From assembly GCF_000313135.1 (NCBI RefSeq), contig NW_004457429.1:19795-83794 (forward strand): DNA of 64,000 nt, written 5' to 3'. Origin of the DNA: Acanthamoeba castellanii str. Neff (taxonomy: Eukaryota; Discosea; Longamoebia; Acanthamoebidae). The notes under the pieces are model-generated. The model saw only the letters and a list, made by a program, of their open reading frames with translations, ran no database searches and was not told the DNA's origin. Positions 1-64,000 of the stretch are shown here, in pieces; the stretch's first letter is position 1; every line of letters starts with the position of its first letter. Both the position numbers and the translations under genes were made by a program.

Positions 1-1
1 C

Positions 2-151
2 AAGGCCTTCCTCAAGTGCGCCATGGGCGACACGACGGCGGCCAAACAGGCCAAGGCGCGTCTGCGCCTCGCTGTGGCCGCCATTCGAGGCACGGCCCGC
101 CTCTCCTACGCCTGGGGCGCCTGCGCCGCCCTCATCGTCGGCGGCAACTAA
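2..151 (+). CDS. C-terminal end of an unidentified protein (partial)
   Basis: An open frame enters from the left edge and stops with TAA at 149-151, giving about 49 residues that end in ACAALIVGGN. The other frames are also open here because the DNA is very GC-rich, so the frame choice is uncertain. The fragment is rich in Ala, Arg and Lys, and I recognise no domain. The stretch downstream ends in an AT-rich tail against a telomere-type array. A second, inverted copy of that tail lies at 1410-1500. The fragment could therefore be the end of a repeated-element ORF rather than a host gene; this is inference. Confidence 0.3.
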   Translation, partial: KAFLKCAMGDTTAAKQAKARLRLAVAAIRGTARLSYAWGACAALIVGGN

Positions 152-339
152 GCCGCACGATGAGGACGGCCAGGATGGCCAGGACGACGGCGACGGCGAC
201 CACCTACCACTGCACGCGCCACGACATATTGTTGTGTGCTGTACAGGCGGCTAGGTCGAGCCCCGCCGACTGTTCTGAGCCTCAGCCAGCTTGAGCCCCC
301 GGCTTCCCAAGGCCTACTGGGGCGGCTTTCGCCCCGGTT

Positions 340-467
340 TTTGCTGGCCTGTTTTTCTCTCCCCTTTTCCCCTTTCCTTTTGTACTTAGTTTTTCCTTCG
401 GCCACGGCAGCTTGTTGCCTGGCATAGTGTTAATATGTTTAAAAAACGTGTAAATAAATAACTATTT
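340..467 (+). mobile_element. 3' end of a repeated element abutting a telomere-type array (copy 1)
   Basis: A pyrimidine-rich run is followed by TTGTACTTAGT, GGCAGC and TGCCTGGCAT and then an A-rich tail (aaataaataa), directly joined to C-rich telomere repeats. The same order of blocks, diverged, occurs in reverse complement at 1410-1500, also joined to telomere repeats. Sense 3' end followed by CCCTAA is the geometry expected when an element's RNA is reverse-transcribed from a telomeric G-strand 3' end, as for telomere-attached non-LTR or Penelope-like elements. No reverse transcriptase is visible in the window, so the class is inference. A shared 3' UTR of a duplicated subtelomeric gene is the alternative. 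Confidence 0.4.
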
Positions 468-485
468 AACCCTAAACCCTAAACC
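468..485 (+). repeat. Telomere-type repeat, C-rich strand
   Basis: Two and a half units of CCCTAAA (plant-type TTTAGGG on the other strand). The array sits directly after the AT-rich tail of copy 1 and marks a sharp change: CG dinucleotides are common to its left and nearly absent to its right. Confidence 0.75.
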
Positions 486-1375
486 TCACCACAGCCAACA
501 CTGTGTCTGTCTGTATGACCTGCCATTCAACCACCATCAATCCATCCCATGCCTGGACATGCATTTCTCTATCACACCTGCACACCACCAGACATGATGT
601 GATTGTCTGGCGCCTTGGATTGGCTTGCTGTACTGAGAAGGCTGTGTTTGAGCACATGCTCATTGCCCTGGCCTGCAAACCATCAGCCCCCCATCCTCCT
701 CCTCCTCTCCTTCTTCCTCCTCCTCCCTGCCCCCTTTTGGCCCTGTGACCCCAGATGCCAATGTCACCCCAATCAGTGAGTGCCTATGATGCTGCCTGCA
801 GATGCTGTTCAACTGCTGCATGCTTGTCACTGCTGCCATGGCCCACCTCAGTGATGAAAACAGTGACATGGATGATGATGATGACTATGACTGTGACCCC
901 ACTAGCAGCAGTGATGACAACAACAATGATGGTGCTACCTGCACCAACACCAGGTGCAACAATGTGTGCTCTGAACACTACACCACCACCATACCCTTCA
1001 ACACCAACAACACACTTGACACCAGCCACAACAACACCCACAAGGACAGCTATGGCAACAACCACAATGGAGACAGCCACAACTACAACTACAACTGCAA
1101 AGACAACAACAACAATGACAACAGGTCCTCCCTCAACCGCCACCACCACCACCACCACCACTACAACAGCAGAAGCAACAGCAGCAGCAGCAGCAGTGGC
1201 AACAGGGGCAACAACCCCAACAACCAAGACTACAAGCTCAGCAATCAAAGCATGACACTCAGCTCTGAGGATAGCCCCAGAGCCAATCACCCACTCATGA
1301 CTGCCAGTGCCCACCAAGACCACCACTGCCACCAAGAGGTGGCTGATTAAGGTGGCAACCTGAATAAGACATGAA

Positions 1376-1409
1376 GGGTTTAGGGTTAGGTAGGTAGGGT
1401 TAGGGTTAA
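1376..1409 (+). repeat. Telomere-type repeat, G-rich strand, degenerate
   Basis: A run of GGGTTTAGGG, TTAGG, TAGG and TAGGGTTAGGG units. It is opposite in orientation to the array at 468-485, so the 890 bp between the two arrays has telomere sequence pointing outward at both ends, like a miniature linear end-to-end unit. Unit length varies (4-7 bp), suggesting decay or mixed TTAGGG/TTTAGGG. Confidence 0.75.
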
Positions 1410-1500
1410 TTTGTTTTTATTTACATTTTTAGACAAACACAATGCCAGGCATAACTGCTGCCTTGGCCAGAGGAGACAAAGAAAACACTAAGTACAAAGG
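1410..1500 (-). mobile_element. 3' end of the same repeated element, antisense and decayed (copy 2)
   Basis: The reverse complement shares the blocks TTGTACTTAGT, GGCAGC and TGCCTGGCAT and an A-rich tail with the region at 340-467, in the same order and again ending at telomere repeats. CG sites of copy 1 are TG or CA here (for example the TTCGGCC block of copy 1 reads CTCTGGCC), consistent with deamination after duplication. The poly-purine run at 1497-1550 corresponds to the poly-pyrimidine run of copy 1. Confidence 0.45.
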
Positions 1501-1593
1501 AAGGAGAGGAAAAGGGAAAGAAAAAGGGGGGGTAGGAAAAGGGACGGAAAAGCTGGCTCTCAGGTTGCCACCTTAATCAGCCACTTCAGTCAT

Positions 1594-2290
1594 ATGTTCT
1601 CTTTGCTGTTTGAAAGGCTTCAAATCAGTTTGGCAGCCACTGCTCATGTCAAGCCCAACTTGGACAATCAACAACTCCAGGATATGGAGAACTTGTACTC
1701 ACAGCACATACACTCCCCCTTCCTTTCCCTTCTTCCTTCCTCTTTCTCCTCTGAAGAAGAGGAGCTTCTTGTTGGACTGTGTCTCTCTATCTCTCATACT
1801 GTGTGTGTGGGCCTCTATTCTAGCCCAGATCCTGGGTCCTGTGGGCCTCCAAATAGTCAAGTGCCTGCTTGCCCTGCTGGGCACTCACCCAGGCAATCCC
1901 CACCAGGCTGGCTCAGTATGCTGACCCCAACTTTCTGGAGATGATGACACTGCTGTGGAACCTCATTCTTGGCCAGCTGTTATTCTGAAGATGAGGCTCA
2001 ACAAGGAAGAAGATCCCATTCTTCCTGCATGAGCCATGCATGGACCTTGTTCACTGGCCTTAGAGAAGCACCTGGAACACTATCATCAAAAGAAGGCACA
2101 TTTGGCATTGTACATGTGTGTTGTATCAAAAAGGTCCAAAGTAGCATATGAAAAAGACCCATGTCAGCATGATGTGTGTAATGACACCAGCAAGGGTTTG
2201 GACATTATTGTTTTGAACCATGAAACCAGAGCTGGAGGAACACCTTTTATTAAAAAAAAAGAGTATGCCACAGGACAAGTGACTTGAGCC
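1594..2290 (+). pseudogene. Possible decayed gene fragment in the CpG-depleted block
   Basis: Short helical-looking peptide pieces appear on the + strand in different frames: one at 1594-1700 (LQDMENLYSQ) and one near 1895-1975 (LAQYADPNFLEMM, then LLWNLILGQ). They are separated by a stretch with intron-like ends (GT at about 1696, pyrimidine-rich CCCAG before 1829). Stops and frame changes interrupt every frame after 1975. The pieces resemble alpha-helical repeat protein but I cannot name a family. It may simply be chance coding-like sequence. Confidence 0.25.
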
Positions 2291-2295
2291 CCACC

Positions 2296-4704
2296 TCAGA
2301 TGTCAGCGTGGCCAGCGGGAGTTGGTGGGATGGAGGCTGCTGCAAGGGCTTTGCGGATGCCCTGGGCATAGTCAGCGTGGACCTTGCCAAAGGCCATGAT
2401 GGTCTTTTCCTGAATGTCGGGGTTGGCGAGCTTGAGGAACTCGGCGATATTGTTGAACAGGTGCATCCTCTCGGCGTCGCTCATGATCTTGGTGAAGAGC
2501 TCACGTGCCTTGATTGTTAATGTTATGCAAAACGAGTGAGTTACCGATCGCGAGGAAACACACGAGCACTGCAGTTCTCAAGTTGCGTACCTGGTCATAC
2601 TCTGAGTCGGTGCCGGCATGACGCGAGCTGCTAGCGCGGTCAATGACACCAGTCACTGGCACTGGCTTCCAGTTGTACTTGGCATCTCCCATTGGGCCTA
2701 CCGAGTTGATCATGCAAGCGGTTTGAGAAAAAAGAAAGTTGGAAAGGACGGAAGCATTAGGGTTGGTTGGTGTACCATTTCGGCTGTTGGGGTAGATGGT
2801 AGGCTCGCCTTCGCCGTTGTAGTCCGTGCGCATAAGTCCATCGCGGCTCTGCGGGTGGTTGACCTTGGCCGCGAACGGGCAGTTCACAGGGATCTGTTGG
2901 GGGTTCACAAAACGAGCTGCAGTTACATAACGCACCAACAAACCAAGCCAGCCTTATGTGTGGTGCGATTGATCGGGCAAGTGATGGTGTGGCTAAACAA
3001 CTCTACCTGGTGGAGATTCACACCCAAGCGGTAGTACTGCGTGTCCCGGTAGAAGAAGCACCTGAACTGAAGCAGCGGATCAGGCGACGGCTCGATGCCC
3101 GGAACAAGCGAACCTGAGAGTTGAACCAGATCAGACCCAAGGGGTCTCGTTGAGCTCAATCAGCGAATGAAAGCAAAAGGGTTGGTGGCCGACAGTACCA
3201 GGCGAAAAGGCTGCCTGCTCGACATCGCGGTGGTAGTTGTCGACGTTGCGGTTGAGAACAAGGCGGCCGTACTCGTAGAGAGGGAAGTCGTCATGGGACC
3301 ACACCTTGGTCACATCAAAGGGGTCGTAGGGGCAGGTGCTGCAGGGAACCGGGGGATGGGGCGAGGTTAGGCCATCACACACATATGTTCCTAGACAACG
3401 GCAACAGAAACCTTAGGTGGAGGGGCGACGCGAAAGTACCTAGCTTGTTCGGGAGTCATGATCTGGATATAGGCCTTCCACACGACCTCGCCGCCCTTGT
3501 TGATGTGTTGCCACAGATCGCGCTTGGCAAAGTCCGGATCGAGACCGCACATGGCCGTCGCCTCGGCGTTGGTGAAGTTGCGCACGCCTGCCTCCGGGAG
3601 GAAGTGATACTTGATGTAGTGCTCCTCGCCTGGTGTACACCGGGAAGTGTACATCCCCATGTAAAAGGGTTAGGGGTATTGCGCCCAAAAAGGAGAGGCC
3701 TTTCAGGAGAGTGTTGTGGTAGATGTGCACACTTACCGTCGGCGTTGACCCACTTGAAGGTGTGGCAACCGTAGCCCTCCATGTGGCGGAAGCCGTAGGG
3801 AGTGCCGCGGTTGGAGAAGAACATGGTGGCGCAGTGAAGAGACTCGGGGACATTGATGAGGAAGTCGAAGAGAGCGTCGAAGTTGAGCAGGAAGTTCTCG
3901 GCATCGCGGGTCTGCGAGCGGATAACGTCGGGTCCCAGGGCCGGATCGCGCGCGAAGAAGATCGGGAAGTTCAAACCTAGATAGACGGGGGTGACAGCCG
4001 CACCTCAGCCCACGCTTCAAGAATCAAACAATAACAATAATAATAAGAATGATAAGGTAGCGAAGCGACGGAGGACATACCCACGAGATCGTAGTTGCCC
4101 TCCTCGGTGTAGAACTTGACGGCGAAGCCCCGAGGGTTACGGGCCGAGTCGGGAAACTCCCTGCCGTAGGTGACAGTGCTGAAGCGTGCGAACACCGGCG
4201 TCTGCTTGCCCACCGATTCCAAGAACTTGGCCTTGGTGTAGCGGCTCACGTCCTTGGTGACCTCGAAGTAACCGAAAGCGCCCATGCCACACGCGTGTAC
4301 CATGCGCTCGCAGATCTATATTGCGTCAATACACGCAAGAACACACCACACACACGCACCGTTAGACCTGCCTCTGTCTTTCAAGTGAGTGGTGTGTGTG
4401 TGTCAGCGCGCACCTTGGACCTGTTGAAGGTCTGCTGCTTCTCCATGAGGTGGACATCGGAGGCCAGCACGTAGCCGCCGATGTTCAGAGATGTGCGCAT
4501 GTCTGGCAGCGGCTGACCGACACTGGTCGTCATCAGGTTGGGACCCAGCGGACCCATGACGGGACACTTGGGCACTCGCGTGGCACCAGGGCCGTCGGCG
4601 GTGATCCCGCTGGCCATCTTCTCGAGAGCGGTGGGCTCTTCGCCCTTGATGATATCCTTGGCGGTCTCCATCGCGCCCTTGACTTTTTCAGCTAGGTGAG
4701 CCAT
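2296..4704 (-). CDS. Catalase (haem catalase, 546 aa, 9 exons)
   Basis: Breaks down hydrogen peroxide. Exons, in gene order: 4414-4704, 4081-4315, 3737-3976, 3440-3629, 3199-3338, 3007-3113, 2776-2893, 2591-2697, 2296-2508. They sum to 1641 nt, an intact frame, and all introns are GT-AG. The distal histidine lies in [18 protein letters not shown], the active-site Asn in [11 protein letters not shown], and the proximal haem tyrosine in [14 protein letters not shown]. Substrate-channel and NADPH-fold segments follow, with a short helical C-terminus and no flavodoxin domain, as in small-subunit catalases. The usual HA(R/K)G after the distal His reads HACG here. The C-terminus (HADI) is not a PTS1, so peroxisomal import would need another signal. 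Confidence 0.96.
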
Positions 4705-5336
4705 CGCCTATAGCGGGAGTGCGTACGAGGGTGAGCCTCTTCTGGGTTGTGTGGCGGGTATGCGCTGCTGCGATGTTGTAGACGGCTGAGGGTTGGAGCC
4801 GATTGATGATGTGGTAATGGCTCAGACGCGCGAGCCATTTATAATTAGGTGTCGCGGTGGCGCGTCTTCCTGCTCGTGAGCGGCAGAGAAGGCACCAACT
4901 CTGGGCAGAACGCTCGTGGAACGCCCGCGGGCATGGAAGGGATGACGTGGCGGACACCCTGTGCCGACCCGACGAGCACCTATCACATGAGGAATGCCAA
5001 AAATCTTCGGGTTGGACAGCCGTACCTGTTCCACAAATCCGCGTAACTCCCAGCTGTGCAACTGGCCACCAGTTTCACACGAAACAGCCACCATTGTGAG
5101 GTAGAGCTGTTTCGATAGAGCGCCGGGAGCCACCGTGCAACGAGCGAACAACGCGGGCTCAAGTTGTGGACGCGTTGGAGAGAAAGAGCTAAGAGCTGAG
5201 CACCATAATGTCACTGAAGTCAAGATGGAGACGGCTCTCCTACCTGCGGCACCCGCCCTGGTCTCAGTGGCCCGTAAAACTGCGTCCCTCGCTCGCAATT
5301 TAGATACAAGATCCAGAGAAAAGACTCCAATCCAGC
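4705..5336. promoter_or_regulatory. Shared upstream region between catalase and methyltransferase genes
   Basis: This 632-bp gap lies between two divergent start codons. Open frames inside it lack any family likeness and have weak coding character. It must hold both promoters, but I see no motif I can name with confidence. An AT-rich patch (TTTATAATTAGG) about 140 bp upstream of the catalase ATG is a candidate core promoter. Confidence 0.4.
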
Positions 5337-6860
5337 ATGTGGTGTCGATCGCAGAGAGTCGCGCGTGTCTCGCGTGTAGTCACCCCTACTGCGACTCAGG
5401 CAGCCGTGCCTTCATCCTGCGCCAGAGGTCAGCGATCGCTGCTTTCGTCAGCATTCGGTGGAGAAGGAGGAGGGGCGGAGGAGAAGGGACATGCCGCGCT
5501 CGTGAGGAAGGAGTTCGCCAAGCAGGCCCAGCGTAATTACGACAACCAGGCAATTTGCGCCTCCCCCCGCAATTTTGAAGATGAACAAGATTAGGGGCTC
5601 TGTATGTACTTCATGTATTGACGGCACATCAGGCAGCGAGCAGTGACGCCATGCTTTCGTGGATCAGCGGGCACTTGGCCGGTGACTTGCAGCCTTCTCT
5701 TCGCGTCCTTGACGTCGCTGCTGGCACAGGCCGAATGAGGTGCGCGCCAATCCACCGCGACCAAGGCGTTGCCCCCCCCCCAAACCAAAAATCCTCCTTC
5801 TCCTCCTCGCTCTCTTTCGCTAACCTGGCCTGGCCAGCCGCCTTGTCGCGCCGAAGGTCAAAGAGGTCATTGCTGTGGACCTCACTGAGGTGCGTGCACT
5901 GCATCAGCTGCTGCGGAGTGTGGTGGCATTTCCACTTGACAAACAGTGGCCACACGCAGGAAATGATGGCGGTAGGAAAGGAGCAGGCACAGACGGCCGG
6001 ACTCAACAACATCCACTGGGTCGTGTCCAAGGCGCAACAGGTGAGATCAAAACACCACAGCCTGTGTACCTGTGCCTGGTGCTGCACCTGATCTGTGGCT
6101 GACGCCTTCATTCTCTTCCCTTCCTGCCAATGTAGATGCCATTCATGGATAATGCCTTCGACGTGGTGGTCTCGAGGCTAGCAGGTATGGCACACCGGTG
6201 ACCATCGACTTTCCACAAAGCCCAACACTCACCTCTCCTTCTCGTTGTTTACAGTGCACCACTGGGACGAGCCGCAGTCCATTGTGAGCGAAATGGCGCG
6301 TGTGTGCAAACGTACGGGGGCGCCCTTCCTTGTCTGCATGCACTGCGCGCAGGTCCAGCAACTCAACTCCTGCACCTTCTGCAGCCGGCGGGAAGGTAGT
6401 TCTGATCGACATCGTCACACCCGAAGATCTTACCGACGCTCAAGGTGCCCAGCTTCCCCCTTGCCCTCCAATCTGCCCCTGGCTAGTGCTTAGTGGCGTA
6501 ATGGGATACGCAGGCGACCGGCTTAATCACCTGGAGAGACTGAGGGATCCCTCGCATGTGTGCTTCTGGCGCCTCTCGGAGCTCTTCGGCTTCCTCAAGA
6601 AGGCGCGTCCGGCTCTGTCGGTCCTCCCGCTCGTCGATCGGAGGGACAACCAGGTGTTCCTCGACCAGTGGCTCGAGCTGACCAACACGCCCAGCGCCAG
6701 CCGCAAGGCGATCACCGACGCGCTCCAAGCCGAACTCGATGGAGGAGGGCAGCAGAAGGATACCAACAGCCTCGTCACCGGGTTCCGCCCCGACCGCAGC
6801 GCCGACGGCAGCCTCCACTTCGTCCACTCCTACGTCCTCTTGTCCGCCCAGAAACAGTGA
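5337..6860 (+). CDS. SAM-dependent methyltransferase, UbiE/type-11-like (321 aa, 8 exons)
   Basis: Class I methyltransferase. Exons: 5337-5549, 5633-5739, 5838-5889, 5960-6040, 6136-6184, 6255-6311, 6385-6444, 6514-6860; total 966 nt, frame closed. An Arg/Ser-rich N-terminus (residues 1-50) looks like a mitochondrial presequence. Motif I is VLDVAAGTGR, followed by the acidic VIAVDLTE, motif post-II (DNAFDVVVSRL), then VHHWDEP and GKVVLIDIV. The later LERLRDPSHV is typical of UbiE-like enzymes. Intron 1 closes the frame only if it begins with GC (CAG|GCAATT...CAG). Substrate unknown; a quinone-type or small-molecule acceptor is possible by family. Confidence 0.85.
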
Positions 6861-6994
6861 ACACCTCACGTAAATCATTTTGTCTAACACCCTTTCCATA
6901 AAAGGCAAGTATAAACAAAAAAGAGTAAACGAAAAGAACAAAACGAAGCTTACAGAAGAGAGTTGGTGCGGGCAGTAGCAGCGACTAACCCAAG

Positions 6995-8310
6995 ATGCCG
7001 CGAGCGTTTCCCTACCTCGCGACGAAGGTGTGTAACATACTGGCGCCGTTTGCTATGGAGTTCGTTGGGACGTCTTCCTGGTGGCGGCGGTCGGCTTCAA
7101 CTCGGTCAGTGCTCATCCTCTCGCCCCTTTGGGCATCGGCCTGACTCTGGTCGTGTGCGTATTTGCCGGGGGGCACATATCTGGTACATCATCCCTCCCC
7201 CCTAGCACTCAGCAGCTTTGCTCGCCTTTGCACTCTCCTTTCACTCACATATCTTCTCTCATGGCTGGTGAAAAAGGAGCGCACTACAACCCTGGTACCT
7301 CTTCCTCTTTGTCAGTGCTACCAGTGCTGCTCCCCAAAATTAAGAAATAACCGCACTGGCAGCGGTCACGCTTGCCGTGTGGGTGAGCCGCAGGAACAAG
7401 ATCGGTGGGCTGGACGCCATCATTTATGTGGTTGTTCAAGTCGCTGCGGCCTTCCTGGCCGCCCTCTTCTGTTGGGGCGTAACCGACAAAACAGTCGCCG
7501 TGCAACCAGGTGTGTGCCTGCCCTTCCTTCTCCCGCTTCTCCATCCGCACTTACTGTCCACAGCCCTTGGAGTGTCGGACGCCAAAGCTTTTGGAGTAGA
7601 GGCGATGTGGACTTTCCTGCTGGCCACTGTTGTCCTCCAAACCGCGACGACTGAGACCCAAGCAGGCAACAGCTTCTTTGGGCTCTCAATCGGCAGCACC
7701 GTCATCGCCGGCGCAATCACTGTGGGCCGTACGCAACCCTTTCCTTGTTTCAGCTCCACTCACACTGATGGACTTCTGTGTTGTTCCACTCCAGCTACCT
7801 CGGGCGGCGTGTTCAATCCAGCCGTAGGAACAGGGATGCTGTTGGTTCGCAGCCCTGGTCTCCCTCGTTCTCTCTTTTTGTTCTTCTTGAAATTTCCTAA
7901 CACATAACTGCACACCCAGGCGCACGCATGTGATACCCACGATACGGAGAAGCTTCACTTCCTGTGGATCTACTGGCTGGCGCCGCTTCTCGGCGGCTTG
8001 GTCGCGGGAATCATGTTCTGGTTCACCAACAGGTGCGGCACCTTCCCTCCTGGCCAGCTTGGCCGGCGCCTACAAAACTGTTCCGTGGTTGACCGAGGCG
8101 CGCGACAGGCGTGAGTTCCACGATGAGCCGAGGCTGGAGGGAGACTCCTCAGAGCACCTCTTCTCCATGGACGTCAAGTCGATCGCCGACGTCTCGGCAC
8201 AGAAACGCGAGGGCGGCAAGCTCATCAAGGACATTATGAAGCGGGAGCGGGAGCGGTTCGAACACCTCCTTCCCAACGAATCGACCTCTATGATCAACGT
8301 GTCCGAATAG
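6995..8310 (+). CDS. Aquaporin (MIP family) with atypical second NPA box
   Basis: Six-helix water/solute channel. Segments: PLGIGLTLVVCVFAGGHISG (helix 2 into loop B), first pore box HYNPAVTLAV, later helices, second pore box TSGGVFNPAVG, then a last helix ending GIMFWFTNR. Recognised exon ends: 7183, 7277-7294, 7363-7509, 7564-7728, 7795-7844, start 7920. The Arg that follows the second NPA in most MIPs (NPAR) is Val. Two joins do not close cleanly: near 7070-7081 (MEFVGT against FLVAAVGFN, off by two bases) and near 8032-8055 before the charged tail (REREREHLL-type, ends INVSE). These could be sequencing slips, tiny introns or real frameshifts. Confidence 0.85.
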
Positions 8311-8455
8311 GCTTGAGGCCACGCGGGCTAGTATGATGCCTCGGCAAGGAGCCAGTCATGTGTAACAACAACAACAACAAAGCTATGTAGAAAAAAGAGA
8401 TGAAGTGTAGGTTGTATGTACATTTAAGGGGACAACCCTGCAGGGTGTGCACTCA

Positions 8456-9769
8456 TCAGTCGAAGATGTGCAGTTTGCTGGTGATGCGTTCTCGGCACAG
8501 CGGGCACAGATCGAGCTTGTCGCTGCACAGCTGAGCATGCACCATACACACGGGAAGTTCAGTTGCTTCCCCTTATGGGCGAAGAAACGGAGAGAGAAGT
8601 ATACTTTGCAACAAGCCCGATGGCCACAGGGGATGAATGCCATCTCCTTCTCGCGCTCCATGCACACCTGCAAAGGGGGGGGATACTGAGGTACGAGCCT
8701 CTGACGTCATCATAGATCATTCATGGAGGGGAGCGCTGTACAGAGCACTTGTTCTTCTCCTCGATCTCTTTCTTTAGCGAGAGCGTGGCAATTCGTTTCA
8801 TGACCACAGCACGCGACCTGCATTCCCACTCCCGCCGTTGAGTAAACCTCGAGGTTTTGGTTGCTCTGCTGGGAGAAAAAAGCAAGGTACGCGCCTCTCC
8901 AGGGCCGCTTCGAGAGACAGAAGCTCCTCCAGCGTCAGGTCCTCTCGCCCTCCTTCCAGGAGCGTCCTGCCCACGCGACAGCATTTAGCGTGGGCCACCC
9001 GCGAGCAGCATCACCAACCAAAGGCCTATCAGAGAGGGCTTGTGCAAGCGTACTGGTTATCACGCTTCATGTCTCGACAGCGCGCTTCGAGTTCCGCCAC
9101 CCGCTTGGCCAGGTGTTGGTTGGCCTTGTCCACTTCTTCGGCCTCTCTTGTCTTCTCCTGGACGACCAGCTGCCACTCTTTGTGGTCCCGCGAATGCCGC
9201 TTCATCTCTCTGTCGCGTTCATAGACCGCCTCCTCCGCTTGCCGGGTGAGTTCGTCCATGCGTCGTTTCGCCTCGTCATTTTCCTGGGCCATGACCTCTG
9301 CACCAACGTCAGACACTATGTAGGCTGCTGCACCTGTTTCTGGGCGGGAGACGAACCGAAGGAGCGGCACCAGTCGCTGGCTCTGTCAATGAACTGACGG
9401 AATTCCTTGACACTGGGACGATGATGATCCTGCTGCACCTTGGCCGAGATGGGCGTCGTTGAGAGAATCTTGCCATACCGGTAGTTCTGCACATATCGGT
9501 TGCCCTCTTCGTCTGTGTACACAATGTCTGCACGGTACCCAGCCATTACGATCACCGATCAGCACATGAAACTCGACGGCACCACACACTCAATTTAAAG
9601 GAGGCACGTGCCTCCATGCGGAAGGTCGTTCTCCCACGAGCCGTCTTCGCTTCTCCCGTCGGGGTGCACAAGTTTGCCTCGCCCAGACTGTTTTCCGTCC
9701 TTCCACTCTCCCTCGTACCTGCACGTATGGTACACCGTGAGTGTGCGAGTGGTGGAGTGTTGTTCGCTT

Positions 9770-9805
<36 letters not shown>

Positions 9806-10606
9806 GAGGTGGTACGCACCGGTCACCCTTGGCCCACCTCTTTACCCCTCTGCCGTTGGGCTTGTCGTCCTTCCACTCCCCCTCGTACCGGTCGCCATTG
9901 GCCCACATGAACACGCCTTTGCCGTTCTTCTTGTCTTCCTTCCATTCGCCCTGTGCAAACCAAACAACTCTGTCAACCCACACACCACACACCACACACC
10001 CGCATGACAGGCACCTCATAACGGCGACCGTCGGGCCAGCTGTACACGCCCCATCCGTGGTAGTCGCCGTTGCGCCACTTGCCCTCGTACTTGCGGCCAT
10101 CCAGCCAGTAGTAGGTACCCGAGCCGTTCCTCTTGTCGTCCTTCCACTCCCCTACCACACGAGAGCGAGTGAGCATGGATGTGGTTGTGACCCTTGCACG
10201 GGTCTTGAGCAGTGCACCATGGTAGCGGGCGCCAGAGGCCCATGTGAAGGTGCCCATGCCGTTCCGCTTCCCATCGCGCCACTCGCCTTCATAACGGTCT
10301 CCATCTGCAGGTTCGAACCAAGGTGCAATAATATCAATCAGCTCCTTGGAGTTAACTCCTCGAGCTTGATGCGTCGAAGGAAGCTGCAATCGCAAGAAGA
10401 AGAGGATATAAAGTACCGGGCCAAATCTTGGTGCCGCTTCCATGGTACTTGCCATCTTTAATCTCGCCCTGGTAATGCACAGACGAAGATGGAGCCGAAG
10501 CAATACCACCAGACGACAGGGAGAGCAAAGGGCCTCCCCCGGTGGCCCCACTGCACAACCCCAGAGAAGGCAGGCCCCCAGCCGACGATGGTCCTGGCTT
10601 GTGCAT
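8456..10606 (-). CDS. MORN-repeat, coiled-coil, RING-finger protein
   Basis: Probable membrane-associated E3 ubiquitin ligase. From the start at 10606: a Gly/Ser-rich head, then about eight MORN repeats (YEGEWxDxKxxGxG pattern) over 10430-9480, a segment ending DRASDWCRSF, a long charged coiled coil (9313-9030), a Glu/Leu-rich stretch, and a C-terminal IAP-type RING. The RING is split over three exons: CSVCMEREKEMAF, PCGH and LCPLCRERITSKL, the protein ending at LHIFD. Last exons are 8605-8667 and 8456-8530. One intron after DLPHG needs a GC donor (GAG|GCACGT). Joins between 8670 and 9030 are not resolved. The downstream neighbour of the DUF89 gene, 112 bp away on the same strand. Confidence 0.85.
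9770..9807. repeat. (GA)n/(GCGA)n microsatellite in MORN-RING gene intron
   Basis: A pure GA run passing into GCGA units, between two MORN-encoding exons. Confidence 0.9.
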
Positions 10607-10717
10607 CAGATCGATTCGCAGCGACCAGTCGTGCCCTAATCTGCACGCGACTTTCCTCTGCTCTGTTTCGGCGGTTCTTTTGGAAGAGGAAAAGGAACTT
10701 TTCTATTTCTTTTCTCT

Positions 10718-12257
10718 TCATTTACCCGGCAGCTGCTCGAATCGGCAGAAGCAGGCCATGAGCGGGCAACCGAGCTTCTCGGCCACATGGGCGTCCTTGA
10801 CCATGGCCAGCTTCATAACGTCGCATTTGAAGCGCGCACTGTGGTTGGACTGCAGTGCACGACCCATGCCCTCGAGGATGACCAGGTCGGCGCTGTCGGC
10901 TTCCTCTGCGAGCTCGACGCTGACCTGGCCGAGATCAATCAGCGGGCATCCGTTGCCGCTGGCGACCAGCTTCAGCCGACCATCGCGAACCGCATCAGCG
11001 AGTATGGTGTCCACCAGTGCTACCTGATCCATCACCTGAACCTACCGCCACGCCAAAAGTAAGACAAACTAACTGCTACCTCTCGCGTTGAGTGTGCACG
11101 TACCAGTTCTGGGTGGGTGATATCGTTGAGAGCTGGGGTGGAGTTGGCGCTGAGCACGACATTGGTTCCGCGCCGCAGCAGTTCGCGTACAAGGGGCACC
11201 ATGCCCAACACAACGTCCGTTCCAGCGTTGTCTGATGTCGATGCTAGCTCGTCACGCGACGCGCAGTTGTACAGGGGGAGAGATGGGCTAAGCATGAGTA
11301 CCCACGAAGAGGATGCCCTTTCTGTAGGGGGCGAGTGTGTTGTCGGCAAATCGCTGTTTGATGGCAGTGAAATCGTCCACAAACCAGGGCCGCGGTGGTA
11401 GTTTGTCACGACACCGCAGGAAGTCTGCGGCACCTCCGCCGTCTCCCTGGTTCAGAGAGCGGTCAGCTGGCGGGACATCAACAACGCTTTAGTGTTGTGA
11501 GCACAATATGGCACATACCTGTTCAAAGAGCTTCAGTGTGTCGAATGAACCCTGCAATTATTGGGAGATGAGCGTCAGCTGTGTTGAGAGAATAGGGTGT
11601 GTGAAGAATGATGGTACGAGATCAAAGATGTTGCCCGCAAATACGCCCTCAAACAGAGTCTGCAACCTGTCCTCATCGTTCATGGCGTCCAACTCCTATT
11701 TGCACAATGTCGCGCAGAGACATACATGATATCAGTTCCAAAGCTAGCGCACGAAACTTCACACGTATCGTACCCTCAAGAGAGCAGGAAGAAGGCACAG
11801 AGCGGCCTTGTTCTCGTTGTGTTTGACGTGGGCGTAGGCATCGCTGAAGCCGACCTCGCGCAGCAGTCGCTCCCGTTCCAGACATAACTCCCACACCGAG
11901 ACGGGCCTCTACCACCCAAACACACGCCATATATTTGCTATGTATTTTCTAAATATAAATAACAGAAATAAATAAACGAACCTGGAGGCCGGCAGACCAC
12001 CGCTCCCACTCAAGCACGAAACGAGCGGCTGCTTGCTGGGCGGCCCCCTCCGGCAGCGCAGCAGCCCCGCTGGCACGGAGGAAGTGATTGGCCTCGAGGG
12101 CGTAGCGCGTGACGGAGGTCGATGCAAGCAGGAAGTGTTCCACCCAGTACCGAAGGTCTTCCGTATTGGTGCAGCATTTCGTCAGGTTCTCCACCTCGTA
12201 CTGGTAGGCCTCGCCCTCCGGCAGGAGCAGTGGGAACCTGGTCACCCTTCGCTCCAT
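10718..12257 (-). CDS. DUF89 damage-control phosphatase, PANK4/At2g17340-like (370 aa, 7 exons)
   Basis: Metal-dependent phosphatase that hydrolyses damaged phospho-metabolites such as oxidised 4'-phosphopantetheine, by family. Exons: 11982-12257, 11774-11908, 11618-11695, 11519-11551, 11302-11446, 11104-11231, 10718-11035; total 1113 nt, frame closed. The family signature [13 protein letters not shown] is formed across the exon junction 11302/11231. It is followed by [20 protein letters not shown] and [20 protein letters not shown], both hallmark DUF89 blocks. Length matches plant stand-alone DUF89 proteins, and no pantothenate kinase domain is fused. An upstream in-frame ATG at 12284 would add nine residues. 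Confidence 0.93.
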
Positions 12258-12352
12258 TCTTTCTCCTCCGTAAAAAGAAAACAAAGGAAAAAGAAATGAG
12301 AAAAAAAGTGTTTTTTGTGGTGCTAAAAGGAAGAGAGAAGAGGGGACGACAT

Positions 12353-13155
12353 CTAGAAGAAGAGCGAAAGCCAGAAAGGAACGGCGGTCGAGGCGGGGCT
12401 GGGTTCGTCCTCGGCGGGCTGGATGTTCCTCACGGAGAGCGTCTCCCCGCCGACGATGTCACCCAGAGCGAAGAAGTAGTTGACCTTGCCGCCCTGGAGC
12501 TCGGTATTGCCAATGGCCAGCGCCACCTGCGACGGGTCGCTGGCAAGCCTGAGCGAGAGATTGTACGTGGTAGCCGAGACCTCCGCCAGCTGTAGTTGCA
12601 TGGGGAGGATGTCACACACCACGCACTTCAAACCTCCAGAGAAGAAATGGATATTGGGGGGGGGGAGCGCACCTCGACACCGGAGGGGTAGGCAAGGTTG
12701 TTGGCCAGGCTGGAGTCGCCGGAGTAGAGGTCGACGTTGGGGGCACCGGGGGCGGTGTGGAAGACGGCCACCTTGGCCATGGTGTTGGAGAAGACCGAGG
12801 GATTGATTTGCACGGCCAGCAGGCGGAACGGGTAGGTGGTTGAGTCGTTGAGGGAGCCCACAGCCACAGCGGTGTAGTAGGCGCCGTCGGTGAGCGCGAC
12901 GGTCTCGTTGATGATGGTGGTGCCTCCGTTGACCAGCGAAACGGTGATCTCAGTGGAGCCTGCGGAGACGGGTATGTAGCCGGCAGAGGTGCCGTAGACA
13001 AAGTTGGAGATGGCGCGGCCGCCGTTGACGTTGACATGCACGTTGGTGTTGCCGCCGAAGTTGGAGACGCCGTGGACGACGAACAGGTAGGCCGACGCGT
13101 TGATCTGGCTGACGAACAGCGAGAGGAGCACCAGAGCGGCGAAGAGCTTCATCAT
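12353..13155 (-). CDS. Secreted DUF4397-domain protein (239 aa, 2 exons)
   Basis: Exons 12673-13155 and 12353-12589. The N-terminus MMKLFAALVLLSLFVSQINA is a clear signal peptide. The body has the beta-rich DUF4397 pattern: FVVHGVSNFGGNTNVHVNVN, a segment ending SAGSTEITVSL, and a second half-repeat with VAVFHTAPGAPNVDLYSG. The exon 2 piece ends in ...STAVPFWLSLFF. The hydrophobic extreme C-terminus could be a GPI-attachment signal. DUF4397 proteins are secreted or surface proteins of unknown biochemical role in bacteria and amoebae. Confidence 0.85.
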
Positions 13156-13584
13156 TGAGGTATGGTAAGGGTGGGAGACAGGCAGCAGAAGGGCAGTTGT
13201 TGGTGTAGGTGGTTGGTGAATGATTAGCCCAACTGTCGGCCAGCCCTATTTGTACCCGTGGCAAAGTGCTGTGTGAGTGATCGATGATGCACAGCGCACG
13301 AGCGGATTGCCCATCATCCGTTCGTCTGTGCCCGAGGGTTGATGCACCTCAGTGCTAGCCGATTGGTCGGTCATGTAAAGGGATTATGAGGCATTATCCT
13401 CCAATCGCGTGGCGTAAGAACTTCGGGATGTCCGTAATAATTTTGATTGACCGAAAACTTCTCGGGAACAAACGGTGGTGATCAACACCAATCTGCCTCC
13501 GATCTGGCCACTCTGGCTTTGGCTTTGGTGGAGCCATTTTCAGGGCATACACCATGCTACTTTATTCTAAAAACTACGCCTGGC
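13156..13584. other. Intergenic: DUF4397 promoter and RhoGEF 3' region
   Basis: This 429-bp stretch lies upstream of the DUF4397 gene (-) and downstream of the RhoGEF stop (-). It holds TATTTGTACC about 90 bp upstream of the DUF4397 start as a possible core promoter. I see no gene in it. Confidence 0.4.
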
Positions 13585-16500
13585 TCAGGCGTACTGGATG
13601 AACACCGGCTCCGTGTCGCCGTACGTGCGTGTGTGAGCGCCCTTGCTGTGGGGCCGAGAACCGATCGGGTGAAAACGGAGTGAGGTTATGTTGCGGGGAC
13701 GGGCAGGGGGGGGGGAATTGTACCTGTCGGACCACACGACGAGGAGCTGCTTCTTGTACTTGAACGAGGAGAAGAAGGAGGGCAGCGCGGACTTGGCAGT
13801 GGGGTCCACGAAGCCGGGCAGTTTCGACTTGGGGGTTCCGCCCGGGATGATCAGCTCACCGCCCTTTTGCCGGAGCTCAGATATCAGCCAAGTTCAAGCG
13901 AGCAGCCGCGTTGTGGGCTGGAGTCGAGTACCTGAGCGTCGCACATGTCCTGAAGCTGCTGGGTCACCTCCAGGGCGTACTTTGGCTCATTGAGGTCGCC
14001 GTAGGTGGCGCTCAAGATATGCAAGGCTGCGCGCAGCGACACGCAGAAGCAAGTGTAGGTTAGCGGTTGGCGTGCACAAAATCACCGGACGCCGTCAACG
14101 CGACATGGGCGTACTCTTTTCCTTGGCCTTGGAGCGCTCCAATTTGTCGTTGCACATGTCCTGCAGCTGTCGCGCTTCGATGACGTTCTTGAATTCGCCG
14201 TACCACATCTTCGCCTGCATGAGCGAGGAAGCAAACAAAACTGTTGGCCACTGCACAGGGAGTAGAAAAGAAAAAGGGTGACGGTGTGTAAACCTCAGCC
14301 TCCGAGGCACAGTTGAATTCCCAGTCGCCCTCTGGCCGCTTCAGAGCAAAGCTCAGGCCTTGTAGCGCTCCCAGTCCCAGCCCTGACAGTCTGTTGGTGT
14401 GGGGGGTCAATTAGAAAAGCTTGGACTGGCTGGTTCTAGTCCTGGACTGACAGGGGAAAGAGTTGACATACCCGGCGTACTCCTCGAAGACGTACTTCTC
14501 GTTGGCCTTCACCACCTTCGCTCGGACAACAAGGTCGTTGAACAAGAACACCTGGCGAGGCCACCCCGGGTATGTGAGAATTGGTGTCATGAACGGCAGA
14601 TGAGCTGAGTGCCTCGGCCTAAGTAAGGTCATCATAAGTACCATTGACTTGCGCTTTTTGGGCAACTTCACCGAGGCCCCGGCCAGCTCGCCGTGCTTGA
14701 TGAACATTCGGGAGGGCGTCACCATCACCTACATGTCCCGGACAATCGAGAGGGAGGAAATGGTCTCGAGCCCGTCAGTCTGTGCAAACCCAAGGTAGGC
14801 GGAGAGCGATCGCAGTGTGTACCAGAGGCATCTCGGTGATCTGTTCCTGCAGCTTGATGATGAAGTTGCGGTTGTCGGTCTGTCGTTTCCTCTCGTTGAC
14901 GTACTCGTTCAGTTCCTGTGAGACCAAATGGAAGTAGAAGGTCAGACTCCCCGAGAGACATCACGCACGCAGGACGCAGGCCACGCACCCTGATGCGTTC
15001 GATGGCCTCCACCAGGTTCTCGTAGTCGACGTGAGTCGAGGGCGTGTGCTTGAGGAGCTCCTTCAACAACATCTGTTCAGAGCATACGAGAAGATCAGTG
15101 GTCGCGAATCCACGGTGACCAAGAGGAACAGGAGGGAGCCACATACCTCGTATCGGGGCAATCGCTGTACAGGCTGGATGAGCATGGAAACGAGATCGAG
15201 CCTCCCGCCAGAGTTTTTCCTTAGTTGCTGTTATACCCCCCGACAGAAGCAGAAGGGGAGATGAGCGATCGCGGTCCGGACACTCACACTCGACCAGACA
15301 CTCATAAGAGCCCTTCGTGTACCGCGATATAATCGGCAAACTCTTGCTTGGCGCTGTACTTGGTCCATACGGCGGTGGCGCCGTCGTATTCGTTGATGTA
15401 GGTCGTGTACATCTTCATCATGGGCACCTAAAAGACAACGACGGGGAGTGGTGTAAGAAGAGAGAGAGAGCATGGTGCCGTCGGTAAACCTTCGGTCAAT
15501 GGACTGTGGCGGCGTACCATCTGCAGGAAGATGTCACCGAAGGTGTTCACGTTGGGCCACTCGGCCATGCGCTTGTCCAGCTGTTGGCTGAATTCGGCGT
15601 TGAACTGGTGGATGACCTCGATGGTGCTGAACAGGCGATGTACGTCCTCGAGGGTCATGATCCACCGGTTGTCCTTGGCCTTTTCCTTGAGCGGCACCAG
15701 GAAGAACTTGATGCACTGATAAAGACTCTGCACGTAGGTCTGTTCGGTGGCCACCACCTCGCGCAGTACCCGAGCTCGCTGCTTCTGTTCCTGCGAGCAC
15801 TTGCTGTCCTTGTACTCAATCACTGTATTCCCCCAGAGGTCAAGCACGCCAATGTGGCTTGTAAGCTCAGAGAGCATACTTCAAGAGTACGAGGTGAGAA
15901 AAGTATTTGCTTACCGAGCGAGCGCAGTCGCTTCTTGAGGTGCGTCTTTCTGTACAGAGCTTGCACTTCGGAGACTTCTTGGGGTCGTAATCCTGGAACA
16001 CACACACACACACACACACACGGATCATTAAAACCTGAGCTGTTTTGCCCGTACGCAATACACCTCACAGTCAATTTGGAGAGGCCGTGGGCGTACATTG
16101 AGATTGAAACCGGGGCTGAGAGTGCCTCGAGCTACGGGTCCCTTATCCGCTGCGGCTCCTTGCGTCGAGACCGGCCTGTGAGGCTCGGGTGCTGGCTCGG
16201 GCTGAGAGATAAAAATAAAAAAACAAATAAAAATAAAAATGCATCATTAGCCGCCGGGTGACAAGGACGAAGGTGAAGATGCCTCGAAGTACCTCTACTT
16301 CTTCGACGGCAGTGCTGGCATTCAAGAACTCGGCAGCCTGAAGAATATTCTTTACCGAGAGGGTGACTGCGGTGTAGTACTGCTGCATCGTACGCTTTAC
16401 CTTCTCCTCGCTGGTACCACCCATCTGTAGAGCGAGAGGTGTAGAGAGCGAGGTGTAGAGAGCAAGGGCGAGCACGGGGCGATCAGAAATGAGCAGTGAA

Positions 16501-19103
16501 TTTGCTGAGCAATTATTTGCGGGTGGGTCGTGTACGTTGGCGAGAGTGGCGGTGGCAGCGTTGAGCATGGCGTTCGCGGATGATTGCATACTCGTGGCGC
16601 CACCCTGGAGGAACTTGGCCTGCGCACGTAACGGTCAGTATAATGTCACGGGAAAAAAGGCGCCAGGCCGACAGCGAAGCGAAGGAAGAATGCGGTACCT
16701 GGGTGGGATTTTGCACGATGTTTTGCTGCACACCGTACTTGATCATCGCAACCAGCCGAGCAACCATCTTGCGCACGCTTTCTGTACACAGAGACCGTAC
16801 ATGAAAGCAGTTTTTGAGTTCATACGCGGCCAAAGAATGAATCAGTCTATTGGGGAGGGGGGGGGGGCGAGAGAGACATCGTACCGACGGTGAACATGAG
16901 GGTCTGCTTGATGGCACCACCGCTGGTCCCCTGAACCTCCATGAACTCCTGCGAGAGGGTGTCCACGAGCTTTCCAGTATCGAGAAGCAGCTGCTTGGCC
17001 GTGCTGACCAACTCGCCAACGAATTCAGGCTGCAGAGAGACCATGCAGTGTTAGCTGAATGCAATCAGCAGCCAGCGCGTTGTTGATATTTGCTGCTCAT
17101 GAGCGACAATCGTACCTTGTCCTTGAACTCAAAGGTGAAGGTGTAGGCGGGTTCTTCGGTCTTCTTCCGCCGCATGGGCATCTCCATGGTCTGCGTTCTG
17201 TTCAGCGCGGGCGTTGGCTGGGTTCGGCCCTCGCCTTCCGCTTTGGTATCCTCGGCCTGCGCGGACTTTTGCGGCCTCGCACCAAGAGTGACCCGACCTT
17301 GCAGCCCCCCTCCCTTAACGGCCAAAGGGTCGTTAAAAGAGACCGTCAGCGAATCGTACGTTATATCATTGTGCGATGGGAGATATGCATTGGCGGTACG
17401 TACATGCGGCCTGACTTGAACGGAGGAAGAGGAAAGAGCCCCAGGTGATGGCGAAACAACCTTGGCCGGCTCCTTTTGATGAGATCGTAAACGGGTCAGA
17501 CACACGATTTACAGAGCTGTGAGGTTGCTGTGAAAGGCAGTGCTGTGGGTGTCTATACCTGTGGCTGGACCTGCTGGTTTCCGGGTGGTGGCGACACGGT
17601 AACCTTGGCCGGCTCCTGATGGACGTCAGGCACGTTTAGCATTTTGACGGAGAGCGCAGCACAGGTGAGGAAAGGAAGGTGGATCCGCGCGTACAGCTGC
17701 GGCTTGCGAGAGCTTCCACCGCTGCATCTGGTCCTCCATCTGAGATGAAAAGAAGAAAGATAGGTGAGTGGGTTGGTCCATCTGCTGCTTGGCCCTCTTC
17801 CTGACGTGTGGTACTTACTTCAGCCTGCTTGGCGGCGAGCTGCTGCTGAGCGATCTGCTGTTGGGACGGTTGGTTGCCCTGCACTTGAACCGGCTGCTGC
17901 TGGTATGCCGGCGGCGGCTGAGGTGACGAGCACGAGCACGAGCACGAACATTAGCACTCGCTCTCAATCTGGCCACGACCTACGATTGGCTTAGTAGCGT
18001 ACCACTTGGACCTGGGGCTGGGGCTGTGGCTGTGGCTGGGGTGTGATGACTTGAATGGCTGGCGCGCCATAGATCTGTGGGCTCGGCGCCACGGGCTGCT
18101 GAGTGTAGGCCGGAGGAGGCGCCGCCTGCTGTTGGTACGTGGGAGCTCCTCCCTGTGGGGTGGTGGGTCCGCCGTAGAAAGTCTGGGGCTGCGGTACAAA
18201 TGCGGAGTCAGCGAGGCTGGGCAAGGCATGAGAGCTTATAAGGACAAGAAGGACTCTATTTAGTACCATCTGCGTCGGGGGAGGCTGCGGCTGCTGTTGG
18301 TACGGCGCACCGCCGTAGTACGACGTGGGCGCCTGCGTAGGAGGCGGCTGCGGCTGGCTCCAGCCACCGCCCGACGACGGGTAGGGTCCAGTGTAGGACG
18401 ACGGGTCGAATGGGATGGGCTCGTCCGCGGGCCGATACGATGACGGGTCAAACGCGATGGCACCCGAAGCCGGCGGCTGGCCCCAGCCGCCAGCACCGGA
18501 CCCGTAGGGATCAAACGAAACACCACCGCCGCCTCCTACCCCGCCCGCATAGCCGGACATCGGCGCGCCGCCGTACATCGTGGCCGGCGGAGGAGCGCCA
18601 TAGGAGCCCGGCGGTGCGCCTCCGTAGGTGGAAGCCGGCGGCCCGAGGTAGGAAGTGGGCGGAGGCGCCCCGTAGGTGCCGGGTGGTGGCTGCCCATAGT
18701 AGCCTGTACGGATCGCGGCCACAGTGAGCTTAGCACAACAGCAGATGCCCATCGCCCAGCATGAGAAGCGGTCGAAGCCACTGAGTTGCAGGCCGCAGAG
18801 CGCAGAGCGCAGAGAAGAGGGGGCGAGGGTTGAGGGTTGGGCGAGCACGTGCCTGAGGGAGGGGGCATGGGCTGTCCGTAGGAGGAGTTGTAGTCGCCGC
18901 CACCACCGCCACTGGCGTCACCAGGGAAGTGCAAGGGTGCAAAAGGATCTGCCTCCTCCTTTCTGTTAGCTACCCCATGCGCCCGCAAACGCTTGTCCAC
19001 AATCGTGGATGAATTATTTTATCGATTAAGAATAAAATAATATAAAAAAGACCATATATATTATGCGGGCTTGCGTCGTACCGTAGGGAGGGTAGCCAGC
19101 CAT
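13585..19103 (-). CDS. Pro/Gln-rich RhoGEF (DH-PH) protein, about 20 exons
   Basis: Rho-family GDP/GTP exchange factor. The start at 19103 (MAGYPPY, then a spliced exon containing EEADPFAPLHFP) leads into a low-complexity YGAPPP/QPQP region (18.7-17.9 kb). Helical exons follow, including PEFVGELVSTAKQLLLDTG and VARLVAMIKYGVQQN. The DH domain starts at about 15780 (LREVVATEQTYVQSLYQCIK) and continues with WIMTLEDVHRLFSTIE and LPRYEMLLKELLKHT. A PH domain spans about 14730-14100 (FLFNDLVVRAKV ... ALKRPEGDWEF). The C-terminal module has SATYGDLNEPKYALEVTQQL and ends GDTEPVFIQYA. One P-rich intron appears to use a GC donor near 18850. All exons lie in one orientation with no internal stop/start pair, so I treat it as one gene; a split near 16-17 kb cannot be excluded. 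Confidence 0.8.
15997..16020. repeat. (CA)n microsatellite in RhoGEF intron
   Basis: About 12 CA units just upstream (in + orientation) of an exon end of the RhoGEF gene. Confidence 0.9.
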
Positions 19104-19398
19104 CGCGTGCAATGCTGCGCGCCGCACAGTCACCGAATGCTGTTGATTGTGTGCCTGGCACCACCGATTGCCGTCACCACTGCTTTCTTCTTTTTGATTA
19201 TCGCGAGCGCGACCCACGGTTTTTCTGAAGACCTTGAAAACACCAACGCGAAACATCACCGGCCCCGCCGCCGGTTTTATCACCGAACCCGCAACATGTT
19301 GCGGTGATGTTTACCGTCGACCTCAATTAATTTGGGTCGGTGGTTGTGGCTGGTGAGGCGATGCCTTTCAGCTGCAGACGTGACGGTTAGACGAGGAG
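19104..19398. promoter_or_regulatory. Divergent promoter region, RhoGEF / SIN1
   Basis: 295 bp between two head-to-head start codons. It carries an inverted repeat AAACATCACC (19251-19260) / GGTGATGTTT (19303-19312) and a self-complementary CAACATGTTG at 19292-19301 inside the loop. The symmetry suits a site serving both genes, but no factor can be assigned. Confidence 0.45.
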
Positions 19399-21616
19399 AT
19401 GCTGCACGTAGGCGAGCTGGCGAAGATTCTCGCCTTCCTGGGCGACCAACGCGAAAAGCTGGTGGCGTCGGACGCGCTGTTCGCGGGGGTGCTCAAAAAA
19501 GATGGAGACGCCAACGAGATGAGCGGAACCGGGGGCGGGGGCACACTTTACTTGTCACACCCCGTCTACCCGTGCACGTCGTTCGATGAGGAGAAGAAGC
19601 AGCTGGCCGCCCGCCGCGACCGCGAGAGGCAATTGAAGGAGCGGCGGGCCAAGCTCGAGGCCCAGGGCATCACCAATCGCACCGAAGATGAAATCGAGGC
19701 GATGGAGATGGAGGGCGAACGAGGCGCCAGCAAGTCCAGCACGCAGATATTGGGGGGCGGCAACGATTCCAAGAATCCCACCATGAAGGTCATCACCTTC
19801 CCCGAAGTGAAGAAGGACGGTGTAGGAGGAGGCCAGAAATCATCAACCGCTGGTGGGGGCGCAGCGTTCATCAAGGAGAAGCCCTCCGCTGCGGCCGGGG
19901 CGGGGAAGGCCGCGAGCGGCCTGGCCGGCCTCAAATCCAACAACGTGGCCATCAAGATCTTCTCAAACGAAGGTACGCAGCACAGTAGCCTCTCATCTAC
20001 TCCATCTTCTTATACTGCTTTGCTACTACGTTTGATTGATGAACTGTTCGGCTGACGAATGCCACCAGGTCCGCCGCTGGAGCTGCGCGTGCCCAACACG
20101 GCCACGGTGGGCCAGGTCGTGGAGGAGTACGTCAAGGTCCGCCGGAACGCCAGCACGACCCTGAACACCTCCACCTCAAGTATCGGATTGCCGGGCAGGG
20201 AGGCCTACTCTCTCCTCATCGCCGAGGTTCTTGTCGCTCTCGCTTCTTCTGCGCCATCACCACCACCGTGTTATCTAGCTCTTACCGCGGTGACTTTGAT
20301 GTGTGCAGGATGACGGAAGCATCGACAGTGACTTCGAGGAGGTGCTCAAGAGCACCCAGTTCATCAAAAACTTTGGATCCTGTTTCTTCATACGGTGCGA
20401 CGCAGCCCCGATGAACCTTTGCACTCGTGCCGTTGACTCACTCTCACCACCTGCTCCCTGTGTTCGCAGAAACGAAGGAGGGGGCAGTGGTGGCGGTGAG
20501 GGAATCGGAAAGGTGACTCGAGTGCACCTGCCCAACCACGAGTACCAGGTAGGTGAGGGTGGAGCTCAACGGTTTGAGATGAGCGTCGGTCTGATCGCAC
20601 TTTCCCTTGACCAATGCAGACCGTCAAGATCACGCCGGGCATGCAGGCCAAGGAGCTGCTCAGTAAAGTGTGCAAGAGAGCGGGGGCGATCGAGATGTCG
20701 GATCACTACCTTCATCTCAAGTCCACCGATAGCGAGGTACGGCTCATCTTTCGTTGTTCTCGATTGCGTGCTGTTGTGGCTGCGGATGACCGTCTGTATT
20801 TCCATTTGTTTGTTGCAGGGTCCAATCAGTTTGCACATCTCTCTCGACGCCGTCATCAAGTCTGACAACTTTGAGATTTCAGTCCGCACAAAGGTGACAC
20901 TTCTTCGCCACACTGCTTTCCCGCTTTCTTGGCGTTGTTTGCTCACGTCCATCTCTGTCCCTTGTCCCCCCAATAATCAACAATCTACCATTTGCAGCGA
21001 GAGCACCAAAGCTACATTCACGCGCCTAAAGAGTTCTGGAGCGAAGCCGAAGCGATGGCCTACAAGAACTACACCGTCAACAAACTCTTGCGGTTTGGCA
21101 TGGTGCGCTATCATCATCACCAGAGTTATTCAATCCTTCTCTGCCCTTGTCCTGACTCGCTGTGGTTGTTGTTGTTGCAGGTCAAAGAACGCATGCTGGG
21201 TGTTCACCACGATAAGCTCACGTCCTCTTCTTACCACGGCAAAAGCCTTCGCGAACACGTACGCGCCGCCTCTTGAAGCGCCCTCTCGGACTATTCGGAC
21301 TACTAACCGCTTCTAATCTCACCTCTGCCAGTTCTCATGGCCACTGCGCAGTCTGGAAAGCGTGGAGCTCATCTCATCGATGAAGCCCTGCCAGTTCAGG
21401 GCCACCATGAGGACCGACAAAGTACTCATCGCCCATCACAACACTCGAGCCATGGAGGTCATGTGCTCACGCCGCTTTGCTTTTCCCCACGCGCCGCAGA
21501 GCGAGCTGAAGGTGTACACCTTCGAGGCGCGTACGGCGGAGGAGGCGTGCGAGATCGTGGGCAAGCTGCAGTACTGCTCCAAGAAGATGAAGGAGGGCAA
21601 GGAGAATGTAAAATAA
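19399..21616 (+). CDS. TORC2 subunit SIN1/AVO1/RIP3 (492 aa, 10 exons)
   Basis: Scaffold of TOR complex 2 that recruits AGC kinases. Exons: 19399-19972, 20069-20226, 20309-20394, 20470-20548, 20620-20736, 20819-20893, 20998-21102, 21181-21258, 21332-21421, 21500-21616; 1479 nt, frame closed. A charged helical N-terminus (residues 60-130) precedes the CRIM domain: LELRVPNTATVGQVVEEYVK, then the diagnostic LLIAEDDGSIDSDFEE. Next is a Ras-binding-like ubiquitin fold (VTRVHLPNHEYQTVKITPGM ... KRAGAIEMSDHYLHL) and a C-terminal PH domain (NKLLRFGMVKERMLGVHHDK ... VYTFEARTAEEACEIV). The best-known amoebozoan relative is Dictyostelium RIP3. Segment 19525-19575 could be a retained intron but keeps frame. 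Confidence 0.92.
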
Positions 21617-21759
21617 TGGAAGAGGGGAGAGAAGAAGAGGAAACCACCACCCCACACGCAATCGAGCGAGCGAGCGAGCAAGCGAACACAATCCCACTGG
21701 TGTGTGGCGTGTACAGTCCTTGTTGGGAAGAATTATTGAGGACACACAACAGCGTTGTA

Positions 21760-22200
21760 TCAGTACGGCTTGCTGCCCATCGCCCAGCAGGTCTCGTTGT
21801 AGGTGGCTCCAGGCACCATGGAGTTAAGCACCGTAATGGGCCAGTGGAGGAACTCGTTGATTTGGGATCCCTTCACCTGGGCACCGTCGTAGCGTCCGAC
21901 GTCTTGGAGAGTGAGGCCCATGGTGGACAGCTTAAACGTCTTCTCCTCACCGCTGTCGTCGATAGCCCGCAGCGTGATACCGTACTGGCGCTCGTTGTAC
22001 TTGAAGCTGAGCGGAAGCCAGCCCGACTGGCTGTAGCCAGGGCCCCACGAAGCGGTGACGTTGCCCGGCTGACAGCCGATGCACATCTCCAGTCCAATCT
22101 TCATCGGAGTGGCGTTGCATGCCGTGTAGCCCAGCGAGGGGCTCACGACCATAAGCAGAACAACGCAAAATCCCAGCGCCAGTCTCGTCTTCAACTCCAT
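21760..22200 (-). CDS. Small secreted protein, single exon (146 aa), unknown function
   Basis: A start at 22200 gives MELKTRLALGFCVVLLMVV..., a signal peptide cleaved near SLG/YTAC. The mature part has five Cys (TACNATP, MCIGC, ETCWAMG) and a beta-rich pattern containing PLSFKYNERQYGITLRAIDD. N-glycosylation sequons occur (CNAT, GNVT, YNET). No intron, unlike its neighbours. I do not recognise a family; an upstream in-frame ATG at 22218 would add six residues. The stop lies 144 bp from the SIN1 stop (convergent genes). Confidence 0.75.
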   Translation of the reverse strand: MELKTRLALGFCVVLLMVVSPSLGYTACNATPMKIGLEMCIGCQPGNVTASWGPGYSQSGWLPLSFKYNERQYGITLRAIDDSGEEKTFKLSTMGLTLQDVGRYDGAQVKGSQINEFLHWPITVLNSMVPGATYNETCWAMGSKPY

Positions 22201-22392
22201 CTTCGGCTTGCAGGTCAAACTGAAGATTGTTGTACAGCCTCGACCGTCGGTTCAGGTGTAATTCAAAAAAGGAGTATATCATTTCCTTATGTTTTCTTTC
22301 TTTTCTTCTTAATTTATCGCAGGATCTTGGGCACACAATCGTTCGCCACATTCAATCGCGTTTCGTGCACATAGTAGAAACGTAGAAGACAA

Positions 22393-25300
22393 ATGGAGGC
22401 TGCCAAGGCGACAGGCGAGTCCATCGCACCGACGTATATATATGCACTCCTCCTTTCGCTCCTTAGTGCCGCTGCCGCTCGGATCAAAGCCATTCCTTTC
22501 CCCAAAATCCACTATTGCGCGATTAATCGCTTTGCCGTATCACTGGATTTTTCTTCTTCATCTCATGGCGGCTTGAACGACAAATCTCCACAAGCCACTC
22601 CGATTCTTATTATTCTGGGATTTTTTTTGTTGTTGCGCAGTGTGGAGCAGGAGAAGGCCGTGGCGGGCTTCGAGAGCGACCAGCCACCCGATGCCTACAC
22701 CGAGTGGGTGGCCGTTGATGGTGACCTCTTTGCTGCCGCGGAAGGTACCTACCGTCCCGCACCCAGTGCGCCTGCCGGTGGTAGATAGGACGCTAAGCGC
22801 CAGTTGCATTGCGTTGTCGGCCTCGATTATCAGACATGGAGCTGGGCCAGCTGCTGCAGGCATCCGGCTTCGGCCTGCTCGAGGCCATGTCCGCCATCGA
22901 GGTACCCCGAGCTCGTCTGCACACCGCATGCGCCTTCCTCGTGTTCTGCTCTTTTTCTCATATTTTCTTCTGGCCTGAGGTTCATTGACCTCTCCTCTCT
23001 ACTGCGTATTGCATTTGTCTCATCATCAACTGCCGGCAGATTATGGACCCGAAGATGGACAGCGGCATTGATGCGGAGGGCGTCTACACCTTTGAGGAGG
23101 CCCAGAAAGCCAACCTCCTGCCGGCCGAGCTCACCATCCCGCAGGTCATTGCCATCATGGACAAGGCGCTCTGCTGCGAGGTATCGCCTACCGTGTCACT
23201 ACTCTACCCCGTCTAACGTTGACGGCGTAATGCTGACTTCGCTTCATTTCCTCGCCTGCCAGCTCTCGTGGTACACGGGCTACAATCTCGCTCAAACGGT
23301 GCTGACGTGTCTGTACGCACACAAGCCCCAGGCAGTGCCCAACCGGTAGGCTACGCTCCCGGCCCTCTTTGTCTTGCTGCGCACTCTAGAGTGCCTTGCT
23401 GTTTCTCACTCTCTCCGACAGGTGGCTCAAAACGTATGCCTGCTCGGTCACAAAGACCTGCGATGAAGTCCGCACGATGGTGCGTTAAGAATAACTTCTC
23501 TCTCTCTCTCTCTCTCTCTCTCGCACTGCGTCAGTGCTGTGGGTAATACTTACTTACACTCCTTGACTGGACGGCTCAGGTCATGAACGCAGATGTCTAC
23601 GAAGAAGGCGATTTCCTGACCAGCACCTTTGGGTTTGCACTCGGATCGGACCTTGATCGAAGTAAGCTGCTCACCGAGCTCAAGGTACACAGCGCGCGCG
23701 CGTACGTGAGAGCCTCAATATGAGTAGGAACAACTCACATGCCCTGAGTCATAACAGGAAGTCGAGGAGGACCTCCAGAACAAAGTGAAGCTTCGCAAGG
23801 GACAAACGAAAGGCCTTCCCAAGAGTACGAGCCTGTTGGCTTGAGCTCTATTGATTGAAGCCTTCGAGTCAAGTTTTGACTGACGCTCCTTCTGTCCCTC
23901 AGACACTAGCCCACTGCAGGCCGATGCCTCCAAAGAAATTCAGTACTGCGAAGCGCTCCTCGCCAGGTTCAGACTCCGCAAGGTACCCTTCGCCCACTTG
24001 CTCATCTCTTGCGTGGGGCGTGTCAGCTCACCGGTCTTTCCGTGCTGCACGGGACTACAGTCCTTCCTGGTCATGTTGCAGCTCATGGACCAGAACGCCG
24101 GCGAAGGCCTGCCGGGCGCCAAGCGCGCCATCGAGGCCGCTCTCTCACATCTACCCCTCATTCTCAAGTCTCAATCGTACCGTTCCCGTTCATTGCAGTG
24201 CGTGGTGTTTTTTGAGAGGGGTATGAGCTGACGCGGTCTGGGGGGTTTCGATCGCAGGCTGGGTGGCGACATCCCTGAGCACATTTTTGACCCTCGTGCC
24301 GGCCGAAGGTAAACCCACGGATACACGCGCTCGCATGGAGGATTATTCGGCAGAGCCTAATGCGCTCCGCGCACCGACATCACACACTCACACACACACA
24401 CACACACACACACACCAGGATGCCGGTGTCTGTGCCCCCGCGAGTGATCGACATCCTCTCGGTGTCCGACGGCGTGGCCTACCTCCAGACCATTTTGAAT
24501 AACCATCTTCGTTTGTGTGACGCGATCGAGGAAGTCAATGCGTACGCTCTGCCACACTCTCCCACTGCGACACACCTGGTCGCCAGATATTATTAATTAA
24601 CGTTGCCGAATGGGTTTACCATTATGCAGGAGCTCGGGTAAAGGACTCGTGGGAAGGGACGAGCTCTCTGCCCTGCAAGACTTTGTCATCTCGGTCTCCG
24701 CGCGAGACCCGGACATCCTTACGCGGTCCCGCATGAGGGTGCGCTCCATTTGATCGGTTTTTTCTGATGGAGTACGCCCACTTGGCTCACTCGAGTGCAA
24801 CGTTGTTTGCCCGCATATGAATAGCTCCTGTGCTTCCACAGCCGCAAATTCCTGGGCCAGCGCGACATGCATGACGTCATTCGAGAGAGCATGAAGGTAC
24901 TACCGCCAGCTTAGCTTTACCAACTCAGCTCACTTAGCTGAGATCGAGTTCTCCATCTGACTGTGATGGTTTCAAGGCCTTCCCCCTCCCCACGGGAGTG
25001 GTGGAGCATGCGTTGGGCGTTTCTACGCTGGACAAGATCGGTCGGGTTCGTGCCGTTTCTCCCTCACTCTTCAGTGCTGAACAGTCGATATGCGGAGGTC
25101 AAGGCTTGGGAGCTCACTATTTAAATCACTCTGGCTGTGGCCGCTACAGGTGCTTGCGCAGCAATTCCGCATCCTGTCCTACAACCTGGCGCGCCAAAGG
25201 CGAAAGGTGATCTTAAGATCTTAAGAACTGTTTGCCATGCGAAGGTGACAGGGCTCTAACGCTCACCTTTACCTTCCCCCCCCCAGTTGCTGCGGTCTCT

Positions 25301-26934
25301 CGACGATTGGTCTGTGCTCGTGCACGACGCCGACATGGTGGACGCCCTCATCGACCAGAAGCAGGTAGGATCTACATTTACCGCACTACTCACCCTCCAC
25401 TGCTTTGCAACGCCACACATTCTCACCACCCGGTCCGCACATCTTCAGAGAGAGCGAATGAAGCGAGGCATGCCCGAGGGCGTGACCTACTGGTGGAGCT
25501 CCTGGGTGCGCATGCCCATCCGTTCAACTTTTAGCTCGGCCTTGGGTGATGTTCTGCACTAACATGCTGCTGCTGATTAGGTGGTGAGCCAAACGTTCCC
25601 AGTCCTGCGGCAATACCTGCTCTCCGGATTTGACCTGGGGCTTTACCAGCCGGCCGAGTACCCGATGATCTATTGGTACCTGGACTACCTCCTCGGGATG
25701 CACATCCGAACGCAGGTCCAAATGCGCGATGCCACCAAGCAGCAGACCGGCACCACCATGTCCAGTACGCATTCTTATTCTTTGTGCGAAGGTGAGCACC
25801 AGCGTCAGCTCACACTCACAAACTCCTCCGTTCTGGTCACACACACACACACACACACAACAGGCGGTGCCAGACGACCTGTGGCCGAGCGGCGAGCTGC
25901 TGCCGGAAGGGGAAAGCTGGCGCACGCAAGCAGGTACGTGCTCACTACTCTGCTGCGACTTGCGTGATCTTTTACTTCCTTCCTAACCTATCAGCAACTA
26001 ACCGTCCGTCCATCTCCACACAGCCCGCCGGCAAGGTGGCCAACGAAGCTGAGCCGACGGGGCCGGGTAGCACGCTGGCCACCCTCGACTTCTCGGCTCG
26101 TCAGCTGACCACCTACGCTCACCATCAGCTAGCCCAGGGACTCTACCGCGTACGTTTTGTTGTCCTTTGTAGCTTTATTACGACCGCCGCGCATGCGCTC
26201 ATATCGTGAGTGTGCGTGTGTGTGCGTGTGTACTCTGGGGGAAACCAGTTCCTGGTTGGGCTGGGCGTGCACCAGGGGCGTTCCCTGACGGACAAGACCG
26301 ATGGCTCAGAGTACGGTTCGCTGGAGAACCGCTTCTTCAGTCGCTTTGGCGGCTTCCAGCGCCTGGTCAACCCGCCCGCCCTGCACCCGGATCACTACAT
26401 CAACCTCACCAACGAACTCATCGAGAAGCATCGGACCGCGGAGGGCATCTACACGTCGGCTTCCGACGCCTTCAAGGAGGCCAAGGCCGCGCTTGGCATG
26501 GCCGTCAGCCACGCCTACCCTCCTCCGCCGGTGCTTGTCGAGGAGCTGAAGAACCTCGCCCAGGTGGTGGAGGCCAACCTGGCCACCGTCACCGCGCTGT
26601 TGAAGGACATGGAGTCTCCCAATGCCCCCAAGTCCATCGCGACCAAGGTGGTGAACTACGACTTCGCCATCAACAAGCACTACCCCGTTGTATCCGTCAA
26701 GGACAAGGGTACGCCCAACTTCATGATTTATTCTTGATTATTTATTTATTATTTCTCTTTCTCTGGTGTGGTGGCTGATCACGCCCGGTTGGGATTTGTG
26801 TCGCCGCAGGTGCTGCCACCAAGGAAGGCGAAAAGAAGAAGGCCAACAGGCGAAAGAAGAAGAAGGGAGGCGCCAACAAGGCGGACGACGCAGTGGCTGC
26901 CGATGGAAGCGCGGACAAGTCGCCCTCCGCCTAA
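22393..26934 (+). CDS. NAA35: NatC N-terminal acetyltransferase auxiliary subunit NAA35/Mak10
   Basis: Scaffold/auxiliary subunit of NatC, which acetylates nascent Met-hydrophobic N-termini at ribosomes. The first exon (MEAAKATGESIAP) splices to TVEQEKAVAGFESDQ after a 200-bp intron. The hallmark IMDPKMDSGID lies at 23040, followed by LTIPQVIAIMDKALCCELSW, then HKPQAVPNRWLKTYACSV and YEEGDF (family block GDF). Many short helical exons follow (RLLCFHSRKFLGQRDM, DKIGVLAQQFRIL). The last long exon (26249-26707) ends before a Lys-rich tail (EKKKANRRKKKKGGANK) that suits ribosome/RNA contact. Stop at 26932-26934. About 18 exons, with simple repeats confined to introns. Confidence 0.92.
23496..23521. 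repeat. (CT)n microsatellite in NAA35 intron
   Basis: A run of CT inside an intron, possibly doubling as a long polypyrimidine tract. Confidence 0.9.
24383..24416. repeat. (CA)n microsatellite in NAA35 intron
   Basis: About 16 CA units directly before an acceptor AG; a further CA run lies at 25840-25860 in the same gene. Confidence 0.9.
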
Positions 26935-27188
26935 GTGCGCGGGTCGTCGTCGCGCTGTCTGATGTCCTCCTTCGGTCTTTGTCTAGACAACAACGGCAGT
27001 AGTCCTTGCAAACGTTGTCTGTTTGCGTGATCACTGACCACACCTGTGTTTACCTTCACGAGCCTCGTCTTGCAGAACGGAGTAGTGGCCGGTGTGTCGG
27101 ACACGGGCTGCTGTCGTGCGCCCCCTAGCGCCACCTCCGCAACAGAAAAGAAGAAAAGAGTAGTTTGCCCAATTTTCAAAGACAAAAA

Positions 27189-29687
27189 ATGGAGGTGCCG
27201 CAGATTCACCAGAGCAGGTACCCGCCTGTGCCGTTGCCCTCCGACATCTCCCTGGCCGACTTCGTCCTGAACTCGGCCGCCTTCGGTTCGGCACCCGACC
27301 GTGCCATCCTGGCCGACCCCCAAGGCCGCACCCTCACTCCCCTCCAACTGCGTCGAGCTGTCCGCGCGGTACCCATTTTATTTTTCAGTATATTTATTTT
27401 ATTTACAATAGTAAAATCAAATTAATTAATAAATAATCAACTGATTCAGGTGGCGGCCGGTCTCCATGAAGACGGGGTGAGGAAGGGCGACGTGGTGTGC
27501 TTGTTTGCGCCGAACGTCCTGGAGTACCCGATCGCCATCTACGCCATCGCCACCCTTGGTACACACGCGCCGCCCACGCACACGCCGCTTCGGCGTCGAT
27601 CGACTTAGTTCGTCTCGTGCACGCTGACGTTGTGATGTGCGCGCCCAGGCGCGGTGTGCACCACGTGCAGTCCGCAGTACACCGCCGACGAACTGGCGCG
27701 ACAGCTCAACGACGCCGGCGCCACCTACCTCATCACCTTCTCTCAGTTCCTGGAGAAGGTGTGTCATGTGTCTCGTGTTGCGTGTCGCGTATCGCGTATC
27801 GTGTGTGTGTCGTGTGTTGTGTGTAACGATACGTATGATGTGCAGGCCGAGGTCGCATTGAAGGCCGTGGGCGGCGCAGCGGCGATCAAGCGGGTGTACG
27901 TGATCGGGAAGTCGGCATCGAGCGGCGACGCGAAGCCGTTCACGCAGCTGCTGGCCTGCACCAGCGCGCCGCCGCAGGTGAAGATCGACCCCAAGACCGA
28001 CCTCGTCGCCCTGCCCTATTCCAGCGGCACCACGGGCCTCAACAAGGGCGTGGCCCTGACCCACTTCAACCTCGTCGCCAACATCTCGCAGGCACTCTCG
28101 CGCCCACTCCCTCACGCACCTCCCAGCGCACACCCTAACATCAACCGCACACCCACACACACCACCGCACACACACACCATCGCACACGCACAACTACAC
28201 ACATGCGACCGCACACGCACACAGTATGTGGGCATGGAACGTAGCGTGGGGCCGGGCGACGTGTTCCTGGCCACGTTGCCCTGGTTCCACATCTACGGCA
28301 TGGTGATAGTCATGCACGCGGGTCTCTACCGCGGCGTCAAGCTGGTGGCCCTGCCCTCGTTCGACCTCGCCTCCTACCTGCGGCTCACGCAGGTGCGCCC
28401 TGCCTGCCCTGCTCTGCCCGCAACGGCGCTCGCGTATACTCACGCGTGCACCACTGCGCGCGGGCCTGCAGGAGCACAGGGTGACGGTCGCGCACATCGT
28501 GCCGCCCATCGCGCTCTTGCTGGCCAAGCACCCCAGCGTCGCGCAGCACGACGTGTCCTCGCTCCGGGCCGTCTTCTCGGGCGCCGCCCCGCTCTCGCGT
28601 ACGTGAGCTCCTTCGTTCTTCGTTCTTCGTTCTTCGTTCTTTTCTTGATGCCCTGTTGCAACGGCAATGCAGGAGAGGTCGAGGATCAGCTGCGGCAGCG
28701 TCTGCCCAAAGTGCGCATCATCCAGGGCTATGGCATGACCGAGATGTCGCCTCTCTCCCACGTGTGCCTCCTCACCGACGACGCGGTCCCGCCCGGCTCG
28801 TGCGGCCAGTTACGCCACCACACCAGCGCTTTTGCCATGCTGTGGTTTTGACGTGTTGTGTGTGTAGGCTGGTGCCGAATTGCGAGGCCAAGCTGGTCCA
28901 CTTGGAGACGGGCCAGCCTCTCAAGTCCTACGACGACGAGGGCGAACTGTGCGTGCGTGGTCCCAACATCATGCAGGGTTCGGCCAACCACAACTACGTT
29001 CTGTGAGCGACACACACACCACTCACGGCGCGTGCAGGTTATTTAAATCGGCCGGACGCCACCAAGGAGACTATCGACGCCGACGGCTTCCTCCACACGG
29101 GCGACATCGCCAAGGTAGACCGCGAGGGGTACTATTTCATCATCGACCGCGCCAAGGAGCTCATCAAATACAAGGGTACGATGTGAGTCGGCATCGTCAT
29201 CGTCTCCCTCGGCGGCGAGTCATGGGAGTAAAAAACTAACCTCTCTCAATCCGGGCAGGCTTCCAGGTGCCACCGGCAGAATTGGAAGCGAAGCTGCTGG
29301 ACCACCCGGCCATCGCCGATGTGGCCGTCGTGGGCATACCCGACCCCTACGCTGGCGAGGTACGCGTGTGCGGTGTGTGCGGTGGTGCGGTGGTGCGTGT
29401 GCGGTTACTGATTGTAATTTTGTGCACAGCTGCCCAAGGCTTTCGTGGTGAAGAAGGCCGACGCTGGCGAGCTGCGGGGGAAGGACGTGGTGGAGTGGCT
29501 CGACAAGAAGGTGGCGCCCTCCAAGCGGCTCCGCGGAGGAGTGCAGTTCGTGGAGGCCATTCCCAAGTCGGCGAGCGGCAAGATCCTGCGCCGCCTGGTC
29601 AAACAGCTCCACCGCGAGGGGACCTCGGCCGACGGCCACCACCATCACCACCACCCCTTCCCCGGCAGCACCCCCGCCAAGCTGTAA
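27189..29687 (+). CDS. 4-coumarate:CoA ligase-like acyl-CoA synthetase with PTS1-like C-terminus
   Basis: ANL-superfamily adenylate-forming enzyme making acyl- or aryl-CoA. The start at 27189 gives [20 protein letters not shown], typical of plant-type 4CL. Motifs in order: [18 protein letters not shown] (AMP-binding loop), [20 protein letters not shown], a segment ending [12 protein letters not shown], then [18 protein letters not shown] (hinge) and [11 protein letters not shown] with the catalytic Lys. About 11 exons. The tail has six His in a row and ends in AKL, a close variant of the SKL peroxisomal import signal, so a peroxisomal beta-oxidation role is likely (inference). The start codon lies 255 bp after the NAA35 stop. 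Confidence 0.93.
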
Positions 29688-29741
29688 CACCACCCAGACC
29701 CAGAGGTATTTTTTTAATACATTTATTTTTAGAGAGTGGAC

Positions 29742-32700
29742 TCAGCTGTCGAACTGGGTGTAGTGGGTCGAGGAGGCAGCCAGCTTGTCCTTGCCCTTGC
29801 TCTTCTTGGCTGTCAGGTTGCCACGAAGGCCCTCCTCGATGTCGTGGTTGTTGCCGTGGTCAGCTTCGTTATTGTCCTCCTGACCGCCGAGGTAGTGCTC
29901 GCGAACATCCTGTCGGCTGGCGGCCCAGGTGTAGCTCTTCTTGGGCGGCGATGACCCGTCGCGGCTCTTCTTCATTCCTTCCCTGACCACCTGCGAGCCT
30001 TCCTTCTTCGCCTCGCCGTCCTCGTGCTCCAGGCCGTCGCCTTCGCTTTCGTGGTCGCTGGTCTCAAGGTGATGGTCACCGCCGTCGATGCCTTCGTCGT
30101 AGGGTCGTGCGGTCTGTACTGCGCCCAGCCGAGTGGCCGCGCGGCCGCGTTGTTGCGCGTTGTTGTTGTTCTTCTGTTTGGACGTCTTGTGCGCGCCCCT
30201 GAGGTCGCGCTCGGCGGCGAACAGGGCCTCGAGCGTCTTGACCACGGCCGACATGTCCGGCCTCTCCTCCGGCCTCGGGCTCCAGCACCTGGCCATCAGC
30301 TCGCCGAACGCCTGCACCGTCATTGTAAGGTGGCTACTACTAATAAACAAAATAATAATAATAAATTCTAGCAATTCATAGAAATCAAATGACGTACGCG
30401 AGGGCAGTGCGAGGGGACGGCGGGGCGGCCGCCCTGGAGGACGAAGGGCGGGATGTCCCACACGCGCGGGATGTCGGTGTAGGGCTCCCTGCGGGTGTAG
30501 AGCACCCACAGCATGACCCCGAACGAGTACACGTCGATCTTGGCCGAGTAGGGCACGCGCTCGAGGATCTCCGGCGCCATGTAGACCGGAGTGCCGAGCG
30601 CCGCAGTGTGGTTGTAGGGCTCCTGGGCCTGCGTGATCGAGCGCGACGTGCCAAAGTCGGCGATCTTGCACGCCACCGGCGCCTTGGCCGACAGCGAGAT
30701 GACGAGGAAGTTGTCCGGCTTGATGTCCCTGTGCAGCACTCCGTTCCTATTTGTTGGTTGTTAGTCGTTCGAACAAAATTAATAAGGCCAGGTCTAGGCT
30801 CGGGCGCAGATCAGAGGTGCCGGCGTACGTGTGGAGGAAGCTGAGGGCCTTGGCCATGTCCAGGGCGAACTTGAGCATCACCAAATAGTTGAACGGCCGG
30901 TCGGACAACACCACGTCGGCCACGCTGCCTGTGCAGTGGTGTGGGTGGTGAGCAACCCGAGTCTCTCAATGAATGATAGCCGAAGTGAAAGGTGGTTACC
31001 GTTTTCGCAGAGTTCGGTGACGAGGCAGGCCTTGTAGGGCACAACCGACGCCCCGATGAAGTGCAGCACGTACGGGCAGCGCAGGCGCATCATCAGGTCC
31101 ACCTCCCTGCGGAACTCCTCCATCTCCCGGGGATCCTCCTGGGAGTTGATGATCTTGGCCGCCACTTCCTGTCCTCTGTAAGTGGCCTTGTACACCGTAC
31201 CGAACGACCCCCGACCTGTACTTGATCTTAAGATGTGGTGTTGTGTCGTGTCGTGTGCGTGTGTGTCGTGTGTGTCGTGTGTGTCGTGTGTGTCGTGTGT
31301 GTCGTGTGTGTCGTGTGTGTCGTGTGTGTCGTGTGTGTCGTGTGTGTCGTGTGTGTCGTGTGCGTGTCTAAGAAAGTACCGATGGCGGGAGGCTTGGTGA
31401 TGATGTCGTCGGGGTCAAGCTTGTGCGACAGCTCGCCCACGAGCTTGATGGTGAACAGGTGCATGCCGAGACCCTCGACCTCGAACTTGATCTTGCGCTC
31501 GATGCTGGTCGTCATGTGCAGCGTCACGTACACGTGCACCATCGCGCTCTTGCCCTGCGGAGAGGCCACAACAGTTGGTCTCCATCGACGCTTTTCAACG
31601 GTTCAGGGAGAAGAAGAAGAAAAGGAGTATTCGAACCGTCTTGATGACACCGCTGCCCGGGTGCAGGCGGCAGCTGAATTTTTCGTTCTCGGCCGGCACG
31701 AAGAAGGTGAACTTGCGCGTGGGTCCTTTACCACGCATTGAAGAGTTAGCACGTGGGCATGGTATGCGTGGAATGTGAGGAGCGGGAGATACAAACCGTA
31801 GTTGGTGAGGGTGAGAATGTCGTGGAGCTCGTGCTCCACCGGCGATCGGTCGTTCGGGCCGAGACCGAAGGTGAGCACCTTGGGCGCGAACGAAATGTGC
31901 GCCGTCTCCAACTCATTGAGCGAGACCTCCCTTGACACCCTCCTGCTAAATGTGTGTGTGTGTGTGTGTGTGGTGTGAGCCTCTAACTGGTGCGGTGATG
32001 CATATAGCCTGGTGCGGGACGTACGATCCAGCGTAGGACGAGGAAGACGAAGACATATCACTCATTTCCGTGGCCTCGTCCATTTCGTCTTCTTCCGACC
32101 ACTGCTGGGCGAGGAGGAGCTGCTGCTCCTTCCTCTTGCGCCTGGCCAAGTAGAACAGGACCGCAGCCAGAAGGACGACGCACATGAGCACCAGCAGCAG
32201 CAGGCCGCCCACCCCGCCCACCACTCCGGCCACGATGGCTCCTGCGACAATGTAAAGAATGCGTCAGCACGTAAGCGACAGGTGAAGAGTTCAGAATGGA
32301 ATGGTACGCACCGGTCTGGGAGTCATCCGAGACGCACAGGCCATCCGCTGTGAAGGTGCCGCTCTTGCATTCTTGGCATTGTACGTAAAACAGTGAACAC
32401 AGGCGCGTTTTCGATTACCAATAAAAAAACAAACAAAATGGAGGTGTACCGGCCCCGAGGATGTTGATTCTGAACAGCGAAGAGCGGGTGGGACCGTGGT
32501 AGACCAGATCGTTCTCCGTCGGGTTGAATGCAAAGATCACCTGCGCGCCACAGCCGACGAGCAAAATAGTCAGACCAATTGGGGCGAGATGCTGGCTACC
32601 AGGGAAACATCACAGCTGTACCTTCACCAGCCCCGGGTCAATGGAGTGATCGTAGAGATCGGTGGTATCGATTCGCCTCGTGAAGCGGCACGTCGTAACG

Positions 32701-35700
32701 CCGTCAACATGCTCACCGGATACGTCAAACAAGTCTTGCCTTCCACCCAGTTCGACGTCGCTGCAAGTACCGCCACGAGTGAGACGTGAGGTGTGGCCAT
32801 ATATCACAGTAGAGCAGCAGCTGCAACTCGCGTACGTCTTCGGAGGACCCACGTCAAGGGCAAACATGTCGGTGATGCTGTACGAACCATTGTCGGTCCT
32901 GATGCAGTGTATGTTAGAACGAGCAAGGTTGTTCCTCATCCCTTTACGCGTGATGAGTACGAATAGACAAGATACGTGACATACCGGCGGCACATGTGAA
33001 TGTCGGCATTCTTCATGGTATTGGGGTCGGCCTTGAACCCGATCCCCACCCAACCCGAGTTGCGGCACTGTAGGCGGTCGTGTGCGTGTCGTGTGTGTGT
33101 CGTGTGTCATTCTTCAGGAGGACTACCAATTTTGTTGTGACGTAGGAATATGCAATAGTCTGTCGATTTACCTGGAGCATGATGTGGAGTCGGTTGTTGC
33201 TGCGGTCAACAGTCCATGAGAAGCGGTAGGCCGGTGAGAGGTCCATGAAGTGGGCGTACTCTCCTGCGTACGGGAAAAACTGATCGCCGACCCCTGCCAG
33301 AAGAACAAACCAGTGAGAAATCGAACGAACGTTTACCAGATAACTCGAGCAGCAGCGTGGCCAACGGCAGCGTACCCACTTGCGAGAGATAGCGAGACTG
33401 GAGCCAGAAGGTCTCGCCAGCGAAGGTCGCCCACGGTTTGACTCCGGTGTTGCGAGCAATGATGTCCATCAGCGTCTGTTGGCGCACGACCAGGTCGGAG
33501 TGGTCAGTAGCTCGAACGCAGCCACAGGCGCTACGACGAACCGAAGGTGCGTACCGTGTTGTAAATGAGCGCAAGCTCGTCGGGAGTGAACATTCCGGGC
33601 CGCTCGTACCAAAATCTGTCACCGTCCCGCATGCGCTCCAGCTGATGAACGGAAGTGAGCGAACAAGTCAGAGCTGAAAGGCTCAATCGAGAGGAAAAGC
33701 ACCTGACGAATGATTGCGTTGTGGAACAGCGGTCCCAGATTGGAGTAGGTGACCTTCTCTGTGCACACGAAAGAAACGTAAGAGACCACCAAGAGAAGGC
33801 AAGTCACTGGCGCACGTTACCCTCCAGCAGTCCGCCGACATAGGGATCCATGTGCTCAGGTCCAGAATAGAGTTCCTCCAGAATGGCCTGGAGGAGGCCG
33901 ACGCCAGGGTGAGCTAAACATGTGAGGCAAGGCCCAAGGAAAGTAAACGCACCCTTATCTCGCTGTCGCTGGTGAACTCTGCAAAGGTCGCCGGAGGGCT
34001 GCTCGTGAGATTGAGCGCCTGAGCACAACGTGATGACAATTCGGAGTGGTGAGAGCGCATACTTGGAAGTGCGAGGCAAGTAAGTAAACAAGTCAGGACC
34101 GCCGCACCCTGAGACATGCATTATAGCCGGGCAGGCCGTGGTCACGTCCCCGCTGGATGTTCGTCGCAGCCAAATCACCGCAGATCCCGACCGGCCACTG
34201 ATTCTGGTTGTAGATCGGCGTGCTGAACATGAAGTTACGGCTGTCGACAGACCCGAGAGATTTTAGTACTGGTGGTCAGTTCCTACATCCAAAGTGTGAT
34301 TGAGTTGTTATGCGTACACATCGGAGACGAATGATTCGTCGACCGCGCCCTGTGGTTGCACGAGAGAGCCACGAATGACCGAGTCATGCAGGCTGTTGTC
34401 CTCGGTGAGCGCCGGATCGCTGTAGCACAGTTATGATAACATAAAAAAAGAATGACAAGTTTAGTAAGTGAAACACACAGGAGACGGAACGGGAGTCATC
34501 ATATAGCGTACTAGAAAACCTCGCGCAACAGAAGGTTGCCGAAACCGGCTTCTTGGAAGTTCTCGTCGAGCAGTGGGATCACACTGTTGGCCTCGGAGTG
34601 ACCGTACCGCAACGCCGCTGCGCAGAAGAAATTGTCGACCGACGGATCCACGTCGGGGTTGTAACCTGTGCAATACAAGAAAGAGAAGACGTTGAGGCTG
34701 TTGGCCCATTTTTGGTGAGGCCCATGAGCCACTTTTCGCTTGTACCTTGGTAGGGCGACAAATATGTCCCGAGCTCCGCGGCCAGCCATTCCCTGGTCGA
34801 TATCTTCTGCCAGAAGGCGATCAGCCTTCAAAGACAAGAATTAGACCTGACACTATTACAATCGCCGGGGCGTATTTCGCAACTGCGGAACGGGTACCAT
34901 TTACGCGCCTGGATGAAGAGCATGTCTTCGGCCCACTCTGGGTTGGCCGCCCTGAATTCAGCGCACAGGCGATTGTGCTCCGAGCCCAAGACCTGGCATC
35001 GAGGAGTGGTTAACGTGGCGTTGCAAGAACGTAGATATCGACACAGAGAGGGAACGCACATCGGTGAGGGCGACCATATACGGAGTTTTGTTGGTGCGCT
35101 GGTCGCCACGCAACTTCATGATGTCAACGTTGGGGTTGACCTTGAAGGCAAACTGTGCGAGCGCCAATCAATTCAATGCCCTTCCGATCAAACACGTAGC
35201 AGCATTCAGACAACCGTACCACTTGGGTGAAGTTGAGCCAGAAATTGTTGTTGATCTCGCACCGAGGACCCGTACCGGTCATCTCACGCATGGGAAACCA
35301 AAGGGTGAGGTTGTCGGTCGGTCTACAAAAAAGCTCAGCCTCGTCAGTGCCACTGTCACAAGGTGCGGTGGGAGGCATAGTAACGCACCCGTAAAGGAAC
35401 GAAGCATCAATAAACGATGTGGTGTCGTGCATCTGCTCTCTCAGAACCTACCGACAGGGAATAGGGAAAGTTGAATGGTTACAAACCATCTAACAAGCAC
35501 TCTGCTGGGGGTAGTTGTCACGTACGTTGGGAGCGGTGTTGCCCTCGAAGGGATACGAGCGTCGGAAGTAGCACACTTCAGTCCCAGAAAGCGTCGGGTC
35601 GTAAAAAAGATCGCCTTGCGGCACTGGAATGTCCAAATTCTCCACGGGTGCCGGGTAGGATTGAGTGGCCGGGATGAACGGGGCTGCCTCTCCTGCACGC

Positions 35701-36562
35701 CATGCGTGAGGCCAGCCAACAAATCGTTGCGTCCCATCTGTGACGACTCAGAGCAGCAGCACGCCACGCAGGGAATGCCCAGGGGTCCTACCTCGAATGG
35801 TGTTACAGAGATCGGTCACGAGAACCTGGCCGTAGCTCGTCTGCAACTGGCTGGTCTGTCGCGTGTTGATTTCTGGAAGTCGCGCTGCATCAGTTGAACG
35901 AACACAGCCAGCAAGAGAGTCTCGTGAGGGGGCATGAAGTACTCGCGCGTCTGGCAAACAGTTTGTTGCTGATCACACGACCACTGGTTCCGTTTAATCT
36001 GCCAGATACAAAGTTTGGCGCTGAACACCTGCTACATGAAGAAGGTAAACGTCAAAGGAAGAGGAACGCACCTTGCCGGCTGACCCCAACCGTCGCCATA
36101 GGCCGCGGGTACATCCTCTGTTACATAAGACCGGTCATTAGTGATCGGTTTCAGCGTAGAAATCGTGGCGGAGACGTACGCCGCGTGTAGGGCCTGTACG
36201 AAGCGCCCCACTCGGTGTGGGCCAGGTTGTTGCCGTGGCCGCTGATGCTTCGCGTGCACTCGGGTGCGCTTCCGTAAACGCAGTCCAGCGGCGCCCCTCC
36301 GGTTTGTCCCCGCACTGGTGGGCGTGTGGGGAGGGGGGCAAGACCAGTCAGGAGCAGGTGTTAATGACCGGAGATGAGATTCCGGTTGAGGGAGACCGGT
36401 GTTGCCGCGGGGGCGGACTTGATCAAAGTTGACCTTGGCGTGGTGTTCACCAATAAAGCTCGACCCCCATGGGGAATAAAACGTACCCAACGAGAGACCG
36501 GAGACAGTGACGGCAATGAAGAAGATGACGAGGTGCAAGGGATCGGATTGCTTGGAGTACAT
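29742..36562 (-). CDS. Receptor kinase A: haem peroxidase-DOMON-TM-MSP-TKL kinase
   Basis: Paralogue A of three. The start at 36562 ([20 protein letters not shown]) is a signal sequence. The peroxidase begins with the family's [14 protein letters not shown], then [13 protein letters not shown] (distal region, His replaced by Thr), GDQRTNKTP (catalytic Arg kept), [10 protein letters not shown] and [10 protein letters not shown] (proximal His kept). DOMON-like exons lie at about 33.3-32.5 kb, the transmembrane helix at about 32.24-32.13 kb and the MSP-like domain (FGLGPND ... [14 protein letters not shown]) at 31.9-31.4 kb. The TKL kinase spans 31.2-30.25 kb with [16 protein letters not shown] and [10 protein letters not shown]. 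The long acidic/basic tail ends THYTQFDS. Many exons; not every join was closed. About 40-50% similar to B and C by eye, so it is the older copy. Confidence 0.82.
31242..31367. repeat. Intronic minisatellite, 9-bp unit GTGTGTCGT
   Basis: About 13 tandem copies lie in the intron between the MSP-like domain and the kinase glycine loop of receptor A. The core GTGTCGT also builds the repeats at 40556-40612 and (reverse complement) 50292-50452. Confidence 0.9.
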
Positions 36563-37114
36563 GGAGTGCCTGCGTTCCTTTGGCAGGATTAAGTTAGCGG
36601 TCGTTGGGTTGATTTGAACCCAGGCCTGATGGCAGAGGGGAGGTACCTCGATCAACTTCTCACGCTTGCAGTTTTGCAGTCGTTGTGTTGCTCGCACGGC
36701 AGCAGAAACAAACAAGAACACAGGCAGGTGGAGAACACAGTGCGCAGTGATTAGGATTAGAGGAAATAGACCTCCGGCCTACCGTTCGTTGCTGGACCGG
36801 CCACTCGGTTGGCGACACGTTTGCCGTTGGTTCACGTTCAACAGCCTGCGGAGTTACGGTGCCAATGGGAAGAGACACCTCCACCTCCAGCAAACTGCGT
36901 ACCTGGAAAAGCGACAAAGGCATCACGCCACTCGTCACACAGAGCACTCCGTAAGGTAATAGCCCGTACGGTAACATAGGCATCGACCAAACGTTGAGCA
37001 GGGCAAGAACAACTGTGGACGTTGCCTTGGCCCGGCCCTTTGTATTGTAGAAGTGGCGTAAGTCGGAATGGGTGGGGAGAGGGTGGAGAGATAGCGGGAG
37101 GGGGTTTTCTCTGC
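36563..37114. promoter_or_regulatory. Upstream region of receptor A
   Basis: 552 bp between the receptor A start and the SPCS1 stop, both on the minus strand. Open frames here show no likeness to the flanking genes. The region must contain the promoter and 5' UTR of receptor A; an upstream non-coding exon is possible. No motif recognised. Confidence 0.35.
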
Positions 37115-37727
37115 TCACTCCCGCACGACGCTCAGCTTGCCCCGTTTGCTGGCCGTGAAGTTGATCGGGTGCTTGTTGTAGAACGGCCAGTCGAAGAGAC
37201 ACACCTGACGCGAAGAACAAGAAGAACGGGTTTAATGGTGAGAAGCTTCACCAGTGCGTGTCTCAGGAAGATGATGGTAAAGGCTTACCGCACAGGTCAA
37301 CAAGGCACCGGCGCCCACGATGTTCACCGTCAGCTGCATTGCGGATCGGCATGTGAGAAACACACAAGACGGACGACTGCATGCGTGTCTCATCTTCCAT
37401 CTCCCGTATGTGACGCCACTTCATCTTCACCTCTCTTCTTCTTCGTCGTCTTCGCTATGGCCTTGCGGGGTGCGCGTGTAAGGTCCGTACCTGAAAGCTC
37501 TGCGAGAAGAAGCCAGCAACAAAGGCCAGCACCTGGAGGAGAAACGTTTTAGATTAAGGTCGTGCGCAAAAACAGAAGGGAGGGGTGTTGTACGCCAGAG
37601 ATGATCAGCATCCACTGGTAGAGGAGCTCTGCAAGCAACTGTCCCTTGTAGTCCTGCGATTGAACAAAGGGTAATTCAGTGCCTTGAGCCGATAAACATT
37701 CGGTTTCAAAGCAAAGGTTCCCACCAT
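37115..37727 (-). CDS. SPCS1: Signal peptidase complex subunit 1 (79 aa, 5 exons)
   Basis: Small two-helix ER membrane subunit of the signal peptidase complex. Exons: 37725-37727, 37594-37653, 37491-37532, 37289-37333, 37115-37204; 240 nt, frame closed. The first coding exon piece is only the ATG, and intron 1 follows it directly. The protein then reads DYKGQLLAELLYQWMLIISG, LAFVAGFFSQSF, NIVGAGALLTC and FDWPFYNKHPI, matching the SPC12 family end to end (DYKGQKLAE..., WPxxxxHP). A charged cytosolic C-terminus follows (SKRGKLSVVRE). The alternative, starting at the in-frame ATG at 37868, would add about 47 unlikely residues. Confidence 0.92.
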
Positions 37728-37824
37728 TCTGGTCTCTTGCGCGGTTGACAATTCGATTTCAAATCTTTGTGACCCAATCCTATTTATTTTTCTATTTCCT
37801 CCATTATTCTTATTATTATTTTGG
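37728..37824. promoter_or_regulatory. 97-bp divergent promoter, SPCS1 / acid-ceramidase-like gene
   Basis: Two start codons face away from each other across 97 bp. The gap is AT-rich (TATTTATTTTTCTATTTCC, TTATTATTATT), in contrast to the GC-rich genes. Such a short gap implies a shared core promoter or transcription start sites inside the neighbouring 5' UTR. Confidence 0.55.
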
Positions 37825-39880
37825 ATGGACAGCGCAGCCGAAGAGGTCGTGGGGGCCACGGTGGTCACGCGCGAGCTGCCGGTTTACCACATCGACCTGG
37901 ACCTGTGCTTGCCCATCTTCTTGATCAGATCTTTCGACTTTTAGGCTTTGATTAATCGGTTTCGGTGAGGTCTGCAGGCCGCCCCAGGAGCGGTGGCGCG
38001 TCGTGTGTGAGGACTACGCCCACCTTTTTCACAAGCTTGGGTACTGTGCACCACGCGCCAGTCAAAGTTGAGACTTGCGGCACTCACCCGCTGGGCGGAC
38101 CGGCAGGCAGTACGTCGATGACTCGGCGGTGGAGGACTTTGGCGCGACGCTGGGCAAGTCGCTGTTGAATGTGGTGTCGTGGACGCTGTCGTCGACGGGC
38201 AAGAGCGGCCTCACGCCCGAGCTCCATCAAGAGCTCGAGGGCATCTCCAAGTACTACTTACGCACCTCTGCCCCATGAGGTGGTCGATCATAGCAGCGAA
38301 CCGCTGAGCTCACTCAATTCGTAGATACTCTGGTCTGTCGATGGCAAAGCTGCTCCTGCTCAACATTGGCTACGACCTGCTCGCTCGGTGCACCTCCATC
38401 GTCTCCCAAACAACCGGTGCGCTCCTTTGTCCGCGTCGTTGTTGAGTGCCGGGGTGCTGAATGCCGCACGTGATCGTCAGACGGCCACCCGTTCCATCTG
38501 CGTACCTTGGACTGGGGCGAGGAGGGCTGCATTCTGCGCGAGCTCACGTTCGACGCCATTTTCACGCGGGGAGGCGTCGACCTCTTCCGCGCGACCACCC
38601 AGGCAGGCACAGAGTCCCTCACGCCACTCGCACCTTGGCCCTTCATCACCACCCACCACCTAATCCTCCTCACCCTTTTGTATGCAGGCTTTGTCGGGAT
38701 ATTCACTGGAATGCGCTACGTCGACGATCAAGATGGTACGTCATATAACTTTGGAATGTTAAAGAGTAATATGATATGTAGAAAGATATATATATATTTA
38801 ACTAACACTCATAGATAGCTTGCGATCTAACGGGTGCAGTTCACTGTCACGCGAACACTAGGCGGCTATAGCGTTTCGCTCAACTATCGGCAGGTGACGA
38901 ATTCGTCGGGCGCGGTGGCGTGGAACGCGTGGGGCCTGCTGACCCAGGCGTGGCCTCTCGGACCCATGCTGCGACACACCCTAGAGCACTACCCCTCCTA
39001 TCGGGAGGCCCTCGACTTCTTCACCACGGCGCGAATCGTGGCGCCGTGCTACCTCATCATCGCAGGCCTCAACCGGGACGAAGGGGCCTTGGTCACACGG
39101 GACCGGGATGGCGAAGTACAGCGAAAGGAACTCGGCTCCAGGTCCGCACTCCCTGCCTATGGACTGGGTTATGCACTTTTCTTGGGCGCTCACATGCTGA
39201 AGAACCGCTTTTTCCTTTGGCACAGTTGTGGTACGCTGGTGCAGACGAACCTCGACCATTGGCTCGACGCTGTGGACCCTGCGTGGGCTGGCGAGGACCG
39301 CCTTCTCCTGAGCTCCGTCGAGCGGCGAAACGCGGCCATGGAACTGTGCGTCTCATCATGCACAACCGCAAGGCCACGTGGTGCCATGAAAATGATCTGA
39401 CCACACTCTGGACTTATGGTCTGGGGCTGCAGGATGGACGAGCTACTGGCCTCCTGGGGCTCGGCGCCGTCGCACAGTGACGATGAAGAAGAAGAAGAAG
39501 GCAAGGGAGCGATAGGGTCCGTCGTCATTGATGGCCACGGCGTCGAGGTGGCGGCGGATCCGGATCGCGACTCGGGTGCGCGAAGCGAAGCGGCTGACGA
39601 CGAGGCGAGGCCTACGAGGGTGGTCGACGGAGAGGAGCTGGCGCGATGGATGCAAGTGCTGACCACGCCGCCGGTGCTCAACCCGGCCACGCTCTACACG
39701 ACCATCATGTCGGCCTCGCTCTCCCGGCGCTTGAACCCCGCCTCGACCGGCCCATCACCCATCCCCGACGATGATGATGATGATGAAGACGAAAAGGACG
39801 ACAGGCAGAAGAAGGAAGGAGACACCACCAGCAGGGGTGTCTACCTGAGTGTGGGTGTGAGCGTCCCCCACTGCTCGTGA
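37825..39880 (+). CDS. Acid ceramidase / NAAA-like amidase
   Basis: N-terminal-nucleophile hydrolase family that cleaves ceramides or N-acylethanolamines. The start at 37825 gives MDSAAEEVVGATVV..., then PVYHIDLDLPPQERWRVV, as in NAAA/ASAH1 alpha chains. The self-processing nucleophile is the Cys in YDLLARCTSIV (38370-38400). The beta chain continues with IHLRTLDWGEEGC, QAGFVGIFTGMR, TLGGYSVSLNYRQ and PCYLIIAGLNRDEG, followed by VQTNLDHW and PPVLNPATLYTTIMSA. An acidic, low-complexity insert (39470-39620) and an Asp/Glu-rich tail (39760-39880) are not typical of the family. There is no obvious signal peptide, which is odd for a lysosomal enzyme, so the start may be incomplete or the enzyme cytosolic. 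Confidence 0.87.
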
Positions 39881-40019
39881 GCTTTCGGCGCAGCTCCAAC
39901 GAATGAGAAAGTAGTGTACAGTGCGGGTGAGGGTTGACGTTGGAATGTGAAGCTTATCGTGGCCTGGCGAGTAAACGTTTGGCTGTATTACAACTCACAT
40001 CAACGCCTCACACGTCGCC

Positions 40020-40970
40020 ATGGCTCTTCCTCCGCGCTACATCGGTACCACCCCCACCGCCAGCAAATCTAATCTTGCACTCGACCTGAAGAATGAAGAG
40101 GGATTAATCAAAGCACATCGCTGCGCTCTCACCACTTAGGGCACCACTACAGCCACGACGCCGCTTTTGACCCGCGCAAGGGCGCCACGCTCGAAGTCTT
40201 CCTTGACCTCCACGTGCGTGCCCCCCCCCTTCACTTCCTCTGGTGCTTTTCCGCTGGTGCGGCAGCTTACCCAGGCCATGCGCTACGCGGCAGTGCCCGT
40301 TCTCGAAGAAGGCGCACTTCAAGCTGAAGGAGGTGGTGGCGCACTACGGCAAGGACAAGCTAGACGTCGTGTTCATCAACTGGATCCAGCCGTGGCACCC
40401 GCAGGCCACGTGGCTCCACTCGGCCCTGCTCGCTGCGTCGCTCTTTGACGACAAGTCCCTCTTCTGGAAGCTCGCCGACCTCCTCTACGAGAAGCAGGAC
40501 GAATGTAAACCAATTGGACCACCCACGCGCGCACATGTAACACACTACTGACGTGTGTGTGTCGTGTGTCGTGTGTCGTGTGTCGTGTGTCGTGCGTCGT
40601 GTGTCGTGTGCGTGTGTGCGGTACAGTCCGTGACGAGAAGGTGGAGAAGGTGAGCAAGGTGGAGTTCTACGACCTCATGACCACCTACGCCAAGGTACTC
40701 GCATATGCTCGCATAGGACTCAAACTCACCTTTGAGCTGACCGGCTTCTTCCGGCACAACCAGTCGGTCGGCATCGACGAGGAGCAGTTCCGTAAGAACC
40801 TGGCCAGCAACGAAGTCGTGCAGCTGATCAAGTGGGAGCAAAAGTACGGACGTCAGAACGGCATCCACGCCTCGCCCACATTCCTGGTGAACGGCCTTGT
40901 GGTGGGCCAGGCCTCATCCGGCTGGACCCTCGAGCAGTGGCGCGAGCTCCTCGACCCCCTCCTCGCCTAA
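40020..40970 (+). CDS. DsbA-like thioredoxin-fold protein (about 194 aa, 5 exons)
   Basis: Exons: 40020-40044, 40140-40213, 40294-40504, 40627-40694, 40764-40970 (the last start could also be 40737; both keep frame). The protein reads TLEVFLDLHCPFSKKAHFKL near residue 35, a DsbA/thioredoxin_4 fold with a C-P-F-S active site: one Cys, not CXXC. Helical insert KLADLLYEKQDE, then VGIDEEQFRKNLAS and the cis-Pro segment ASPTFLVNGL follow. With one Cys it would act as a monothiol redox or glutathione-type enzyme, or have lost redox activity; this is inference. No signal peptide. Confidence 0.82.
40556..40612. repeat. Intronic tandem repeat, 7-bp unit GTGTCGT
   Basis: About eight units of GTGTCGT with one variant (GTGCGTC) lie inside intron 3 of the DsbA-like gene, ending just before its acceptor. 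Same family as the repeats at 31242 and 50292. Confidence 0.9.
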
Positions 40971-41025
40971 TCCGCAGTACCGGCCCAGAGTCAATTAAAA
41001 GCTACGACGCTCTTCATTTGTCCGT

Positions 41026-42564
41026 TCACTCGGCTCGCTCGGCAGACCTGGTCGGCGGGCTGCAGGTGGTGGAGGTCGTCGCCGCAGACATGGCGCGCAT
41101 GCGCGCAAAGTGTTCCCTCCGCTTGACGATGACAGGCGGGGGCACCGACCGCAGCTTCCCGCTGGCGTAGTCCCGCCTCTCTTGCGCCTTCGCCTCCGGA
41201 TCCTCGTCTGCCTACGCCCCTCCCCCTCTAATCAGACACGGCGCACACATGGCACACGACACACGACCAACGTCACGTCTCGTACCATGCCCAGCGCGTA
41301 CTTGCGTACGTAGCTCATTGCGTATTGATCGTGCGGCGACGTGCAGCTGTACAGGAAGCGATACACGAAGCTGTCCAACAGCTACACACGTAAAGTGGGC
41401 ACAAGCGAACACACGACACACACGACACACACACACACACACACACACAAGTCGCCTTGAGCAAGCAATACGACACACACAAGCGTGTGGGTCTCCTGAG
41501 GCCGTACCTCGCCCTCGCAGAAGAAGCAGTACATCATGACCCCGCAGAGCAGGCACCAGATGCCGTGCTGCGCCGCGGTCCATCGGCCTCCGCCTGCCGG
41601 GCCGGGCCGCAATTGCGCCAACCCTCGATTTGGGTCGGGCCGAGCCAAGAACGAGCTGAGCGAGCTCCACACCATCCCGCACGCTCTGTTTCATTCTTCA
41701 GCACACGTCTAGACCATTGGGTGAGTGATGAAGATGAGAGGGAGGTACGCACTTGAAGAAGACGTAGAGGGAGACGGCCTTCTGCCGCTCCTTCGTGTCA
41801 AAGGCGATCGACAGACCTGTGCATACGCCGATTATTTATTCTTTGCGTTAATGGACCGCGGCACAGGACACACAGGACACGACAGGACAGTCAAACCTGC
41901 GATCGTGCCGGCCAAGAAGGAGTTCCAGCCGTCATCGGTGCCGCGTAATCGCTGCAGCGCAAACTCCACCACGCGAAAGCCTCCCGTCACTGCGCAAACA
42001 ACACATCGCACACACCGCACAACACGTCAGGTGCTGGTGAAGCGCGTGCCGAGGGGGAAGTAGGTGCGTACTGGAAGCGAGGAAGGCGCCCAGCCGCAGA
42101 GATTCGCGGTTCTGGCTGCCGTCCCACAGCCACCACCACGTCCCGCACCGCTCCGGCTTCACTTGGCCGTCGCCACCGGCCTCATCAACGTTGTCCGCCG
42201 GCGGAAGCGGCGTCACCGGCCCGTCCCTCTCCTCCTCCTCTTCCTCCGCTTCTTCTCCTCCCACTTTCGCGTTCTTCTTCGCTCTTTCGCTTTCGCTCTC
42301 TTCGCACTCGCCAGCGCCGTCCGTGTCGGCTCTGGCGGACGCGGGGCCGAGGGGTGGTCGTGGTTGTTGCCGGCGGCGGCGACGACGGCGCAGGCGGCGT
42401 AGAAGGAGGGGCACGAGGTGGTGCACGACGAAGCGGAACAGGAGGTGCCCGCCGCAGCCGGCAGCGAGGGCGCGCCCGCCAGCGCCCGCCGCCGCGGCCA
42501 CCACCGACCCCCACGACGTAGACGACGCTCCCGGCACCACCAGGGGCAGCATCCTTCCAGCCAT
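41026..42564 (-). CDS. Multi-pass membrane protein, TMEM135-like
   Basis: From 42564: MAGRMLPLVVPGAS..., a low-complexity Arg- and Glu-rich head, then RCGTWWWLWDGSQNRESLRL and LGAFLASS. Next come GGFRVVEFALQRLRG and SFLAGTIAGLTVL, IAFDTKERQKAVSLYVFFKA, GIWCLLCGVMMYCFFCEGE and LLDSFVYRFLYSCTSPHDQY, ending in a Lys/Arg-rich tail spliced at about 41200 (VPPPVIVKRREHF). The block order GT-GG-RRLRG-AGTIAGL and the CFF...P-Y end resemble TMEM135/peroxisomal membrane proteins. About five exons. Function in lipid or peroxisome homeostasis is by family only; joins not fully checked. Confidence 0.55.
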
Positions 42565-42780
42565 TAATGGGTCGCTTCTCTTCCTCTTTTTCTTCTCGTC
42601 TTCGATTCAGCTGTCACGCCAGGAGGAGGGGCGCCCAAATCGAACTCGAAGAATGATGAAGATGAATGGGTTTGGCAAACTTGAACCAAACTAAAATACA
42701 AGAGAAAAAAACGGAAAACAATCGGGAAAATCAACTCCCGCCTCTTGGGCAGAGCGCGTGAAGGGAGAGCTTTGTCGATT

Positions 42781-45700
42781 CTAGATGCCGCCGGTGTGGT
42801 TGCGCTTGTCCTTCTTCTGCTTGCCCTTCTTGTTCGAGTCCGAATCCGAGTCCGAGCTGAAGTCGATCTGCAAGCCGGCGAAAAGCGGTCAGATCTCGGC
42901 CAAGCGCCTACACAGACTGCCAAGGTAGGTGGTAAGGTTACCTTTTTGGCCTGGCCATCTTCGTCGTCGTCAACGAGACCCTTACGTCCGCCCTCCCAGG
43001 TGCGCGCGCCGACGCGCTCCTCCTCTTCCTCCTCGAAGCCGCGTGCGGTCTGGGCACGGTCGGAGGGCTTGGCCTTCTTGCCGCCGCGCTCCGAGTCGTC
43101 GCGCTGGCCCTTGAGCGCCTTCTCCTCCTCGAACAGCTTCTCGAGCAGCGTCACCACCTCGGCCATCGTCAGCCTGCCCACCCATCACTTCAGTGAGAAA
43201 GCGAAAGCGAAGACGAAGGCGAAGACCAACAAAAGCGAAAGCGAGAGCGAGAGCGAGAGCGAAGACGAAGACTAAAGAGAGATCTCGTACCGGTCGTCGG
43301 GGTCGTGCGCCCAGCACTGGCTCATGAGGCTGCTGAAGGCATCGGGGCAGTGGTCGGGGACGGTGGGGCGGTTGCCCTTGATGACGTACTTGGGGATGTC
43401 CCACTGCCGCTTGAGCTCCGTGTAGGGCTCCCTCCGCGTGTAGAGCACCCACAGCATGACCCCGAACGAGTACACATCGATCTTGGCCGAGTAGGGCTTG
43501 TGCTCGAGGATCTCCGGCGCCATGTAGATGGGCGTGCCCAGCGCCGCCGTGTGGTTGAAGGCCTCCTGGGCCTGCGTGATCGAGCGCGACGTGCCAAAGT
43601 CGGCGATCTTGCACGACACCGGCGCCTTGGCCGACAGCGAGATGATGAGGAAGTTGTCCGGCTTGATGTCCCTGTGCAGCACTCCGTTCCTATTTTGTGT
43701 GTTGTTAGTGTCGTGTGTGTCGTCCGCGTTGTGAGCGTCGTTGTGTGTGTGTGTGTGTGTGTGTGTGGTGTTAGGGCTTGTGGCGCCAACAGAGATCGGA
43801 GGCGTACGTGTGGAGGAAGGAGATGGCCTTGGCCATGTCCAGCGCCACCTTCAGCATCAGCAGGTAATTGAAGTTCTTGTCGGAGAACACGACGTCCGAC
43901 ACGGAGCCGTGGGTGCAGATCTCGGTGACCAGACAGGTCTTGCCGGGCACGAACGAGGCGCCGACAAAGTTGAGCACATAGGGACACCTCAGCCGCGTCA
44001 TGATGTCCACCTCCCTGCACGACGTTCATCATACATTCACCACCATCAGCACCACAGGAACTGCATTGGCTGTGGCAGCCAAGAAAGAAGAGAGAGAAAA
44101 GGGGGCAAGGGAAGCGAACTTTTGGAACTCGGCCAGCTGGCGCCTGTCCATCTGCGAGTTGAGCACCTTGGCCGCCACCTCCTGGCCCCGGTAGTTGGCC
44201 TTGTACACCGTTCCGAACGATCCTTGCCCTGTACGTGCGTGCGTGCGTGTGTTATTTCAGTCATCGTGTTGTCGACAACAACCACGACTGTGTCGTGCGC
44301 ACACGGATTGCGTGAAGACAGAAAGTGTACCGATGGGCGGGTTGGTGGTGATGATGTCGTCGGGATCGAGCTTGGTGGACAGCTCGCCCACGAGCTTGAT
44401 CGTGATCAGGTGCGACCCGAGGCCCTCCACGTCGAACTTGATCTTGCGCTCGATGTTGGTCGTCATGAGCAGCGTCACGTGCACGTGCACCGTCACGCTC
44501 TTGCCCGACTTGATCACGCCCGAGCCCGGGTGCAGCCGGCACGCGAACTTGTCGTTCTCCGTCGGCACGAAGAACGTGAACCGCCGCGCCGGTCCGTGGT
44601 TGGTGAGCACGATCTCATCGCTCACCTCCTCGTCCACTGGGCACTTGTCGTTCGACCCCAGCCCGAACGTCAGCACCTGAACGTGTGTCGTGGTAGTGTC
44701 GTGTGGGTTGGTCGTGTGAGCGCCAAACGTACAACCACAGACCACTGGCTTGGTGCGGGTCAAACCTTGGGCTCGAAGGTGATGTTGACTGACTCGAGGT
44801 CCATCAGCGACAGCTGCTTGCCCAGCAGAGTGGAGCTGCGGACCGACGCACTCGATGAGGCGGAGGACTCGGACATGTCGTCCATCTCGATCGATGCCTC
44901 GTCGTCCGACCACTCCTCGGCCAGCAGCAGCTGTGCCTCCTTCTTCTTCCGCCGCGCCAGAAGCAGCAGCACGATGGCCAGCAGCACCAGCAGGATGAGA
45001 CACAGCAGCAGCGCGCCGCCCACGCCGCCCACCACGCCGCCGATGATGGCTGCCGTGTCGTCCGACGAGCAGTCCGACCCGAGGCACGTGTTGAGCAGGT
45101 TGAGCCGCGCCGCCGACGAGCGCGTGGGTCCGTGGTAGACCAGCTCGTTCTCGGTCGGGTTGAAGGCGAAGATCACCTTGTTGAGGCCCTCCGTGATGGT
45201 CTTGTCCCACGGATCCTCTGTCGAGATCCGCCTGTTGTGTGTGTGTCATCGCACCCACTCACCGGTCAGCACGCGCACCACCGCGCACACGCACACACGC
45301 ACAAGCGCGGGAGAGGGCGCACTTGGAGAAGCGGCAAGTGACCACGCCGCCCTCGTACTCGGCCGATGTGTCGAACAGGTTGTTGCTTCCGCCGCTCAGG
45401 GTCTGATCGCGCGTGGGCGGACCCACGTCGAGCGCGTAGGCGTCGATGAACTCCCACGTGTCGTTGGCCCACCGCCGGCAGATGTGGATGTCGGCGTTCT
45501 TCATCGTGGCCTCGTCGGCATCGAATCCCACCCCCACCCAACCGCTGTTCCGGCACTGTTTCGTTGTGTGTGTCCGTGGGTGTCGTGTCGTGAGGCAGTT
45601 GTGGTTGGAGCGCATGGCACACACCGCAATGGCGTCTCGACAGACAGATAGAGCGGAGGCACGAACGAACCTGGATCATCATGCGGATGGCGTTGTTGGC

Positions 45701-48700
45701 CTTGTCGGGCGTCCACGACAGGCGGTACGCCGGCGACAGGTCGACAAAGTTATCATATTCGTCTGAGTTCCTGAAGAACTGGTCTCCGCCTGCAATGTGT
45801 GCGCGTTCATTGCAGCACGGGGTCAGGACTAAAAAGAAAAGCGGCACTGAGGGAGGGGAGGCGGCGGACCGATGTTGGCGAGGTAGCGCTGCTGGAGGAA
45901 GAACGTTTCACCGGGGGTGGAACCCCACTCGGTGACGTTCATGTTGCGCGAGATGATGTCCATGAGGGTCTGTGCGCAGCCGACGACGCGGTAAGCAATC
46001 AAGGAATTCCAATCATGATGAGAGGAAAAATGCGGTGGTGTTCATCAAAGAGAGGCGTACGGTGTTGTGGACGATGGCGAGCTCGGCCGGGGAGAACATG
46101 CCCTTGCGCTCGTACCAGAACCGATCGCCGTTGCGCAGCCGCTCGAACTGTGTAGATTGAGCAGGGTGGTTTTGGGTGAACAGCGATATTATGCGAAGCG
46201 CGGGTGCTAAGACGAACCTGGTCAAGAATGACGGTGCGGAACAGCTCACCGACGCTGGCTCCGATCACGTGGCCTGTAATTGATAACCCCGACACGAGCG
46301 CGGTGAGTGGAGACTCTGTGGGCGAAGTGCAGGAAATGCACGGCGTGCGGGCGAGATGGTGTGTGGACGCACTCTCGATGAGTCCGCCGACGTAGGGGTC
46401 CAGCATGTCGATGCCGTCGGGGCCGTAGAGGTCCGCCAGAATGGCCTGGATCTCGGTGTCCGGGGTAAGCTCGGCCCAGGAGTTGTACGTGGGCAGGCCG
46501 AGTAGCTCGCGCGCTCGGTTGTAGCTCGGCATGCCGTGGTCGCTGCAATATATGAATTGGCCGTCAAAAAGAGGTGAGTGATCCCACAAACTCGAACTCG
46601 ACCACAAGCTGTGCAGAGCGAAGAAAGGCAGAGTACCGAGCACGCTGGATGTTGGTGGCGGGCAAATCACCGCAGATGACCTCCTCACCAGGATTGGTAA
46701 ACTAGAACAATAAAAAACGAATCATCAGCTACCACATAAGTCAAACCATCAGCGGGGGAGAGGGGTGACATGTACCTGATTCCACGTGGGGGTGGAGAAC
46801 ATGTAGTTGCGCAAGTCGTCGACAAAGGAGGTGTCGACCAGGCCTTGCCTCTGCACCGTGAGACCGCGCAGCAGATCCTCGATCATGCCCGGCGTCTCGT
46901 CGATCTTCTTCGTCTGGCTGCACTCATTCACAGGGAGTGGGGTGAGGATCACAGAGGCAAAGAGGAGGAGGGGTTGCGCTCACGTACAAATACCAGTCGC
47001 GGACGAGGATGTTGCCGATGGCGCTTTGCTTGTATTCATCATCGGCCAAGAACACCTGCGAGTTCACCATGGAGTGGCCGTAGCGCATGGCCACCGAGCA
47101 GAAGAAGTTCTCAATGCCCGCGTCCACTGTCGGATCATAGCCATCTGATCGCACACACGCCCCACACGACACACACACACACACACAGGGAGTTAATGTT
47201 AGCGGGTTGATCCTTCTCTGTCCGGTGTGCAGGCGTCTTTTTTTTCGTACTTTGGCCGTAGTAGGTGGAGTTGAGAGGCACGCCCATGTCCGCCGCCAGC
47301 CACTCTCTTGTCGTGATCTTCTGCAGGAACGCGATGATCCACTTGCGGGCCTCTTCGAAGAGCCGGTCCTGGGTCCATTCGGGGTGAGCGGCCTCGAACT
47401 CGTCGCACAGTCGGTTGTGCTCGAGGCCGAACACCTCGGTGAGGGCGATGAGATCGGGCGTCTTGTTGGTGCGCAGGTCGCCCCGCCGCTTCCAAATGGC
47501 CGTGCCGTCGAGGGTCTCCGGAATGAACGTCAAACCGAGCTCGGAAGGAGGGAACCAGTAGGAGTTGTTGAGCTTGCACGCATGGCCGCCGTCTGTACGG
47601 GCGACGTCAGCGGTTGGCCCCTTGTTAACTTTTAATTATCAGCGCCCAATGGGGAGACTCGAGCAGGGCACGTACCCTGACGGATCTCCTCGTAGACGAA
47701 CTTGGCGAATGGATTCGGGGCATGTCCCGTCGAGCTGAGCAGCGATGAGGCAAGCCTTGTCAGTCATTTGGAGGGGAGGGAAAAGACGGGAAAGAATGAA
47801 AAGCGATAAAGAACGAAAGGGGTACCCGTAGAGCCACGAGCCGTCGAGCCAACCGGTGATGTCGTGGAACTGGTGCCGCAACCCAAACTGGTTGAGGGCA
47901 GGAAAGCCGGGGGACCGATCCAGGGGACATGTCAGGTTCGCGTCGGCGTTCGGATTGTAGAAGATATCGTCTGCCAAAACAAACAGCACACAAAGAAGAG
48001 CAAGCGCCAAACAAGTCCCCAAGTGCCGATACACAAAAGCCGGAGAACATAGGGTTAGAAGCCGAGCAGCAGCAAACATAGAGCAAACAGAGCTGTCTGT
48101 CTATGATGCGACCAGGGTACATACCCTGGGGAATGGGGATGCTGAACTTCTCCCTATGGTAGGTGGTATTGGGCGCCCACAGGAACGGGAACTCTTCCAA
48201 CTGGAGCCCTGGGCAATCGCACGCCCGCCAAACGTGTGATGCAGGGTCAATCCCGGGAGACACAGTGGAAGAACTCAGGGCAAGAGAGTACCTCGCAAGG
48301 TGTTGCAGATGTCGAGCACAGTGAGCTGGCCCCAGATCGTTTGCAGGTCGTTCGTGAGGCTCGGATTGGCCCCTGCCCATGAATGACGAGCGCGTGGAGT
48401 GGTGAGCCACGGTGGTGTGCCCCTGGCGTAGTGCGACAACATGGCCGCCGTGAGATAAACACGGTTGTACCGGGGAGGCGGGCGAAGAGCTTGTTGCTGA
48501 TCAACCGGGCGCTGGTGCCGTTGTGTCGGGCCGGCAGGTGGGTGACCGGATCGTCGTACTCTTGCGGGATCAGATCTGCGGGCAAGGGCAGTGTCAGCAC
48601 TGTGGTGAGTGTGTGGGAGAGGGAGCAAAGCACGTACGGTGAATGAAGGTCGCGAAAGCCATTCCCATCCTGGGGTTCGTCAGACTGTTGTTGCTACCTG

Positions 48701-49044
48701 TGCGTGGTCGTCGTGGACACCACCAGGTGTGGCCAAAGATGGCACACAGCCAAAACGCACATCGGTTAAAAATTTGAAAAATGAGTGGCCAAAATAGTGC
48801 GAAATTACTGAAATATTTCGCTTGGCGCGTTCCCTTTTTTCGTCGCTGGGAAGAGAGGAAGAGAAGAGGAAGAGAGGAGACACGAACCATCAGGCTGGCG
48901 AGTGAGGTTGAACGTGGTCCCGTATTCGCCCTCGAGACCAGCGTCCACGGCCCGGCCGGGGCAAGCCAGGAGGGCCAGCAAGAGTGCCAACAAGACCACA
49001 ACCACGCGCGACGAAGACAACGTTGAAGAGAAGCGGTTTTTCAT
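42781..49044 (-). CDS. Receptor kinase B: haem peroxidase-DOMON-TM-MSP-TKL kinase
   Basis: The left arm of an inverted pair with receptor C. The start at 49044 gives [20 protein letters not shown], a signal peptide. Peroxidase motifs: [20 protein letters not shown] (distal His replaced by Leu), [16 protein letters not shown] (Arg kept), [21 protein letters not shown] (proximal His), [14 protein letters not shown] and [19 protein letters not shown] at 45.8-45.2 kb ([19 protein letters not shown]); transmembrane helix at 45.05-44.94 kb; RRKKKEAQ stop-transfer; Ser/Asp-rich juxtamembrane; MSP-like at 44.67-44.34 kb. The kinase spans 44.23-43.16 kb with [31 protein letters not shown] and DFGTSR. 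Acidic tail, then [11 protein letters not shown]. The substrate and ligand are unknown; peroxide, haem or a redox-modified ligand is possible. Confidence 0.87.
43195..43274. repeat. Degenerate hexamer repeat in an intron of receptor B
   Basis: Tandem GCGAAA / GCGAGA / AGACGAAG units fill most of the intron between the last two kinase exons. Receptor C has only a few such units (CTCTCGCTGCG) in the matching intron. Confidence 0.8.
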
Positions 49045-49668
49045 CTTCGTCTTCTGAGTGGAGGAGGGGAAGTCAGTCTTCTTCATCTTTGTTGGTGGTG
49101 AAGAACAGCTACTGCGCAGGGGAAGGGTCAAACATGACCGAGACTAGACGAACCTCGAATTAAAATACACTTTATCCACCCAGGGCGACTAGCGGCGGTT
49201 CTGGGGTCGCTTGCAGGGGGGCGGAAGGGGGAGAGAGGGAACAGACAACCCAAAAGCAAAGTCCAGCGCGAACTTGTGACCACGACTTTCATTTCAAACG
49301 AACCCGTCTTTATCCCGGTTTTCGTCATCTGCCTTCTCGGACCAATGGCGCGCCGTCGGAGTTGAGTGTCCTCTCGGTCATGCCCGGCAGCAACACCTTG
49401 GCGTTGGGCTTGCTCGTGGCAGGTTGTGGCAGCTGTTGCGTAGTTGGCGGAGTGGCTGTCTCCGATGTCTCACCGGTGGTGTCCGTGGGTGCGATACAAG
49501 ATCGGCTGCTTACGCCAATCGGACAGGGTGTGCCCGAGGCATTAATGAAGCCACCCAACCGCAGTTGCGGCGAAGGGAATAGAGCCTCTGCTTTCTCTTC
49601 TTCTTTTCTCCTCGCCACGTCTGCCTCGTCCATCCATCGATCCTCCAGCTCCACCCTTGTTGGCATCG
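49045..49668. promoter_or_regulatory. Divergent promoter between receptor genes B and C
   Basis: 624 bp between two head-to-head start codons, at the centre of the inverted duplication. No long self-complementarity is seen across the centre, so the arms are not a perfect palindrome. ORFs in the gap look non-coding. A shared promoter would co-express B and C. An in-frame upstream ATG of receptor B (about 49086) lies inside this interval. Confidence 0.5.
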
Positions 49669-51487
49669 ATGGCGCTTACGCGAGGCGTTCGCGAGAGCGA
49701 CCTGGGTCTGCCCAAGGCCGTGCCATCGATTTGCATCTTCATCTTGTTCTCGGCTCTGCTTTCCGCGTGCAGGGCCGATGTGCAGTCCATCGACCCGGGA
49801 CTGCAGGGAGAGTATGGCTCCACACCAGAACTCACCCGCCACCCCACCGGTACTTGCTTTTTTTAATTTCCTTGTTATTTTTATTTATATTTGTCTTATA
49901 TATAATTACTCATATTTTTGGTTGCTATCACTCTTTTGTTTTTTATTTATTCTTTTTTAATTAGATCGCTGCGACCATCTTTTTCCCTTCCTTTATTTAT
50001 TTATTTATATTTTTATTTTTCGGGTATTACGCATAAAATTCGGACGCTGTTTGCCATTTTAGCTCCGAGGAGGCGGAGGCTCCGATCGAGAAAGTTGTGA
50101 ATGGGGCTTCTGCTTCTGCGCACCAACGCCTTCTTCTTCATGTTGTCCAGGCGCTAACGTGAGCGAACTGAACGGCGCCATCAACTCCCTCTTCGCGCCA
50201 TTCAGAGCTGGTACGTGGCTTTGTGCGCACCAGGCCTCGCTGTGACCCTTCGGAATTATCCGTGTCACACGGCCGAGATCACAACGCGCTTACACACACG
50301 ACACACGACACACGACACACGACACACGACACACGACACACGACACACGACACACGACACACGACACACGACACACGACACACGACACACGACACACGAC
50401 ACACGACACACGACACACGACACACGACACACGACACACGACACACGACACACGCACCGCAGTGCTGGTACCACACGCCTACACGGACGACCTGGAGGCG
50501 CCGCCGAGAATAGACGGACCGAGCGCCCGAAACATCAGCAACAAGCTCTTCTCCCGCCTCCCTGGTACGTACGATTGTTTGCGATCGGCGTTGGTGGTGT
50601 GACCGACAAGCGAGCTAACCACGGATACGCGCGATGATCACTGAACAGGAAACAACCCGCTGCTCACGAACGATCTGCAAACGATCTGGGGCCAGCTCAC
50701 CGTGCTCGACATCTGCAACACCGTGCGAGGTACTGCTTGCCCCTCCCTCAATCAAGATACTCACACTAATTGCAGCTATATAGCCTGAGTGACCCCTTTT
50801 AACTCCTGTTTGCTCCTCTTGACGGTCTCAAGGAATTCAACTGCGTGATGCCTATCCATTCCTGATCGCGCCTGCCAATTACACGCTCGAACAGTTGGGC
50901 ATTCCCATTCCAGTCGGTACCGACCTCGCTTTCCTTTCCTGTGCGTGCGTGCATGTGTGCTGGATCACCGAGATGTGCGTCACCTTATGACGTATGTGGT
51001 GGTGTGGTGGTTTGTTTTTGTTGATTAGATGATCTGTTCTACAACCCCACGGCGAACGAGTCGCTCAAGTGCCCGCTGCAGCGGTCGGCTCCCCACCCGT
51101 CGGCCTACCCCTTCAACCCCACCGCGCAGCGCAACCAGTTCATGGACATCACCGGCTGGCTCGACGCCTCGTGGCTCTACGGGTACGAGCACGGGTCCCT
51201 CTCCCTTTAAAACAACAATTTAGTTCCGTGACTGACTCACGAAACGTGCGCGCGCCTGCAGTTCGGTCGGTTGGGACCCGCATGCCAAGTTCACCTACAA
51301 CGAGGTTCGCGCCAAGAATGGTACTGACGCCCGGCCTCACGACACACCACTGTGGCTCTTCTGAAGACCCCTCCCCGGCCCATTGCCGGGCACTACAACA
51401 GGCGCGGGAGACTACACGTGTAAGCTCAACAACTCGTACTGGTTCTTCCCCCATGAGGTACACATCTCACTCGTGCGCTCGTCTACG

Positions 51488-51581
<94 letters not shown>

Positions 51582-54500
51582 TCCCTCGAACGGTACTAAG
51601 CCTGAGCGATTTTTTTGTGCAGCTCGAGCTGACGTTCATCCCGGAGACGACGCAAAACATCGCCATTTGGAAGCGGCGGGGCGACCTGCGCACCAACAAG
51701 ACGCCCGATCTCATCGCCCTCACCGAGGTGTTCGGCCTCGAGCACAACCGACTGTGCGACGAGTTCGAGGCCGCTCACCCCGAATGGACCCAGGACCGGC
51801 TCTTCGAAGAGGCTCGCAAGTGGATCATCGCATTCATGCAGAAGATCACGACGAGAGAGTGGCTGGCGGCAGACATGGGCGTGCCTCTCAACTCCACCTA
51901 CTACGGCCAAGGTACGCTCATCTCAACTCCTTCATGAACAAGAACGAAAGCGAAGACTCACCACTTCTTCTTCTTCCTTCTTTCTTCTTTCTTCGTTGAT
52001 GCAGTCGGCTATGATCCGACGGTGGACGCGGGCATTGAGAACTTCTTCTGCTCGGTGGCCATGCGCTACGGTCATTCAGAGGTAAACTCGCAGGTGTTCT
52101 TGGCCGACGACGACTACAAGCAGAGCTCCATCGGCAACATCCTCGTCCGCGACTGGTATTTGTACGTCAACCCCTCCTCCTCCCCCACCTTGCCTTCGCA
52201 TTCCTCTTCACCACGTTATTCGCTCACCCACCCCCTGTGAATGAGTGCAGCCAGACGAAGAAGATCGACGAGACGCCGGGCATGATCGAGGATCTGCTGC
52301 GCGGTCTCACGGTGCAGAGGCAAGGCCTGGTCGACACCTCCTTTGTCGACGACTTGCGCAACTACATGTTCTCCACTCCGACCTGGAATCAGGTGCGTCA
52401 CAGTCCTCCGATTCGTTGCTGTCGATCCGCACACTCACTGTTGAGTGTTTTGGTTTACGCCACGCCTTAGTTTTCCAATCCCGGACCGGACTTCCTGTGC
52501 GGCGATCTGCCGGCCACCAACATCCAGCGTGCCAGGGATCACGGCATGCCAGACTACAATGCGGCGCGGGTGCAGCTCGGCCTGACGCCCATCACGACAT
52601 GGACCGACCTCACCAACGACACCGAAGTCGTCGTACGTCTGATTTCACGAGCTTTCGTTTTTCAGAGATACAAAGAGGCATTGACCTGACCACTGAACAG
52701 CAAATCCTGGCGGAGCTCTACCCTGGCGGCGTTGGCACGCTGGATCCCTACGTCGGCGGACTCTTCGAAGGTACGGCCACCATCCACACAGCAGGAGGAA
52801 TGCCAAGCGCGTGGCCGGCCATGTTTCTCACATTCCACCACCCAAACCCAACATACAGTGCACGTCACTGGCGCGCACGTTGGCGAGCTCTTCCACAAGG
52901 TCATCATGGATCAGGTGCGCAGCTTTTTGTCCCCCCCCCACGGTCCTGCTCGTATCGCTTCCACACGCACATATGCTCAAATCGCTTCGATTTTTTGCAC
53001 AGTTCGAGCGGCTGCGCAACGGCGATCGGTTCTGGTACGAGCGCAAGGGCATGTTCACCCCGGCCGAGCTCGCCATCGTCCACAACACCGTACGCCTCTC
53101 TTCCCTTCTTTCTTGGAACTCCCTCTTGCACACGCCCCACTCTCCTCCTCCCCTCTGCTGACCCCACTGCTTCGGTCGCGCTCATCAGACGATCATGGAC
53201 ATCATCTCGCGCAACATGAACGTCACCAAGTGGGGTTCCACCCCCGGTGAGTCGTTCTTCCTCCAGCAGCGCTACCTCGCCAACATCGGTCCGCTCGCCC
53301 CTTTCTATTGCTGCTCCGTTAGCTCCTACCGGTGGGCTGACCCACGGCTGTGCGTGCGTGCGGGCATTCTGATCGATTGCAGGCGGAGACCAGTTCTTCA
53401 GGAACTCGGACGAATATGATAACTTTGTCGACCTGTCGCCGGCGTACCGCCTGTCGTGGACTCCCGACAAGGCCAACAACGCCATCCGCATGATGATCCA
53501 GGTACGTCCCCGCCTCCGCTCTACCTGTCTGTCGTGCCGCCATTGCGGTGTGTGCCATGCGCTCCAACCACAACTGACTCACGACACGACACACACGATA
53601 CGACACACACAACGAAACAGTGCCGGAACAGCGGTTGGGTGGGGGTGGGATTCGATGCCGACGAGGCCACGATGAAGAACGCCGACATCCACATCTGCCG
53701 GCGGTGGGCCAACGACACGTGGGAGTTCATCGACGCCTACGCGCTCGACGTGGGTCCGCCCACGCGCGATCAGACCCTGAGCGGCGGAAGCAACAACCTG
53801 TTCGACACATCGGCCGAGTACGAGGGCGGCGTGGTCACTTGTCGCTTCTCCAAGTGCGCCTCCCCTCTTGGTCGGGAGTAAGTGTGTCCTGTGTGTGCGA
53901 TGGTGCGCGTGCTGACCGGTGAGTGGGGTGCGATTACGGCGCACACACCACGAACGCAGGCGGATCTCGACAGAAGATCCGTGGGACAAGACCATCACGG
54001 AGGGCCTCAACAAGGTGATCTTCGCCTTCAACCCGACCGAGAACGAGCTGGTCTACCACGGACCCACGCGCTCGTCGGCGGCGCGGCTCAACCTGCTCAA
54101 CACGTGCCTCGGGTCGGACTGCTCGTCGGACGACACGGCAGCCATCATCGGCGGCGTGGTGGGCGGCGTGGGCGGCGCGCTGCTGCTGTGTCTCATCCTG
54201 CTGGTGCTGCTGGCCATCGTGCTGCTGCTTCTGGCGCGTCGGAAGAAGAAGGAGGCGCAGCTGCTGCTGGCCGAGGAGTGGTCGGACGACGAGGCATCGA
54301 TCGAGATGGACGACATGTCCGAGTCCTCCGCCTCATCGAGTGCGTCGGTCCGCAGCTCCGCTCTGCTGGGCAAGCAGCTGTCGCTGATGGACCTCGAGTC
54401 AGTCAACCTCACCTTCGAGCCCAAGGTTCGCCCCTCACCAAGCACCCAATTCGCCCAATGCTCATTGATCCACTGATTCACACAACACACAACACATACA

Positions 54501-56487
54501 ACGCACACAACGCACAACGCACACAACACACAACACCCGGCACACGGCGCAGGTGCTGACGTTCGGGCTGGGGTCGAACGACAAGTGCCCGGTGGACGAG
54601 GAGGTGAGCGATGAGATCGTGCTCACCAACCACGGGCCGGCGCGGCGGTTCACGTTCTTCGTGCCGACGGAGAACGACAAGTTCGCGTGCCGGCTGCACC
54701 CGGGCTCGGGCGTGATCAAGTCGGGCAAGAGCGTGACGGTGCACGTGCACGTGACGCTGCTCATGACGACCAACATCGAGCGCAAGATCAAGTTCGACGT
54801 GGAGGGCCTCGGGTCGCACCTGATCACGATCAAGCTCGTGGGCGAGCTGTCCACCAAGCTCGATCCCGACGACATCATCACCACCAACCCGCCCATCGGT
54901 ACTCCTCCTCCTCCTCCTGCCTTCTCATCGTCGCTTTGTCCATCACCTCCCTCTCTCCACTTGCCGGCGAGTCCGTGTGTGCACACGACACCGTTGTCGA
55001 CAACACGATGACTGAAATAACACACGCACGCGCGCGCGCACGTACAGGGCAAGGATCGTTCGGAACGGTGTACAAGGCCAACTATCGGGGCCAGGAGGTG
55101 GCGGCCAAGGTGCTCAACTCGCAGATGGACAGGCGCCAGCTGGCCGAGTTCCAAAAGTTCGCTTCCCTTGCCCCCTTTTCTCTCTCTTCTTTTCTTGGCT
55201 GCCACAGCCAATGCCGTTCCTGTGGTGCTGATGGTGGTGAATGTATGATGAACGTCGTGCAGGGAGGTGGACATCATGACGCGGCTGAGGTGTCCCTATG
55301 TGCTCAACTTTGTCGGCGCCTCGTTCGTGCCCGGCAAGACCTGCCTCGTCACCGAACTGTGTACCCACGGCTCCGTGTCGGACGTCGTGTTCTCGGAGCA
55401 GAACTTCAATTACCTGCTGATGCTGAAGGTGGCGCTGGACATGGCCAAGGCCATCTCCTTCCTCCACACGTACGCCTCCTGTCTCTTTTTGCCTTGCCCC
55501 CGTCCCTGTCTCTTGACTTCTTGCCTTGTTCGCGCCACTTGGGCTCAACGCACACGACGCTCACGACACCGAACAACAACAACGAACAAATAGGAACGGA
55601 GTGCTGCACAGGGACATCAAGCCGGACAACTTCCTCATCGTCTCGCTGTCGGCCAAGGCGCCGGTGTCGTGCAAGATCGCCGACTTTGGCACGTCGCGCT
55701 CGATCACGCAGGCCCAGGAGGCCTTCAACCACACGGCGGCGCTGGGCACGCCCATCTACATGGCGCCGGAGATCCTCGAGCACAAGCCCTACTCAGCCAA
55801 GATCGATGTGTACTCGTTCGGGGTCATGCTGTGGGTGCTCTACACGCGGAGGGAGCCCTACACGGAGCTCAAGCGGCAGTGGGACATCCCCAAGTACGTC
55901 ATCAAGGGCAACCGCCCCACCGTCCCCGACCACTGCCCCGAGCCCCTGCGCGAGCTTTTCAACCAGTGCTGGACTCACGACCCCCGCGATCGGTACGCCG
56001 TTTCGCTCTCGCTGCGTGTGCCTGTGTGCGTGTGTCGCTGACGAGAGCGCTCACAACGGCGTAGGCTGGATATGAGCGAGGTGGTGACGCTGCTCGAGAA
56101 GCTGTTCGAGGAGGAGAAGGCGCTCAAGGGCCAGCGCAATGAAGCCGAGCGCGGCGGTAGGAAGGCCCGCGCCTCAGGCAGGGCACAGACTGCGCGTGGC
56201 TTCGACGAGGAAGAGGAGGAGCGCGTGGGTGCGCGCACCTGGGAGGGTGGTCGAAAGGGTCTCGTCGACGACGACGCCGCCAACCAAAAACACGACGTAC
56301 GATCTCTTCACTTTTCGCTCTTTGGTTTATCGCTTCGTTCTTTTTTCTCAAGTGCGTGAACGGTTGCCTGTCGATGCAGGTGGAGGTGAGCTCCTCTTCG
56401 GACTCTGGCTCGGACTCAGACTTCGCGCCGAGCAACAAGAAGGGCAAGCAGAAGAAGGACAAGCGCAACCACACCGGCGGCATCTAG
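49669..56487 (+). CDS. Receptor kinase C: haem peroxidase-DOMON-TM-MSP-TKL kinase
   Basis: Start at 49669 (MALTRGVRESDLGL..., hydrophobic ICIFILFSALLSA): signal peptide. Peroxidase 50151-53260: [27 protein letters not shown] (no distal His), [75 protein letters not shown] 53395-53960. One exon (53960-54425) carries the DOMON end, transmembrane helix ([18 protein letters not shown]) and juxtamembrane. MSP-like 54553-54898. The first Gly of the kinase loop is split by an intron (54898/55048), so MSP and kinase are in one protein. Kinase to about 56100: [27 protein letters not shown]. The acidic and then Lys-rich tail ends NHTGGI. By motif it is TKL-type; Tyr or Ser/Thr specificity is not decided. 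Confidence 0.88.
50292..50452. repeat. Intronic minisatellite, 7-bp unit CACACGA
   Basis: About 23 nearly perfect tandem copies between exons 2 and 3 of receptor C. Being 7 bp, the unit stays open in several frames on both strands and produces false Thr-His-Asp or Cys-Arg-Val ORFs. Confidence 0.95.
51489..51580. repeat. Intronic (ATG)n trinucleotide repeat
   Basis: About 31 uninterrupted ATG/GAT units in the receptor C intron just before the LELTFIPETT exon. The matching place in receptor B has no such run. The purity of the run indicates recent expansion. Confidence 0.95.
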
Positions 56488-56590
56488 AATCGACGAAGCT
56501 CTTCCTTCATGCGCCCGATAATGAAGGTTGGCTACTGTAATTGTAGGGACGTCAATTAAAGACAAGGAGGATGGTCAATCAACACAAGCC

Positions 56591-57231
56591 CTACTTGGGC
56601 AGCCTGGCCACGGCCAGAGCAAGCCAGCCGCCCATCAACGCAAAACCGCCCAACGGCGCCGAGCCCTTGAACGACCTGCAACGTTCCATTCATTGGTTGT
56701 CAGGGTTGTACTCTCACAGCCATCATCATCGTCATCCTCATCAAGACATTCATGGCGATACGTACGGCTGCTTGTTGTCGGTCAGCGCCTTGGCGTACAT
56801 GGTGCCCGAGAAGAGCGTGATCCCTGCGAGCGTGTGTGGGCACTGTTAGCTCACCGAGGCTCGCTCGCCGGGCGGGCACCACACCAGGTGGTACGAACCG
56901 GAGAGGAAGAGGGTGCCGGCGACGTGGCTGTAGGGCGAGGCCACGAAGCCGCAGGCGAGGAGGGCGAACGAGTGCGCGAGGTGGTAGTGGTTGCCGGTCT
57001 TCCACAGCTTGAGGAGGCTCACGTCATCCACCTTCGCCACCAGCCCGTGCGACCCATACGCTCCCGCGCCCACTGCCGACGCACCCTACACGCCTCGGTC
57101 TCAGATCATGTGTTTGCCCAAATGTAATTTAATTTACCGAGTCTGAACGTCGCAACAAATCACATCCACAAATCTATGTGTGCGATTACCGAAAGGCCGC
57201 CAAGGCCGAGCCAAATGGACCGACGAGACAT
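56591..57231 (-). CDS. DUF423/TMEM256 family small membrane protein (123 aa, 4 exons)
   Basis: Exons: 57190-57231, 56899-57085, 56766-56823, 56591-56675; 372 nt, frame closed. MSRRSIWLGLGGLS is the first helix, then GAYGSHGL (family GAFGAHGL), WKTGNHYHLAHSFALLACGF, GTLFLSGITLFSGTMYAKAL, and APLGGFALMGGWLALAVA (family TPxGGxxxxxGW). Four hydrophobic segments. Biochemical role unknown across the family. Its stop lies 104 bp from the receptor C stop (convergent genes). Confidence 0.9.
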
Positions 57232-57387
57232 GTTGGCTCGGGAGGAAATGTGGTTGTTGGATTCTGTGCGGGAAATAGTATTTCTTTTAGATTTTTACAG
57301 GAAGTGTTCGCGCCAAGACGGGACGAATTAAATTGAATCTAATCGAACGAAGGCCAATTGCTGGGCGAGGGGCGCATTCGCGATCCG

Positions 57388-60300
57388 ATGCAGATGAATG
57401 TGGACGTGGAGGCCTGGCTCAGCGCCAAATTGGAAAATCCCTGGTCTTCTGAGCGGCTGGCATCTACACTCTCGGTGCCGACCCTGCAGCAGATCAAATC
57501 GCGTTTCGCACTACTCGACACACCCATCAAGCTTCGGCTCCTCTTCTCCTTCGCGTCCTTGCGCAAGAAGCTCAAGGATGAGCTCGAGAGCGAGGTGCAA
57601 GACCTACTCGTTCTGGGCAGTGAAGACGATGACGAGTGGGTGCGCGTCATATCGAAGATGTTGGAAGTGCTGCTGAAGGAGGGACCGCCCGAAGGTGAAG
57701 GATCGAGCGGTGGAGGAAGGGGCGGGGACATCAGCAAGAATGGACCGTCATCAAACGGCACCACGACACTACACAGCCATCTGGAGGCTCTCGCCCTGGC
57801 GCTCAACAACGAACATTTCACGGACGTAATCGAGCAAGTGCGGCAGCGACGTACGTCTCTGCCACTGATTCACTCCTTTATCATTTTTATTTTTCTATTT
57901 GTTTAATTATTAATCGTATTTACTCATTTCATCTTGTGTGTGTGCAGTTGAGGAGCGAACAGAGCCCCTCCGGTTTCACCCTCTTGAGTTTCCCTTCCTC
58001 AACAAGTACGTCCGGTTTTCTTCACAGTGCGCACACTCTCATTGCCGTCGTGCTTGTACTCACTGCGTTCACTACTTTGTTGGCCGGCGGCAGAGAGCTG
58101 GTGCCCGAGCTGCCTACAACAACGGAGCCACACTTCAAACTCAAGAAGCCGCTGGAGGAGCCCGCGCCGCCACCTTCCATCCTGAAGCGATCCACCTCTA
58201 AGACAGTCCCCTTCAAGTCTTCCACGCCAGGTACGTCCTTCAATTTCCCTCACCCTACGCTCACCCTAGAGCACGCACTCAACGCGACGCGACGCGATGC
58301 GACACGACACGCGTGCGCTCACGTAACGTAAATAATTTGGCTCTCCTTTTTGCAGACGTGGGCGCAGAGAAGGGTGGCCTCTCCAAGTCGGGCTCCCACA
58401 TGGCCAGATCCGTGTCTCTGGGCGGTTCAAGTCCTGGCCTTCGCAATAGCAGCGGCGGCGGCGAAAGGCATCGCCTCTCCTCCTCCTCCTTTTTCCGGAC
58501 CGAGCTCTTACCTATGTCGGGTGTGTCGTGTGTGTGTGTCGTATGCATCGTGTGCATCGTTTGCGGTGGCCGTGTGCGGCTGCAGAGGTATCAAGCGAAG
58601 TCTCAATGCGTCGCGCGGCAGCCTTGGTGGGCTGTCGTCTTCCCATAAGAAACTTCGCGTTCTCGACCTTGACGAGGTTCGTGTTCTCTCTTCCCTCCGC
58701 GCACCTTGCAGGAGCCCTCGTCAGTCGTGAACCATGCTTACGCTTCGGGACACTCCACCGCCAAATTCTCTCTCAATGCATGCAGGTGCTGGGCATGGAG
58801 CAGAATCAAGAGGTTGAAAAGATGAAGAAGAAACACGGTACGTGCACAACTCCTCCTTCTCTTCGCCTTCCAACGGCGTTGGCACCGAATTCTGATGAGT
58901 GTTTTGTTTTTCCGTCGTTCAGCCGAAGAGGAGCAAGAGAAGGAGCGACGCAGGAAGGAGAAGCACGACATAGCCGAGGCCAAACGACAGGTACGAACCA
59001 CAACAATGAACAACTGCGCAAGCGGCCGGAGATGTGCCCCTTCCCGCTCACTTCGTGGTATTCGCTGCGCCTCCACTTCACACCGACCGTGCAGGAGAGA
59101 GAGGAAAAGAAGAAAAAGAGGAACGAAGAGCTGGAGAAGCGCAAGGCCAAGAAGGAGGAAGAGAAGGCCGAAAAAGAAGGTAATCTTATTCTTCTTCTTC
59201 TTGCACATCGTGCTATACGTGTGCTCATCGCTTTCGCTCTTTTTCTTTTGGTCTCCAGCAAAGAGAAAAGAGCGGATTGCTGCGCTGGCACAGGCCAAGG
59301 CCCAGAGGAAAGCAGCGGCCGCTGCCGCAGCCGCGTCCAAGAAATCAGGTACCGCCCTGGTTAGAGATGCGCTGCGATCGAATGACCTCCCTCACCCGTG
59401 CTCACTCGCTTTTCGCAGCAACTTCGCCTGAACTGTCGCCCGAACTGTCGCCAACCATGGACTCGCCGGTGACCACGCCATCACACACGCCCACCTTTTC
59501 TCCGTTGGCCAGTACGCGCTTCCCCCCCTCACCCTCTCAAGCCTGGGCGAAGGGTGTGTACTCACGAGTCATTATTATTATTATTTGGCGAAGGTCCCTT
59601 CGTGGCCAGCCCATCGCCGGCTATGCAGCAGCGCACACCACAGCAGCCCGGCGGCGCGTCGTCCGCACCGTCCGGCCTCTCGTCGCTCACCTGTACGCGT
59701 GATCACTTCACCTCTTCTTTTTTTGGGCCTTCTGTGAGCTCTTACAACTACGAACCCCAACCATTACTCACCGCACCGCGATGCACCACAGCGCCCGGAG
59801 GGATCGGCGTCACGGTGGGCGGGGGCATGGGCGCGCTGGGGTCGGGCGGCATCTCCACCGCGCCATCGGGACCCTACGGCTCCGCCTCCCTCTCCTCCGC
59901 GCTGCACTCTGGCGCGTCCGCGGCCTCGCAGCAGCCCGGCATGAAGGTACCCAAGGCCTCTTCCTCATGCCACGTCATCACCAAACTTATCCACTGACTC
60001 GATAACACACACACACACCACGCAGCCGTATTCGTTTGGCGGTGGCCTCAGCCCGCTGGGCGGCGGACCCGGGTCGTCGAGCCTGGGAAGCGCGCCCAGC
60101 TTCCTCCAGGGCACGTCGCGGCCAGGCGGCCAGGCCTCATCGCTGCTGTCACAGGCTCTTCACCCCTCGCAGGCCCCCTCGCAGCCCTACAATCCCGGAC
60201 AGCCGGTATCGCAGTCCTCGCTGCTGTCGGCGTTCTCCGCATCGCGGCAGCACCCGATGGCGCACCACCAACAGCAACAGCAGCAGCCGCCGTCGTCCCT

Positions 60301-61146
60301 GCTCTCGGCCTACATGAACCAACAGCAGCCCCAGCGTACGTTGCGTCGCGTTGCACACCCGACGCCGTCGTGTGTGTGTGTGTGTGTGGTGTTGGGGGGC
60401 GGGGCTAACCGTATGTACGAATGCGAATAGACACGGGATACGGATCGGTTGGGGGCAACTCGCTGGGACTTGGCGGGCAGCCGTCCATGCTGTCCTCCTA
60501 CGGAGTGCCACAGCCTCATATCCCACCTCAACCAGGTACGTCAGGCGCGTTTTCGCACCACCGCACACGCACACACAACCGCGCACACGCGACAATAGCT
60601 CATGCATTTCTCGCGTTGGCGTACGGTGTCGGCAGTGGGCGTGCCGGGCAATCTGTTGGAGCAGGCCAACAGACTGAGCGACAGGGACCGTCAACTGTTG
60701 GTGGCCTTCCTCAAGGGCGAGTCGCCAGGTCAGCTGCCTACGCACGGCGTTCGCCAGATCCTTTTGAACGAGGTTTACAAAGTCATAGTCGTGTGTGTCG
60801 CGTGTGTCGTGCACGTGAGTGTGAGTGTGTGTGTGCGTGCGTGTCGTGTTGTGCTGTCCAAGACACGGTCACCTCACACGCTGTCTATTAGGAGGAGAAA
60901 TTGGGAGAAGGCGGAGCGCGGTACCTGGAGCAGATCATATTCGAAATCAACTACCAGAGCGGGTACGTGGCCTAGTCGTAATCTCTTTTTTTGTTGTTGT
61001 TGTTGGCTTTGGTGGTAGGCTCACCCTTTTGGCCATCTTCTCTCGACGACCGCAGATCGTGGCGGAAGCTGAGGCGCAAGAAGGTGCTCAGCACACCGGC
61101 TCCCCCTCCCCCGCCGGGTCCGGACCCAACCAAGCCCGCCGCCTAA
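57388..61146 (+). CDS. NELFA: Negative elongation factor subunit A (NELF-A) homologue
   Basis: Subunit of the NELF complex, which stabilises promoter-proximal paused RNA polymerase II. Start at 57388. The N-terminal HDAg-like helical domain reads DVEAWLSAKLENPWSSERLA, IKLRLLFSFASLRKKLKDEL, VLGSEDDDEWVRVISKMLEV. It is followed by PLRFHPLEFPFLNK, a basic region (IKRSLNASRGSL), and KLRVLDLDEVLGMEQNQ. A long EKERRRKEKH coiled coil (58900-59340) and a Ser/Pro/Gln-rich part follow. The C-terminal domain has NLLEQANRLSDRDRQLLVAF, YLEQIIFEINYQSG and WRKLRRKKV, as in animal NELF-A. Stop at 61144-61146. The Glu/Lys coiled coil in mid-protein is longer than in animals. About 18 exons. Confidence 0.85.
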
Positions 61147-61309
61147 GCCTGCCTGCCCTCTAATCTCTCCCTGTACATACGCTCCGCAGCGTGTCAGTAT
61201 CACTCTTCCCACGTTCTGAGCCAACATGTTGCATTATTGTCCGTCAAAGATCTAACCAACCAGCAGACCGGCAAACAGTGATTATATAGTTTTATTGACA
61301 TGTTGTTGC

Positions 61310-64000
61310 TTACAAATCATCGCCCTGGAAGTTGACCTGGCCGCTTCCACCGTAGATCCGGTGCCACAGCGCCCACCGGATCGTCACGGCGACGATGACG
61401 GTGCCCACGACCAGCACCAGAGCACCGCCCACGAGCGCCGGGACGAGGATCTTCACCAGGAGCAGGTCGTCGCCCGACCCACCGTCTTCACGGTACTGGC
61501 CCAGGAGGAGGCCCACGTTCGGGTCGTACAGCGCCTCGTCGAAGTCGCCTTGGAACTCCAGCGCCAGCAGGTGGCGCCTTGGGTCGGTCGGCCCCGCTGG
61601 CTTGATGCTGGTGCGCACTCCCTGGCCGCCGCCGGCACCACCGGAGGGGGCGGGTCCCACGACGAGCAGGTCGTCGGCCAGGAAGAAGTTGAGCACGCTC
61701 ACGGCGCTGAAGTACGACGCGCCCTGGAGCACGCTCTCGGTGGACTCGAGGAGCGCGCTTCCGTTTCCACCGAACTCTCGCCGCACGCCCGCAAGCAAAG
61801 CCGCCTCTTGTTGGAGGACGACGTCGAGCGAAAGTCGAACGTGGCGGTCACCGTCCGCGCCAATTCCTCTGCCCTGCGTGTGTTTCCGTGGAAAATTAAC
61901 TTCAAAACCGGTTGGTTGGTCGGTGAAGCAGTTCGATCGAAAGTATACCTTCCAATAGGAGAAGCCCAGGTCGATCTTGAGCGAGAACGATGGCAGCGCG
62001 ACATTGATCCCGTTGACCGGCGAGACGGTGACACCATCCTGGAGCAGGCACTGGTTGATGGTGATGAAGCCTCCGTTGGCTGCCACCCCTTCGAACGTGG
62101 TGCAACTCACCATCACGCCCTCCTGCCATTGCGAGTCAATCAAAGGGCTAACCAGCCATGTCTAGATCGGGGCTGAGAGTGGCGTACGAGATTGGCAAGG
62201 TCGGAGCGGGAGCGCTTGAACGCGATCTCGTCGACGTTCTGGCGCATCAGAGCCACCGAGTTGGCCGCCGAACTGTTGGAGACCTCGAGAGTCGTGTAGT
62301 TGACCACCACGCTCAGCGCCCGTTGGGCAGCGCCGTTGACGACCGGATAGATGAGCGCGTTGGGGCTGTCGCCCTGGAACTCCAGTTCGAGCCAGTAGGT
62401 GCTGTTGGCTGCCGGAGCTGCACCGAGCGTCGTCAGCGAGTCGCAGAAGCTCAGCGTGGCCTCGCCGTAGGCCGCCCCGCTGCAGTCCAGGCACACATTG
62501 CCCCCAGCGCATCGGCCGCATTGATCAAGTCCCGCCGTGCATGGGTTCTGTGCCCCACGAAAGTTGAGGGAGAAAAAGAAACAACGCTGAGTTGTGTGCT
62601 ATATGTACCTCGGTACCGGTCGTGCACAGGTTGGGGTCCGCGTTAAAGACCACGGAGGAGTCGCTGAGGCCGCACAAGACGTCATTGAGCACAGCACTGC
62701 CGCTCACGTTCTGGAACCCATTCCTGGTGATGACATCAAAGGGGCAACAAAGAGTGTGAGAGGTGAAGAAGGAAAGCAATGAGGCGGTCGACCGGTCACC
62801 TGTAGACCGAAGAATTGGTGAACACGGCGATGCTGTTGTTGCCAGCTCGAACTCCGAATTGGAGGTTGCCCACGATGACCGTGTTCTCGACGGTCATGTT
62901 GATCGGCGCCAGGTCCTGAACGTCGATGCCGTAGGTGTTGGCAATAAAGACCGAACCTAAGCACACCCCGGCGAGGAGGTCTGGTTTCAGTTTCTGATCA
63001 TCGAGCCAGTGAGCAAAGCGGTTGGCTGGTACGAAAGTATACCGGTGACGGTCGTGTTGTCGCTCGTGTAGGGCACAATGCCGCCGTTGTTGCCGATGAA
63101 GCGACAATTGGTAAAGCTGGCGCTATCTACGTTGGCTCCGACAGCCAAACCTCGATTCCGTTCGAACACGGCATCCTGTTGGTCGACAGTTGTAAGCGGA
63201 CCACTCATTCTTCGGGGCGGAGGGGGGTGCGGGGGCCGCTTACCTCCATGGCCAAGGTGAGCGTGTAGAGGGTGTTGGCCATGGAGAAAACTGGATTCGT
63301 ATCGACCACTCCATTGTTTTGGAAGACGTCACCCGACGAGTAGACGTCATAGTCCAGCACTCTAACGGCGTCCACTGCATGAACGACACACATCGGCAGA
63401 GAGAGATGAACGTTAAAAAGGTGATGGTGATGGTGATGGTGATGGTGATGGTGATGGTGATGGTGATGTGGTACCTGCACCTCCTGCGTTGCTGATGAAG
63501 GTGTTGCGTTGCGAGATCAAGACACTGGGCGGCTTTCCCAGCGAGCGTCTGGCCGTCAGAATCTGGGCCAACAGAGCGCCTGTGCTGAAGCTCGCAGGGT
63601 TGGCGGAGTTGTTCCGAAACAGACAGTCCGCGACCTCCAACAGAGTCAGTTGGCTCGCCATCACCGCTCCACTCGTGACTGCATTTCAACCACATTAGTA
63701 TACACCAATATATCTCTTGATAGAAAGATATATAGAGATATAGAGATATAGATATTCACCATTCAACAGTGGCTGAGTGCAGTACCAAAGCTCGATCCAC
63801 TGGGGGCGGCGTTGTCGATGAACGAACAGCGATGCAAGCTGAGCGTGCCCAATAGAGCCTGTACCGCTCCGACCGAGTCGGCTTCGTTGTTCGCAAAGGT
63901 CGAGTCCTCAATGCGGTGCTCTCCCCGGACCACCGACACGACAGGCGAGGTGGTTCCTGCCCAAGGAGGAGGTCATCAGCTACTGATGTCGTCCACGAGA
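61310..64000 (-). CDS. Beta-helix surface protein with C-terminal membrane anchor (5' end beyond window)
   Basis: The gene runs off the right edge; the stop is at 61310. Exons from 64.0 to 62.6 kb encode right-handed beta-helix-type repeats: LEVADCLFRNNSAN, RNTFISNAGGAG, FTNCRFIGNNGG, NTVIVGNLQFGV, NGFQNVSGSAVLN. A Cys-rich strip (CGRCAG...CLDCSG) follows, then two modules with the motif LEFQGD (YWLELEFQGDSPNALIY and LLALEFQGDFDEALYD). The C-terminal helix is VPALVGGALVLVVGTVIVAV, then a short cytosolic tail ending NFQGDDL. The architecture is that of a polymorphic-membrane-protein-like surface protein, possibly adhesive; ligand unknown. Confidence 0.75.
63420..63468. repeat. (GATGGT)n hexamer repeat in beta-helix gene intron
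   Basis: About eight perfect copies of GGTGAT in an intron between two beta-helix exons. Confidence 0.9.

What the first reader, a model, noticed from the sequence alone, without database searches (positions are those of the whole stretch)
29742..56487. A family of haem-peroxidase/DOMON receptor kinases with an MSP-like linker domain
Seen: three genes share the order signal peptide, animal haem peroxidase, DOMON, one transmembrane helix, basic stop-transfer, Ser/Asp-rich juxtamembrane, MSP-like beta sandwich, TKL kinase, charged tail. In C one exon spans DOMON end, membrane helix and juxtamembrane, and the kinase loop glycine is split by the MSP/kinase intron, so the fusion is one protein. 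Known: dual oxidases join a peroxidase-like ectodomain to an oxidase; DOMON binds haem or sugars. Inference: here the same kind of ectodomain is wired to a kinase, giving a candidate redox, haem or peroxide receptor. I know of no described receptor with this order.
Basis: partly seen in the sequence, partly recalled or inferred. Interest (0 to 1): 0.9.

Follow-up and report, generated by a model that had tools for sequence, protein, structure and literature searches.

The report
Haem pseudo-peroxidase receptor kinases of amoebae
Three neighbouring amoeba genes each encode one protein that joins an animal-type haem-peroxidase domain lacking its catalytic distal histidine, a DOMON domain, one predicted membrane-spanning helix and a protein kinase; the outer half is likely a haem-based sensor, and in proteins from other organisms the same kind of outer half sits on a GPCR-type membrane domain instead.

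Summary
All three genes rebuild as single open genes (33, 24 and 25 exons, GT-AG introns, no internal stop): signal peptide, animal haem peroxidase, DOMON, one hydrophobic helix, Ser/Asp-rich juxtamembrane stretch, beta-sandwich, TKL-type kinase. Gene C matches an annotated Acanthamoeba castellanii Neff protein over all 791 residues compared. A fourth copy lies on another contig; a Stereomyxa protein and environmental proteins share the order. The 'MSP-like' domain is closer to HYDIN-type Ig domains.

New: (1) each receptor covering the site (13 of 13) has lost the peroxidase distal histidine; all covering rows keep the proximal haem histidine and distal arginine, while 18 of 18 other retrieved peroxidase-domain proteins keep the distal histidine. 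(2) The expected DOMON haem ligands (Met, His) are kept in 15 of 15. (3) The same ectodomain is fused to a class C GPCR 7TM domain in nine other proteins, and the same cytoplasmic module carries PBP-like domains in another gene of this genome. The ectodomain thus behaves as a swappable input unit, most likely a non-catalytic haem sensor. Haem binding, ligand and signalling are untested. Nine paper searches aimed at this architecture listed no description.

The parts
29742..36562 (-). Gene A: receptor-like kinase, 33 exons, 1387 aa
   Evidence: models; Pfam
33440..36252 (-). Gene A An_peroxidase domain (residues 47-568); distal motif [11 protein letters not shown], proximal RYGHSE
32481..33231 (-). 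Gene A DOMON (about residues 611-745) including TMKNAD and YHGPTR
32135..32318 (-). Gene A hydrophobic (transmembrane) stretch (residues 766-803) followed by basic residues
31429..31926 (-). Gene A HYDIN-like Ig domain (about residues 846-960)
30231..31386 (-). Gene A TKL-type kinase domain (residues 975-1225)
42781..49044 (-). Gene B: receptor-like kinase, 24 exons, 1335 aa
45928..48653 (-). Gene B peroxidase domain (by alignment to C); distal motif [11 protein letters not shown]
45114..45730 (-). Gene B DOMON (by alignment to C)
44940..45059 (-). Gene B hydrophobic (transmembrane) stretch (residues 779-818)
44380..44819 (-). Gene B HYDIN-like Ig domain (by alignment to C)
43146..44346 (-). 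Gene B kinase domain (by alignment to C)
49669..56487 (+). Gene C: receptor-like kinase, 25 exons, 1352 aa; matches A. castellanii Neff P0001 (1346 aa), which lacks NGVLHR
50201..53230 (+). Gene C An_peroxidase domain (residues 78-594)
50705..50707 (+). Gene C Leu134 at the distal-histidine position (GQxxDHD reads GQLTVLD)
   Evidence: motif from PMC4420034
52073..52075 (+). Gene C His379, proximal haem-ligand position (RYGHSE)
53442..54077 (+). Gene C DOMON (about residues 634-770)
53672..53674 (+). Gene C Met671, DOMON haem-ligand position
   Evidence: PMC10691727 passages
54057..54059 (+). Gene C His764 (YHGPTR), DOMON haem-ligand position
   Evidence: PMC10691727 passages
54132..54251 (+). 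Gene C hydrophobic (transmembrane) stretch (residues 789-828)
54252..54371 (+). Gene C basic and Ser/Asp-rich juxtamembrane stretch
   Evidence: translation
54372..54849 (+). Gene C HYDIN-like Ig domain (residues 869-985)
54883..56092 (+). Gene C TKL-type kinase domain (residues 997-1249)

Best explanation
Each gene encodes a receptor-like kinase with one predicted membrane helix, whose ectodomain, a peroxidase fold without its catalytic distal histidine plus a DOMON, likely binds haem and would work as a non-enzymatic sensor that switches on the TKL-type kinase inside the cell. Shown by sequence: one continuous protein, the domain order, loss of the distal His with retention of the proximal His and distal Arg, DOMON Met and His kept, intact kinase motifs, and relatives in which each half is joined to another partner. 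Inferred: the peroxidase domain holds a five-coordinate haem b on the proximal His with an open, mostly non-polar distal side, and the DOMON holds a second haem on Met and His. Binding of a small oxidant or gas (nitric oxide, or peroxide without turnover), or a change of haem redox state, would alter ectodomain packing or dimerisation. That would bring two kinases together across the single helix, with phosphorylation of the Ser-rich juxtamembrane stretch and of downstream Ser/Thr targets. The HYDIN-like domain would act as a rigid spacer or docking site.
Against: No direct evidence of haem binding, ligand or kinase activity. Proximal Asn is Asp in 2 of 15 receptor rows. The distal Gln is kept in the 4 covering kinases but replaced in 6 of 8 covering 7TM proteins, so the pockets differ between the two classes. 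Duox shows that a membrane peroxidase-like domain can persist without peroxidase activity (PMC4420034, passages). P0021 begins after the proximal His and cannot speak on it. The structure comparison covered the peroxidase part only, not the DOMON, and the model meant to show the sandwich and kinase failed (mean pLDDT 42.8).
Confidence: 0.6

Rival explanations
1. The ectodomain is a haem-free pseudoenzyme that binds a protein, glycan or bacterial surface ligand, as peroxinectin-type proteins serve adhesion, and the kinase reports that contact.
For: Distal His and both ester acids are lost. Peroxinectins of the same superfamily have cell-adhesion functions (PMC4420034, passages). The peroxidase domain is the divergent half between B and C, dS 0.48 against 0.02-0.03 from DOMON to the HYDIN-like domain, as one might see for a ligand-facing domain.
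Against: Proximal His, distal Arg and both DOMON haem ligands are kept in every covering receptor at roughly 35% ectodomain identity, which is odd if no haem is bound. In Duox, described as inactive, the proximal His is absent (PMC4420034, passages).
Confidence: 0.22
2. The ectodomain is still an enzyme (a slow peroxidase, dioxygenase or catalase-like activity) that makes the signal the receptor responds to.
For: Fold, distal Arg and proximal His/Asn are largely kept. Alpha-dioxygenases share the fold.
Against: The distal catalytic His of the GQxxDHD motif (PMC4420034, passages) is missing in 13 of 13 covering receptors. The replacement is not one conserved residue (L, T, A, S, V, M, I), so no alternative acid-base residue is evident.
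Confidence: 0.08
3. The ectodomain captures or reports haem or iron itself (haem sensing or scavenging), the bound haem being the ligand rather than a fixed cofactor.
For: Loss of both ester-forming acids would make peroxidase-domain haem non-covalent and perhaps exchangeable; some DOMON domains bind haem or sugar (PMC10691727, passages).
Against: Nothing here distinguishes fixed from exchangeable haem; no haem-uptake neighbour was sought.
Confidence: 0.15
4. Gene-prediction artefact: separate peroxidase-DOMON and kinase genes were joined.
For: No A. castellanii RNA was examined here. Of the three window genes only C was met as an annotated protein.
Against: One exon of C spans the DOMON end, membrane helix and juxtamembrane stretch. 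A Stereomyxa MMETSP protein and a 1332-aa environmental protein have the fusion. Four copies on two contigs of this genome share it.
Confidence: 0.03

Closest known systems
Dual oxidases (Duox, peroxidase-cyclooxygenase superfamily Family 7)
   Different: Duox lacks the proximal His (PMC4420034, passages) and carries an NADPH oxidase; here the proximal His is kept, the distal His is lost, and the output is a TKL-type kinase with a DOMON beside the peroxidase fold.
DOMON-cytochrome b561 proteins (CYBDOM, e.g. CG8399/SDR2) and the CDH cytochrome domain
   Same: Extracellular DOMON; the Met and His assigned as haem ligands are kept, Met-to-His spacing 93 in both C (671/764) and CG8399 (286/379, PMC10691727, passages).
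   Different: Output is a kinase or 7TM_3 domain, not a b561 electron-transfer domain; a pseudo-peroxidase precedes the DOMON.
TKL (Raf/TAK1/CTR1-like) kinases, including receptor kinases of that group
   Same: Kinase matches CTR1 and TAK1 among solved structures; one predicted membrane helix.
   Different: Ectodomain and HYDIN-like spacer; no such ectodomain met in the papers listed.
Peroxidase-DOMON-7TM_3 proteins (P0005-P0012, P0022)
   Same: Same ectodomain family with the same distal-His loss in the 8 that cover it and on the receptor side of the tree.
   Different: Class C GPCR-type 7TM domain in place of the single helix plus kinase; I met no published description of these either. Their organisms are not named in the calls, except that P0007 bears an MMETSP0151 label.
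Peroxidase-P450 fusion in the same genome (L016, contig C207)
   Same: Animal-type peroxidase domain in the same organism.
   Different: Joined to a cytochrome P450, no DOMON or kinase; by eye its translation keeps a His in the matching motif (EFLVHD).

Membership tests
Catalytic animal-type haem peroxidase | An_peroxidase fold | tested here: met
Catalytic animal-type haem peroxidase | Distal catalytic His in GQxxDHD (PMC4420034, passages) | tested here: not met
   Absent in 12 of 12 covering receptors and in a fourth gene of this genome; present in 18 of 18 other proteins
Catalytic animal-type haem peroxidase | Distal Arg and Glu in RxxE | tested here: not met
   Arg kept, Glu replaced by Lys in 14 of 14 covering receptors
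Catalytic animal-type haem peroxidase | Proximal His with Asn partner | tested here: met
   His 14 of 14 covering; Asn 13 of 15, Asp in P0009 and P0010
Haem-binding DOMON (CYBDOM/CDH type) | DOMON family match | tested here: met
   Pfam 8.6e-24 and 1.4e-20
Haem-binding DOMON (CYBDOM/CDH type) | Axial Met and His | tested here: met
   15 of 15 receptors; align with a secreted-type DOMON and the second DOMON of a DOMON-multispan protein of this genome; no alignment to CDH itself was obtained
Haem-binding DOMON (CYBDOM/CDH type) | Bound haem | not testable with these tools
   Needs protein
Dual oxidase | NADPH oxidase output domain | tested here: not met
   Output is a kinase; no oxidase family among the Pfam matches
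TKL receptor kinase | Signal peptide, one membrane helix, intact kinase motifs, TKL similarity | tested here: met
   hydropathy only for signal and helix; the top PDB row is an EGFR entry, followed by CTR1 and TAK1
TKL receptor kinase | Kinase activity controlled by the ectodomain | not testable with these tools
   Needs experiment
MSP (major sperm protein) domain | Pfam Motile_Sperm over its cut-off | tested here: not met
   C: E 0.095, 13 bits against 25.9; HYDIN-like Ig scores 23.1 against 25.5
HYDIN/CFA65-type Ig domain | Pfam PF22544 over its cut-off | tested here: inconclusive
   A 17.4, C 23.1, P0003 25.0 bits against 25.5; PDB profile hit HYDIN 6.4e-7; no confident fold

The most novel reading that the evidence does not exclude
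An undescribed receptor superfamily: an extracellular two-haem sensor, made of a peroxidase fold stripped of its catalytic histidine and a DOMON cytochrome, that reads nitric oxide, peroxide or redox state and has been plugged into two unrelated outputs, TKL kinases in amoebae and class C GPCR-type 7TM domains in other protists.
Probability: 0.45. Interest if true: 0.92.

Novelty: new variant of a known kind. Interest (0 to 1): 0.8.

Why it matters
If true, an enzyme fold best known from secreted defence peroxidases became a cell-surface haem sensor by losing catalytic residues, and was then used with two unrelated transducers. It offers a testable answer to how free-living amoebae may sense oxidants or nitric oxide from prey and surroundings, and a natural comparison for the peroxidase-like domain of dual oxidases, whose function PMC4420034 (passages) calls obscure.

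Tried and rejected
Unsupervised gene finding failed: over-split genes, and searches were trained on wrong-frame ORFs. A codon table from hand-read gene C fixed this, and splice sites were then anchored by hand (where the start of A was one base off; mended). The two-transcript idea was rejected on the exon spanning DOMON to juxtamembrane and on P0021 and P0003. MSP as the name of the sandwich was rejected. Active peroxidase was rejected on the distal motif. A class C GPCR in this genome was sought and not found (0 matches), in line with PMC4053784 (passages), which reports none of the metabotropic glutamate-like kind in A. castellanii. The DOMON profile against PDB gave one hit, dopamine beta-hydroxylase at E 0.033, so the ligand positions rest and on PMC10691727. 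Structure job 1 (P0021 first) was too poor to use. The structure comparison of job 2 was filled by peroxidases, so it does not test the DOMON. Weak leads: a HYDIN-like match at C59 lies in a rough model without a peroxidase domain, in a stretch partly reading N; the DOMON loci at C49 and C227 model as a DOMON-only protein and a DOMON-multispan protein, not as receptors of this kind.

Paper searches, listings only: aimed at the architecture or the organism's receptors; DOMON haem ligands. Searches found no paper; one search listed 10 of 77,321 and one search listed 12 of 119, so those two are partial. Papers seen in passages: PMC4420034, PMC10691727, PMC4053784 (and part 2 of 7 of its section 3). 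The library holds open-licence papers only.

Rows left out: P0001 was left out of the table (same protein as C); P0016 and P0018 were left out of the tree. P0021's letter at the proximal-His column is its own start, so it is counted as not covering; P0002, P0010 and P0021 do not cover the distal motif. P0021 sits on a long branch in the tree. The fourth gene (L015) was not in the table or the tree. The 18 comparison proteins came from searches with these receptors (one search scored only the 7993 candidates sharing most words), so they are near relatives, not a sample of the superfamily.
Full report
What is there. Genes A, B and C of the window rebuild as continuous genes of 33, 24 and 25 exons encoding 1387, 1335 and 1352 aa, with GT-AG introns and no internal stops. 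Protein identities are A-B 57.7%, A-C 58.2% and B-C 85.7%. The order in A and C is signal peptide, An_peroxidase (E 1.6e-108 and 3.8e-106), DOMON (8.6e-24 and 1.4e-20), one hydrophobic helix, juxtamembrane stretch, beta-sandwich and protein kinase (5.5e-53 and 1.5e-54). B follows by alignment to C.

One protein, not two. One search listed a 1346-aa A. castellanii Neff protein, 100% identical to C over the 791 residues compared; its full letters lack NGVLHR before DIKPDN, six residues that my model has. P0003 (1332 aa on a 4850-bp contig, whose DNA I did not see) and P0021 (950 aa, MMETSP0439, Stereomyxa; Stereomyxa ramosa is placed in Amoebozoa) carry peroxidase, DOMON and kinase in one chain; P0021 is cut at its start. 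That MMETSP is a transcriptome project is recalled. A fourth gene with the same order lies on contig C133 (automatic model, 1260 aa, likely missing peroxidase exons). Only C of the three window genes appeared as an annotated protein, and no A. castellanii RNA was examined.

The peroxidase has lost its catalytic histidine. PMC4420034 (passages) gives GQxxDHD as the distal motif with the catalytic His and an ester-forming Asp, RxxE for the distal Arg and second ester acid, and a proximal His bonded to Asn. In one search the distal His and ester Asp are absent in 12 of 12 receptors that cover the site (A, B, C, P0003 and eight 7TM proteins) and present in 18 of 18 other An_peroxidase proteins. 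The distal Arg and proximal His are kept in 14 of 14 covering receptors; the second ester acid is Lys in 14 of 14. The fourth gene reads WGQLIVLDV, GDLRTNK and RYGHSQV, making 13 of 13 for the distal His. The proximal Asn is Asp in P0009 and P0010. The distal Gln is replaced in 6 of the 8 covering 7TM proteins.

The DOMON keeps its haem ligands. The Met of TMK and the His of YHGPTR are invariant in 15 of 15, and the fourth gene has both. PMC10691727 (passages) reports Met286 and His379 as predicted haem ligands of CG8399 by alignment to the CDH cytochrome; the spacing, 93, is the same as Met671-His764 in C. They also align with the DOMON of L029 and the second DOMON of L030 from this genome. 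I could not obtain an alignment to CDH itself.

The ectodomain is a swappable unit. Nine proteins (P0005-P0012, P0022; P0009 and P0010 lack the start) carry An_peroxidase, DOMON and 7TM_3. The calls do not name their organisms, apart from an MMETSP0151 label on P0007, which I recall as a Paramoeba. In a tree of 31 peroxidase domains built without the distal-motif columns, the 15 receptors are one side of a branch (100/100) and the six kinases one side (100/99); the 7TM proteins are not resolved as one group. This genome has no 7TM_3 match. Conversely, the TM-juxtamembrane-sandwich-kinase module is found on contig C48 under PBP_like_2 domains (1.1e-32, two stretches).

How it likely works. A proximal His without a distal His would leave haem with a mostly non-polar open side that lacks the usual helper for O-O cleavage; this suits binding of NO, CO or peroxide, or redox reporting. 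For comparison, PMC4053784 argues from a missing distal residue that A. castellanii H-NOX proteins likely serve NO rather than oxygen signalling. The kinase motifs are intact, so ligand-driven pairing and phosphorylation is the simplest output. All of this paragraph except the motifs is inference.

Literature. None of the nine searches aimed at this architecture or the organism's receptors listed a paper that describes it by title and start of abstract; one search was a partial listing, and only open-licence papers are held. The main text of PMC4053784 has no occurrence of peroxidase, receptor kinase or DOMON.

Verdict.

Noticed in passing
42781-56487 (genes B and C): B and C are nearly identical in exons from the end of the peroxidase block to mid-kinase (exons 17-23, 95-100%; dS 0.02-0.07 from DOMON to kinase). 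Of the six introns between them four are only 59-75% identical and two 92-99%; exons 12-14 in the peroxidase domain are 57-79%. Looks like largely exon-confined homogenisation of the signalling half with a divergent sensor half.
   Followed up: partly
55594-55611: Two in-frame acceptors 18 bases apart before the kinase catalytic loop. The annotated Neff protein P0001 lacks NGVLHR and so the HR of HRD; P0003 and P0021 have the matching residues. Either an annotation slip or alternative splicing that would disable the kinase; a like pair of sites exists in the C133 gene.
   Followed up: partly
L027 (contig C48): Receptor-like kinase with the same TM-juxtamembrane-sandwich-kinase module but PBP_like_2 domains outside.
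   Followed up: partly
L016 (contig C207): Animal-type peroxidase fused to cytochrome P450, an arrangement that PMC4420034 (passages) reports for fungal linoleate diol synthases.
   Followed up: no
1820-6282 (-): Catalase gene in the same window as the receptors (Pfam 9.8e-161).
   Followed up: no
37825-40970 (+): Between A and B: predicted protein with a thioredoxin/DsbA-like C-terminal part; may be two genes.
   Followed up: no
27189-29687 (+): AMP-binding (acyl-CoA ligase-like) gene next to gene A.
   Followed up: no
about 60000-63661 (-): Rough model of a repetitive secreted-looking protein followed by a hydrophobic stretch; no Pfam match at 1e-5 in the 578 residues scanned.
   Followed up: no
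P0006, P0008, P0011, P0022 N-termini: Over 300 extra residues before the peroxidase domain in a subgroup of the 7TM proteins; not identified.
   Followed up: no
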